A program made the position numbers and the translations under genes. Below are positions 1 through 64,000 of a stretch of 64,000 bases of DNA, piece after piece; position 1 is the first letter of the stretch; every line of letters starts with the position of its first letter. A model generated the notes under the pieces. The model saw only the letters and a list, made by a program, of their open reading frames with translations, had not been told where the DNA came from and made no database searches. The stretch covers positions 11,951,294-12,015,293 of the forward strand of contig OX457044.1 in the NCBI GenBank assembly GCA_949752735.1. The letters run 5' to 3'. This stretch comes from Lumbricus terrestris. Lineage: Eukaryota; Annelida; Clitellata; Crassiclitellata; Lumbricidae.

Positions 1-2
1 TT

Positions 3-1366
3 AATCGGAACAAATGCGAATACCTCTCAGATGGCGAATGCAAGGAGAACGCTCTTGTCGGCTTCCAGCGAGTTGACCGAGATTCTCTAACTCTGCTAGG
101 GGCACCATTGTTCAGAGGGAAAGCCCTGGACCGAGCTCTGGAGAACCACAGCAACACACTAGATATGGCGTTGAAAGATCTTGCTTGTCTCGAAACACAA
201 GGCGCTCTTATGCTACTACGATCCTGCTTTGGAGCGCCGAAACTTACGTACCTACTTCGTTCGGCCCCGTGCTGGGGACACCCCCTATTGGATACGATCG
301 ACGCCCAGATGAGAAATGGCCTACAAAGGATTTTTAACATCGAACTCAATGACATTCAGTGGCTACAAGCCACATTGCCTATTAGGGATGGCGGTCTCGG
401 CGTGAGACGGGTCACGATGCTGGCTTCTTCAGCTTTTTTAGCGTCAGCTGCATCGACCAAGACACTCGGGATGGCCATCCTTGACCGCGAAGAAATGCTG
501 GATGTCTACGAGAACGAAATCTACGTAGCTCGCAGTTCAACGTTGCCTGGAGATGAGGGGTCAGCACGGAATAAACAGAAGACATGGGACAGACCCTTGA
601 TTGATCTAGACAAGGCGATGGTGTGGTCCGCGTACAACGACCCGCTCAACCGAGCCAGACTGGGAGCGATCTCAGCGCCTCACGCCGGGGACTGGCTATC
701 CACCGTGCCAGTTGCATCGTGTGGACTAGGCCTTAGCAACGAGGCAATGCGGGTGGCGATCGGCCTACGCCTGGGTCTCAACCTGTGTGCCCCACATCAG
801 TGTCAATGTGGTGAGACGGTGGACCCCGGAGGCCACCATGGGCTGGTGTGCAAGAAATCGGAAGGACGATCAAGCCGCCACTTTGCGATGAACGACATCA
901 TATGGAGATCGCTCAAAAGAGCGGACATCCCGAGCTCGAAAGAACCGGCTGGGCTCATTCGGACCGATGGTAAGAGGCCAGATGGGGCGACGCTCATTCC
1001 GTGGTCCGGAGGAAAATACATGACCTGGGACGCAACCAGCATCCATACCTGCGCCGTATAGATAAGACAGCGACGACACCTGGGAGTGCGGCCGAACTGG
1101 CCGCCTCGCGTAAAATGGCTAAATATGCAGACCTCCCTGCATCCCACAACTTCGTTCCGATTGCGTTGGAAACATTGGGACCAATTAACATTTCAGGTCG
1201 CGAGTTTATTGTGGAATTAGGTCACCGGCTGACTGCCGTCACGGGCGACCCTCAGGAGTCTACACATCTGTTTCAGCGCCTGTCCATTTGCACTCAGCGC
1301 TACAACGCAATTGCGTTTAGAGGGTCCTTCATGCATGACACCGGGGACCAGGTCCAAGAACCATAG
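3..1366 (+). pseudogene. Non-LTR retrotransposon (LINE) pol C-terminal fragment, frameshifted
   Basis: One frame is open from the window edge (position 3) to the stop at 1061. It starts with an NxxKCE motif like the RT thumb border of LINE polyproteins. Near 800-860 it encodes a cysteine/histidine cluster (CQCGE...GGHHGLVC) of the kind found after RT in some LINE families. At about 1055-1062 the reading frame shifts: the WDATSIHT motif ends in a stop, while the downstream part (motifs AGSAAELA-like, HNFVPIALETLG, LFQRLSI) continues in another frame to the stop at 1366. In relatives these are one continuous protein, so this copy is a dead 3' fragment whose 5' part lies outside the window. A non-LTR retroelement is near certain from the layout; the exact clade is not assigned. 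Confidence 0.8.
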
Positions 1367-1436
1367 TTGCAATTATTTCTCTTCGGAATTGATGTTAGAA
1401 TAGGAACTTGTCTGTTTTGCAATAAAGGAAGTTATC

Positions 1437-1690
1437 TAAATAATAATAATAACAATAATAATAATAATAATAAAATTTAAAAATAATAAAAATAATAATA
1501 ATATTTAATGATAATAGTAGTAGTAATAATAACAAAAATAATAATAATATTTAATGATGATAATAGTAATAATAATAATAATCATAATAATAATACATTA
1601 TAATAATAATGATGATAATAATTATAACAATTATAATTTTTAATAATAAAATTAATAATAATAATAATAAATGATAATAATTAACATTTA
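1437..1690. repeat. Degenerate (TAA/AAT)n microsatellite
   Basis: Imperfect AAT/TAA/ATA trinucleotides fill this stretch just 3' of the LINE fragment. It may be an expanded LINE 3' tail; no coding content. Confidence 0.85.
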
Positions 1691-1935
1691 CCCAACAAAA
1701 TCTTGACAAAGATGAGGCCGCTCCAGAGTAACACCATTCCAATCTCCGGATATAATTTTAAACACCTGAGGGATCATAAATACCTTGGGTAAAAAAAATA
1801 ATAGTAAATGGCCATAATCACCTTACCAACACTGGCTCTCAGCAATAATTAGATGCTATTTCAGACATTTTTATTCTGTTCTTAATTAATGTTCAAGTTT
1901 ATGAGGGATCATTATGTGACTCTGGCATTAAAAAA

Positions 1936-2217
<282 letters not shown>

Positions 2218-2539
2218 TTGAAGGGGCCACAGAAGGGGCCTGGTGTGATGATGATATCTAATGTGATTTTAATTGATATTGTAATAGTGTAATATTATAT
2301 GAAAATTGCCCAAGTTCTAGGGGTGCTAATGTGTTTTGTGTATGGTTTATCTTGTGGGATCTCATTTTTATTTGCAGCCAGTAAAAATTTCGCTGACTGT
2401 GTGGTTGTTGATTTGGTTAGAACTGCCAATGAATGTAGTATACCGTTGGCAAATGGATTCCTCGTCTAATACATATTAAACATTCTGCATTTCAATTGGG
2501 TTAGCCATTCAAGGAATGCAGCAACACAGGGATGCAGAC

Positions 2540-2766
2540 AGAGAGAAATCCTGATGTACAAAGAGAGAGAGACAGATAGAGAGAGAGACAGATAGAGATA
2601 GAGATAGAGACAGGCAGACAGGGATGGAAAGAGGGAAAGAAATCTAAGGGAGACATCCAAGAGAGGAGGAAAGAGAGAGATCTATGGCGAAGAGAAGGGG
2701 TGAAAGGAGTGATGGAAGAGGTGAGAAAGCGACAAAGACAGAGACAAGAGAGACAGAGACAGAGGG

Positions 2767-2857
<91 letters not shown>
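2540..2857. repeat. (GA)n microsatellite
   Basis: Imperfect GAGA/GACA tracts sharpen into pure GA repeats from about 2775 to 2857. No gene is supported between 2858 and 3708. Confidence 0.93.
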
Positions 2858-3708
2858 GGTAGTTTAAATACAAGGCTTCATTAATTCAGATCAAATGATC
2901 GGGCCATTCATCCAGTGTTGAGATAACAGCATTAAGTAGAGTGAGAGAGAAAACCAATGTGATTTGCTCTGATGATGTAGTCTCTGCTCAGTCGTCAACC
3001 ATTTTGATGCCAACCATTTTTATGCTGTGCTATCAGCTGTTGATAAATCTTAATGTCATCAACTCATTGCTGCTTCAAGCCTTCAACAACATAAATTCAA
3101 TGGGTTTTCTGCTTTGGGTTTTGTCAGTTGAGTCCATTGTGTTTTTATGGTCCTATAACGTGGCGGCGGTGAGATTTGGCATGACGCTGCTTAGGGTGGG
3201 TGGATTTGGTCACTGATAAGGTGGAGATTGATGGTGTATTATTAACATTAGGGTGAACAGCGCTCTTGGCCCTCCCATGATCCTTGCCTACACCTCAATC
3301 CCTTCCTCATCTGTGGCAAGTACAAATGAGGCAATATCATTGGCAGTCTTTCTAAACATAACACTTTCTAGGCTGAAACCAAGTCTCTGTTTGCAGGCAT
3401 CAAGTTTCTGGTTTCTGGCCAAAGCACAGAAATTCCGCCTCAGTCATGTACGCTTGATAAGGCATTGCTGCTACTGTTGCTGCAATGAGGCCAATCACTC
3501 GCACTGAACTGCATGAAGCTGTGTATGCAGAGTAATACTCTAAGTCTATTTGACTTGATCTGCTTTATGTGTAACACTTATTTGCTACTAATTATGCAGA
3601 AGTCATTTAGAGATGGGATTGTTGCATGATGCATTAAGACTACAATTGCTCTCACTGTGAAGAGTGTTTAATAATGTTTAAATAATTGATTCTCTTTATG
3701 ACATACAG

Positions 3709-3754
3709 AAGATCTGTAGACAGAGAGTCTGCATTTTGGTCAGATCCTACCTAG
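3709..3754 (+). CDS. Tentative upstream exon of the EGF-ligand gene
   Basis: A pyrimidine-containing acceptor (...catacag) and a strong donor (CTAG followed by GTAAGT) frame 46 bp with one open frame. It leaves one base, exactly the phase the 6238 exon needs. It encodes a short basic, Cys-containing segment with no recognisable domain. Support is only splice sites plus phase. Confidence 0.35.
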
Positions 3755-5595
3755 GTAAGTGTATATTGCCATTCTAGCATGTAACTAAAGTTCTGCTGAA
3801 AGTATTTGTCTGATGGTTTAAACAAATTTAAGTTCTACTTAAACATTTATAATATCATTACAACTCTGAATTTTGATGTTCGAATAACATTGGCAGCTTT
3901 ATTTTTATACTGTACTGATTTTGATGTTTTGGAAAGTGCAGGATGTATTAAGTGAAAAGTTTTTCAATAGTGTCATTTTTGTTAAAGAATTCCTGAATAG
4001 ATGCAAATATCTTCAATGAAAAATTGCTGCCTTGGCATGGCTTCGTGGAGAACAAAGACTGGCGGCGTTGCTTCTTGTTCGATTCTCTTCAAGACGTCTT
4101 TCAATCGACCTCATCAACAACTCATCTTCCACTGCATCTTGATTGGCATCTATCTAACATCTACAAGTCAGTTTTGAAGACTTTCTCAGTTCTCATTTAT
4201 AGCATTTGATATTCTTCTTCTAGCCCTTATCAGTACAACTGTAAACATTAACATTGCCACCAGTGAAACATTACAGATTCAACTTCTATGCAGCTGAGTG
4301 TCATTGCAAATCAAACTAATCAAACATGGTTTATATTAATCATTCCAAACTACCCAGGAATGGTATTTCTATGTTGACTTCGATATGGTGACTGACTTGC
4401 CCAAGGTCCCTACGCGAATCCACTTTGGGTGGATTCGAACCTGCAACACTTCGGCTGCGAGGCGACGAACATACCCATTACACCACCGCGCCCCGATGTG
4501 ACACCGGGGTTCAAAGGCTGTCGCTTGTCGAACCTAGATATTGTGCTAGCAACTGAAATAGTTAAGATGGTTCACGAATGTAGAATATTCTTCAATTCAG
4601 CAGATGGCTATGAACTCATCATAATTTGCGAAGTAGTAAACCGAGTTTTAAGTCATTTGCGTTATTTTATTCAGAATATATTCCATTGTTACCCAGAAAA
4701 ATTGCAAAAATAATCTATTAGTGCTTTCTGAGTGATTTGATGAGTGATGACACAAATATTCTTAAAGTTTTTAATTCAATTTTTCCCCACTCTAAACTAT
4801 TGAAAGAATCAAACGAGTATAACTAAGGTTAAAAACAGATATTTTCATTCTGTAAAAACTATTTTGAGGCAGATCCATTGTAGCATGTGACTGAATAAAA
4901 GGTCAGAAACTGACATGTGACGGGTGTTAAACTTACATGTGATGGGTTTTGAGCTCTTGTGTCAAAAATGTCTTAAGCATTTCTCTGACATTTGAAGTCA
5001 GCATGAGCAGAAATTCATTGCACTGCAATGGCTCTTCTGCACCCCACCCCTAGTTACTGATTATCAGAGCTGTAGAAACAATGGTAGATCAACTGTTCTT
5101 TACATATCTGCTGCATTTGAACTGTTGATTCTGCCATCATACTCCACTGCCTTGAGCACTGCTTTGGAGCATCAGGTCTGGTGCACTTAGCTCATAATGC
5201 CATTCCTATCTAACTCAGGTTGCTCAGTCTGTCTTCCTTTGAGGATCAATGTAGTCTTGCTCTGTCTCCATACCACTGGTTGCTTGGCTGCACGATCTCT
5301 ACAAACTATGTTCTTGTTCCCTCTTTAGAATTCTAAATCCACTATTAAAGTACTTTTTTTAATCAGCCTCATTTCCTACCAGCAGGGTAATAGACTTACA
5401 ACTCAGCATGATGTAGTATTGGTATTACTAGTAGTTGTAGTAGTAGTAGAAGTAGTAGTAGCAGTGCAGTAGCAGCAGTAATTGAAGTGGTAGAATGACC
5501 GTTACTAAAGATGACATTTTCAATACTTTTCTATATTATTTTCTACATCTCTTTTTGTACCCATGTGCAGTGTGTCACTTTGTTTCATCATTCAG

Positions 5596-5642
<47 letters not shown>

Positions 5643-8099
5643 TAGTAGCAACAGCAGGAGCAGTAGTATTAGTAGTATACAATAGTGGTAGAAGCAGTTG
5701 TAGTATAGCAGCAACAGGAGGACAATGGGGAAACATTTATTTGTACCCATAGCACCAGGAACTAATGGTGATGACGATGATGATGATGATGATGATGAGG
5801 AGGAGGAGGAGGAGGAGGAGGAGGAGGAGGAGGAAAAGGAAAAGGAGGAGGATGATGATGATGACGATGACGACGACGACGACATACTTTTCCATCTATT
5901 CTAAAAAGGAGATTGAGGATGACGTATGGTTCATATGAATATGCAATGCATGCATCAGGGTTGAAGCAGCTGTGGCAGACATTGGATGATGCAGTGTGTA
6001 TTGTGTTGATCTGTCACTGATCAAGTGATCATGATGTGGCAGATGATATTTAAGCATGTTCTGTCTGTCTCTACATGCTCACTACATGTTCAATTCCTCA
6101 TTCATTGTCACACGCAGGTTATGCATCCAAGTGGAACAAACTGAGAATCAGACAAGACGGATAATTTCGTTTGACAAAGAATTGCAAATAAACTGATGCA
6201 TGGTCTAAATATTAATTATCTGTTGACGGTGTTGCAGGCGGATGCTGGCGTCGACAGGCGAATGATGATGACGTTGCATCAACGACAACAACAACAACAA
6301 CGCAACCGTTGAGCCATCATCGCTTGGACTGTCAGCTGGACGAAGCCGCTTATGCCGGCTGTCTCAACGGAGGAGAGTGCTTTGTAATAGAACTCCACAC
6401 GAACTCACGTCATGTCCAATGCAGGTGATTAATTATCATTAGATGCAGGTGAATAATTATCATTAGAGGTGATTAATTACCATTAGAGGTGATTAATTAA
6501 TTATCATTAGAGGTGATTAATTATCATTAGATGTGATTAATTATCACTAGAGGTGATTAATTATCATTGAAGGTGATTAATTATCATTAGAGGTGATTAA
6601 TTATCATTGGAGGTGATTAATTATCATTGGAGGTGATTAATTATCATTAGAGGTGATTAATTATCATTAGGTGCAGGTGATTAATTATCATTAGAGGTGA
6701 TTAATTATCATTGGAGGTGATTAATTATCATTGGAGGTGATTAATTATCATTGGAGGTGATTAATTATCATTAGAGGTGATTAATTATCATTGGAGGTGA
6801 TTAATTATCATTGGAGGTGATTAATTATCATTAGAGGTGATTAATTATCATTAGGTGCAGGTGATTAATTATCATTAGAGGTGATTAATTAATTATCATT
6901 GGAGGTGATTAATTATCATTAGAGGTGATTAATTATCATTGGAGGTGATTAATTATCATTGGAGGTGATTAATTATCATTAGAGGTGATTAATTATCATT
7001 AGGTGCAGGTGATTAATTATCATTAGAGGTGATTAATTATCATTGGAGGTGATTAATTATCATTGGAGGTGATTAATTATCATTGGAGGTGATTAATTAT
7101 CATTAGAGGTGATTAATTATCATTGGAGGTGATTAATTATCATTGGAGGTGATTAATTATCATTAGAGGTGATTAATTATCATTAGGTGCAGGTGATTAA
7201 TTATCATTAGAGGTGATTAATTAATTATCATTGGAGGTGATTAATTATCATTAGAGGTGATTAATTATCATTGAAGGTGATTAATTATCATTAGAGGTGA
7301 TTAATTATCATTGGAGGTGATTAATTATCATTAGAGGTGATTAATTATCATTAGAGGTGATTAATTATCATTAGAGGTGATTAATTATCATTGGAGGTGA
7401 TTAATTATCATTAGATGCAGGTGATTAATTATCATTAGATGCAGGTGATTAATTATCATTAGATGCAGGTGATTAATTATCATTAGAGGTGATTAATTAT
7501 CATTAGAGGTGATTAATTATCATTAGACGTGAACGCATCAGATGCAGTGCTGCATGGTTTCGACAAGAAGACGATGGAAATGGGAAATAGTAGGAAATGA
7601 AAGTTGTTATTACGTGGTGTGTTGGTTACCCTCAGGTATTACATACCAAAGAGCTACATAAGATCCAGAGATCAGATGATTACATATTAGCAATATAACT
7701 ATGACTCATTAGCACAAAACAGTGACAGATTATAAGAACCACTGATTCAAGTGACATCATTCAAGCATTTGACAAAATCAGAAGATATGAAGAGTAAATA
7801 ATAACTTTGTTCTTTTGAGTCATTGCAAATATACACATGTAGAGACAATGGTTACGTTGGCCCGCAAGATAATGCAGACAACCCTTACCATTAGATTTCT
7901 TACCAATAGATTTCTTAATATATCATGGTTTTATAATTACCATTAGATCTCTTACCATTAGATCTCTTACCATTTGATCTCTTACCATTAGATCTCTTAC
8001 CATTAGATCTCTTACCATTAGATCTCTTACCATTAGATCTCTTACCATTGGCTCTCCGTTTTTGTAAGAAATTTAGATTATGCATTTAAGAACCACATG

Positions 8100-8133
<34 letters not shown>

Positions 8134-11100
8134 CATATATATTATATACATTATATATATTATATATGACAACACGTTTACTATATGCATCTCTAGCATG
8201 GTGGGGTTTTGCGGGGCAGCAGGAGCGCAATAGACTGCAGTTTATGATGGCATGTCTATACTAAGACATCGCTACATTCCAGAGGATAGCCCAACATTGG
8301 AACAGCTGTGTGAAAAGGCAGATATGAGCCTCTTTACCGCTGCCTTGATGGACTCGGGACATGTTTTAAACCCGCTCCTCCCTCCTATAAGGACACTCCC
8401 CTATTCCATGCGCCCCAGACCACATGACCGAATTGTCCCACGGGAAGACAACGTAATGAGAAAAACGTTTCTAATAAGAATGCTTTATGATGTTTAATTT
8501 TCATGTAAACCAAAGTGCGGTTATGAAGTTGGATTAATAAAGAATATACTTTCTTATTTACTTACAATATTGGTCCATGAAAAAGATAACCCCACACAAA
8601 TCATCTGCTGTGCTACTGTTCCACCAAGACCCCAATCAGTGGTTCACTGATAAAATGAGCTTCAAGGAAATGACGTGTGGCTGTGACTATTTTATTTATC
8701 CAGTCTGAAGCCAGTGGCACTGACAAAGCAAAGCAAAGCAAAGGCAAAGCAGTTAATCAAGTGCAAATGCTGATGGAGCAAAAGCCGCTTATCAGATCGT
8801 GAGATCATGAACAAGGCAGATTGCAGTTTGGAAAATGATCTGATCGTGATGTAGGACTGCATTTTTGGCAAACGAGTATTTGAACGCTATGTTATGACAG
8901 AGACTATATGTGAGCAGTTAATGGCAGATTTCATGGCATGACGTTTTGAGTAAGAGACAGACAGGAAGAGACAGTAGAACCACTTCCCATCATGAAGGCA
9001 GGCTGCTGACTCTGTCTATTTTTACTTGATGTGCGTTTAACATTTTCACGATTGGCCTTTATATACTGGTACTCATCAGCCTTGAAGTCTTTTTTCTCCC
9101 CACATTGTATTGCCTTAACAGGTTGACACCAACATCACACTGTACATCATTGGTTGCAGCTGGTCTGCGTACAGACTATTTGTACAGTTTCTGTTCACTT
9201 TTACACACTGCTGCTGCATTGACTGCTGCTGCTCACTGCTACTGCATCTGCTGCTGGTGCGGCGGCCACTATTGCTGCTGCTGCTGCTGTGGCTGCTACC
9301 ACAACCGCTTCTGCTTTTGCTGCTGCTTCGCTTGCCCACAACATAGTAAACGAGTCGTAAGTTGTCAAATTTGCATCACATCTCCATCGAGAGATTAGTT
9401 GATGTCATTCACATCGAAACCTTAGATGTAGCTTGTAGCTGCTTAAGTGCTGCTTAAGTGCTGCTTAATTGCTGCTTAAGTGCTGCTGCAGCTGCTTGCT
9501 ACTACCACATACTATCCAAAAAGTTTAACTAACCTCTGGACTATCAGCTGGACTATCAGCTTCTCTTCTCCCTTTGAATTAGGCTGTGCCCTTTACTAGT
9601 GTCTAGCATTAATGTTTCATCCCACAATAAATCTCTAGATGCATGCAGACATGCAGACATGCATAGAGACCTGCATTTATTCTGATTAATTACTTGTTAA
9701 ATTTCAGTTGCACATCAGAATGGCAAGGAGAAAGGTGTGAGAGTTTATACATTGACCCAGATCACTGTAAGTTATCAATGATAAATACTCGTTCAGTAGC
9801 TTATGAATTGTGTATCAAATGAAACTTTGTTTATAGAATGCCTAGAACTGCTGCTATTTGTGTCACTTAGTGATTGCTGTGCATGGTTCTTTTGTTTTGT
9901 ATTTGATGGCATTTGTTTGTCTTTCAAGTTTAAATGTTAATGATTGTGGTCTATGGTTCTTGGTCTTCTTTCGTACAGGTGCTTAAAGAGAAGTCGTGGG
10001 ATAAAATTACTGTTGGCTTTAGTTGGTAATCTTTGTTGGAGAGCGTAGCTGTTGTGACGAGTTGGAGGAAGGAGGCTTTGGAAAGCGAGCGACTCCAATT
10101 AGTTGTGATCACTTGGAAGAGGCATACATTGCATGAACTGATGCATGAACTGATGCATGAACTGATGCATGAACTGATGCATGAACTGATGCATGAACTG
10201 ATGCATGAACTGACACGGAGTGGACTGCGACTAAAACGAGAGAAGGATAGTATCAGTGGTGGCCGCCAGCTGCTATACAATTTCAGCAGGTCACCTGAGA
10301 GAGTAATTCATCAGGTCTAAGAAATTAAATGTAAAGAAGATAGTAAACATTCTAAAGCATTTTTGGCAGGTCATAGTTAATGCAGAATGTCAAATGACCT
10401 GCCACGACCTATCGTAGCACTGCACCACTGGATAGTTTCGTAGCACTGCACCACTGGATAGTATCACAGAAGCCAAATCAGTGGGATAATTGATCCACGA
10501 AGCAGTTTGCAGTATCCTAATTCGTATCAGATATATATATAATTATATATATATATATATAATTATGTACATATATATAGTTATGTATATATATAAATGG
10601 ACATGTATGTAGATGAGACATCATGGAGGTAGTGAGGTAGTCATGGCAAGGGATTTGCTGACGCTTCCTTATAGGAGCCAGAGTGTTGGTTTGCATTAGC
10701 AGAAGAGAAGAGGGAAAAATTTGCTAAATTTCTTCCATGGTAATAAGCCAATGAGATTACTTCTTTCATATTCCAGCAATTGACAGTTTCTTAATTTTGA
10801 TTCCAGCTGTTGGAATAATTTGATGATGGTGGTTTCTTAATCTTTTGCCTTTTTGACCAATTCTTTTCTAAATCAACTTAATCAACTTTGTCAAATCTCA
10901 GCTTTCCAAAGAGCTGTTTCCGGTAGATTGATGATGCATAGATGTCTGCGTTTCTATGTGCCAGGCAATCGTCTTTTGTTGTTATCAAAGTCAAGGGCGG
11001 ATACAGAAATTTTCGAAGAGGGGCCAACATTTTCGGTCTTGGGACAGAGAAAAATATTCATCTTGTTCGCCAAAAAATCTGATGACTTTTTTACTCATTC

Positions 11101-12191
11101 ATCTCCAATTCCCAAGAAAAAGATTCCATTTTATCCGCCAAAATAGTTGATGACCTTTTTTTAGTCATACGGAGATCATGTATGGACTTCGTGGGTGTGG
11201 GGAGGGAGGGCGTATGGGAACTACTCATGGGAGGCCACGTCAACTTTCCGAGCCAGAATAGCTGGTCAAAAATAAAGAAATTTATAAATGGGGGCTATGG
11301 CCGGATTGGCCCCCTGGATCCGCCCCTGATCAAAGTAAAACATCCTTGTTTCTTGAATACTAAAAGTCTTGTTAAATATCAACAGGGTCGATAGAAGAAG
11401 CTAAAGAACAAGCGACCAAATTGGCCATAGTCTTGGCCTTTGGTATCACAGTGGCAGTCCTCCTCATAATCCTTATAACATTCACTGTCGTATACATGAG
11501 GTGAGTTTCTAGCTGCTCTTTTTTATATTCGGCCTTAAATTCTGTGTTACTAGCTTCACATGCCTGTTATTTACTGCTCTTCTGTATAAACTGAGCATAA
11601 AGTGCAAAGTTGACCTGTTAACAATCGCTTCATGACTAAACAAAAGTATATTTCCAGCATTTATCTTATCTTATTATTGAAAGAAGAAACTGTTCAAGTG
11701 ATAGAATTTGTTCACTAACCAAGATGCTGGATGTCTTCTGATCAATCACTCTTCTGTCAGTTGACAAGGTTCTCAGTCTGTCTGCCTGAATGTCTGTCTG
11801 TCTGCCTGCCTGCCTGCATGTCTGTCTGTCTGTCTGTTTCTGTGTCAATTCTTTACCTCTACCAGTAGTCACTCTCCATGTACACTTCTTTCCTTCTTCC
11901 ATCAGCGGTTGCAGTACACTGACCATGCCTTCACTTCTCCCACGCATTAATTTACATTTAAGACTATGCTAACAGATGCTTTAAAAAATAGATTAATTTC
12001 TACAAAGTTGTGCTATAATTTTATTAAGGCGAAGACGTAGACACGTAAAAGATGAAAGAAAGAAAAAAGAAGATGAAAAAAGAAGGCATGATGATCTCCA
12101 GGCTGGAAGAATTACTACGACCTCTCCTTCGAATTCCATTTCCAGTCACCAACAACAAAGGACGATTATTATTCCAATTAGTTCAGTTTAA
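3709..12191 (+). CDS. EGF-family transmembrane ligand precursor (spitz/neuregulin/TGF-alpha-like), 3' part of gene
   Basis: Seen: coding exons at 6238-6424, 9708-9766, 11386-11500 and 12029-12191 join with matching phases into one frame ending in TAA; a tentative earlier exon is 3709-3754. In order they encode a Thr-rich linker, one EGF domain (C-x9-C-x5-C-x13-C-x-C-x8-C with CLNGGECF and WQGERCE), a short juxtamembrane stretch, a hydrophobic helix of about 23 residues, and a tail starting with five Arg and rich in Lys/Glu that ends PISSV. Known: one EGF domain next to a single TM and a basic stop-transfer is the layout of ErbB/EGFR ligands, which are cut by proteases and released. Inference: this is such a ligand precursor; the family (EGF, neuregulin or spitz type) is not settled. 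The signal peptide and first exons were not found. The PISSV end could bind a PDZ domain. Introns are filled with repeats. Confidence 0.72.
4385..4500 (-). mobile_element. tRNA-derived SINE, family 1 (3'-truncated)
   Basis: On the minus strand the pol III box A (TGGTGTAATGGGTA) and box B (GGTTCGAATCC) are both readable, and the sequence resembles the copies at 15.2 and 29.0 kb. The copy stops soon after CCTTGGGCAAG and lacks the LINE-like tail. Between 4500 and 5590 I see no gene. Confidence 0.8.
5600..5641. repeat. (AT)n microsatellite
   Basis: About 21 pure AT dinucleotides inside an intron of the EGF-ligand gene. Confidence 0.95.
5767..5883. repeat. (GAT)/(GAG)/(GAC)n trinucleotide tract
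   Basis: Adjacent runs of GAT, GAG, then GAT/GAC triplets. The Ser-rich minus-strand frame across it is an artefact. Confidence 0.9.
6238..6424 (+). CDS. EGF-ligand exon: Thr-rich linker and first part of EGF domain
   Basis: Acceptor GTGTTGCAG precedes 6238; donor AG|GTGATT follows 6424. It enters needing one base from upstream and leaves two. It encodes a Cys-Trp-Arg-Arg segment, an acidic Asp run, seven Thr, then EGF cysteines 1-4. The split falls between cysteines 4 and 5, as in many EGF-ligand genes. The donor is also the first unit of the adjacent minisatellite. Confidence 0.75.
6419..7528. repeat. 20-bp minisatellite overlapping a splice donor
   Basis: More than 50 copies of aggtgattaattatcattag, with ttgg for ttag variants and longer units preceded by atgc/gtgc. 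The first copy includes the last exon bases (ATGCAG) and the real donor. Longer gtgcag units recur at about 6666, 6851, 7001 and 7186, so the array has a higher-order pattern of roughly 150-185 bp. Confidence 0.95.
7938..8048. repeat. 15-bp minisatellite in EGF-ligand intron
   Basis: About seven tandem copies of cattagatctcttac, several perfect. The stretch 7529-7937 between the two arrays is unique AT-rich intron. Confidence 0.9.
8098..8165. repeat. (AC)n/(AT)n microsatellite
   Basis: Pure CA dinucleotides followed by TATATA tracts, directly before a LINE fragment. Confidence 0.85.
8175..8570 (+). pseudogene. LINE 3'-end fragment (end of pol and 3' UTR)
   Basis: The first frame reads LLYASLAWWGFAGQQ-like, a motif typical just after the RT domain of invertebrate LINEs. 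About 20 codons later it breaks and the next frame (8252-8497) continues with YIPEDSPTLEQLC, LNPLLPPIRT and a final FLIRMLYDV then stop. An AATAAAG follows at about 8537. It is 5'-truncated and frameshifted. From 8571 to 9707 I see intron with CTG-rich imperfect repeats at 9205-9330. Confidence 0.75.
9708..9766 (+). CDS. EGF-ligand exon: last two cysteines of EGF domain
   Basis: Acceptor AATTTCAG and donor CACT|GTAAGT frame 59 bp. One base completes the split Ser codon from the 6238 exon and one base is left over. It encodes the end of the EGF fold (TSEWQGERCE, with the conserved Gly-Arg-Cys before the final cysteine) and a short linker with IDPDH. Confidence 0.78.
10133..10213. repeat. 12-bp minisatellite (catgaactgatg)
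   Basis: Seven near-perfect tandem copies in the intron between the EGF and TM exons. Because 12 is a multiple of 3, both strands read as repetitive peptides, which I do not call as genes. Confidence 0.93.
10992..11328. mobile_element. hAT-type MITE in EGF-ligand intron
   Basis: Ends are CAAGGGCGGATACAG and the inverse of CAGGGGCGGATCCAG. The 8-bp sequence ATCAAAGT is present intact on both sides (10984-10991 and 11329-11336), the TSD size of hAT elements. No transposase. It sits about 57 bp before the TM exon acceptor. Confidence 0.85.
11386..11500 (+). CDS. EGF-ligand exon: transmembrane segment
   Basis: Acceptor AACAG and donor ATGAG|GTGAGT. The 115 bp read as an acidic/basic juxtamembrane piece (SIEEAKEQATK), then a helix of about 23 hydrophobic residues rich in Leu/Ile/Val ending VVYMR. 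The arginine codon is completed by the next exon. This predicts a type I membrane protein. Confidence 0.78.
12029..12191 (+). CDS. EGF-ligand last coding exon: cytoplasmic tail
   Basis: Acceptor TTATTAAG. It begins with an Arg cluster, continues with a highly charged Lys/Glu/Arg helix, then a Ser/Thr/Gln-rich tail ending PISSV and TAA at 12189-12191. A longer frame starting ATG at 12052 overlaps it but does not continue the phase of the TM exon, so I prefer this frame. Confidence 0.75.
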
Positions 12192-12433
12192 TTACAGTTA
12201 CTTTACTTTGCAATCTGAGAACGTCGTTGGTGGAATGTATGGTTTCATGTGCCACTGGCGACTGATAGCTTTTATTTCCATGTTGATATTGAACGAACGT
12301 GATATCTAATTCCAGACAAGATGATTAGTTCAGGTTCAGTCAGTTGTTGAGATTCTTTCTCTCAACAGCTGAGATTCACTCTCTGCTTTACATATCTGCA
12401 GTTAACATTGTTTTCTGTTGGCAATTGCATATG

Positions 12434-13591
12434 CAGGGTGGGCCATAAAAAATACCCTCCCCAGAGGGTTTTACTAATATCTTGGCCAGACGTAAGAATT
12501 TTTTATAAATCAAATTTTAAAAACTTACAGGCAATTCATATTTACGTAAAATGGTCAGATTTCACCATTGAAATATTTCAAACAGAACAAATATTATTTC
12601 ACTTTTAGTCAGTTCACCCACTGTTTTTTGACGATTCAAAAACATAACGCAGCAAAAAGTAACAAAGAAAAGCAATTTTATCAAGTCACATCTCAAATAA
12701 TTATTATCAAATAAACTTGATAGTGCTTCACAACTTGTGTTCAATGTTTTCACCACCAGTGCCCAAAATGGTGATGGGTCTCTGTGTAAAGTGCTTTATG
12801 GTCTTGTTGAAGTGGTTCCAGTGGTAAATTTTCCCATATCAACTCCATTGCGACCATTAATTCTCTGCTCGCTCTTGGTTTTGGCCGCCAATTGTGGTAT
12901 ATTTCTCCAGCAAAGCTCTCCGCATTTCATAATCCATCAGCTTCAAATCCAGGGATTTCGGACCATTGCTTTTCTCAGTGAGCAAGAACAATTGCCATTG
13001 AGCTGATCTCCTTTCATCAACGGCATGTTTCTTAACTCTCAATTTAACTCTTAATTTCTGTGCTCTTACTGTTTATCAGTAAAAGCGGTTATTATAGCTT
13101 TAGCTCCACCCTCCAGGACCATCCTCATGAAGTGTCTGAATACGCATCTGATCTGTCATTGACACCATGGGCATATTAGTTATTTTAGATATTTCAATTT
13201 TATTGTCTTAATAACAAAATTATATATCAATCTGACAGATTTTTTATTTACCAACTGGATCGTCATCATGCTAAGTGACTTCACAATTACATGCAATTAC
13301 GCTGGTACCCTGTTTCTTTTCTAAGTAATAATAATGACGATTATCTGGCAATGTCAAGGGTATTTGATAAAAATTATTTGCGATGAGACTAAATATAAAA
13401 TCGCTTTTTTTACTACTTGGTGGACTCACTGAAAGTGATTTAACTTTTGTTCTGTTTTAAAATTCTTGGTGAAACTTGGCCAATGTACGTAAATATGAAT
13501 TGCCTTTAAGCATGTAAAATTTGATTTAGAAATTCTTACTTTTGGCCAAGATATTGGCAAAAACCTTAGGTTTTTTTTATGGCCCACCCTG
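12434..13591. mobile_element. Tc1/mariner-like DNA transposon remnant with long TIRs
   Basis: The left end CAGGGTGGGCCATAAAA is repeated inverted at the right end, and imperfect inverted similarity extends about 180 bp inward on both sides. The right end is followed by TA; the left is preceded by TG, probably a mutated TA target. The interior has only broken reading frames, mainly on the minus strand at about 12740-13040. It lies just downstream of the EGF-ligand stop codon, so it may be in its 3' UTR. Confidence 0.72.
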
Positions 13592-13904
13592 TATATATAT
13601 ATATGATTTTTCTAATTAATGTTTATCATAATCTACCGTACATTGTGTATTTAGTATTTAAAATTGTAATTAAACTACTTTTGCAAAACGTATTTTATAC
13701 TTGTATTTCAAATATCCAAAATACTTGTATTTTGAATACTTTTGTGATCAAATAATGGCACTTTTAAGAATTATTTTTCACATAATTGATAAATCCTAAT
13801 ACTGGAAAGCTGAACTACTTTTATCTGCAATTTCGACTTTCAGGACACACATCTTGTAATCCTTGGCTTGGGCTTGACTCTGTTTTTCTGCCTTCTCTTG
13901 TTTC

Positions 13905-14145
13905 CGATAGAGCAATGATGGATAACGCGCTGGTGCAGAGAGCGAGAGGTAGCGAGTTCGAGCCACCCCCCCCCCCGTTGGGCGGACATGCTTTGTAGGC
14001 TGCTTGCTATTAGTGCCATGTATTGCAGGCTGTCTGTTCAGTTAGTGGTTAAGTTTGATGTTAATTAAGATTACTGCATAACCTGTGCATGTAAAGCGCA
14101 GTGCGTTTGCAGGCGTTGAATTAAAGAAATAATTATAATTATTAA
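13905..14145 (+). mobile_element. tRNA-derived SINE, family 2
   Basis: tRNA-like head with GATAACGCGCTGG (box A region) and GAGTTCGAGCC (box B), a poly-C run, GGGCGGACATGCTTTGTAGG, and the downstream block CATGTATTGCAGGCTG also found in the inverted copy at 19.2 kb. From 13592 to 13904 and from 14146 to 15210 I see no gene. Confidence 0.75.
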
Positions 14146-15210
14146 GTAGAACTATCATGTTCCAATCAGCATGCTTCTTTTGAGGCCACTGCTTGCTGCT
14201 GATCAGTATGCCAATTAAACTGAGACATGCATGTGTCTATGGCTGAGCCATAGAGACAACCTCGTTTGTGGAAAAATTCTTCAGATATTGGATTTGCTTT
14301 ATGCCTATATAATATGGCCATACAGTTCCAGCTGAACCGCAGAAAACCAGGGGATTTGGATTGGTGTCCATGACCAAATCTATAAAATTGGTTCTGCCTT
14401 ATGTTCCTCATTGTCTCCCTTGTGTATCTTCTTCCAATATGCTGTATAATATAATCTGCATGCAAACTCAGACCAAGAATTGATTTCCGCAGAGCATGTA
14501 ATCAATCTATGCCTCCGATTCAGACAGTCTGCTATTTCTAGCCTATTTGTATCGTCGTTGATTGCGTCAACGATGCTTATAGGCAGTCAACTGTTGCTGC
14601 ATTAATTAATCTTGGCTGCACTGCAATTTCAATTAACTGCTGTGACTCAGGTGGTTTGCGATATAAGTGTAGATTTGTGCATATGATCAGCTCAGGCGCA
14701 ACTGTGAACAAGTGTTGTGTTTAAGAACTAGGTGTCACGTGTGTGTGTAACTGTGGTGCAGGCTGCACTCCATCTAATCTTAAGGTTGGGTGTGTGTCTC
14801 AGTTTCAGCCTTTCCTGGCCGCAAATCCTTGCTCTGTGCTTGTTCCTCAGCCAACCCTTTAAACTTCTATAGTCCACCGTCTAGGTTTACTGTTTGGTCC
14901 ATCTTTCTGTTAAGTTTTTAGTTAATGCTTCATAACATGCAGCAATTCACCTTTTGGTCTTCATCCATATATTATGTATGCATGGATGGGTCACAGCATT
15001 TAGAGCATTTGCGTACGGATGCGTCGGTAGGGGAGAGTGGGGCGAATCGCAGCACAAATGTCTATGCCATCCACATTAGCTTATTCATGACTCCTATAGT
15101 CGTCTGATGGCATTTGACTACACTCAAATTATATTCTGTTCAAATCTAAACAGTAATTAACCATTATATCATGGTTGTGTATATATGGTTATACTGTATG
15201 ACATACAATG

Positions 15211-15425
15211 TGGGGCGCGGTGGTGTAGTGAGTATGTCCGTTGCTTACAGCCGAAGTGTTGCAGGTTCGAATCCACCTCAAGTCGCCACGTGGGGACCTT
15301 GGGCAAGTCCTTCACAATTCTTCAGCGTGAAACTTCGATGCAGTGTCCGCTCTGTAGTCGGGAGCGCCTCTGAGTAGATATATAGGCTATAGCTTGAAGG
15401 GGTGCTATATAGGCCTACAAGTGCA
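15211..15425 (+). mobile_element. tRNA-derived SINE, family 1 (near full length)
   Basis: Head GGGGCGCGGTGGTGTAGTG with box A, GGTTCGAATCC box B at about 15263, the middle block GCAGTGTCCGCTCTGTAG, and the tail GGGAGCGCCTCTGAGTAG ending GGGGTGCTATATAGG. The tail matches the LINE 3' ends at 47.9 and 49.1 kb. Confidence 0.85.
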
Positions 15426-15508
15426 CATACAAAACAAACTTCGCCGTCGTCGCTTCGTGACGTTTGGCTGCGTGAATGGACCATGCAGTGCATTAAGCTA
15501 TCCAGCGC

Positions 15509-15908
15509 GGTTTGGGTCCACTATTCCGAGGGTCCACTATTCCGAAGGTCCACTATTCCGAACCCTAACCCAAAACCTAACCCTAAACCTTATTATAACC
15601 CTAACCTAACTCACCCCAACCATAACCATAAGCCTAACCCTAACCCACTCCAAGCCTAACCATAACCCTAAACCTAACCCTAACTCACCCAACCATGACC
15701 ATAACCCGAACCCTAGCCATCCCCAGCCCTAACCTTAACCATAACCCTAAACTTAATCCTAACCTACCCAACCCTAACCCACCCTACCCCAACCATAACC
15801 CTAACCCACTGTAACCTTAACCACCAAGGATAACGAACACAGTATAGCGGATATTCGGAATAGTGGACCTTCGGAATAGTGGACCTTCAGAATAGCGGGC
15901 CGTTACCA
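15509..15908. mobile_element. Iterated-terminus inverted element A (telomere-like interior)
   Basis: Left end has three tandem 16-bp units GGTCCACTATTCCGAA (15515-15562); right end has three inverted units TTCGGAATAGTGGACC (15854-15901). Between lie about 290 bp of degenerate AACCCTAACC. A 9-bp direct repeat ATCCAGCGC flanks it (15500-15508, 15909-15917). The outermost bases are GGT on each strand. No coding capacity. Confidence 0.7.
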
Positions 15909-16519
15909 TCCAGCGCATGCTCTGTCCTTTGTGGTCCTCAATAGATCCGCTTGATTCCGATAGGCCGGTCCATGACATGATGTAATCGAGCCACCATGTT
16001 CTAGGATCTAGGACTAGGTCTAGCCTACAGGAGCTACGAACACTCTCCACCAGTCCCGTCATAACACTACTCTCGATACTATGCTGTTTTCGCATGATGT
16101 TTCCAAAGTATGGTGTAGGCCTAATTTTCGAGTTTTGACATGACCTAATAAATCACTTTTTGTCCCTGCTATAATTTGTAAACTCGTTCGTTAGTAAACA
16201 TTTCTGTCCATGTAATATGGAGTAGTTTCCTAATGCATTTGTTGTCAAAAGCCTGTATAAGTCTTTCTTCCTCCTTCTTTAAAATCCACGCGGACCATGC
16301 CTTACAACTATATATGCTGCCACTGGTCACACTAAGGCCCTCATCAATGTTATCTTTGTCTTGGAGCTGATTGCCTTATTGTTCTTCCATAGCTGTATCA
16401 ACTTAATCATGACTTTATCCATTACAGCATGGTTTTCAACCTGGCCATTCCACATCAATGTCCTTACTTGATATACAAGATAAAATCTCTAAAGCAATTG
16501 ATAATAATGAATTTTCTAT

Positions 16520-17014
16520 AGGTATATTCCTGGTCCTGGGCACGACGTTAAACTGCATCCATCCTCTGCCACAGGGAACCAGCAACTTCTCTGTGCCGGT
16601 CCTAAGCCCGGATAAAATGAGGAAGGTTTGCCAGATGGGTGGAGATACACTGGCAGTAAAAGACCAAGACCATAGAAATCCGCAAAAAACACGACACAAG
16701 TGACATAGCGACCCAGATGCTTCAAGGTGTCATGATGTGGAGCTGACATGCACAGGCCGGTCAGTACAGACCAGTGGAGAGAGTCGGGGGGGAGAGAGCT
16801 TTGGACACATACGGGCATTGACCCAGGTTGTCCTTCGTGCATCTCTCCCCATATTCTCTTCATCAGACAAGATGGTCTAGCTGGTTCAAGATGTTAATGG
16901 TAGGCCTATGGACCTGCAGACCGGACAGGTTGAAGATGGGCAGCGAGACAGACTCAAACAGAGAGTGGTGCCGGACACCTACGGGCGTTTAGCCCAAGGA
17001 TTTCGATGATGATG
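16520..17014 (+). repeat. Unclassified dispersed repeat, probably a LINE 3' end
   Basis: The sequence has a GC level unlike its surroundings, contains GTCCTGGGCACGACG and CCGGTCCTAAGCCCGG, and ends in GATGATGATG after CACCTACGGGCGTTTAGC. A short trinucleotide tail like this is typical of some LINE 3' ends. The reading frames are broken. Upstream (15918-16519) I see nothing assignable. Confidence 0.45.
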
Positions 17015-18478
17015 ATATTCCTGGACCTTGCCAAGGCATTTGATACGGTGAATCATAAAATAGGCCTACGTCTAGATAAATTACGGTATTAGAGGTGTTG
17101 CTCCCAAATGGTTTAAAAGTTATTTAGCTGACAGAACTCAACAGGTCCTATGTAATGGTTCATTGTCTACTCTCAAACTAATCTTATATGGGGCTCCACA
17201 GCGATCAATTCTCGGACCTCTTTTATTCTTAATTTATATAAATGACCTACCTAACTCGTCATCTTTACTACGATATATCATATATCCTATTTGCAGATGA
17301 CTCTAATGCATTCTTATCTAACTCTTCCTATGATCAACTAATTAACGTAGCTAAAAAGGAACTAGCTCTTGCTAGTGACTGGTTTGAAGCTACTGAACTT
17401 TCTCTTAACATTAGTAAAACTAACTATATTATCTTCAGGTCTCATAGAAAAACCATTCAAACTACTGTCAATGGATTATCAATTGATGGTGTTCCCATCC
17501 CTCAGGTGGAATCTTTAAGTTTCTTGGGGTCTTTGTTGACCAACACTTAAAATGGAATGTTCATACCTATGAAATATCAAAAAAATTATGAAGAATCTTG
17601 GAATATTAAGAAGAATCTCATACTTACTTCCTACCTTAATACTAAAAAACTTATATCATGCTGTATCAATGATGCTGTTCGGATGGCGATGGACCGGGTG
17701 GAGTGGAAAGGCTGCATTGCCCGATGTGCAGTTCTGCACGGGATGGACTAAGTACTAAGTACGCTCTAATTCAACCTTACCTATCCTATTGTAATTTCAT
17801 CTGGTCCTCAACTTACCCTACACACTATTTTACATTAAAATCTCTTTTTAAAAAGCCATCCGCATTATTACTAAGTCATCATATACCAAACCACTTTTTG
17901 ATGATCTAGGCCTAATTAAGATTTTTTAAATTGACCATATTAGATATATCCAAACATGTGAATTTATGTTTAAGTATGCTAATAACATGCTATCTACTGC
18001 CTTCTTGTCATTTTTTACCCCAGCATCATCAGCTATTGCTACTAGAAGTAACCGTATGTGTATTTTATGTGTCAATATGATATAGAACTAATTAAAACTC
18101 GTAAATTTTCTATACAGAACCAGGGACCACTAGCGTGGAACAATTTGACCAGTGACATACTAAAAACTCAGTTTACCACAATTCAAAGCACTTAGTCATA
18201 CCCATACATTAAACATAGAAAGGAAAACAAAAAATAATTGATACCTGGCTATATATATTACCTTCAGTCCATCTACCTACCTTTTCCTACTCAGCTACTT
18301 AATTACCTACCAGCGGGACCCGTCCCTTTAGGTGTGCCCTTTGTTCCCTATGCTTTCTTATAAATTTACTGTGTTATTTGTTCTGTTATTACAATTATCT
18401 ATTGATGTAGGCTACTGCATTAATTGAAATATGTTTCTTGGGTTCAATAAAATGAAATGAATGAATGAATGATGTAGG
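17015..18478 (+). pseudogene. LINE reverse-transcriptase fragment (jockey/CR1-like), degraded
   Basis: RT blocks can be read in order: FLDLAKAFDTVNH (catalytic block A), a GAPQ...LGPLLF block, the catalytic FADD in frame 17242-17550, then SLNISKTNYI and VESLSFLG. After about 17530 the frame breaks several times; YALIQPYLSYCNFIW and a final AWNNLTS-like block are still recognisable at 17760-18150. At about 17680-17755 a foreign segment interrupts the order. The 3' end is an (AATG)n tail at 18455-18478. Missing endonuclease and many stops mark it as dead. Confidence 0.8.
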
Positions 18479-18679
18479 CCTACCCACGGCTAACCTTGAC
18501 TTCACCTCTGCAGTACAGTCTGCACCTTCTACTTCCCAGATATATACCTACTCTAATCTACCATTGATCACTGCAATGCAATTCAATTCAATTTTCGTTT
18601 AATCAGCACTTCAGGCTGGCAGAACGCAGCATATTATGTTACTATGCATGTGCTAAACTATAATATCTTTGCTAAAAGC

Positions 18680-18893
18680 AGCAGCGGCGCCAGGATTTCA
18701 CTTTTGGGGGCTGAATGATCGCAGAGGAAATTTTTCCATTTTCATCCGCCAACATTTCTGACGACCTTTTTTTAGTCATCCGGTCGAAAATCGTGGAAAT
18801 ATTTCAGTTTTGCATGTAAAAAACCCCGGATGGCCTTTTTAGGAAGGGCTTATATTAGCTCCTCTAGCCTCTCCCCCCTAGAGCCGCCACTGG
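18680..18893. mobile_element. Degraded MITE-like repeat
   Basis: The start CAGCGGCGCCAGGA and the inverse of the end (CAGTGGCGGCTCTAG) look like hAT-type termini. The interior shares GACCTTTTTTTAGTCAT with the MITE at 10992. I do not see a convincing target duplication. Confidence 0.45.
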
Positions 18894-19149
18894 AATTTTT
18901 AAAAGGTTTTATGTATAAGTTCAGTTTAGGCTATATTATAAGCAACATAAATAAATATTGGGTTTGAATTAGGCTAATATTTATTGATCTGTGTTTGTTG
19001 TAAGAGCTTGCTAGGTTAAAAATGTTTTTGAGCAGTACGAGTAGGCCTACTCTAGAGATAAAGTTGCAGGCCTAATTATCTTTTTCCGGAAGAGAGAAGC
19101 CATGAGCTCGAGGACGGAGCTCATAACCACAGGAGAGGCGAGGCTGAGG

Positions 19150-19335
19150 GAATAATCGGTAGATTACAAGCAATTTATCTCCAACAGACCAATATGCCAA
19201 CTGAACAGGCAGCCTGCAATACATGGCGTTAATAAAAACCTACAAAGCACATATCCGCCCATTGAACGGGGGCTCGAACTCACTACCTCTCTCACTCTTG
19301 GCCAGCGTGTTATCCATTACGCTACAGGGCCCCCT
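19150..19335 (-). mobile_element. tRNA-derived SINE, family 2 (inverted copy)
   Basis: On the minus strand: GTAGCGTAATGGATAACACG (box A), GAGTTCGAGCCCC (box B), GGGCGGATATG, CATGTATTGCAGGCTG. Same order as the copy at 13.9 kb. Confidence 0.75.
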
Positions 19336-19591
19336 TTCTTCATGCTCAATGAACTGCCTTCTTGGTCTTCTGCTTATTATTCTTTTTTCGTTTAATTCTT
19401 TCGTGTAATTTTTGTGAAGTTTTTTTTACAGTTTCTCTGCTTCCATTGAGCGTTTCTTCTTTGCATAAAATTGCCTCTTCAAACTGTAGACTAAAAAACG
19501 TATCCTAGCATAGACTGGTTGTTGGCAAACCCACGTGACAAAAACATCATGCGCGCTCGGAGTTCTGGGAGGTTCTCATTGAAATGCATAA

Positions 19592-20017
19592 TAATATAAA
19601 AGAAGGTTGTCCGATATTTTCTGTGTTTGCTGTGAATTTCGTAAAGTTTGAGTCAGACATGTAGCCAATAGATTATTTAGATAATTTCTGCTTTTATATG
19701 GTGTTAGTTTAGTGTGATTTAGATAATTTATAGCAATTATTTAAGCGATTTAGTCGCTGCAGGCTTTCCAATCGGCAGCCATTTCGTTCATATTGAGTCT
19801 GCAGACGGTCGTCTGTTGGTTGTTGATGATTTCACAGGGCTTCGGAAAACATCAGTTTGTTGAATACGAGTGAATTTGTTATCTCAATCAAAGAGGCAGT
19901 ACTAGTGAAATTTTCTGAATCAGATTGCTGACTCACAAGTGACAGGAATGGATCATAGTGAGAGTTTACTTTGCACTGCAGTACTTTTGAGAAGTATTTA
20001 TTTGGCATTAAATATTA
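19592..20017 (+). promoter_or_regulatory. Candidate LIS1 promoter and 5' UTR exon
   Basis: TATAAAAG occurs at about 19595. A good donor (GTAAGT) lies at 20018, and an acceptor TTAG lies 8 bp before the LIS1 start codon, consistent with a noncoding first exon. This rests on motifs and position only. Confidence 0.22.
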
Positions 20018-20910
20018 GTAAGTAACTATATTACTATTTATGCGCATCATTTATTCGCTGATGTAAGTTAGTGCTTCAGTGAATGCGCTAGTTTGCCTTA
20101 GCAATACAGCCTCATACCTTTTCAGTGATTAGGCTGTATGTATGGAAGATATCTGAATACTTCTTACCTGAGATGACATATTGAAGGTTTTAAGATAACC
20201 CATGTTTAAATATGATGAACAAATGAACGTGAGATGACAGAAACACCAACTCATTTTATGTAATTGGTAGCACTAATAATGTCAGCAGAAACGTTGAAAA
20301 GTGCAATGGTCATGTCTGCGTGCAGACTGAAGTCGAGTTTATCAACAAGACAAGAAGATTGAAGTGGATTGGTCATGCAGTTTTGATGGAAAGAGAAAGA
20401 AGATCGACCCAAGTAACAAAGGTCTGCCAGGTTACCACATGTCAGTGACATATCGATGGATTCTTTTATCCTTGGTTGGTGCTGTTTGTTGCCAGTGCTG
20501 CAAAAGAAGGCAGATTGCGATATGTAACTGTAATGTGTATTAGCAAGCAGTCATTCACCAAGCAACTAAATAAAGCAGCAGAGTTTGTTTGATGAATTTT
20601 TGTTTGACTAATCAGTTTCAGACGTCCAAGAATGTGGTTGATGTACAAAATGATAATCAATTTGCTTTCTGAATGATCACCTTTTGCACACTTTATCCAC
20701 TTGCTTTGTATGTATATATAATTTATATATTGTTCACAGTATGAGAAAGGTATGGTATATGTGTATTTGTGACTGTTGCAGATGATAGGAACACCTACTA
20801 TAGTGTGTAAAAGATTTTAGAAGGGACGTTGTGACTTAACCAGAACCCGTGATCCACTGTTTGTCGCCTTCTGTAATTCTTCCGCATTTCATCTGACATT
20901 AGCAAAGAGG

Positions 20911-20942
20911 ATGGTGCTTTCACAGAGACAAAAGGAAGAGCT
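20911..20942 (+). CDS. PAFAH1B1: LIS1 coding exon 1
   Basis: ATG followed by VLSQRQKEE, ending in CT before GTAAGA; the Leu codon is completed by G from exon 2. The tiny start exon is easily missed by ORF scans. The start matches the conserved N-terminus of the family. Confidence 0.92.
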
Positions 20943-23900
20943 GTAAGATTCTGTTCCTGCTTTATATCACTCTCTTTGTATTGTTATTTACTAGACATAT
21001 ATCAAATGGTGATTCTACTCTCTTTTAGGGCCCCCAGAAATTCGCGATTTTGCGCGGCGCAATTTTTGCGCAAATTTCCAGGTTTAGCGCAAGAGCGCAA
21101 AAATTGGCAATCCGCGCGATTTTAGCGCAAATTTTGACAAAATCTGGCTAATTTATCTAAATTTGGCTTTGATTGACTTAAAATCACCGCGGCCCATGAC
21201 AGTTCAACATAACGACGACCGATGTGCGATAATCAAAATGGCGACCGCCGAATGGGATGAAATCATAGATGAATTTTTAGTTAAAGATCGGTATTTTTGG
21301 TAGTAACGCACAAACTTATAGTATAAAAATTTCAGAACTTCACGGCCACACAATAAAATGTGTTAGACGAAGTTTCTCAAAGCGGTCACACAACAGCGTC
21401 GCTTGCTGTCTCGGCTTATGACAGAACGAACGCATTTAATCTATAGGCGTCAGGCGTGCACACAAAGACGAAAAGCGAGTACTCAGCACGTTGTGTAACT
21501 TAGTGATTCATTATAATATAGGCTATATAATACTATTTTGAAGTTACATTATTTTGTAATGAGCGTAGATTTCGGTGGGCGTAAATTTTGCAAAATTCAA
21601 ATTATTTGCGATCGTCTGAATACATTAATCTTATGGTTATAGGAACTTTATAACAGTTACTGCATTTTTGGCTTGATTGTCTAATTTCTAGAACGCCAAA
21701 GCTTTACATTAAATGACAAAAAACACTGTTAGATACTTTGGTACACTGATTCAATGAAAAAAATAACGAACATTTTGATTTTTTAACTTGCGCAAAATTC
21801 GCGCAAATTTATCGTTTTTGGTGCGCAATTTTTTCAATTTTTTGGCGCAAATTTCTGGGGGCCCTACTCTTTGACCATAATGCACATTTGCTTCTTTCTA
21901 AAAGTCTGAGCGTGTTATATGGTCCAAGTGACAGCAGTGGAAAACATATGAATATTATTGTGATTATTAAGCAGATTTTTGCACAGTTTGGCACAGTGTC
22001 TTAGGCATGTGTAGTGACTGGGGGATGGGTGCGAGAAAGTTGGGAGGAGGATTATGTAGACGTGCGAAGAGTTATCGAAGGTGCTGTGGCTGTGTGTGTT
22101 GCTGGGGAGTTGTAGGATAGTGATAGGATTTTGAAGTGAATAGCTTTGGTATTTTCAGCCAGTGGAGTGATTTAGTGATATGATGATGCTTGGGTGTTTC
22201 TCCTCTCTAAGCAGTCGGCCACCGTGGCCACAGTTTTGTAACTAGGTCTTTCCAGTGTTTGTAGCATCTGTCAGTAGTTGTAACAGGATTACTATTCTTG
22301 GTTATGGTTACATTAATTAACTTCAATATACTTTAAAAAATTTCCTTGTTGATGGTTGCTTTAGTTTACCAACATTGTGTGATAATAATGGGGTCGTCCT
22401 CACCTTTTATCCACGCTTGAGACTCGCAATATCAGAGTGCAGACAGTGGCAGTTTTTTCCTTGTTGAATGAATTCAAGAGCTCTGTGTTAAGTGCAATTT
22501 GTGTGTTTGTAGGAACAAAGCAGTTGCTGACTATCTGGCAAGCAATGGCTTTGTCAAGACATTGGCAGAATTTCAGAAAGAGGCAGACATGGTTCGTGTA
22601 TAATTAACCCATTGTGTTTTTTCTTTCCACTGATCCCGAACATGGCATTTACTTTATATGATGCCAACTGAGAAACTCTCCAATAACTCACACAGGAGTT
22701 TCAATGAATTCTTTAAGGCAGAGATCCTCAACCGGTGTGTTGCGACACAATAGTGTGTCGCGGATAGACAGGCGGTGTGTTGCGTAAAACTGGTGTGTCG
22801 CGAAGTATTGGTGCGTTGCGAATCCTCACAGAATATATACCCGTTATTTTTTTTTACACTACCTTGCTTACTTTAGCAGTTTAGCCTGCGTATAATTTTA
22901 TAGGCTGTGAGAATTCGTAGCACTCTTTTTATGTATTCCATTTCATCGCAATCCGGAGCGGCCACATTGTTTGCCTTGCAGGCCCACAATACGTACATAC
23001 ACGAAATACTTTGCGGATGATGCGGAAATTGCTCCCTCAAATAAACTGTTGCCCAATGTTGCAACATTCTAAAATAATGGGTAAAATTATATTTAAGAAA
23101 CGGAAATTTTGCAGACGAGTGCGTGTTTGCGTATTCAGAGCCAAACAACTATAATAACGTAGGCGGACATAGTCCAGGACCCAAGGTACCAATGGCCACG
23201 AACTTTTTAAATATAAATTTCCTGTACTTTTCCAGCGTTCCGTGATAATAATTGGACGTCTTGAGGGGGCTATAGGCCTACTTAGTTTCAGCAGTTATGG
23301 TTAGCTGTGTTTATCCCATGTTTTCATACTTTGCCTTGAACTGTTAGGGTGGCTTGGACTATATGGGGATATTTAATGATAACTTTCATGCTCCTGTTTT
23401 ACCTAAAAATAGTTTTATGTAGATACCATATCATGTTCATTCGTTAGTCGCATTAAAGGTTAAAGCCCCAAGCTCAAAATGTCCAGGGACCGCTGGCCAA
23501 CTGTTACGCAACTGTATGCACCCGGTTTGCACCGGCTTTGCACTCAAAAAAGCTGTCGATCCTCGAGTGTTTTACTATCCAAAGAAAGTCCAAGAGCAAA
23601 TCTCCCAATAACTGTTTGGCCAAACAATTAATGTAGAGTCACACAACGATGTAGAATCTTAGATTTAGATCGTTGGAATTTAGAATTTTAGAGTCATTAG
23701 AAATTGAAAGCATTCAGTGTCGACATTTTCATTCATTAGAATTTCTAACAATTTAAAATGGATAAGCTATTTTAACTTAGTATAGGTGTATTTTAATTTT
23801 TACAGATATAGACCTAGACATAAGAATTTTGTTGTAAGTTTACGTGTATTGCACGTGGAAGAAGGTTGAGAAGCCCTGCTTTAACCCTTTGAACTCGGAG

Positions 23901-26900
23901 CTCTCGTAACTCTATGAATAACGGGCCGGAAAACCGGCCCGTCGGGTTCAAAGGGTTAAGGAGTTCACTTATTTGACCTCTACAGCTGATGTAAATTTAT
24001 TGAGAAACTATACCTGTTTAAGTTGTTTTGCAGACTTTAAATTTCGAAATAGAACAAATGAATCAATTGCTGCTACTGAACATTTAAATGCTCTCTGTTT
24101 GATATTTGTTCAGCCTGGAGAGATTGAAAACAAATTTGCTGGACTACTGGAGAAGAAGTGGACATCTGTGATAAGACTGCAGAAGAAGGTGACACATCAT
24201 TTCAACTGTGATATATTTATTTTATGCGTGTTTTAATTTGTTTTTTTGCAGATAAAATAGTTGTAGTAACGATCAGGGATTCCAGCAATACGTTCATCAC
24301 CGTGGCTCAATGGTGTAGCAGTGGTTCGGTGCCTTGGAGCAGGTTCAAATCCACCTCAAACCATCGCATTGGGACCTTGAGCAAGTTCTTCACTTGCAAT
24401 TGCTTGTGCACTTTGGCATGAAACTTCAATGCAGTGTCCGCGTTGTGGTTGGGGGCACCTCTGAGTGAGCTTGAAGGGGCACTATGGTAAATGCGAGAAA
24501 TAAATGCGAGATCAATAAAATGTTGATCAAAGGTACTGCTTTTGTTTTACTGATGGACCTAGTTGTATCCTAAATGTGCATGGCAACCTCATTCAACCAG
24601 CAAGAACTAGACATTTTATTCAGAGGGTTTCACGGTTACTTCATCATCCATCAAAGACATCTATCTATACAATCATCTGTCAATCGGTCATTTACATCTA
24701 TCCATACAATCATCTGTCAATCGATCATTTACATCTATCCATACAATCATCTGTCAATCGATCATTTACATCTATCCATACAATCATCTGTCAATCGATC
24801 ATTTACATCTATCCATACAATCATCTGTCAATCGATCATTTACATATATCCATACAATCATCTGTCAATCGATCATTTACATCCATACAATCATCTGTCA
24901 ATCGATCATTTACATCTATCCATACAATCATCTGTCAATCGATCATTTACATCTATCCAATCATCTGTCAATCGATCATTTACATCTATCTATACAATCA
25001 TCTGTCAATCGATCATTTACATCTATCCATTCAATCATCTGTCAATCGGTCATTTACATCTATCCATACAATCATCTGTCAATCGATCATTTACATCTAT
25101 CCAATCATCTGTCAATCGATCATTTACATCTATCCATACAATCATCTGTCAATCGATCATTTACATCTATCCATTCAATCATCTGTCAATCGATCATTTA
25201 CATCCATACAATCATCTGTCAATCGATCATTTACATCTATCCATACAATCATCTGTCAATCGATCATTTACATCTATCCATACAATCATCTGTCAATCGA
25301 TCATTTACATCTATCCATACAATCATCTGTCAATCGATCATTTACATCCATACAATCATCTGTCAATCGATCATTTACATCTATCTATACAATCATCTGT
25401 CAATCGATTATTTACATCTATCCATACAATCATCTGTCAATCGATCATTTACATCTATCCATACAATCATCTGTCAATCGATCATTTACATCTATCCATA
25501 CAATCATCTGTCAATCGATCATTTACATCTATCCATACAATCATCTGTCAATCGATCATTTACATCTATCCATACAATCATCTGTCAATCGATCATTTAC
25601 ATCTATCCATACAATCATCTGTCAATCGATCATTTACATATATCCATACAATCATCTGTCAATCGATCATTTACATCCATACAATCATCTGTCAATCGAT
25701 CATTTACATCTATCCATACAATCATCTGTCAATCGATCATTTACATCTATCCAATCATCTGTCAATCGATCATTTACATCTATCTATACAATCATCTGTC
25801 AATCGATCATTTACATCTATCCATTCAATCATCTGTCAATCGGTCATTTACATCTATCCATACAATCATCTGTCAATCGATCATTTACATCTATCCAATC
25901 ATCTGTCAATCGATCATTTACATCTATCCATACAATCATCTGTCAATCGATCATTTACATCTATCCATTCAATCATCTGTCAATCGATCATTTACATCCA
26001 TACAATCATCTGTCAATCGATCATTTACATCTATCCATACAATCATCTGTCAATCGATCATTTACATCTATCCAATCATCTGTCAATCGATCATTTACAT
26101 CTATCCATACAATCATCTGTCAATCGATCATTTACATCTATCCATTCAATCATCTGTCAATCGATCATTTACATCCATACAATCATCTGTCAATCGATCA
26201 TTTACATCTATCCATACAATCATCTGTCAATCGATCATTTACATCTATCCATACAATCATCTGTCAATCGATCATTTACATCTATCCATACAATCATCTG
26301 TCAATCGATCATTTACATCCATACAATCATCTGTCAATCGATCATTTACATCTATCTATACAATCATCTGTCAATCGATTATTTACATCTATCCATACAA
26401 TCATCTGTCAATCGATCATTTACATCTATCCATACAATCATCTGTCAATCGATCATTTACATCTATCCATACAATCATCTGTCAATCGATCATTTACATC
26501 TATCCATACAATCATCTGTCAATCGATCATTTACATCTATCCAATCATCTGTCAATCGATCATTTACATCTATCCATACAATCATCTGTCAATCGATCAT
26601 TTACATCTATCTATACAATCATCTGTCAATCGATCATTTACATCTATCCATACAATCATCTGTCAATCGATCATTTACATCTATCCATACAATCATCTGT
26701 CAATCGATCATTTACATCTATCCATACAATCATCTGTCAATCGATCATTTACATCTATCTATACAATCATCTGTCAATCGATCATTTACATCTATCCATA
26801 CAATCATCTGTCAATCGATCATTTACATCTATCCATACAATCATCTGTCAATCGATCATTTACATCTATCCATACAATCATCTGTCAATCGATCATTTAC

Positions 26901-29900
26901 ATCTATCCATACAATCATCTGTCAATCGATCATTTACATCTATCCATACAATCATCTGTCAATCGATCATTTACATCTATCCATACAATCATCTGTCAAT
27001 CGATCATTTACATATATCCATACAATCATCTGTCAATCGATCATTTACATCTATCCATACAATCATCTGTCAATCGATCATTTACATCTATCTATACAAT
27101 CATCTGTCAATCGATCATTTACATCTATCTATACAATCATCTGTCAATCGATCATTTACATCTATCCATACAATCATCTGTCAATCGATCATTTACATCC
27201 ATACAATCATCTGTCAATCGATCATTTACATCTATCCATACAATCATCTGTCAATCGATCATTTACATCTATCCAATCATCTGTCAATCGATCATTTACA
27301 TCTATCTATACAATCATCTGTCAATCGATCATTTACATCTATCCATTCAATCATCTGTCAATCGGTCATTTACATCTATCCATACAATCATCTGTCAATC
27401 GATCATTTACATCTATCCAATCATCTGTCAATCGATCATTTACATCTATCCATACAATCATCTGTCAATCGATCATTTACATCTATCCATTCAATCATCT
27501 GTCAATCGATCATTTACATCCATACAATCATCTGTCAATCGATCATTTACATCTATCCATACAATCATCTGTCAATCGATCATTTACATCTATCCATACA
27601 ATCATCTGTCAATCGATCATTTACATCTATCCATACAATCATCTGTCAATCGATCATTTACATCCATACAATCATCTGTCAATCGATCATTTACATCTAT
27701 CTATACAATCATCTGTCAATCGATTATTTACATCTATCCATACAATCATCTGTCAATCGATCATTTACATCTATCCATACAATCATCTGTCAATCGATCA
27801 TTTACATCTATCCATACAATCATCTGTCAATCGATCATTTACATCTATCCATACAATCATCTGTCAATCGATCATTTACATCTATCCAATCATCTGTCAA
27901 TCGATCATTTACATCTATCCATACAATCATCTGTCAATCGATCATTTACATCTATCTATACAATCATCTGTCAATCGATCATTTACATCTATCCATACAA
28001 TCATCTGTCAATCGATCATTTACATCTATCCATACAATCATCTGTCAATCGATCATTTACATCTATCCATACAATCATCTGTCAATCGATCATTTACATC
28101 TATCTATACAATCATCTGTCAATCGATCATTTACATCTATCCATACAATCATCTGTCAATCGATCATTTACATCTATCCATACAATCATCTGTCAATCGA
28201 TCATTTACATCTATCCATACAATCATCTGTCAATCGATCATTTACATCTATCCATACAATCATCTGTCAATCGATCATTTACATCTATCCATACAATCAT
28301 CTGTCAATCGATCATTTACATCTATCCATACAATCATCTGTCAATCGATCATTTACATATATCCATACAATCATCTGTCAATCGATCATTTACATCTATC
28401 CATACAATCATCTGTCAATCGATCATTTACATCTATCTATACAATCATCTGTCAATCGATCATTTACATCTATCTATACAATCATCTGTCAATCGATCAT
28501 TTACATCTATCCATACAATCATCTGTCAATCGATCATTTACATCCATACAATCATCTGTCAATCGATCATTTACATCTATCTATACAATCATCTGTCAAT
28601 CGATCATTTACATCTATCCATTCAATCATCTGTCAATCGATCATTTACATCTATCCATACAATCATCTGTCAATCGATCATTTACATATATCCATTCAAT
28701 CATCTGTCAATCGATCATTTACATCTATCCATACAATCATCTGTCAATCGATCATTTTCAATCAATGTTTCTATTGGTCCACACTGAAAAGCTATAATAA
28801 GCTAGCTCTGTGTTGACAAGTAGAAATCGATATATGAAAATAAAACGAGAGAATAAAAGGAATTATTCAGCGGTTGGATAAACTTTCAGTGGATAATTAT
28901 CTATGGGATATGTCTGTATATGTCCTTGGCAGACTGATGAATTGCGACCCTCAGGGCTTCAGGAACTCTGCCCAGATCAACTAATTCAACAGTGTAGGAG
29001 GATTATAAAATGTGGGACGCGGTGGTGTAGTGGGTATGTTCGCCGCCTTGCAGCTGAAGAGTTGCAGGTTCGAATCCAACTCAAGTCGCTGCGTAGGGAA
29101 CCTTAGGCAAATCCTTCACTTGTAATTGCTTGGCGCTTCGGCATGAAACTCTGATGCAGTGCCCGCTCTGTAGTCGGGAGCGCCTCTGAGTAGCGAGCTT
29201 GAAGGGGCGCTATAACATTAGCCCACGTTAGCTACATCGGTAAGAGAGCTGGCGTCTGTGGAAGAGAGCGTGCGGGCCGTGGTTCGATTCCTGAAGGTGG
29301 CTATTTCAGATATTCAAAATCTCGGGCTAGCACGGTCCATCCACGGGGACCTAAATGGCGTGGCGTCCATTCAAACGGGCGAGCGGTGGCAAAGGATCTC
29401 ACCTTCAGGGTCGAGGCCTTAAGACAGCCGCTATATAAAAATTCGATTACATTTACATTTTAACAAGTGCGGATTCAACCAATAAAATAGGTTGGGGATC
29501 TTTTTTACAGCAGAGGCAGTTATCCAACTTTCAAGCCTTCTGTCACAAACTATGGTTAGAAGGATGAACATTGAACTTTAATGAGGTTGAAGTAAAATAA
29601 TTTCTTGAGAAATTCTGTTTATTCTGTTCAAGCTTCAGACATTTATTTTAAGTAGCGACATCTCCAAAGCTAGCAATTCAGATCAAATCTAAAGAATACA
29701 ATGCATTGTAAACTGTGTGTATTCAATATTTTTCATAAGATAAATTTGTTTGCAATGTCCGCTGAACTGTGACTGGAATGTGTGATGACAGGTGATGGAT
29801 CTGGAATCGCGTCTGGTGGAGACGGAGAAGGAAATTCATTCCGGTGGTCCAACAAAGGAGAAGAGAAATCCGGCCGAGTGGATCCCGCGACCTCCAGAGA

Positions 29901-32900
29901 AGTTCTGCTTGACTGGACATCGAAGTACGGTCACGCGAGTCGTTTTTCATCCGGTTTTCAGCGTACTTGCGTCAGCAAGTGAAGATGCAACTATTAAAGT
30001 AAATGGTATTCTGTTTAATATTAGACAAGTAACAGAGCTCGTCTTTCTATGTATTTTGTTCAAATGTACGTATAGAATGTAGCATGTTTTTGAAGACTAA
30101 GGATTATGGTTATTAAGCAATTATCGGAAATCCAATTATTGGTTTTGAAAACGATAATCAGTTTCACTATTTATAAACCGATAATCAAATTCATTTTAAA
30201 AATAATTTATGATTCATGCTTTTGATTCATGCTATAATATAGTTGGAACAAATGCATGAATCATGAATTATTTTTTAAAATATATACACTTAAAGGTTGC
30301 CGAGAGAACAAACTAGCCTAATTGCCACAAATAAGCGGTAGGTGCGATGCTGCATTGCCCACGACCCATTATGTGTAAGAGGCTGTTGACCAACGGTATG
30401 GTGGATGTATGGCATGCGGCAATTTGAGTTGAATATTGTCATGCATTTAGTCAAATTTCAACTCTTTGTGATGGCGAAAATGAAAACCATTGTATGATTC
30501 GTTGTCAGCGAACAAGATGAGTTAATTACAGAACGTCAAATGCAATGAATCCCGCGATCTTTGTTTACACCAATGAATGCTTATAATTATATAGTTTACA
30601 CTGTCAGCTACACTAGTTTACCAGCTGGATAATCGGATTTTCTATAAGGCCAATTAATTGGACAAAAGTTTAAAAATCGGACTTCTAAAATCGATAAGTG
30701 GTTTGTAAAAAAAACCGATATAATTGACAACCCTATTAAGGATGTAATTCTTTTGAGAATTTATTATTATATTATTATTATGTAAAGACCGTGTGTTTAT
30801 GAGAATTCATGTTGTGATGAAGATCAGAGCGAGGAGGAGGAGGAGGCTCTGGCCGATGTGTTTGGTTGATGCTGCAGCACTTGATGTTGCTGGCTAAAAT
30901 TAAATGAAACGGATTTGAGATTTTCATTAATGATCTCTCTCACACTTTAGATTTGGGATTATGAGACCGGTGACTACGAAAGAACTTTGAAGGGCCACAC
31001 GGATTCTGTTCAGGATCTGGCTTTTGATCACACTGGAAAGTGGCTTGGTAGGACATTTCATTTGTATGTATCTTCTGTACTGCTACATATGTATCTGTTA
31101 GCATCATGAAGTATTTCAGATCAATATTTAAAGAATGGCCGGTTAGATGTGAATGAAGTAGTGTAGTAAAAGTTTTGTGTGTTCCTCATTTCATCTCATC
31201 AGCTTCTTTGACATGATGAGTGTCAATTATAGATGGAACGTTTGGTCAGACTTTGATCTTTTTCTGCTCATCATCATGAATATTGATCAGTCGTTTGTCG
31301 CAGTTGAGTTTATAATTTATGCAACTTTCACTGATCACTGGAATGAGATTAAGGTACTAAGGACTGGAATTTTATTTTATGGATTCATGTTGGCCATCAA
31401 TTTTTGCAGATCTGTGACTCTAATCATCTGCTATGATGCAGTATTAAATAAATGAGGCATAAGAACCATCATCAGCAGCCGGTCAATTGGTCAGCTCTGC
31501 AAAGATTCCTGTCTTCATCCAACAGAGATCTCGGCTGAATGGCGTCTACACACAGAATGTCAGCTTCATCTTCTTCCACCTTCTGCAAGGGACTGCTGCC
31601 TGCTGGTGGTTGAGTGTGTGCATGTGTGCATTTGTGTGTGTGTATGTCTGATGCCCGTCATTGCTCATTTTCTCAATGCTACGCTATTCAGGAAGCGTGA
31701 GCATGAGGTCAACTGTTGATGGATGGAATCCACTGGTTGGACTCTGCCCATTTGTCTATGGAAGGCTGCTCTAGAACAATGGTTCTCAAACTTCTGCAGG
31801 CCGCGGACCAGCAATAATTTTTTTGGAAGCTCGCGGACCGCCAACTCAAATGGCAAGCCTAAACAAAAGCGAACTATATTATTTAAAAAATAATCATAGG
31901 GCTATTTATAATTAAGGATTGGTTTAATCAATTAAAGCATATTCCTAATATCATTTAATTTATTTATCCATTAAGTTGTCATTTAATTACATTTTTAAAA
32001 GTTAAACTCAAAGTTTCAGAACAAAATTAGAAGTTTGTTAATGTAGGCCTATATATAAGAGGATCTGCAAAAATATAGATAAAGACAATATAACTAAGAT
32101 TGTGCGCTAATGATGGAAGCAGCACGCCGACAAAAGCGCGCAGACAAATGCGCGCAGACATATGCGCGCAACAGGAGACCTCCCAAAACACCCCCGGCAA
32201 AAGCGCGCAACTAATGTTTTTATGAAGGTATATATGTATGTGCATATGCATGCATGTATGTATATGTATGCATATGTATGCATAATTATGTATATATGCA
32301 TGCATATGTATGTATGTATGCATAATTGCATATGTTTGCATATATGCATATGCATGTATGCATATGTATGTATGCATATTATGTATATATATATATGCAT
32401 ATGTATGTATGCATGCATGCATGTATGTATGCGCATGTATGTATATATGTATGTATGTATGTACATACATCTACATACATACATACATAATACATACATA
32501 CATACACATACATATGAATACATGCATACATACATACATACATACACACATACATACATACTTACATATACCTAAGATTTTTCCTGTTGCGCGCATTTGT
32601 CTGCGCGCTTTTGTTACTGCGCGCATTTGTCTGCGCGCTTTTGTCCTGCGCGCTTTTGACGTGCACCGATGGAAGCACCTGCTTGAAATAAAAAACCGAA
32701 ATCAGAATATCACCAGATTTTAACTATTGTGAATCATATTTTCGTGTGAACGGTCGATTATTTTTTTGGCTTTGATCGAATATGAGACCAGTTCAGAACT
32801 GTCAGTTTCTTCACCCAGAGAGTCTCAGCATTCGCGCTCTATCACTGTTCTTTCATTTCAAAACAATGTCCTAAGAGACTTGTTTACGTTTTGTTAATTT

Positions 32901-35900
32901 TTAAATGCTTCAAATACATTTGTTTATATTTAAAATTCTATGTTATGTTAGAAAATTAAAAGATCTACATCTAGTAATGCTTGATCAGCGTTTACTTGAC
33001 TATATATAGCTCACCATAGATCAACAGAAATAAGCAGACTGCAGTCATAGGCGTAGAAAATTCTGAATAAATAAAATTGTTTGAATAGCCATTGGGCAAG
33101 TTAAAAATGGTGCTGGTAATGTATTTTTTAAGTTTGAGACAGAATTTTGAATAAATTTTGAACAACAATTCAAATAATTTCACAATTTTAAATATATAAA
33201 CCAATAATTATAATTTATTTTTCGCTCTCAGACTTCTTCACGGACCGGTGATCAGGACTTCGCAGACCGGCACCGGTCCGCAGACCACCACTTTGAGAAC
33301 CACTGCTCTAGAATGCTCGTTTTGCTGACAAGCTGTTTATTCTGATTGACTTTCCTATAATTTAGACTGGCATAGGTAGTGCTTTGGTGAATTTGTTGCA
33401 TCATATATATACATATCAAATGTTTAGATATATTTCTGTATTCCAGTTATCATAATTGTGCTTTCTTTTCGTTTAGTGTCTTGTTCAGCAGACATGATGG
33501 TCAAATTATGGGACTTCCAGACATACGAGTGTGTTAGAACGATGCATGGTAAACTTCTCATTTTATCTATCATATAGGGGATTGTGGGGCACGATCATCG
33601 ATTGCCTCTACGTGGCTCTGGTGAAGCGTGTGCTCCACATTTGAACAAACATATGAGTCATGATTTACATTTAAAGCTTCTGTCAATGGCTGACCAGTGC
33701 TTCAAAGTGAGATTACAATCGACTGTTGTTGTCATTTGTGCAGAGTAGAAGGCAGGCGCTGTTATGGCTTCAGCTGTTTGACACTTGTGTACGTCATTTT
33801 AGCTTAGATCTGATTGACTTTAAAAAGTGAAAGACAAAACTGGCTGTGTAACAGTTTTAACAGCTTCAGAGAAAATGAATGAAGTGGACGAACTGTTTCA
33901 GTTGTGAGGAGCTAACAAACTCTGAGGAGAGATGCTTTTGGTCTCTGCGTCAGTCCAGTGGTTTGCGATGGTTTAGAAGGGAAGTAAAACTGAATATCAT
34001 CCGATTGCAGTGATGAATGAGGCCATGTACTTCTAGCTCTGCAAGATTTGCGCAGATGCTCAACAGCAGCAGGGAGGAAGGGCCAGGAATTTCGATGATG
34101 TTTCAATTGACAGTTTGGATTCTGCAAGAAACTCCGTCTCAGCAGAGGATGTTCAAATTGATAGCTGGATATTCAAAACTATGTTCTCACTATGGCTAGG
34201 AAAATTGTTTTGTTTAGGTGGATGCGTTGTGCATTAGGCATGAGTCAGTGGCGTAGCAAGGTTTTTGGGGGCCCTTGTGCAGGGCTTTCGTGGTGGGCCC
34301 CTTCAATGCTTGAACCCCAAGATTTCAAACAATAAAGTTGTGCAAAAGCACCTGACTTTTGCGATATACAATTTGCATAGGCTCACATTCGAAATTAAAT
34401 TTTAAAATTAACTTATTTCAATTTTTCTTATTTTCTCCAGTTTGGCTCCATAAAACATTTTCTATTTCTTCAGGCTGCCAGAGTATACTGAACAAAATGT
34501 ATCAGTAAACATTGTTCCTCTCTTGTAGTATGAATTATAACCATCCACACTTAAATTCTATCAAACAGCTGGGTTATTTGACTAAAAAAGAAACCATTTA
34601 ATAAATTGGTATAATGTGAAGCGACTCAAGTTTGGGTTACTAAGATAAGTCTAAAAGAAGAATAACAAAATTCGGAAATGCTGAAATGTTCGCTTGGGTG
34701 AATACCTTTGGGCGAATTCCCTTGCGCAGAAATAATTGAGATGCATTCGTTCCAGAATCATTTTGTAAAGTCACTGGCATATTATAGGCCTACCACCATA
34801 GTTTCCAAAATGCCTCTCTGCTCGGTGTCGATATTCGAAGCCACCACCACCTCAGCATTGATCAAACTGAACTCAATTCTGTCACCAGGCTTGATGAAGT
34901 CATCGGGGTCTTGTACAGTATCTGCACAATCCACCGTTGTATATGCGGATTTGATCATTTGAAAGCATTCTAAATATTCTTAAAGTAAAAATTGACTGTG
35001 ACTGTGGGGCCCCTATACAGCTGGGGGCCCCTGTGCAGTGCCCCTTGTCTGATGTAGTCATCTGTGCAAGCTCGCTCTCCGCAAGTATCATAAACGCGGA
35101 AATTTGTTGCATTTTGGCGGTGTCCGGACAATTCGTCCCCGGACAATTCGTCCCGGACAATTCGTCCCGGACAATTCGTCCCCGGACAATTCGGACCCGG
35201 ACAATTCGGACCGGACAATTCGTCCCCGGACAATTCGGACCGGCTATAGCCTACTTTAGCCTCAGTCTATGCGTGACTTGTCCATTCTGGACTAGGCCAA
35301 CCTATTGCTTTCCAAATATACCTTTAATGTCATAGCCAAGTGAGGTAACGTGTTATATTATGTTTAGGCCTACATTTGCTTTGAGAACAATGAAATAATT
35401 TTCAATTTCGAATTGAATTTTAATGCGCAGCAGTATCTCCGGTCGACATCTGTATACGGTAATGGTGTCCGGGACTAATTGTCCGGGGACGAATTGTCCG
35501 GGACGAATTGTCCGGGGACGAATTGTCCGGGACGAATTGTCCGGGACGAATTGTCCGGGACGAATTGTCCGGGGACGAATTGTCCGGGACGAATTGTCCG
35601 GGACGAATTGTCCGGGGACGAATTGTCCGGGAACCATTTTGGCGGTCTTCTTTACACGTTCTTCTCGTGCTTGACGCTTAGCAGCGCCACTTAAATAAGA
35701 CTTAGGCATTACTTGGGGGACAGAAAGAGAGTGCCGTACGAGAATTAAAAAATATACAATTTGCATGTAAATAGGCTATGTAGTTATCTATTATAAATTT
35801 CACATTTTACTACAAAGATAATAAATTTTAAACACGCCTGCATAGACACAACTATGTTTATACGTCAGCATAGCTACTTCCAGCCAAAGACTGCAAAGGG

Positions 35901-38900
35901 TAAAAATATTTGTAATAGGTTAATCATAGCACATCGCAAACCGGTTGTTTGGACATTCCGGCTCAAACCCAAAAAATTATTGAGTGTGTGTGCACTGTAC
36001 ATATAGGTTTGAATGCATTCTGAATATCCTTAAAGTAAAAATTTGACTCTGACCCCGGGGGGCCCTTGACAGCCGGGGGCCCTTGTGCACTGCACAAGCT
36101 GCACAACCTATTGCTACGCCACTGGCATGAGTATTGAGTACCATAGATAATAGATACTTAAGTTATTATTAATAATTACTACAGGAAGAAGGGTAGAATG
36201 GAAAAACTGGTGCAACTACTATGAGCTCATTCGCAATAGTAAGGAATTACAACATTGTGTGACAAATGCAAATCAGTTGTAAACACAGAAATTAATTTGA
36301 TGTTGCTTCAAATCGCATTCAAAGGGAAAAGAGTGATTTTACCTGAATGAACATCTTCGACAGTTTCTCATTTATAAGGATTAATTTTAACATTTAAATT
36401 TACAGCATAACTTACAGTAATAATGGTGAGTCCATGTATGACTAAGAATAGCAGTGGCCATGCAATATGGACTGACTGGCTTCCAGTCCATCCAGATTTT
36501 GTCACGTGTTGTGTGAATTGCAGGTCATGACCACAACGTGTCGAGTGTCATGTTTCTTCCAAATGGGGATTTCATTATCTCAGCTTCTCGAGACAAAACA
36601 ATCAAGATGTGGGCAGTGGCCACTGGGTGAGAAAACCTTTTACTTAAATAATCTTCATTTTTATGCAATTCTCAGATTTCTTGCTGTGGGTGAGCTAAGT
36701 GGGAAGGATATCATTTTCCATGCTTCCCTGAATGCTTGCGCAGAGGCGTACAAGCAATCAGAGAAGGTCACAGTGCCTTCTTCTAACTTTTTGTTAGTTT
36801 AAAAAACACTTACTGTTGAAGAGAAATGTCTTTTAGCTTGAAATTATAATTGTGAATTTGTGTAGATTCATGTTAAGGGAAACGAGATGCAAGTGTCAAT
36901 TTTTTAAATGATGCGCATATGATTGGATGATTAGAAGTTTTGAACATTTAAAATTTAAGCCAAATCTGTTTCTAATCAAACTTATCTAACGCCACATGAC
37001 TTTGTGTCATCAGTGTCCAAATGTTACAATGTAATTTTCTTGCACTTTTATTGCTAAAAAGTTGACAGCTATGTCATCAAAGTCATTTGTTTCAACAGTT
37101 ATGTCATCAAAGTCATTTGTTTCAACAGTTATTTCATCAAAGTCATTTGTTTCAACAGTTATGTCATCAGAGTCATTTGTTTCAACAGTTATGTCATCAA
37201 AGTCATTTGTTTCAACAGTTATGTCATCAAAGTCATTTGTTTCAACAGTTATTTCATCAAAGTCATTTGTTTCAACAGTTATGTCATCGGAGTCATTTGT
37301 TTCAACAGTTATGTCATCAAAGTCATTTGTTTCAACAGTTATGTCGTCAAAGTCATTTGTTTCAACAGTTATGTCATCAAAGTCATTTGTTTCAACAGTT
37401 ATGTCATCAGAGTCATTTGTTTCAACAGTTATTTCATCAGAGTCATTCGTTTCAACAGTTATGTCATCAGAGTCATTTATTTCAACAGTTATGTCATCAG
37501 TCATTTGTTTCAGCAGTTATGTCATCAGTCATTTGCTTCAACAGTTATGTCATCAGAGTCATTTATTTCAACAGTTATGTCATCAGTCATTTGCTTCAAC
37601 AGTTATGTCATTAGAGTCATTTGTTTCAGCAGTCCCCTGCTTTGCAATGAACAGGAGTGTCAGTCATCCCTTGCACTAATTAGGATCATGGGTGCCTGCA
37701 ATTCGTAATCATCATTACATTGTTTGGTCGTCAAAATGCAGATGGACTTAATTGTTGTTCTGGTTGTTGTTGTGTTAGTTATTGTGTGAAGACATTTACT
37801 GGTCATCGTGAGTGGGTGAGGATGGTGAAGGTGATCGGCGATGGGTCGTTGCTCGCGAGTTGTTCCAACGATCAGACGGTTCGTGTGTGGGTCGTCGCGA
37901 ACGGTGAATGTAAGGTGGAGTTACGTGAGCACGAACATGTCGTCGAGTGCATCGCTTGGGCATCGGAATCCGCACACACGTACGTCAACGAGGCTCTCGG
38001 CAACGATGTGAGTCTCACGCATCTCACTCTTAACAGTTCTTCGAGTCTTCTTCTTCCATTTCACATGATATTCAGATTAAACGGAAAGACATTGAAGTGC
38101 AACTTTGAGCAAACAGTTTGCTCATAGATTTTGTTAGCGCTCCATCCCTGGAATGGCAAAGACGCATGATTCATGCGACATTTGTAGCAATTCCTATAGG
38201 GTCTCCTGATGCTGGTGTGGGTTTGCATAAGACATATACCACTGTTAGTAGGGGAACCGTATCCTTGCCATTTCCATTATTTCTGTATAAATGAGCGCTA
38301 CTGTAAATATTCAACACTTCTTCTACTTGTTGTGTGTGAGTTTGTGTTAAACGAGGGTGGTTTTTTGTTGTTTTTGCAAAGATCTGCATTTATGTCAGCC
38401 ATCGCAAATCAGGAATTTGTCAATTTTATTTGGATTCAAAGTGAATAAAGAATCATCTGTGATTGATAATAGCACACTGAGTATCTATAATTAGTGACTT
38501 GACAGATATTTCAAGGAATTGCGACGACAATGAAATTTAGTTAAGTTCATCTGGCGTCTGTATAACCAATGATAAATATTTGGGAGAAAGGTTCGAGATA
38601 TTTTGCCTCAAGATGGTAACTGATTTGTCTGAGTCTAAGTCATGCACAGCTGCTGATGTCAGTGCTAGTTAACCTGCTGCTTCTCATCTCTGGTCTACAA
38701 TTGTTTGCACTATGATGGACTAGAGTTGCTGGACTGCAGGGACTAATACCTGAAACGTAATGTAATGTAACATTTCTATTGTATTGTATCTATAGATTTA
38801 TATGGCATCTCTCACAGTGCACACCAATCAGAGTTGCTCCCAGTGCATTAAACCAAGAGAGGAAAAAGTGGTATTGAGACAACGAAAGAGGCATTTGGCC

Positions 38901-41900
38901 AATCACCGGTTAATAAGGAGGAACATGTCAAAGGAGAACACTGGTTCCACAGTGCAGGGTCAATGAAAGCAAAGGCTCACGTTTTTGCCATGGTGGCCCT
39001 AGCACCAGGGCTGAAAGTGAGCCGGGTCGGTTCGGGTCTGGGACCTGGCATTGATTTTCGAGATTCGCTGTTGCCGGGTCGCTTGTTCACAAAAATCAGA
39101 CTATAAAAAGGTCATCAACTTTTTTGGCAGAGGAAAAAAGGACTTTTTCATCGACATTTTGGTCAGATGACTAAAAAAAGGTCGTCAGAATTTTTGGCTG
39201 GCAAAAGATGGAAAAAAATTTCGGCGACACTCGCCAAAAACTCGCGAAAGTTCCAGACCCGGCAACTTTTCCAAACCACTTTCAGCCCTGCCTAGCAAGC
39301 GGGACGAAGAGATCATGCCAGTAAAAGGAGCAGAGCGGACAAAGAGAAGTGGCCGCCGAGAGTCTTTCACTCGCAATTGCTAAGTGCTTTGGCATGAAAC
39401 TCCGATTCAGGGTCCGCGCTGTAGTCGGGAGCGCTTCTGATTAGTAATCTTGAAGGGGCACTATAACAGGTGCACATGCAAACAAACAAACTTTAGAGAT
39501 GTGAGCTACTGCTGCTTCATGGGCTTTATATTGTCAACTGAGCTCAAGTGCTAAGATTGTTTACAACTTCGAGAGAACTTTGATTGTTTTTTGAAAGTCT
39601 GAACACTGTGTACTGGCCTCCTGAACAGATACCAAAAGGCTTTCCATGCACAACCCGAGAAGTCTCTCTGGCCACGTTTACTCTTTGCTGCTGGCACAGA
39701 GACATCATCATGTATATTGATGATGTCACTGCCACAGAGACATCATCATGATGATTGATGATGCCAGTCCGGATAATCAGATGATGATATCTTTATGCAG
39801 TGACGTAATCAGATGAGGCAAAGTTTTAATTTGACAAACTTGCCAATTCTAAGGCACTGGAGCTCTTCTTGTGGCATGGGTGTGACATTGAATTGAATGT
39901 TTGCATTTTGAGTGGTGAGTGCTGCTGTCTGCTGTTTTGTTGATGATGACTAATTGCTGAGGTGAAGTAATTTTCTTGTTCAAATCTGGGTTTTTTTCAG
40001 GGGAAGAAGGGTCATCATCAGCAGCAGCACGCTGGACCTTTCCTCGTCTCTGGTTCTCGTGACAAAACCATCAAGTTCTGGGATGTGAGCATTGGACTTT
40101 GTCTCTTCACTCTCGTAAGTTCACTTGATATATATATATATATATCTTCCACGCTATAAGTTACTCACCACTCTGACTAAGGCCATGTGATGCAAAAGTG
40201 GATTATTTGTGAAATTGATACCATGCAGTGGAAGTGAATTTTCATTTCCATGCACAGATGGTCAGATATATGTATATCTGCAGCTGTAATGTTACCTCCT
40301 GCAATGGTTCCCTCCCATTTAATGTTACCTCCTGCAATGGTTCCCTCCCATTGAAACCATATTATTACCTCTGAGATGAACACAGATGAATCCTATGGTC
40401 AGCAGTGTAGTAACCAACACCTGGATCCATTAGGTCCGTGAGAACTGTGAGAACTTGTTAGCATTGATGCACTCGATAATCTGATGTTATATAAGGAAGA
40501 GCCACAGTGTAAGTTGACCTATGTTGGCTGTGTGCGTAAGTACTGCAGGCAGGCGGAGTGAATTAGTGAAGGGCGTGCAAGCAGCCAAAGAGAAAGAGTG
40601 AACTTCTTCTGATATAGACCAGAGTTGGAAGTTCTAGTAAATTTCTTGTAATTTATATTAATGGTAACACTGTTAATGTTTGAACTCCAGTCATACACCT
40701 GAATAACAGCATTAAGTAACAGTCTGCTGTAGAAAAGCATTTTCATAACTTATCATATACATGTACAGCACAATGCAATATTCAATAGCAAGTCACTGCT
40801 CAGGTCTTTTGGAATGCTGGAGATTATACGGCCAACTTGGGTAAAACATAAAAAGTCCAGTCATGTAAGATTCTTCTTCGTCAGAAGTTCAACTAAATGA
40901 ATTAGCAAAGTGCATTATTGTCTACCATTGAGACACGGCATTTGAGCAGTGCACTTTGTGTATTTCGATCATTTGAGAAGAATGTTTATATTTCCTGTGA
41001 GGACCCAACAAGGACAACTACTGTAGTCCAAGGAATGAATCATCTTTTTTACCTCTCGCCCTGTTCTCATACGAATCCCAGAATTATTGAGGGCTGAAAC
41101 TCGTGTGGCATCCGATCACATAGTATGAATATAATTATGTCGTATCAGAAGTTTCAAGTAAATTGGTTAATTCAAATTGAAGAGCAAAAGATTGGTGGAC
41201 TAATGATAAGATGACAAGAATTTTTTACAGATCTACCTTAGACTTGTAGCAACCAGGATTACCAATTGAAAGTGTTTATTTGTGGCCAAATGCTGCGTTT
41301 AAAGTCAAGTGATTTGTGCTCCTCATCCATTCTCTGCCCATTCATGAGATTTTCCATTTTTGTATCAAATGTGATTAGGTGGCTTCACAGTGAAAGCATT
41401 TTATGGCTTGGTTGCAGTGCACCATTCTCTATTGTATACACTTGTGCATTAGATTAGGCGCCCTTGTAGCGGTATGGCCGCGTTACGGCGCCATATAAAT
41501 TGTCGTTATTATTATCCCAGCACATTTGAATTTACTAATTAATGATAATTGTGACCTGTCATCACAAAACCAGTTACAACTTAAAATTAATTATTATTAT
41601 TGTCTATCTTGTTGATGCTTTATTTATCTTTCCAAAGCTGTTTGCAGTTTTTCTACATCTCACATATAACTGAAGTTACAGAATTTTCAATCTGGCGGTA
41701 TACATAAACTGCTAGTTGAGAAAAATGCGTGTGAAATTTAGCCTAATTTATATTGACTTTCTCCTTAGAAACAGCTATTTCTGTTGAACCGATTTAAATA
41801 AAATTTGACAGCCATGTAGCTTCATGAATTGCAAATGTACTCTACAGATTTGCGAACTAATCTTCATTTCGAAGATTAAGTTCATTAAACGGTAAAAAAT

Positions 41901-44281
41901 TTCTTCCCGTTTGCTTGCATTAGAGTAAGCAAGGTCAAAGCGCCTGTCAAGTCTTTAGGCAACCACGGCAGAAGATTTTGTCACCTGCTCGATGTTTTAG
42001 CGCAATTCTAAAATTGTTACAGCTATCAAGGGTCATCTCTGTGCATATAAAATACAGCACAGTTTTATTTTATTAATAGAACAGAAAAACGAGATTTCCT
42101 TGCTCAAAACAAGACCAATCACGCTTTTGTATGATTCGATCTGTAAACTAATTAAATATCGCAACAAAAGTAGCGAACTTTTAATAAAATTCTGACTTTC
42201 CATCTCGAAATAGATTTAGGGCTCTTAGTGAAAATTAATCTTTACACATTCAGATACGTCTAAGCAATAATTGTATAATGTTATTTCTATTAATTTTTTT
42301 TTACTTGTCTTTGCATTAATGTCAATTATAACCGGTTGGAGGTTTCCCATCATTTTTGGTAATTTTCTGCCTTGTGACATTTGCGACGAGCGACTGATTT
42401 CGTGCTGGCAGGTCACAATTAATATTGATTGGATCATGTGGGTTACAGAGTTAAATACTCTGCTAACAACATGTCCTCTCTCTCATGTCCTGTCAAGCAT
42501 GCGAATGCTGTCTATATTTTACTGGTGCTGCTGCTGGCACTTCATGAAATTTATAAACAGCTAAAAGATAAATTTTTTAATGCAGACACTGATGAATTGC
42601 ATTGTGCAGATTGGCCATGATAACTGGGTGAGAGGCCTCGTGTTCCACCCAAGCGGCAAATACCTTTTGAGTGCATCTGATGACAAGACTGTCAGAGTGT
42701 GGGACATTAAGAACAGGCGCAACAATAAGACCTTGGACGCTCATCAGCACTTTGTCACTTCTGTGGGTAAGTAAACGTACAATGAACCGAACAACATCTC
42801 AGATTAAACAGATCTTCTGTTGTTAGAGTCATTGCATAATTACGCAACGCTCGAGGGTGGGTGGGGTCATTGAAAACGTTACGTGGGTGAGTGGGTGGGG
42901 GAAGCTGAACGCTACGTAACGCCTTTGCCAAAAGTTAAGCTACAATTGAATTTAAAATTGACGTCGAATGACACTTTTGACATGTTGTGATCGAAGTTTA
43001 AACTTCGTGACATTGGTGTTAAACTTAACCGAAGTGGGTCCTACATATACAAGGAAGATCCGGCACCAGTTAAATTCCGGGTATGTTTTCCCGTCTCTGT
43101 TCTCCCGTTTGTGTAAACCGGAAACTACTGATCAAATTGTTTGGATCTTTGATAGTTAAGCCTTCCGATGGAACAGCGTGGTAGGCCTAATTCTCATTGT
43201 ATTCTTAGCCAATATCGAAGAACCAATTTGAAGCATATTATGTTTACTTAGTGGACACCAATTTCAAACATATAAAAATTGATGCACAACAATATTAAGC
43301 AATAGTTCTATTAATAATTATTAAAGTTCCCAGCCTAAGCAAATAATTAGTTCATCTTAGTTTTGATTAATTAGCCTACTCGGCCATTTTGAGATTATTT
43401 AGTCCGTGATACGTTTCGGCAGTGTGTAAACTTTTACTCTTGATACAAAACTTTGAAAATTGCTTTTCAAACATAACTGTCATTTTTATAAATAAAACAT
43501 TCTGTATATTTTAAGCTTAGCCTGCTGTCGAATTATAATTCACATAGGCTACTAAGCCTAAATTAAATTCGCTATAAAAATATGAATTATAATTGCAAAT
43601 CATATTTGGATGTCCTGGTATGAATAAGTCAATGTGGGGGACTTTTTTCAAATTCAGAAGAACGCCAGGGCTGTGCTGGTAAAATTTTAGGTGAGTGCAC
43701 GCTACAGCCGAGAAAATCAGCAGTTCATTTTCACCAGATTTTTTCTTCGTAGTACACTTCCTGCGGTGGAGGATTCGCTAACTCATCGATTTTTTCCTTG
43801 ATTTTTGCCGTTTTCTTCCTTTTTTATCTTTACTCCTCGGGAGGTAAGTATACGCTGTTTACCCTTTTTTATGGAATTACGTACACGATGCAAATTTTTT
43901 TTGGCTTGAGTACACGCTGTATACCCACCCGCTTTTACCCTTATGTACAGCCGTGAAGAATCTTAAATATTTTACAAGCATTGTGACCTTTGTTGATTTT
44001 TAGATTTAGTTTTATGGTATAAATAAGTTGTATGATATATTTTGACATCGGAGATTTGTGTATGATGTTATGTTGCTTATAAATGATGTGTTTGTAGATT
44101 TTCATAAGATTTGTGTATGATGTTATGTTGCTTATAAATGATGTGTTTGTAGATTTTCATAAGATTTGTGTATGATGTTATGTTGCTTATAAATGATGTG
44201 TTTGTAGATTTTCATAAGATGTCTCCCTACATCATCAGCGGAAGTGTCGATCAAACCGTGAAGGTCTGGGAATGTCGCTAA
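20911..44281 (+). CDS. PAFAH1B1: LIS1, platelet-activating factor acetylhydrolase 1B regulatory subunit alpha (dynein regulator)
   Basis: Seen: eleven coding exons join without phase conflict into 1239 nt, 412 codons plus stop. Residues about 7-39 are a LisH domain, 50-80 a short coiled-coil region ([15 protein letters not shown]), and about 105-412 seven WD40 repeats, each with GH and a WD-like end (IWD, LWD, MWA, VWV, FWD, VWD, VWE). The chain starts MVLSQRQ and ends QTVKVWECR, like vertebrate LIS1 (410 aa). Known: LIS1 dimerises through LisH, binds cytoplasmic dynein and NudE/NDEL1, works in nuclear migration and spindle positioning, and is the noncatalytic subunit of PAF-acetylhydrolase 1B. 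The insert between WD40 repeats 4 and 5 differs from vertebrates and is His/Gln-rich (HHQQQH). Introns total about 22 kb and are full of repeats. Confidence 0.96.
21026..21866. mobile_element. TIR DNA transposon without coding capacity (LIS1 intron 1)
   Basis: Left end TAGGGCCCCCAGAAATT is repeated inverted at the right end (AATTTCTGGGGGCCCTA). Both subterminal regions are rich in GCGCAAATTTT. CTCTTT flanks both sides, so the target duplication is 6 bp or an eroded 8 bp. The rest of intron 1 (21867-22512) shows no gene. Confidence 0.7.
22513..22591 (+). CDS. PAFAH1B1: LIS1 coding exon 2 (LisH)
   Basis: Acceptor TTTGTAG; encodes the LisH helix pair ([12 protein letters not shown]...EFQKEADM). 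The donor is ATG|GTTCGT, a poor match to GTRAGT, but frame and homology fix it. Confidence 0.92.
22719..23878. mobile_element. hAT-type non-autonomous element (LIS1 intron 2)
   Basis: Ends CAGAGATCCTCAACC and the inverse of CAGGGCTTCTCAACC, typical hAT termini. The flanks CTTTAAGG and CTTTAACC match at 6 of 8 positions. GTGTGTTGCG-type subrepeats lie near the left end. Minus-strand frame 22873-23148 is not a recognisable transposase. Confidence 0.75.
23885..23955. mobile_element. 71-bp TTAA-flanked palindromic mini-element
   Basis: TTAA at 23881-23884 and 23956-23959 flanks CCCTTTGAAC...GTTCAAAGGG, with an inner hairpin GGGCCGG/CCGGCCC. The size and TTAA target point to a piggyBac- or Kolobok-dependent MITE. 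It abuts the right end of the hAT-type element. Confidence 0.65.
24114..24188 (+). CDS. PAFAH1B1: LIS1 coding exon 3 (coiled-coil region)
   Basis: Acceptor GTTCAG, donor AAG|GTGACA, 25 codons in phase 0 encoding [19 protein letters not shown] and IRLQKK, the most conserved N-terminal block of the family. Confidence 0.95.
24297..24490 (+). mobile_element. tRNA-derived SINE, family 1 (diverged)
   Basis: CGTGGCTCAATGGTGTAGCAG head, GGTTCAAATCC box B, GCAGTGTCCGCGTTGTGG and the tail GGCACCTCTGAGTGAGC...GGGGCACTAT. More mutated than the copies at 15.2 and 29.0 kb. Confidence 0.8.
24655..28760. repeat. 4.1-kb 37/33-bp minisatellite with higher-order repeats (LIS1 intron 3)
   Basis: More than 110 copies of a 37-bp unit whose core is caatcatctgtcaatcgatc followed by atttacatctatccata. 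Some units lose 4 bp (33 bp; two kinds, tccaatc and catccatac). Point variants (cggtcat, cgattat, tatatcc, ctatcta, ccattca) recur in the same order: a block of variants near 25672 reappears near 27196, and the stretch from about 26306 reappears about 1.35 kb later near 27660. Two + frames lack stops, an effect of the unit, not a gene. Confidence 0.96.
29009..29216 (+). mobile_element. tRNA-derived SINE, family 1 (near full length)
   Basis: GCGGTGGTGTAGTGGGTATG (box A region), GGTTCGAATCC (box B), GCAGTGCCCGCTCTGTAG, and the complete tail GGGAGCGCCTCTGAGTAG to GGGGCGCTATAAC. The best-preserved copy here. Confidence 0.85.
29226..29450 (+). mobile_element. tRNA-derived SINE, family 3
   Basis: TAGCTACATCGGTAAGAGAG resembles box A and GTGGTTCGATTCCTG box B, 55 bp apart, followed by a non-tRNA body. 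It directly abuts the family 1 SINE. Single copy here, so a SINE call is inference. Confidence 0.55.
29792..29998 (+). CDS. PAFAH1B1: LIS1 coding exon 4 (WD40 repeat 1)
   Basis: Acceptor GATGACAG, donor AAA|GTAAAT, 69 codons in phase 0. Starts [14 protein letters not shown], then the invariant [10 protein letters not shown] linker and first WD40 repeat ([26 protein letters not shown]). Confidence 0.96.
30105..30735. mobile_element. hAT-like MITE (LIS1 intron 4)
   Basis: Ends TATGGTTATTAAGCAATTAT and the inverse of TAGGGTTGTCAATTATATCG align with gaps. CTAAGGAT and TTAAGGAT flank it (7 of 8). An internal palindrome centred near 30243 (ATGATTCATGC/GCATGAATCAT) gives a hairpin. Confidence 0.6.
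30951..31047 (+). CDS. PAFAH1B1: LIS1 coding exon 5 (WD40 repeat 2, first part)
   Basis: Acceptor CACTTTAG, donor CTTG|GTAGGA. Encodes [20 protein letters not shown] and [12 protein letters not shown]; one base is left for a Val codon completed by exon 6. Confidence 0.95.
31777..33305. mobile_element. hAT-type non-autonomous element, 1.5 kb (LIS1 intron 5)
   Basis: Ends CAATGGTTCTCAAACTT and the inverse of CAGTGGTTCTCAAAGT. An intact 8-bp duplication CTCTAGAA flanks it (31769-31776, 33306-33313). No transposase frame. It hosts the iterated-terminus element at 32122-32667. Confidence 0.87.
32122..32667. mobile_element. Iterated-terminus inverted element B (GCGCGC arrays), nested
   Basis: Left: GACAAAAGCGCGCAGACAAATGCGCGC-type units; right: the same motif inverted and repeated (GCGCGCATTTGTCTGCGCGC). 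Interior is (TATG)/(GCAT)/(TACA) simple repeat, itself palindromic. The 10-bp direct repeat GATGGAAGCA flanks it (32112-32121, 32668-32677). Right outer end read inward starts GGTGCACGTC. Confidence 0.72.
33477..33548 (+). CDS. PAFAH1B1: LIS1 coding exon 6 (WD40 repeat 2, end)
   Basis: Acceptor TCGTTTAG, donor CATG|GTAAAC. Encodes [20 protein letters not shown] and TMH; enters with two bases and leaves one base of Gly. Confidence 0.95.
34246..36124. mobile_element. hAT-type non-autonomous element, 1.9 kb (LIS1 intron 6)
   Basis: Left end CAGTGGCGTAGCAAGG and right end TTGCTACGCCACTG are inverted. The 8-bp duplication GCATGAGT is intact on both sides (34238-34245, 36125-36132). Subterminal GGGGGCCCTTGTGCA blocks are also inverted. 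It hosts the iterated-terminus element at about 35121-35635. Confidence 0.88.
35121..35635. mobile_element. Iterated-terminus inverted element C (GGACAATTCGTCCC arrays), nested
   Basis: Left array of about eight 14-15 bp units GGACAATTCGTCCCC (35125-35240, some read TTCGGACC); right array of about eleven inverted units GGGACGAATTGTCCGG (35468-35632). ATTTTGGCGGT (11 bp) is present at both outer edges (35111-35121, 35636-35646). Right outer end read inward starts GGTTCCCGGAC. Confidence 0.72.
36524..36626 (+). CDS. PAFAH1B1: LIS1 coding exon 7 (WD40 repeat 3)
   Basis: Acceptor AATTGCAG, donor ACTGG|GTGAGA. Encodes [20 protein letters not shown] then [14 protein letters not shown]; two bases of Gly are carried over. 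Confidence 0.96.
37070..37630. repeat. 30-bp minisatellite (LIS1 intron 7)
   Basis: About 18 units of agtcatttgtttcaacagtt + atgtcatcaa, the last few shortened to 27 bp. Since 30 is divisible by 3, both strands give stop-free 10-residue repeats (for example [10 protein letters not shown] on the minus strand). No start, splice or homology support for translation. Confidence 0.95.
37779..38007 (+). CDS. PAFAH1B1: LIS1 coding exon 8 (WD40 repeats 4 and 5 start)
   Basis: Acceptor TGTGTTAG, donor GAT|GTGAGT. Encodes [46 protein letters not shown]. Codon use is more GC-rich than the neighbouring introns. The minus-repeat array ends only about 150 bp upstream. Confidence 0.96.
39006..39290. mobile_element. 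hAT-type MITE (LIS1 intron 8)
   Basis: Ends CAGGGCTGAAAGTG and CACTTTCAGCCCTG are perfect inverse copies; flanks CCTAGCAC and CCTAGCAA match 7 of 8. A second copy of the family is at 49318. Confidence 0.85.
39360..39478 (+). mobile_element. tRNA-derived SINE, family 1 (5'-truncated)
   Basis: Lacks the tRNA head; carries CACTCGCAATTGCTAAGTGC, the GGTCCGCGCTGTAG block and tail GGGAGCGCTTCTGATTAG to GGGGCACTATAAC. 5' truncation fits LINE-driven insertion. Confidence 0.75.
40001..40114 (+). CDS. PAFAH1B1: LIS1 coding exon 9 (insert and WD40 repeat 5)
   Basis: Acceptor TTTTTTTCAG, donor CTC|GTAAGT, 38 codons in phase 0. Starts [19 protein letters not shown] and ends [13 protein letters not shown]. 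The His/Gln run occupies the loop that is KKSGKPG-like in vertebrates. Confidence 0.95.
40115..42609 (+). other. LIS1 intron 9, no gene seen
   Basis: Contains a 2-copy tandem repeat at about 40287-40350 (aatgttacctcctgcaatgg) and a short SINE-like tail at about 41456-41500 (GGCGCCATATAAAT). Otherwise AT-rich intron with no coding or element signature that I can support. Confidence 0.6.
42610..42766 (+). CDS. PAFAH1B1: LIS1 coding exon 10 (WD40 repeat 6)
   Basis: Acceptor TTGTGCAG, donor GTGG|GTAAGT. Encodes [35 protein letters not shown], and [10 protein letters not shown]; one base is carried into exon 11. Confidence 0.96.
42767..44051 (+). other. LIS1 intron 10, unassigned repeats
   Basis: A block at 42830-42930 is rich in GTTACGT/ACGTAAC-like and GGGTGGG words and may be part of a transposon; 43690-43930 repeats the word TACACGCTGTATACC-like. 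I could not define ends or a family. Confidence 0.4.
44052..44220 (+). repeat. 55-bp tandem triplication carrying the exon 11 splice acceptor
   Basis: Three almost identical 55-bp units, starting at 44052, 44107 and 44162. Each contains GTTTGTAG|ATTTTCATAAGAT, i.e. an acceptor plus the first codons of exon 11. Only the third leads into the real exon. Confidence 0.93.
44208..44281 (+). CDS. PAFAH1B1: LIS1 coding exon 11 (WD40 repeat 7 end)
   Basis: Acceptor GTTTGTAG at 44206-44207. Encodes [20 protein letters not shown] then WECR and TAA at 44279-44281. Two upstream decoy acceptors (44096-44097 and 44151-44152) would give DFHKICV and an immediate stop. Confidence 0.95.
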
Positions 44282-46839
44282 TTGCGTTTCGCGTAGGAAG
44301 AGTTTCAATTAGATCGGAGAAATTGTTCATGTAGAGTAACATGCAGTGTTTTAAAGCATTCGAGTCCAGCTTCCAAATTACTGAAATTTCGATGTTTTCT
44401 AGGCTCTAATGTTTTCCAGCGAGGGTCTTAACAGATTTTGCTTCTGCCATTGTAAAGTTAAATGGCTTTTAATCTGGTGATGTCATCCTTTCTCGCACAT
44501 ATTTAATCTGGCTGTTCTATGAAGTAGTCAGCTTAGAAATTAGGGTTGAAGAGAATTTAATGTATTTATATTCGATAAAGAAATGAATTGTTATTTATTA
44601 GGTTATGATATGCTGCATCTGCAGATGTCCAGCTGAGTGTTTTTTATTCACATGGGTGTGTGTGAACCTACGTGGACTTCAGCTTCATGCTGTCTTCTCA
44701 AAATGATGTGAACTGATTATGACCAATACATTATTTGATTATAAATTTCCAGTTACAATTTGAAACTCTGCAAATCTGTATAAACACTAAATGCATCTTA
44801 GAAGTGTGTAGATTCTAAACAGTTGTTTTTCCAAGAAAATTTGATAGCTGCATTGACGTGGTTTCACCAATTTTATAAGCTGATTTTGCAGACTTCTACT
44901 GACGTTTTCGAGAAGCAAGATCTGATTATTTTGTCATATGTGGACAATCAATTCAGTCCCTCAAATGTCATTTGCTTTCCTTCCCATTTACTCACTGATC
45001 CAGTCAGAAAGATTTGCCCATTAGGACTTCTGACTGGCCGCTGATGATATCTGGTTTTTCTTCTGTGAAATTGTCATAATATTTGAAACAGGGTTTGTGC
45101 ATGGAATGTATGAAGATCGTAAGACCTGCAGCCAGATTTTAATTGATTTTAAATATATTCATTGTTGTACAAAATACGTATAGTCTGCCATGTAATGTGT
45201 TTATGTGCTTTTGACATTCTGTGTTGTAGTGTAGAAAGCAGTTAAATTAACAAACTTTGTAAAGCTAGGCAGAAGTGACGCTTCAAAGACTTCTGTGTTG
45301 GAAATTTCTTTCGTCGATCAGCAAAACTCATATATTGTCTAAGGCTTTGACTTTGATGAGATGTGACTCTTCTGTAGTCCTGCTGCCTCCTCTCCTCTTT
45401 CGTTGCATCAGTTCGTTATTCTTCTTCTTTCCTTGCACAGAAGCCAATCGTTGTCATTCGTCGGATTGTTTAGAAGCTGATTGCTGACTTCTTTTCTTGC
45501 GCTTGCTTTACTGCCAACCGATATTAAATGTTGCAATGTCATGTGAAGACAACGACGAAGGTTCAGTTGTGCTTAAGACAAAGTTTAACATGCTTGGATT
45601 GAAGTAAAATATCTGTCTGCTTTGTCGTTGACTGCTTGTGTGACTGCACTTTTTTCTGTACAGTTTCTTTAGGTTGTTGTGTACAAGTGTTTAATTGTAC
45701 TTCATCTTTGCATCAGTTACATGCTACTGTTGTACCTGACAATGTGTCAGTGTATTTGTTTTGTGTGTAGATGTTGTGGTTTTGACTTTCTTCATACATG
45801 TATAAAATCAAATGAATTTATACCTGTAACCTTGGTTGGTATGAAACGGTTCTTGAGAATTGCCTTCCGCCTGTCAGTGAATCGTTCGGAGAAGAGTAGC
45901 AACAAAGATTGTTGTTCCTGTTGAACCTGGAGCAAAGTAACCATGAAATGATAGATGGATAAGTTCATTTGTTGTTGAATGCCGTGCACAAATTCTGGAC
46001 ATTTAACACTGCTGCACTATTGTTGTTGTTATTGTGCAACACACACACGCGCGCGCACACACACACCGAGAGAACGTTCAATACAAAGTGCTTTGTGAGA
46101 ACATTTCTTCGGTTCTTAGTCAGCATGAAGGAAACGATGATGTTGAGATCAGATGCAACGAACACATTTTGATTAGTTGAAGCCTAAAGCATTTGCTTTT
46201 TGACTTCTCTTTCGTTTTTTATGATTGGCATTTATGATTTGCTTAGGAAAATGGTCGCCACCATTATTGTTGTTGCACTGTCAGACTTCGTATATGCATT
46301 GATGTTGATTACGACGCACGTCGTAGGTGATGCTGGAGCTTGGATCATCGATTGAACTACTTGTGATTTAAATGCATAATTTTAAGTAGGAGTGGTTTTA
46401 AGATGCAAGTAAGATTACATGCATGTATTCTAAAAGTAATGATGACAAGTTCGTTGAGTTGTTGTGCAACTGATATATGGACGTCTGCTATTTTTAGACA
46501 GAACTTTCATACTGAAAACGACGTTTCTCATTTAACTGCAATGATTTTCTTGGACTTGTATTGTACGATTCCAGTCTAAGATAATCTATATGATGTCGTT
46601 GGTACAGTTTGTGAAGAGAATAATTCTCCTAATGACGTGCATAAAGTTTTCTTCGGAGCGTAATGTAACTGTCTTCATTCTCTTGAAGACAGTTTATTGC
46701 TTCAGCCCAAAGAAGAACGGATTATTTTCGAACATTGGCCTACTGACGTCGTTTCTAATCATCACATTTCGTTAAGTGGCCAAAGGCTGTGAGAACATTT
46801 TTCGAAGATGTGTCTGCTAGTAACGGATGATTGAGATTT
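44282..46839 (+). other. Probable LIS1 3' UTR and downstream DNA
   Basis: T-rich and free of recognisable coding sequence or transposons. LIS1 genes usually have long 3' UTRs, but I could not pick a convincing polyadenylation site. A (CA)n tract is at about 46038-46066. Confidence 0.4.
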
Positions 46840-46959
46840 GGGCATTTATGCTACGTGTCATCCGATGATTAGGAGAAAAGGTCATTTATGCTACGTGTCA
46901 TCCGATGATTAGGAGAAAAGGTCATTTATGCTACGTGTCATCCGATGATTAGGAGAAAA
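46840..46959. repeat. 40-bp tandem repeat, 3 copies
   Basis: Three near-perfect copies of a 40-bp unit beginning ggtcatttatgctacgtgtc. Downstream of LIS1; no coding role seen. Confidence 0.93.
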
Positions 46960-47395
46960 GGTCAATCAACGACCAAGAAGCTATTCTCCATTTTACAATA
47001 TAATGAGCATTTGGTTTATTGCAACTGTGTGACATTGTGATGCTGAGTATCGCTTATACCACTTAACGTTGAGGTAGTCTACATAATGTTGTCTGATTCA
47101 TTGCTGATTCTGAGTGATTCGATCTGGGTTTTCAGTTGTAGTGCATCCTACAATGATTTCGTCATGTAGTTATTAGTTACTATGTCTGGCTCGTACAAAT
47201 ACACCACCGTCAATTTTATGCATATCTTCTCATTGTCCATTCTTTTCTCATTAGTTTATCTCGACCTAAATTTGCTTCTTTTTCAGATGCAAGTGTTTCA
47301 TAAATGATCTTGAATATGTAAATAGCTTTGCCTGATGATTGATGCTGTGATTGCTGTACGCCTTTGCCATTTAGCAGTTAATGTGTTTACCAGTT

Positions 47396-47422
47396 AATGT
47401 GTGTGTGTGTGTGTGTGTGTGT
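47396..47422. repeat. (GT)n microsatellite
   Basis: Pure GT dinucleotides of about 26 bp in unassigned DNA between the LIS1 3' region and the next LINE end. Confidence 0.9.
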
Positions 47423-47861
47423 TGTGGTTTAAGGAGGAGGAAGGAGTTCACTTGTATGAATCTCGTTGGATATTCAGTAACAACAAATGCTTTTTAGAGG
47501 TACTGCAAACGTAGAGTCATGTAAAGTGTCTTAAGACACGCTTACATGCTGAGAAGCAAATTTACTTTTTTGACTGAAAAGCTGCTAGCATTACAGTCTT
47601 ATTTGTGACTCTTTTTTGTCACAAAAAAGCAATGATTGCATAGGCCTACTGTAAGGGTGTGTGTTTGATGTGACACTTTTCCCAGATGTTTCCGTTTCAT
47701 TGCATGTTGTGCTGCTGCAAATTCTGCATTCAAAGATTTCTGTCTGTTTAAGCGTTATGTTAACAGCGTTATCTTGAATCAGCGCTGCAGATTCAAGCAG
47801 ACGGAATAAGGAATCTGCATAAAGATGCATAACAGTAGCAAGACAACAAATCTATCCATCT

Positions 47862-48215
47862 ATCTGTGCAGTTTATATAGCGCCACTTAAAGATAACTAT
47901 TCAGAGATGCTCACGACCCAGGCACAGCCAAAGAGGAAAGTCTTGAATGGTTTATAGGAAAAGTTAGACAAGTCCCATCAAAGAGAACGCAGGCCAATGG
48001 GAGGCTATTCCAAACAGAGATGCCCACAATCGAAAATGGCTCTGCGTGTATGTGGAACCACACAGTTGCTCCTAGATGTAGAGCACAGCGACCAGAGCAA
48101 GTTGAAGTTAAGGTAAAGAGCGCCCGAAGATAGACAAGAGCACAGCTCAGGGCCAGGCGATGGAAGAAACCCTGTAATGGATGTGCTGCTTGACATAGAT
48201 CTAAACAACAAGAAA
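47862..48215 (-). pseudogene. LINE 3'-end fragment, minus strand
   Basis: On the minus strand a frame reads IVGISVWNSLPLACVLFDGT and later SLAVPGS then stop, the usual end of jockey/CR1-type LINE pol (SWNSLP motif). After the stop comes GAGCATCTCTGAATAG and GTGGCGCTATATAAACT, the same tail as SINE family 1. Confidence 0.7.
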
Positions 48216-48764
48216 GTCCCCCCAAATATGTGTTTAATTCACTATTAACCAAATTTTCTTACATGGTAAAGCTTATGCATCTTATGTTTAAATGCGCAAT
48301 TTAGTTTTTAGTTGTCGTTTTATGAATACTCGAAATTATTTTGATCAAATTCCAAGTGTAGAGGTCTACAAAATGACACAGTTTGGCCATAATTCCTCTA
48401 ACAATTCTGGCATTGCCAAATAGACACAATAATACATATAGTAATATTATTAAATATATTATTTTATTAATAATTATTATTATTATTAAAAAACTTGTTT
48501 TGGCATGCCTAAACAAAATAAGGAATTCTGTACAAAGATCATAACAGAAAATTGATCGTAGTAAATGTTAAACAAATGCCTAATTGAACATTCGCTCTAT
48601 TCATTTTTGCGCTTTTCATTGCGCCATTTGGATGGATGGATCCAGAGTTTATGACAACAGCTTAATTTTGACGACGAAGTCTGTTGATGTCGACAGAAAT
48701 TGTTTAACTATAGTATCAGGGAGTGACGTGTCGGTTAGGATCAGGTTAGGCGTCGTGAGTTCAG

Positions 48765-48950
48765 TTAAGGCTGAGGTTAGGCATGGTGAGGGTCAGTTAA
48801 GGCTCAGGTTAGGCATGGTGAGGGTCAGTTAAGGCATGGTGAGGGTCAGTTAAGGCTCAGGTTAGGCATGGTGAGGGTCAGTTAAGGCTCAGGTTAGGCA
48901 TGGTGAGGGTCAGTTAAGGCTCAGGTTAGGCATGGTGAGGGTTGGTTAGG
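48765..48950. repeat. 32-bp minisatellite, GTTAGG-rich
   Basis: About five units of gttaggcatggtgagggtca + gttaaggctcag. It resembles degenerate telomere repeat and adjoins an iterated-terminus element. Confidence 0.88.
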
Positions 48951-49061
48951 TCGATTGCGGTGCACTATTCCGAGGGTCCACTGTTCCGAGGATCCACTAT
49001 TCCAGGGTCCGCTATTCTGGGGGTTGTACTGTTATATGCCTATTATGATAAATTCATTCTT

Positions 49062-49240
49062 TCATTCGAGTAGGCCTATTTATATAGCACCTCCTGGAGA
49101 AAAACTACTCAGAGGTGCTCCTGACTCCAGCACGGCCAAAAAGAACAGTTTTCAAGTGTTCCTTGATCACTGTCCTTCAGCGAACGGAAGTGAGGCAGAC
49201 AAGCTGTGTATTAAGCTATTTTCTGATTTTAAATTGTAAT
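49062..49240 (-). pseudogene. LINE 3'-end fragment, minus strand
   Basis: Minus strand ends with GGAGCACCTCTGAGTAG and GAGGTGCTATATAAATAGG, the shared LINE/SINE tail, preceded by a short broken pol frame (about 170 bp). Confidence 0.65.
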
Positions 49241-49317
49241 CTCCAAACTCCTGAAGCTTGGGGATTGTTAGTCAATGGATTGATTTGAGGATGGGAGTGA
49301 TGTGAATGCAGTTTAGC

Positions 49318-49453
49318 CAGGACTGAAAGTGATTTGAAAAAATTGCCGGGTCTCTTTCGCCCAGAGGGTGCTAGGTATATGTGTTTATTCAAGTGCCAAA
49401 AAAATTGATGCCGGGTCTGAGACCCGGACAGACCCGGCTCACTTTCAGCCCTG
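49318..49453. mobile_element. hAT-type MITE (136 bp)
   Basis: CAGGACTGAAAGTG and CACTTTCAGCCCTG ends; perfect 8-bp duplication AGTTTAGC on both sides (49310-49317, 49454-49461). Same family as 39006-39290 but half as long. From 49462 to 50190 there is a degenerate repeat of TTCAAGTATAAATCTTCAAC-like phrases and no gene. Confidence 0.9.
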
Positions 49454-50194
49454 AGTTTAGCTATAGGCTATTGGGACTATTTGCAATATTTACTAAGCTA
49501 TTTGTTTCGTTTAAAGTGAGAAAGTATTAATTTGATGATCGTTTGGACTACAGTACTACACCTATCTGCAAATATCATGGAAATGCACCACGAAACAGCA
49601 GAAATTATTAAAAGACTTCAAATACAGCTCCTCAAATACAATACTTGGATTCGATTCAAGCCTTTCATTAAGAACTATCAATAATTTACCGAAATTCTTC
49701 TACAGACAATTTCCACAGACAATTTCTTCAATGAACCATTTTCTTTAAATTCAATTCTTCACTTCAAGCACCTCATCCAGAACAGCCAAGAAACTGCATG
49801 AGCTCTTCAAATAGATTCTTTCCACAGTAGCCAAAAAATGTGAATTCTTCAAGTAATTCTTCATTTCCAGAACACTGGACATCAATTCGTCAACAAGAAA
49901 TTCTGTAATTAGGCCTACAGCCAAAATTCAAGTATAAATCTTCAACAACCAGGAAATTCTTTGAATTCAAGTATAAAACCTCAACACCAGAAAAATCTTC
50001 AAATTCAAGTATAATTCTTCATCCAGAACAACCAAGAAAGTACAACTCTTCAACTACAAAGCCTTCCAAAATTCAAGCATAGGCCTACTTCTATGTGTCA
50101 AAGGTTAACCATAGCCCTAACACAACACTAACCCTAACCTTAAACTATATGCTAACTAGGGGGTAATATAATCAAAGACCATAGAGTAACTTAA

Positions 50195-51341
50195 CACATT
50201 GGCCGCCAAGGACGAGTTAACTCGTCCTTCAAAAGATTACGCACACGCCAGGGACGAGTTAACTCGTCCTTCAGGGAACTGTTGTTATTTAATCATAACG
50301 CGTTTCAATAAGACATCAAAAATGGGGGAAAATAAATTTCAGCCCTTTTCCCAGATGGGTTGGGTCATGTGGGGTATGGTGCGGCGGAGTTGGGGTATGG
50401 ATCGGTGATTTGGGGCCGGGTTGGGGGCAGGCGGTCTGAGTGAAAACAAAGTGAAACATTATTTTCCATGGTTTTCATAAGTTGAGCACTTTGCGAGGTG
50501 AGGTGGGGTGGGGGTGGAGGATAGAATGCGGCGGGTTCGATTTTGGGTGGACTCGGAAATTTGGGGGGGGGATTTTTTGGAAAATTTTTGGGGGGGAATT
50601 TTTTCCCGAAAACCAAAATTTCACGGGTGGCGTACCGGCAGAGGTCCGATTTTGGGTGAACTCGGGGAAATTTTGGGGGGAACTTTTTGGGAAAATTTGG
50701 GGGGGGAATTTTTTGGGAAATTTTGGGGGGAATTTTTTCCCCGAAAACCAAAATTTCACAGGTGGCGTACCGGTAGAGTTCCGATTTTGGGTGGACTAGA
50801 AAAATTTTGGGGGAGAATTTTTCGGGAAATTTTGGGGGCAATTTTTTTCCGAAAAACACAATTTTACGGGTGGCGCCCCGGTGGAGGTTCGATTTTGGGT
50901 GGACTCGGAATATTTGAGGGGGGGGAATTTTGTCTCGGAAAATAAAAATTTCACGTGTGGCGTACCGGTGGGGTCGGAGTTAGTGGGGGCGTGGTGTGGA
51001 GTGGGGTGTGAGGGGAAATTTGGGGAGGAATTTTTTTCCCGAAAACCACATGCAATTTCCTCGAGTGGCGTACTGATGGAGGTCGGAGTTAGTGGTGGCG
51101 TGTTGTGGGGGAGGTGGAGAAGGGGTGGGGGAAATTTTGGGGGATTTTCCCCCGAAAACTCATATTTCTCGGATGGCCTACCGTTGGATGTCGGAGTGTG
51201 GTGGTGGGTGTGGTGGGGTTGTGGCCGGAACGGGTCGAATCCTAAATTTCTCGGGCAACGCCGGGTACTCCAGCTAGTATGTTGATAATTTTGTGACTTT
51301 GGCTTGGCGTAGCGGTAATAATAGTCGTGGCGGTCAATGTG
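50195..51341. mobile_element. piggyBac-like (TTAA-target) non-autonomous element
   Basis: TTAA at 50191-50194 and 51342-51345. Ends CACATTGGCCGCCA and TGGCGGTCAATGTG are inverse with one mismatch. Two perfect 18-bp palindromes GGACGAGTTAACTCGTCC lie at 50210-50227 and 50252-50269. The body is a G-rich tandem repeat. Confidence 0.78.
50500..51275. repeat. G-rich tandem repeat, about 120-bp units, ending in a Helitron-like motif
   Basis: At least six diverged units, each with CGAAAACCAAAATTTCAC, GGTGGCGTACCGG and TTTTGGGTGGACTCGG-type phrases and long G runs. It ends in CGGGCAACGCCGGGTACTCC and AGCTAGT, a GC hairpin followed by CTAG, which resembles a Helitron 3' end. The overlapping frames are artefacts. 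Confidence 0.7.
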
Positions 51342-51422
51342 TTAAAGGTCTTTGATATAATTATCTCAACTCTAACCCCCGGAATAGCGGACCCTCGGAA
51401 TAGTGGGCGGGTACCGTTAGGT

Positions 51423-51767
51423 CAGTGCACTGGTTCCCAACCTTTTTTGCCTTTAGGGCCACTTTTCTAAGTTGGAAGACACGAGGGCCACTTTTTCTTA
51501 GTTGAAGGACATTGGGGGTGGAGGTCACAAGGCTAAAATTTAACTAACTAAAAGCAGAAATAATTGTTTTAATTGATTAAAACTAGAATGTTTGGTGCTA
51601 TTTATGGACGCCAAAATAGAATAATTTGTAATAGAATAAATGTTTTCTATTCTGTCCAAATTGTTAATTTTTTCATATATTTTTGCTAATTATTTGAGAG
51701 ATGAGGGCCATTTTCTTAGGCCTGGCGGGCCACTTTTGGCCCGCGGGCCACGGGTTGGGAACCGCTG
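51423..51767. mobile_element. hAT-type MITE (345 bp)
   Basis: Starts CAGTGCACTGGTTCCCAACC and ends GGTTGGGAACCGCTG; perfect 8-bp duplication CGTTAGGT (51415-51422, 51768-51775). GGGCCACTTTT subrepeats lie inside both ends. It landed on the right edge of the iterated-terminus element. From 51840 to 52296 I see nothing assignable. Confidence 0.87.
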
Positions 51768-52300
51768 CGTTAGGTCATATTATACGTCGTGAGGGTCGGT
51801 TAGGTTTAGTGTCGTCATTCGGTCCACGATACTATAGTTTTGACTCTCATAATAATTCTATATAGTCTTGTGGTTAAGGAATCATAATTGTTATAAAGTT
51901 TTCCAAAAAGTCCTACATCATGGTAGAGGATTATAATCGCCAGAGATCGAGCACACTCCGAACATATACGGAGCAGTATTGGAACAGGCTCCTACGATTG
52001 AAAATGAAAATCTGGAACAGATTTTGACCAGAAGCGGAAGTCGCTTGAATGGAGTTATTATACCGGCAGATACAGCCGCCTGCATAAACCATAGATGCAT
52101 AAACGCACGCATAATAACGACAATTGTAATCTCTTTATTCAACAATCCGGTTGACAGAACGCAACCGGTTAAACCGTTACAGTGTACAATTATGCAGTTT
52201 TAAACAATTCACAAAAACGGAGATCACAGAATACACAAACCTTAACTATACTAACTGAGCCGACAGCCTGCAATACATTGCAGTCAGCTGGCTATAGTAA

Positions 52301-53295
52301 TGTGGCGAAATTGGGGTCCCCTTGCCCCACTCCGCCAGCTGTGTTTCCCCTGGGTGGTCTCGGTGGCCTCCTGGCCTTCCCGCTATGATCGGCCTCTTGG
52401 TTTTCCCGCCGTAATTAGCCTCCCGGCCTCCCGTGATAGCCGCTTGATTGGCCTCCCTGCCTTCGGCGGCAGTATCCTTTGATGTAGAGAGGCAGCCTCT
52501 CAGCCTCCCACGCTCCCCCCGCGGCGGTGTACTTTGATGTAGTCGGCCGCTTGTAATTGGCCTCCCTGCCTTCGGCGGCAGTATTCTTTGATGTAGAGAG
52601 GCAGCCTCTCAGCCTCCCACGCTCCCCCCGCGGCGGTGTCGTGTGATGTAGTCGGCCTCTTGTAATTGGCCTCCCTGCCTTCGGCGGCAGTATTCTTTGA
52701 TGTAGGAAGGCTGCCTCTCGGCCCCCCGCGGCAGCGCCTTTGATGTGGGTGGTCTCTCTGAATTGGCCTTCCGAGTTTAAGTGGCCTCTCTGAATTGGCC
52801 TCCCGAGATTATCCCACGGCCTCCCGAGGTTTGGCGCGCGGCCTTCCGAGGCTTAGCCTACGGCCTCCCGAGGCTTAGCCCACGGCCTCCCGTGTTTTGG
52901 GACCCTGGTTCCCCCCTCTCTTTTCGGGTATATAAGGGAGCCCGTTGCTACGTGCAGCGAGTCATCGAGAGGCTCGAAGCTAGTCAGTCGTTAAGCTAGA
53001 CGAGGCCAGTAGTAAGCTAGCACGCAGTAGAGATAAGTGAAGTAGTCAGTCGTTGAAGTGAATCGTATGGTCGTGCAGCAGTGTGTAGTGATCGCTTCAA
53101 TAAACTGTGTTTCTTTCTCCATCGTCGTTGTGTCTGTTGGACTGGGCGAATCGACCGGAAGCACTGCACTACCTTCGAAAGACGACGAAGGCGGACTCGC
53201 GTCTCCCTCCTGAGACGACACGCGGACATATTTGGGCTGGCACCCGTCGCCTCCTGAAACGGTGCTGCAGCAGCATTTTCATTTTTTCCGCCACA
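52301..53295 (+). repeat. 5' LTR
   Basis: Contains about 109-bp subrepeats (starts near 52450, 52559 and 52668), a TATATAAG box at 52929, and AATAAA at 53099-53104. These fit U3 subrepeats, promoter and R-region polyadenylation signal. Confidence 0.93.
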
Positions 53296-53296
53296 C

Positions 53297-53315
53297 TGGT
53301 ACCAAGCAAGTGGGG
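53297..53315 (+). other. Putative primer-binding site
   Basis: TGGTACCA directly after the LTR matches the 3' end of some tRNA-Leu species (8 bases incl. CCA complement); the match beyond that is unclear. Confidence 0.45.
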
Positions 53316-53452
53316 CTGTGTGGTTGCTCCTGATCGACATTCGCAGATCGACCGACGATGGAAGAAGACGAGGAAGTCACAGTCGCCTACCCTGCTGGAG
53401 GATTCGCCGACCTACGAACGAACGTCTCCACGCCATTAGCGACGAGAGCGCA

Positions 53453-55366
53453 ATGGCAGAGCAGCGGACCGACCGGAGCCGTATGATCGAGGAGCTGCGG
53501 AGACCGACGAGGACGACCTACCGTGAGACGACTGACGACCGGGAGACTTCCCTGAGAATGCTGGAGACTACTGGAGGACGGCCGTGGACTCGACCGCCTC
53601 CGATGAAGCCGGGAAAATTTGACGGCACGGGATCGCTGGAGTCGTTCCTGGTGCAGTTCGAAGTCTGCGCCCGCCACAACCAATGGACGGCCGCTGACCG
53701 GGTCGACTACCTTCGATGCAGCCTGGAGAAAGCCGCCACGCAGCTACTGTGGGACTTCGGTGCCCGACCGAACGTTGGCTACGAGGAGCTTGTCGAACGT
53801 CTTCGACAGAGGTATGGAACGGAGGGCCAGGCGGAAAGCTTCCGCGCTCAGCTTTATTACAGACGCCAGCGTTCCGAGGAGACTTTGAGCGACCTGCTAC
53901 ACGACATTCGTCGCCTTGTCGTGTTGGCGTATCCGGTGCCTTCGAACGAGACCACGGAGATCATCGCCAAGGATGCTTTCCTTGAGGCGTTGAGCGACAG
54001 GGAACTGTCACTCAAAGTACGTGAACGGGAGCCCAAGAACCTGGACGAGGCCTACAGGACGGTGCTTCGTCTGGACGCCTACCAACGGACGAACGGCTCT
54101 GATGATCGACGGAGGCCTTCCAACCGCGTCAGGAGTACTCAGGAGTCTGACGTGAGTAATCAGATCCAGTCGACGCTCGACCGATTCCTGGAGGCTCAAC
54201 GTGCCGAGCAACGACGCTGGCAGGAAGATATGGAGAGACGGATCGATCGCCAGTTCCAGGAGCTGCGGAACCGAGCTTCAACCGACGACGATCTGGGGCG
54301 TAACGGTCGCCCCGGAAGCCGCAACGCCGACAACCGAGACCAGGAGCGCTCGAGACGGAGCGTGACCTGCTACAACTGCAACCGCGCAGGCCACGTTAGT
54401 CGGAACTGCCGCCAGCCACGTCGCCCCTTCGAGCGCCGGAACGACGACGAGACGACCGGAACGGAAGCGCCAGCGCCTCTGGTGAACCATACGACGCGTT
54501 CCAGATTGCCGGACCGAGCCAGCAGCAACGCAGTCTACATTCGAGGGAGCATCAACGGACGACAGCAGATGTGTTTGATCGACACGGGATCGGAGGTCAG
54601 CCTGATTCCAGCTACGATCGTCGAAGGGTTAGCACTGCAATCTTGCTCTCGTTTTCTGATGGCTGCAAATAGCACTAATATTAATGTCCTTGGGGAGGTC
54701 CGTTTGCCCATTATGGTACGCGATGGATTTGAAGTTTCCACTGTGTTTTTGGTATCTGACCAAATTACTGAGCCCATGCTAGGTATGGATTGGCTTCGGG
54801 AACACCGCTGTAGGATTGGCTTTGGTAACGGTGCACTGTTTTTAGGTCGTAGACGGATACCCCTCGTAAAAGGGAATGGGTCTATGTGGTGCCGTAGGGT
54901 GATAATCGCTGAAGAGGTTGTAGTGCCTCCTAAATGCGAGAGCGAAGTCCCTGTTAAGACGCTGTATGGGGATTTGACTACTAGAGCGCCTGTCGATGAG
55001 ATTTCACCCCGCGATATGCTAATGGTAGATTTACCGGAGGAGGTTCCCTCCGAGATTCGGGAGCGTTTGGATAAATTGCTTCTTGATTATCAGGACGTAA
55101 GTAGAACGACTGCCGCTATGCATAGAATTGAGACAGACGAGACACAGCCCGTTAGACAGCCGTTGAGACGCCATCTTTTGCCGCACAGGACCGCAATTGA
55201 TAGGGAATTGGACAGTAGGTTAAATGGCGAACTAATTGAATCTGTAGCGAGTGGGTGGGTTACTGACGTAAGCGCCATTGTGTCTTGCTCAGACGATCGA
55301 CTGACGGAGAAATCGCTTAAAGCCCTAGGTTTTAGGTTTGGCGGTTTCCCTCGTAGAATGAAGTGA
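53453..55366 (+). CDS. Gypsy gag-protease ORF, ended by a transposon insertion
   Basis: I choose the ATG at 53453 over earlier in-frame non-ATG codons. Residues about 45-215 are a retrotransposon gag domain (FDGTG start, RQRYG, LSDLLHDIRRL). A CCHC zinc knuckle CYNCNRAGHVSRNC starts near 54369. A retropepsin active site LIDTGSEVSLIP lies near 54575, with GMDWL later at 54786. The region just before RT (LIESVASGW) follows, but RT itself is absent. The last 15 codons and stop lie inside the Kolobok TIR, so the real frame was continuous past 55320 before that insertion. The second half has lower GC than the first. Confidence 0.85.
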   Translation: MAEQRTDRSRMIEELRRPTRTTYRETTDDRETSLRMLETTGGRPWTRPPPMKPGKFDGTGSLESFLVQFEVCARHNQWTAADRVDYLRCSLEKAATQLLWDFGARPNVGYEELVERLRQRYGTEGQAESFRAQLYYRRQRSEETLSDLLHDIRRLVVLAYPVPSNETTEIIAKDAFLEALSDRELSLKVREREPKNLDEAYRTVLRLDAYQRTNGSDDRRRPSNRVRSTQESDVSNQIQSTLDRFLEAQRAEQRRWQEDMERRIDRQFQELRNRASTDDDLGRNGRPGSRNADNRDQERSRRSVTCYNCNRAGHVSRNCRQPRRPFERRNDDETTGTEAPAPLVNHTTRSRLPDRASSNAVYIRGSINGRQQMCLIDTGSEVSLIPATIVEGLALQSCSRFLMAANSTNINVLGEVRLPIMVRDGFEVSTVFLVSDQITEPMLGMDWLREHRCRIGFGNGALFLGRRRIPLVKGNGSMWCRRVIIAEEVVVPPKCESEVPVKTLYGDLTTRAPVDEISPRDMLMVDLPEEVPSEIRERLDKLLLDYQDVSRTTAAMHRIETDETQPVRQPLRRHLLPHRTAIDRELDSRLNGELIESVASGWVTDVSAIVSCSDDRLTEKSLKALGFRFGGFPRRMK

Positions 55367-56013
55367 CCAACGACTGTAGGCGGTTCAAGTAAGCATCTGT
55401 CGGCCAATGGGCGTTGATTTCATTTTGGTTTACACATCTTACAAGCATAGGCTGCTGAATTTAATTATATGCATAGCCTAGGCAACATCGTCCGCTTTGT
55501 GGAATGGAGGCGAGGCGCAGGGACGGTCGGTCGATCGGTGGTAGCCCCCACCCTAGGCCCTTCACCCTCCCTCTGGCCCTCTAGCGGTCGGACGGATGGA
55601 TGGAGATGCATCGCTAGTGCAGACTAGACCCGACAGGGCATACCCCGTACAGGCCCTACCTCGATCAATTGACCACTTGTATATATATAACCGAGCTGTG
55701 GGTCGACTAATTTGTGTATACGAAAGCCAGCTAAGCTGGCTAGAGGTCATAACTGTACTTCTAGAATGTATACAAGTTGTTCCAATTATCCAAATTTACC
55801 CCCCCCCCCATACACTCATATTACTATGGAGTTCATTGCTATGAAGATACTTACAGGGTTGAGAAACAAGTCTGTAGTTTCTATATGCGATTAGATTGCC
55901 ATGAACAAATACGAACTTACTATTGTGGTAGATGGCGATCAAGAGGAAGCCATACGGGCATTTTTTGCTCACAACAACTGGAATTTTGAAAAAATTGGTA
56001 ATTATGAAGACGA

Positions 56014-56016
56014 TGC

Positions 56017-56052
<36 letters not shown>
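56014..56052. repeat. (AT)n microsatellite inside Kolobok element
   Basis: About 19 AT dinucleotides, upstream of the second ORF. Confidence 0.92.
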
Positions 56053-56519
56053 TGAAATTGTATAAATTGTTTTGTGTGGTGAACCCTGTACAAGTAGGCC
56101 CTATTGTTCTTCAGGTAGCGCTATACGTGCGCAAATAAGATTGAACTAAGATTTATAAATATTAAATTAAATTGCATTTATTATCCTTGCAAATATTTAG
56201 CTCAAACCATGCTATAGAAATACATAGTAATAATAACATCAGCAATGTTAGTATAATGACAACTGATGTGAACAGCAGTAACAGCAGTAATGATAATAAA
56301 TGGCCAATTAAAAATGTAATTATTAAAATTACCATGATTATTATTATTACGATATGTAATAAGACAATAAACATATGCATAACCCAGCTAAGCTGTCGTT
56401 CAAGTCAAGTCGAAAGAGCTAATTGTATGTTGATGACATTATAAATATATCTCCAACCAATCGAAACTGCCTTTGTTCCAATTGCAGAGTTGGAACCACC
56501 AAAGAGAAGAAAATCTTGT

Positions 56520-56960
56520 ATGGATGCCGCTTCGAAGGAGGTCTTGGTCGCGTCCAATGGAAATAGTACAGAGTCAGAAATTGAGGCTCAAAACAGTCAT
56601 GACATTCAAGTGTCAGCTGATCATTTGCAGCTGCAGGGTGAAAATCATCAATCGGAAGGCGCCTGTCCTCTTTGTTTTCTCTCTCCGTGCGTGGGTTCTG
56701 CATCTCCAGGTTGGCTTGGCGGAGGACAAGCAGCGCATGCAGCTAACAGTCCAATACGAAGAGTAATTTATGGAAAATATTGGAAGATCATTTGCAACTT
56801 GGGTGGGTGGACGAGCCCATTATATCTGGCCAAGAAACTAACGGAATCGAACGGTGTACTTCATATGCGGGAAATAATGCCAGATTGCGTAGTGCGAAAA
56901 GTGAGATCGTTGTATCCGAATCCAACAGGCACGCCTTACATGGGCCACAAGTGGGAGTAA
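56520..56960 (+). CDS. Kolobok-associated second ORF, Cys-containing protein of unknown function
   Basis: 146 aa from the ATG at 56520. The same frame is open upstream through EPPKRRKSC (nuclear-signal-like) to a good acceptor (TTGCAG before 56488), so a 5' exon may be spliced on. The N-terminal third is Ser/Gln/Glu-rich and probably disordered. The C-terminal two thirds is compact: CPLCFLSPCV, YGKYWKIICNLGGW, REIMPDCVVRKVRSLYPNP and a final YMGHKW. Four cysteines at two CxxC-like sites suggest metal binding, which is inference. It is divergent to the transposase and lies within the same TIRs. I do not know its function. Confidence 0.6.
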   Translation: MDAASKEVLVASNGNSTESEIEAQNSHDIQVSADHLQLQGENHQSEGACPLCFLSPCVGSASPGWLGGGQAAHAANSPIRRVIYGKYWKIICNLGGWTSPLYLAKKLTESNGVLHMREIMPDCVVRKVRSLYPNPTGTPYMGHKWE

Positions 56961-57114
56961 CATTGATACTTTGGATAATTCGCCGGACTTTGTTTAGACA
57001 GAGAGATTTTTATTGTACACTTACTTTCTGACATAAAGCAGAATTTTATCGATTGTGAGCTGCTTATGTACACCTGTCATAGCTATGATTCAATGTAACA
57101 TAACATTCCCCCAT

Positions 57115-57205
57115 TTTAAATTTATATAGCGCCTCTTCAAGATTCCTACTCAGAGGTGGATTTAAACCTGAATTGCCCTCAATTGCTCGGCGCCACACGA
57201 AAACC
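57115..57205 (-). mobile_element. LINE/SINE tail fragment
   Basis: Minus strand shows CCACCTCTGAGTAGGAATC and GAGGCGCTATATAAAT, the shared tail; preceded by only a short unrelated stretch. From 57206 to 57881 I see no assignable gene; the longest + frame (57233-57652) lacks any recognisable motif. Confidence 0.6.
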
Positions 57206-58025
57206 ACGTTACGGAGACTAGGTTTTTCATAAGTGCTATGTCAAATCAATTTTGCAATGGCCACAGTCCCTTGTCCGTTCAATCTTCTTTTTTTTCTTGC
57301 TTGGATTAGGACCTCGTTGAGGGGGGGTAAGCCACAGATTCATTTTTATACAGATTGGAGCATCTTGTTACAGATCGGATGCCCTTCGTGGCATCAACCA
57401 CAGTTTTCCGCTGTGGACCTAGTCTTGGTGATGAACACATGCCCGCTAGGCAGAGGGTCATCAGGCTTATTTAAATTGAGTCATGTGCTCCCATGTCACA
57501 AGGCTGTTATTGGATATTTGCAGCTTTTAGTTGTCAAGCAAAATGCCACTCTTTTTCTACAGTGTGCCCTACTAGCCTTGCCGCTGTTGGTCCGCGACTG
57601 CTTATTCGTCAGATATAACCCTGCTTATTTCGCAGCTGACCTCTATTTCTAGAGGTCGTTCCACTATCCGCCACCTGTGGACGCGTGTGATAGCAGTCAG
57701 CTCTGCCACACATCAGCTCTGCCACACATCTCTCTGTCCTATGCCAGGCCAAAATCCGGGGAGGTCAAGCAGAGTAGACAGCAGAATGCTAAGGTGGTTA
57801 TGTGTAATGACGGTTGATGGTTATGTAGCACTGATATGTTTGATTTTAGTGTATCATACAATATTGTCACAGCTCTTACGGTTATTCTACTGTGTAGGGT
57901 GCATTGCTTTCATTTGAAAAGCTCTCACTGTCTCCTAATTGGTCGTCATCGGATTCGTCCGAAGAGATTTCACTCTGGCAGGTTTCCTTATCTGCAGAAG
58001 TTTCTGTCACAGACTCCGATATTGC

Positions 58026-58192
58026 CAGTGGTGTAGTGGGGCGGGGACGCGGGGGGACGCCGTCCCCCCACTTTTTGCAAAATTCTTGCAAGATTGCACT
58101 TTTTGCTACAGTTTCTACTTCAATTTTCCAGGCGTCCCCCCACTTCAATTTCCAGGCGTCCCCCCACTTCATTTTTTAGGACTACACCACTG
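58026..58192. mobile_element. hAT-type MITE interrupting the Kolobok transposase
   Basis: Ends CAGTGGTGTAGT and ACTACACCACTG are perfect inverse copies, with the 8-bp duplication GATATTGC intact (58018-58025, 58193-58200). Contains three GGCGTCCCCCCAC phrases. Confidence 0.92.
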
Positions 58193-59940
58193 GATATTGC
58201 TTTAGATGCTGACCACACGGCAATGTACAAATTCCAAATGTTCTCAACAAATACGTAGGTCTTGCGCCGATACACTTTTTTCCCGATTTGGCGACGTGGG
58301 TTTTTCGAACGAACAGTCGTGCATATAGACGTGTATGGTCTGTCGACGTGTTCGTTCCAGTCCAAGACAGCCAGATTGCTCCGCAGCTCGTACATTAAAT
58401 TCCCGTAGTGTATCCGTTTATCCAGATAGATCAGACAAACGTTATTAAAACTTTCCACATAAAATGTGTCGTGGCCTTTGACATAATCTTCAGCGTGCTT
58501 GTACACTACCAACGACCGAAGAAAGTCCTGGAGCATTGTAATTGCAGCCTCATTTGAAACAATTCGAACTTCAATCATATGCCCCGGCTCTTTGCAGTGG
58601 GAAGTTTCATGGCACTTGCTGTGGTTGTTCTGAAAATGAGGGATGCATGATTCTATGAGCTTACGCAGGGTTTGGGCATCTCCATTGCAATTGTCCATAC
58701 ACCAATAGACGTGGTTTCGAATGGCAGCACCCTTGTCAGAAAGCTCGGGATGCCATGTTTTTCCAATGTTTTTTTGTGCTCCTTGCCCAATTTTTTTCAC
58801 CCCGGCTGTTATAGGACGGGTGCAGTGCCAGCGGTCATTGGAATTCCTGGCTTGCTTCCTCTCACGTAGGCGCTTGTTGATTGTCATGTTTCGATCATGC
58901 ACATGATGGGCAACTTTAATGTTGCTGAGATCCAGGCTCTCGTACATCCTGTCGAATCCCACTGCCTCGTGACGCTGTGAACAGTTATCATCATTCCCGT
59001 TAATGTGTTGAATATCAACGACTTTGTGAGTTTTCAACCCGATAGCAACATGGTCGGTGTGATAACTATTTCGTCTACAATGATGTCGTGCGTCAGTCAT
59101 TATAGAGATAGCTCCATCAGGCGACAGTGAAGACTCCTGCGCTCTAGCGCCAAATATAGATTGCTTTCGCAGGTTCTCAGAAATGGCACTAAATGTAACC
59201 ATATTCCTCCTGCGGAAAAGGTCTGACAATAGTCCAAACCGACTGAAGTCGCTAAAGCGCTCGTACTGTATGGGTGTCATACCAGAGGCCAGGTAGCTCA
59301 ACATCACTCGGTGGTTGACTTCAAATTCCTTCCGCTCGCTGTCTATTGTGGATGAGGAACTCCACTGAAGGGAGTGTTTTTTCGCACACTCCATATCCAC
59401 CGACAGCACATGACCACTGTCTGTCCATGACTTCACTGAATACGGCGTCACACATGTGGATGAATGTTGTGAGATTGTGTCGATCAACTGGGCAATGCTG
59501 GAGCACTGCCCAACAAAATTCTCATGTGCAGTCTCCAAAGCTGTTGCTGGAGCTGCTGATATTGCTGCTGTGACAGATGCTGGATCAGTCAGTGAAGTTG
59601 ATTCACTTACTTCTTCCGTGACTGAAGACATCGTGAGTGTCTGCTGCGGATGTTGAGTTGCAGAAGAGAGCTTATTGGTGTCAACATCCATTATGACTTT
59701 CACCAGAACTTCTCTCAAACTTTTTACTCCCAACGCCAAGCGAATGTCCTCACATTTTTGCTCAAATTTAAGTTTATCACTGTCGGTTGTAAAAGTTAAT
59801 TCAAAATGTTTCCTTACAGAAACGTAAGGGTAGCTATAACTCTTGGTAGATCCATCAGACAACCGTTTTTTAAATGTTCGCATGTTGCCAACTGCAACAC
59901 CTGAAGTCGGTGTCGTTGGTACAGCGTAGTCTCCATCCAT
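58120..59940 (-). CDS. Kolobok-like transposase, C-terminus altered by a MITE
   Basis: Starts at the ATG 59940-59938 (MDGDYAVP), 606 codons. The N-terminal 250 residues are Ser/Thr-rich with no clear fold. Catalytic-type motifs follow: IMTDARHH (first Asp), HVHDRNMTINK (second Asp), a WH...K block, IRNHVYWCMDNCNGD, a His/Cys cluster (NNHSKCHETSHC) and DTFYVESFNN (candidate Glu). This order matches Kolobok-type DDE transposases. The last ~25 residues are encoded by the MITE at 58026-58192. Subtracting the 175 bp of MITE plus one TSD copy changes the frame by one, into the frame that runs acidic (Ser/Asp/Glu-rich) to a stop at 57882; so the native C-terminus was acidic and longer. Confidence 0.8.
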   Translation of the reverse strand: MDGDYAVPTTPTSGVAVGNMRTFKKRLSDGSTKSYSYPYVSVRKHFELTFTTDSDKLKFEQKCEDIRLALGVKSLREVLVKVIMDVDTNKLSSATQHPQQTLTMSSVTEEVSESTSLTDPASVTAAISAAPATALETAHENFVGQCSSIAQLIDTISQHSSTCVTPYSVKSWTDSGHVLSVDMECAKKHSLQWSSSSTIDSERKEFEVNHRVMLSYLASGMTPIQYERFSDFSRFGLLSDLFRRRNMVTFSAISENLRKQSIFGARAQESSLSPDGAISIMTDARHHCRRNSYHTDHVAIGLKTHKVVDIQHINGNDDNCSQRHEAVGFDRMYESLDLSNIKVAHHVHDRNMTINKRLRERKQARNSNDRWHCTRPITAGVKKIGQGAQKNIGKTWHPELSDKGAAIRNHVYWCMDNCNGDAQTLRKLIESCIPHFQNNHSKCHETSHCKEPGHMIEVRIVSNEAAITMLQDFLRSLVVYKHAEDYVKGHDTFYVESFNNVCLIYLDKRIHYGNLMYELRSNLAVLDWNEHVDRPYTSICTTVRSKNPRRQIGKKVYRRKTYVFVENIWNLYIAVWSASKAISSGVVLKNEVGGRLEIEVGGRLEN

Positions 59941-60500
59941 CTTTGGAAATAGTTCGATATAATGATACTAAAATATGTCCACTAACGAAATACAATGTTA
60001 TACTACTATAAGGTCCACTACTGAAATAAGATAATAATATAATATACAGACACGAGATATAAGCTGTATCGACTATGCGATTTAAAATGGCTATGAAGTG
60101 AAGAAATTACGAAGCTCAACTCTGCTGCAGCGAAATTCAAACTAGAATGAGTACTGCAAACCAAGACTCAATTGTGAAAGGACATTTCCTAAGTTCATTT
60201 CCTAAGTTCATTAGCATAATTTGGCATGTGACCTAGTCTCTCTTCCTTAGGCTGTATATTAGCATCTGATATATTACTGGTGCAAATTCTTAGAATATGA
60301 AATACAGCTTACACTTGGCAGCTGAGGGACCAAATATAAACAATCCTACAGACTACAAGGTGACTGAATAGGGAGACGAACGTCTGTTACAGCATGAAGT
60401 GTCAGCTGAGAGCCGATTTAGTGCCCTGGGGAGCCTTCATCGCAGTCTATTGTCTTTAGTGTTCCGGGTATAATAAGGCAACGGTGACAGCATCAACAGC
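59941..60500. other. Transposase upstream region, no gene seen
   Basis: AT-rich DNA between the transposase start codon and the right TIR; presumably contains its promoter. No motif is convincing. Confidence 0.4.
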
Positions 60501-60830
60501 TGGCATTTATATACAGGTTTACGACCCAAAGCTCGGTTATATATACAAGTGGTCAATTGATCGGGGTAGGCCAGAGGGAGTGTGAAGGGCCTAGGGTGGG
60601 GGCTACCACCGATCGACCGACCGTCCCTGCGCCTCGCCTCCATTCCACAAAGCGGACGATGTTGCCTAGGCTATGCATATAATTAAATTCAGCAGCCTAT
60701 GCTTGTAAGATGTGTAAACCAAAATGAAATCAACGCCCATTGGCCGACAGATGCTTACTTGAACCGCCTACAGTCGTTGGTCACTTCATTCTACGAGGGA
60801 AACCGCCAAACCTAAAACCTAGGGCTTTAA

Positions 60831-61278
60831 GTTAGCGCTTAGAAAAGTAAAGTTACCGGGACGGTCTAGTGTGTATCGGGGTAGTTGTGTTAAGAGTGTC
60901 CCGGGTAGAGGTACGCCCTGTAGTCGCTTACATACGCCCGTTATACAGCCACGGGTGGGACTAGCGGTGGTTAATTTGGGTACACTCCCCTTGGGGAGGG
61001 GCCTAATGCAGCCATTCGGAAGTTCGAGACGAGGCCTGGACCCTCCTCGTGGCCGCCTGTTGACGGAGAACGACCGTTCATCCCACCTGTTCGACGCGCG
61101 GCAGATGACGTCAGCTGCTGCCGCTGGCCATCAGGATGGACCTGACGAGGCGGTCGGACCTATGCCGCCTTCGCGTTCCCGCCCAAGCGACGTGGACGGT
61201 GAAACTATGGCCCAAGACGCCGACCGGGCGGAACGGCGCCCCAAGCGAACTGTACGCCGACCCGCCCGTTATCAGTAA
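60831..61278 (+). pseudogene. Gypsy pol C-terminal tail after the deletion
   Basis: Frame runs to a stop at 61276-61278 and ends in the Arg/Pro-rich RRPKRTVRRPARYQ, a common end of Gypsy integrases. The stretch from the TTAA (60827) is open and in the same phase as the gag-protease frame at 55317, so before the Kolobok insertion one frame spanned both. Confidence 0.65.
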
Positions 61279-61723
61279 CGACAGTTGATGAGGACGATTG
61301 AGTCTACTGGAACACTGGACGGTGGTGAGACTGTTGAACTGACTGTATAAAACATTTGTGTACGATCATGCGTTTAATCCCACTGCGAGAAAGGGGATGA
61401 TTAATTGTTAACGTCACGTTAGTTAAGAGTTACGTGTTCAGTTTGGTCGAGAAACGACCTGAATCGATGTTGTTCGAAGTTGTCCCGTGAGGACTCATTC
61501 CTGTATTCGTGTTGCCTCATGGCACATTGTGTTATTTTGAACTGTTCTGTATTCGTGTTGCCACTGAGTGCAATGCGTGTCTTGAACTGTCGTGTCGGGA
61601 ACTACAAGGACTGTTATTGTTCCATCGCATTGGTTAATTGAGAGACTCATTAGAAACGTCATGGACTCTGTTTAGGCCCGTTGGCCGCGTTTATTGTTAA
61701 AAAATGAGGACATTTTGTTTAGC

Positions 61724-61739
61724 GTGGAGGGGGGAGGAT
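61724..61739 (+). other. Polypurine tract
   Basis: GTGGAGGGGGGAGGAT directly before the 3' LTR; expected plus-strand primer site. Confidence 0.85.
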
Positions 61740-62733
61740 TGTGGCGAAATTGGGGTCCCTTGCCCCACTCCGCCAGCTGTGTTTCCCCTGGGTGGTCTCG
61801 GTGGCCTCCTGGCCTTCCCGCTATGATCGGCCTCTTGGTTTTCCCGCCGTAATTAGCCTCCCGGCCTCCCGTGATAGCCGCTTGATTGGCCTCCCTGCCT
61901 TCGGCGGCAGTATCCTTTGATGTAGAGAGGCAGCCTCTCAGCCTCCCACGCTCCCCCGCGGCGGTGTACTTTGATGTAGTCGGCCGCTTGTAATTGGCCT
62001 CCCTGCCTTCGGCGGCAGTATTCTTTGATGTAGAGAGGCAGCCTCTCAGCCTCCCACGCTCCCCCCGCGGCGGTGTCGTGTGATGTAGTCGGCCTCTTGT
62101 AATTGGCCTCCCTGCCTTCGGCGGCAGTATTCTTTGATGTAGGAAGGCTGCCTCTCGGCCCCCCGCGGCAGCGCCTTTGATGTGGGTGGTCTCTCTGAAT
62201 TGGCCTTCCGAGTTTAAGTGGCCTCTCTGAATTGGCCTCCCGAGATTATCCCACGGCCTCCCGAGGTTTGGCGCGCGGCCTTCCGAGGCTTAGCCTACGG
62301 CCTCCCGAGGCTTAGCCCACGGCCTCCCGTGTTTTGGGACCCTGGTTCCCCCCCTCTCTTTTCGGGTATATAAGGGAGCCCGTTGCTACGTGCAGCGAGT
62401 CATCGAGAGGCTCGAAGCTAGTCAGTCGTTAAGCTAGACGAGGCCAGTAGTAAGCTAGCACGCAGTAGAGATAAGTGAAGTAGTCAGTCGTTGAAGTGAA
62501 TCGTATGGTCGTGCAGCAGTGTGTAGTGATCGCTTCAATAAACTGTGTTTCTTTCTCCATCGTCGTTGTGTCTGTTGGACTGGGCGAATCGACCGGAAGC
62601 ACTGCACTACCTTCGAAAGACGACGAAGGCGGACTCGCGTCTCCCTCCTGAGACGACACGCGGACATATTTGGGCTGGCACCCGTCGCCTCCTGAAACGG
62701 TGCTGCAGCAGCATTTCGATTTTTTCCGCCACA
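61740..62733 (+). repeat. 3' LTR
   Basis: Matches the 5' LTR with about four or five small differences, mostly in C or T runs (e.g. one fewer C after GGGGTCC and GCTCC, one more C before CTCTCTTTTC). TATATAAG is at about 62367 and AATAAA at 62537-62542. Confidence 0.93.
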
Positions 62734-62867
62734 GTAACAGTTTAGCCTTGATCTGTGGGTAATTGATTTAATGGAGTCAAGCCTTCGATGGGGAGTCGAT
62801 CAAAGGCTTAAGGCAGAGGGATGAAAAGAAAAAGCTTGACTCCAACCCTCACCCCCCGCAAATAATT

Positions 62868-62975
62868 AATTTCAGTGATTTATATAGCATCCCGTCACGA
62901 ACTCTACTCAGAGACGCTCCCAGACAGACGAACTTATAGCTGAGAAAGCACGGCGCTGACCGGTTGGGGTTCCAA
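62868..62975 (-). mobile_element. LINE/SINE tail fragment
   Basis: Minus strand GGGAGCGTCTCTGAGTAGAG and GATGCTATATAAATCAC match the shared tail. From 62976 to 64000 I see no gene. A GTGAGA donor at 63656 after AAACAG could end a noncoding exon, but nothing confirms it. Confidence 0.6.
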
Positions 62976-64000
62976 CACGAGGGAGCTCCCCACTCGAGGC
63001 AGAGCGAGGGGATCTGCTATCTAGGACAACGGATCCACAGTCTCACACTATAGGCCTACATATATACAACAGAGCTCACATTATATAGGACGGAGCATAG
63101 CCAATAAGACCTATACAATCCCAGACCAGTGCAACAATTCTGTACTCGATGCGCTGGGATACAGAGAAATGAGAATCGCACATTAATCTATCTATAAGAA
63201 AACAAGGGTGAAATGTTGGCTAGGGAAGGCATCCGGGTGAATGGTTTTCATTGTACAAACGACTTTCATCAAGTGCCTGTCTCTTTAGCAGCTTATAGCC
63301 TATGTAGGCCTATATGTATGCACGTGCGTGTATTACGGTGTATACCTATGCATTGTGTAAGTAGGCCTATGTAGAGTTTTTTTAAATTATTTAATAAGTG
63401 TAAGCATCTGCAGTTTAATACCTTTCTGTCCCAAAATAAGTGATCGCATGAGGGCGTTAGTATTTACTTAACAGAATATTATGATAGTCTTGTTGAGATA
63501 AATGATCTGTGGCTGAGCGACGAAGGTCAGTTCGTGCGTTGCATGTATCGCATGTAGCGGCGTCGGATCGAGTGCTGTCTGTAGGTCGATCGTTGTCCGA
63601 TTAATATTGACGAAATATCATCATAAGCCAGCACTTGCGAAAGTGTTAAGAAACAGGTGAGATTGAGAGATAAATTAGTTCCGGGTTATCTAAGTTAAAT
63701 AAATTGTTGAGCCTGTTATCTAGCTATTGAACGCACATCTGAGTTTAACGTTTAGGCCATAGACATTGATTTTTGCGGTGAATTTGAGTCTAGGACTTTT
63801 ATCTATTACAGCCAGTGTGAGAATTGTGGAAAAATAACTGGGGGGGGGGTTGGCCTATGATAAACTTGGAATTGTGGTGTGAAAAACAGAGTTTACTGTG
63901 GGGCACTAAGAAAGACTGGGGGGTTGAAACCCTCCCCCCCCCGGCAATTCTCATCCTGATTACAGCTAGGCTGAAGTTCCAAATGAGTCTTTCGTTTTTA

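What the first reader, a model, noticed from the sequence alone, without database searches (positions are those of the whole stretch)
15509..51414. Elements with iterated inverted ends, GGT termini and 8-11 bp target duplications
Four elements share an architecture I cannot name. A (15509-15908), A' (48953-51414), B (32122-32667) and C (35121-35635) each begin and end with inverted tandem arrays of a short motif (16 bp ATTCCGA type, ~28 bp GCGCGC type, 14-15 bp GGACAATTCGTCCC type). The interior is low-complexity or telomere-like. Read inward from the right, the ends are GGTAACGGCC, GGTACCCGCC, GGTGCACGTC and GGTTCCCGGA. Flanking direct repeats are ATCCAGCGC (9), GTTAGGTC (8-9), GATGGAAGCA (10) and ATTTTGGCGGT (9-11). 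That TSD size is known for Mutator-like elements; a Mutator link is inference. Motif sequences differ completely between families while the layout holds, so arrays may be transposase-binding sites that expand by slippage.
Basis: partly seen in the sequence, partly recalled or inferred. Interest (0 to 1): 0.78.

Follow-up and report, generated by a model that had tools for sequence, protein, structure and literature searches.

The report
Jumping genes with repeat-array ends
The four odd elements are real, short, gene-less jumping genes whose ends are built from stacked copies of a short motif; two of the three families are tied by sequence to gene-bearing Mutator-type (Phantom-like) transposons elsewhere in the same animal genome, so they are striking but of an already described kind.

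Summary
All four window elements have facing end arrays and exact target duplications (TSDs), but of 8 or 9 bp, not 10-11. GGT (GGC at one B end) starts both ends, not only the right. The array patterns hit 2,284 (C), 3,067 (A) and 2,372 (B) places in the 1.06 Gb genome (controls 0). Among the first 100 listed hits per family, neighbours face each other: 14/14, 21/22, 28/28. Copies examined repeat the 8/9-bp TSD: C 15/18, A 17/20, B 11/11; mismatched controls 0/306, 0/380, 0/110. Unfilled sites exist for A and C.

The layout has a name: composite-TIR ("type 2 Foldback") Mutator-like elements, as in Muta1 and Tm1. The Mutator link is shown for two families. B arrays flank MULE genes (four loci; two FLYWCH+MULE with 9-bp TSDs). 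The C interior is 98.5% identical over 202 bp to the 3' part of an element with a 456-aa FLYWCH+MULE frame; that region follows a MULE domain at 17 of 22 places. A's transposase was not found.

In passing: six MULE families show GGT ends but different 12-16-bp units. New members of a known kind.

The parts
15500..15508 (.). A: left target duplication ATCCAGCGC (9 bp)
15509..15907 (+). A: non-autonomous element, 399 bp, ends GGTTTGGGTC ... GGCCGTTACC
15515..15562 (+). A: left array, 3 units of 16 bp GGTCCACTATTCCGAA
15854..15901 (-). A: right array, inverted 16-bp units (about 3)
15908..15916 (.). A: right target duplication
32112..32120 (.). B: left target duplication GATGGAAGC (9 bp)
32121..32667 (+). 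B: non-autonomous element, 547 bp; left end AGCACGCC (GGCACGCC in other copies), right end GTGCACC; TATG-rich interior
32121..32170 (+). B: left array, 14-bp GCGCGC units
32588..32658 (-). B: right array, inverted 14-15-bp units
32668..32676 (.). B: right target duplication
35111..35118 (.). C: left target duplication ATTTTGGC (8 bp)
35119..35635 (+). C: non-autonomous element, 517 bp, ends GGTGTCC ... GGGAACC
35124..35237 (+). C: left array, 8 units of 14-15 bp
35264..35465 (+). C: interior stretch 98.5% identical to the 3' region of the MULE-encoding element L111
   Evidence: Cint 28-229
35466..35632 (-). C: right array, 11 inverted units
35636..35643 (.). C: right target duplication
48945..48952 (.). 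A': left target duplication GTTAGGTC (8 bp)
48953..51415 (+). A': long A-type element, 2463 bp, ends GATTGCGG (GGT mutated) ... GGGTACC; interior unlike A, partly made of repeats found elsewhere
48959..49017 (+). A': left array, 4 units
51375..51406 (-). A': right array, 2 units
51416..51423 (.). A': right target duplication

Best explanation
They are non-autonomous Mutator-like DNA transposons of the Phantom/Muta kind with Foldback-type composite ends. Each end is a short terminal motif starting GGT (or GGC) followed by a family-specific array of 14-16 bp units. Longer relatives elsewhere in the genome encode a FLYWCH zinc finger plus MULE (DDE) transposase. SHOWN: insertion makes an 8- or 9-bp target duplication; unfilled sites exist (A, C); B-type and C-type arrays belong to elements with MULE genes; the C MITE shares interior and one end type with such an element; array length changes faster than interior sequence. 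INFERRED: the transposase, acting in trans, binds the iterated units, pairs the two ends, cuts at the GGT terminus and joins to a cut staggered by 8-9 bp; C arose by internal deletion; arrays grow and shrink by replication slippage or unequal exchange; family A uses a similar transposase not yet found.
For: Copy number and facing pairs. TSDs against mismatched controls: C 15 of 18 vs 0 of 306; A 17 of 20 vs 0 of 380; B 11 of 11 vs 0 of 110. Unfilled paralogous sites for A copies and for one C copy, the latter's relative inside the window. B arrays on both sides of MULE frames in L071, L081, L083, L084; 9-bp TSDs at L071 and L081, read by eye; FLYWCH and MULE above Pfam's cut-off in L071 and L081, MULE alone in the shorter frame of L083. 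C: L111 frame with FLYWCH 2.9e-11 and MULE 5.6e-11, C-type array of 8 units and GGTGTCC end, 98.5% identity over 202 bp with the window C interior; 17 of 22 long matches of its 3' region lie 1.4-2.7 kb downstream of a MULE domain on the same strand, about 0.0002 expected per place. Two aspartates invariant and a glutamate nearly invariant in 10 aligned proteins. Interiors 99.0% identical on average among 12 C copies while their arrays range from 2 to 16 units.
Against: No transposase tied to A or A'; the one MULE found beside A arrays is a nested element with its own TIR. The left end and TSD of an autonomous C copy were not reached. In L111 the end next to the shared interior carries GGTGTCC, while in the MITEs it carries GGTTCCC, an unexplained swap. 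3 of 18 C copies and 3 of 20 A copies lack the duplication; L083 and L084 show none. L085 falls inside the B transposase clade but shows no B array within its 3.3-kb locus. L063/L079 carry arrays without a visible GGT end. No binding or cutting was tested. No significant match to a solved structure (best E 0.18).
Confidence: 0.92

Rival explanations
1. The arrays are minisatellites that arose or inserted independently, and the facing pairs and flanking repeats are coincidental.
For: The window is rich in tandem repeats; some arrays are much expanded (29 units in L060); many listed arrays have no listed partner (A 43 of 85, B 42 of 98, C 5 of 33).
Against: Listed arrays closer than 6 kb face each other, bar one same-strand case in A; 8/9-bp TSDs against zero in controls; unfilled sites; arrays at the ends of transposase-coding elements.
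Confidence: 0.02
2. The elements are mobilised by another superfamily that makes 8-9-bp duplications (Merlin, hAT, P/Galileo; TSD sizes recalled); the layout only resembles MULEs.
For: TSD size overlaps; Galileo shows that Foldback layout can occur with a P transposase (PMC3169594, section 11). For A and A' nothing excludes it directly, and I searched for no other transposase.
Against: B and C are tied to MULE genes by sequence. A shares the asymmetric GGT termini and the 8/9 mix.
Confidence: 0.05
3. The arrays are not recognition sites but by-products of TIR expansion, tolerated because only the outer 10-30 bp matter; the link between motif and transposase clade is inheritance alone.
For: C copies with very few units at one end exist (2 in L034, 1 in L039), and A copies usually carry about three. 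Array motif and transposase are physically linked, so shared descent alone would give the clade pattern.
Against: Arrays are kept at both ends in three high-copy families; array-bearing ends were seen in seven MULE groups here, and in 10 of 12 long-TIR MULE families of Aedes aegypti (PMC5225508).
Confidence: 0.3

Closest known systems
Muta1 and the Muta families of Aedes aegypti (PMC5225508; passages read)
   Same: 8 or 9 bp TSDs; TIR = 8-10-bp terminal motif plus nine copies of a 12-15-bp subterminal tandem repeat (Muta1, Muta5); MULE transposase of about 500 aa; hundreds of derivatives with variable repeat numbers; Muta1 called type 2 Foldback; Muta elements group with Phantom (PMC6446971, passages).
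   Different: Different host and sequences. The Muta1 terminal motif is described as an imperfect palindrome; no GGT end is named in the passages read. About 20% of Muta1 derivatives align with host genes; I did not test this here.
Tm1 of root-knot nematodes (PMC3169594; abstract and sections 3, 5, 9, part 1 of 11 read)
   Same: Composite TIR of 1-9 units of about 14 bp, unequal between ends; asymmetric 7-bp terminal motifs outside the array; 9-bp TSDs; MITE-like members and one encoding a FLYWCH-like + MULE (Phantom) protein; empty sites shown.
   Different: Low copy and described as senescent there; here thousands of array hits and C interiors about 99% identical. Terminal motifs differ (CGGTTAA / CCTACCC there).
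Sea urchin TU elements and Drosophila FB/Tetris (PMC4079207 passages; TU details recalled, no paper seen)
   Same: Foldback layout with tandem repeats in the inverted ends; 8-10-bp TSDs for Tetris; TU recalled as having about 15-bp repeats and 8-bp TSDs.
   Different: Tetris units are about 220 bp and its authors found no autonomous copy; the TU transposase is unknown to me; Galileo, a Foldback relative, uses a P transposase.

Membership tests
Phantom (Mutator-like elements) | Transposase with N-terminal FLYWCH zinc finger and MULE domain | tested here: met
   Met for the B relatives L071, L081 and the C relative L111. For A and A' no transposase was found, so not met there.
Phantom (Mutator-like elements) | TSD of 8-10 bp (PMC6446971, Table 1 passage) | tested here: met
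   8 or 9 bp in C 15 of 18, A 17 of 20, B 11 of 11; none at 10-12 bp where tested
Phantom (Mutator-like elements) | Conserved DDE residues in the transposase | tested here: met
   D172 and D234 invariant, E364 nearly invariant in 10 sequences; reading these as the catalytic triad is recalled knowledge
Phantom (Mutator-like elements) | Placement with canonical Phantom sequences in a transposase tree | not tested
   No reference Phantom set was at hand; named homologues in aphids, beetles, rotifers and molluscs
Foldback-type (type 2) composite TIR | Terminal inverted repeats made of a variable number of short tandem units | tested here: met
Non-autonomous derivative of the autonomous element | Shared ends and interior with the gene-bearing copy | tested here: inconclusive
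   C: 202 bp of interior and one end read, other end not reached. B: both ends alike, interior not compared. A: no gene-bearing copy.
Mutator-like elements | Transposition catalysed by the MULE transposase | not testable with these tools
   Needs an excision/reinsertion assay
P superfamily / Galileo | THAP + P transposase between the ends | not tested
   No search for P transposase was made; B and C have MULE genes instead

The most novel reading that the evidence does not exclude
Within one genome at least six MULE lineages (B, C, D, D2, and the CCCGTCAAAATAG and GGGCGC types; FLYWCH+MULE shown in five of them) keep a common GGT cleavage end, in several cases with two different terminal motifs on the two ends, while each carries its own iterated 12-16-bp unit that has changed together with its transposase. 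The ends would be modular: a fixed cutting signal plus a fast-evolving, copy-number-tunable recognition array, a natural series of matched transposase/array pairs in which private codes isolate each family from cross-mobilisation.
Probability: 0.45. Interest if true: 0.62.

Novelty: new member of a known kind. Interest (0 to 1): 0.42.

Why it matters
The B and C systems, with open FLYWCH+MULE frames and (for C) MITEs about 99% alike, look recently active and offer matched transposase/array pairs to test why Foldback arrays exist and how family-specific recognition evolves.

Tried and rejected
Rejected: independent minisatellites (controls and empty sites). Rejected: the MULE at C1:29371867 as A's transposase. 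It looked promising because A-type arrays lie on both sides, but its homologue L090 has a perfect 73-bp TIR whose relatives (82-89%) flank the C1 copy too, inside the A arrays, so it is a nested MULE with a ZSWIM-type RNaseH match; no TSD joins the outer A arrays. A' interior as a lead to an autonomous A: 41 matches, none beside a MULE place when compared by eye (40 of 4,261 candidates scored). A pattern search for another A terminus did not complete. A search for FLYWCH did not complete. A pattern for L111's end type gave 19 hits, of which only L111's own lies beside a 456-aa-type MULE place (compared by eye), so other gene-bearing C copies must have other end arrays. A solved-structure search found nothing significant.

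First tries that failed through my own rules: let the right end of C match inside the array and gave almost no TSDs; anchors the terminus. One search matched only 14 of 22 A entries; one search uses a looser rule with the same freedom given to its controls. One search demanded ACC at the right end and gave 4 of 11 for B; one search allows the GGC-type end at either side and gives 11 of 11. Rows dropped before counts: L021 and L037 (C, both ends not found), L050 (duplicate of L049), A' (outside the rule; its TSD is exact). The copies fetched come from the head of each listing (contigs C1 and C2), not a random sample. One search looked for A, B and C units in 30 MULE loci, for self-inverted repeats in the same 30; the array scan covered 17 of them. 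One search entered 23 of the 143 MULE places; the five 3'-region places without a partner were compared by eye with the whole list.
Full report
What is there. The window is G000:C10:11951294-12015293 of a 1.056 Gb genome in 331 contigs; I take it for an animal genome but did not establish the species. Four elements stand at A 15509-15907, B 32121-32667, C 35119-35635 and A' 48953-51415, each between exact direct repeats of 9, 9, 8 and 8 bp. Tandem Repeats Finder, inverted-repeat search and a separate scan see the facing arrays.

Genome-wide test. A 27-31-base pattern of each array, up to 2 mismatches, gives 1186+1098 (C), 1493+1574 (A) and 1181+1191 (B) forward+reverse hits, against 0 for the reversed patterns. 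These are hits, not elements. Among the first 100 listed (exact) hits of each family, merged into arrays, neighbours closer than 6 kb face each other in 14 of 14 (C), 21 of 22 (A) and 28 of 28 (B) cases. Arrays without a listed partner are common (A 43 of 85, B 42 of 98, C 5 of 33), at least partly because only exact hits are listed (L034 and L039, singletons in the list, have partners with fewer or altered units), so the pairing fraction is not measured.

Target duplications. C: of 20 loci (19 fetched, 1 window) both ends were found in 18; 15 of 18 have a repeat of 8 (10 copies) or 9 bp (5 copies) with at most one mismatch; 0 of 306 mismatched flank pairs do. A: 17 of 20 (window A included), 16 exact, control 0 of 380. 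B: 11 of 11 (window B included), 10 exact, control 0 of 110. Lengths of 10-12 bp did not appear where tested. The 8/9 mixture is that reported for Muta1 (PMC5225508, passages).

Empty sites. Joining the flanks of 32 copies that have a TSD and comparing them with the DNA already fetched gave paralogous unfilled sites, with no gap within 15 bp of the junction, for A copies L042, L049 and L058 (the last at only 68% identity), and for C copy L023, whose unfilled relative (76%) lies in the window at 34591-34864. L052 has a 2-bp gap in the duplication; L045 and L031 align badly at the junction. For B only microsatellite matches came up, which I do not count.

Ends. The termini are asymmetric and start with GGT: C GGTGTCC / GGTTCCC, A GGTTTGGGTC / GGTAACGGCC or GGTGTCGGCC, B GGCACGCC or GGCGCCG / GGTGCAC.

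Array dynamics. In C the 237-bp interior is on average 99.0% identical among 12 copies (66 pairs, 95.4-100%), while the unit numbers of these 12 range from 2 to 16, and of all 18 from 1 to 16. A usually has about 3 units per end but L060 has 29 and L061 has 9 at one end. Array length therefore changes faster than sequence. Three C copies (L031, L032, L036) have a different interior with the same ends.

The transposase. The genome gives 143 MULE-domain matches (150 of 211 candidates scored). In L071, L081, L083 and L084 the MULE reading frame lies between inverted B-type arrays; in L083 and L084 the frame is shorter and runs out of the left array, and I saw no TSD. L071 has CTAGAAAAA and L081 CCAGGAAAC at both sides (by eye). 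The L071 and L081 proteins carry FLYWCH and MULE domains above Pfam's cut-offs; L083 only MULE. L111 holds a 456-aa FLYWCH+MULE frame, a C-type array of 8 units ending in GGTGTCC and a 202-bp stretch 98.5% identical to the window's C interior. An 801-bp query from its 3' region has 22 long matches, 17 of them 1.4-2.7 kb downstream of a MULE domain on the same strand, while its last 111 bp alone hit C MITEs, ten of them copies fetched. So C MITEs share sequence with a Phantom-like transposon present with a MULE domain at 17 or more places; internal deletion is the simplest account. 209 homologous proteins were found (120 listed); the named ones include mollusc, aphid, beetle and rotifer entries, and many carry both domains. 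The left end of L111 was not reached.

Other families. D (L086-L088, L112; unit ATTTCGTCG) has GGTTCCC at one end and GGTGGCC or GGTAACC at the other, with 8-bp TSDs read by eye at L086, L087 and L112 but none seen at L088; L112 is FLYWCH+MULE, the 345-aa frame of L087 MULE only. D2 (L064, L078) shows GGTATCC at one end and FLYWCH+MULE (L064). L070/L072/L076 show GGTGGCCCGTCAAAATAG at one end; their relative L073 is FLYWCH+MULE. L080 shows GGTGACCCGTCAAAAGGGCGC at one end, MULE only in a 321-aa frame. L063/L079 have arrays without a clear GGT. L069 (FLYWCH+MULE) is flanked by about 1.5 kb or more of longer-unit arrays. L090/L093 are MULEs with a ZSWIM-type RNaseH match; L090 has a simple 73-bp TIR. 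In a tree of 20 transposases, rows with the same unit fall together in five array groups. Against this, L085 falls inside the B clade without a B array in its locus; some branches are long, one group (CCCGTC) is not fully supported and the order of clades is open. Since motif and gene are physically linked, this does not prove co-evolution.

Family A and A'. No gene-bearing copy was identified. The MULE between A arrays on C1 is nested. A' has A-type arrays around a different interior, the first half of which was searched. Their assignment to MULEs is by layout, termini and TSD only.

Comparison. The layout is described: Muta1 has 8/9-bp TSDs, a terminal motif plus nine 12-bp repeats and variable-repeat derivatives, and 10 of 12 long-TIR Aedes MULE families have subterminal tandem repeats (PMC5225508, passages). 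Tm1 has asymmetric 7-bp termini, about 14-bp units and a Phantom-type gene (PMC3169594: abstract, sections 3, 5, 9 and part 1 of 11). Nothing in the listings or passages I saw names a shared GGT end; that says nothing about papers not held or not opened. PMC13359780 was seen in passages only and is not used. The Phantom paper of 2010 is not held and is known to me only through citations; the sea urchin TU papers are recalled, apart from their mention in PMC4079207.

Verdict. Real, well observed, correctly suspected; new families of a known kind. The most interesting remainder is the shared cutting end with private arrays across lineages in one genome.

Noticed in passing
window 55316-60831: A different DNA transposon: 263-bp perfect terminal inverted repeats, TTAA at both ends, a 606-aa ORF at 58120-59940(-) without a significant Pfam match.
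   Followed up: partly
window 52439-52892 and 61877-62329: Two alike repeat blocks 9.4 kb apart (first 60 bases identical) that look like LTRs around a gag/protease ORF 53318-55366, split by the TTAA element above.
   Followed up: no
window 24657-28757: 37-bp satellite, 113 copies, open for about 1,400 codons in two frames.
   Followed up: no
window 37720-38127 and about 33475-33550: WD40 exon and a second stretch resembling LIS1/PAFAH1B1 (recalled), so the C element lies within or beside a gene.
   Followed up: no
L060 401-859: A-type element with 29 units at one end and 2 at the other.
   Followed up: partly
L049 and L050 (C1:60.42 and 60.55 Mb): The same A insertion with the same flanks in inverted orientation 127 kb apart: it looks like an inverted segmental duplication after insertion.
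   Followed up: no
L068 2445-3010: Small element with 15-bp units CGACAACTCGTCTAC, ends GATTCCAC / GGTGTCAC and 9-bp TSD AATTTTAGG, read by eye: looks like a sister family of C.
   Followed up: partly
L111 4647-4763: The end beside the shared interior carries GGTGTCC in this gene-bearing C copy but GGTTCCC in the MITEs: termini swapped, unexplained.
   Followed up: no
L069 with L097, L098: MULE ORF of 510 aa flanked on both sides by about 1.5 kb or more of inverted longer-unit arrays.
   Followed up: no
L091, L092: Identical-scoring 474-aa MULE ORFs at ten listed places; the one tested, L092, has a C-terminal RING finger.
   Followed up: no
L085: Transposase inside the B clade but no B-type array within its 3.3-kb locus: truncated copy or changed ends, not resolved.
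   Followed up: no
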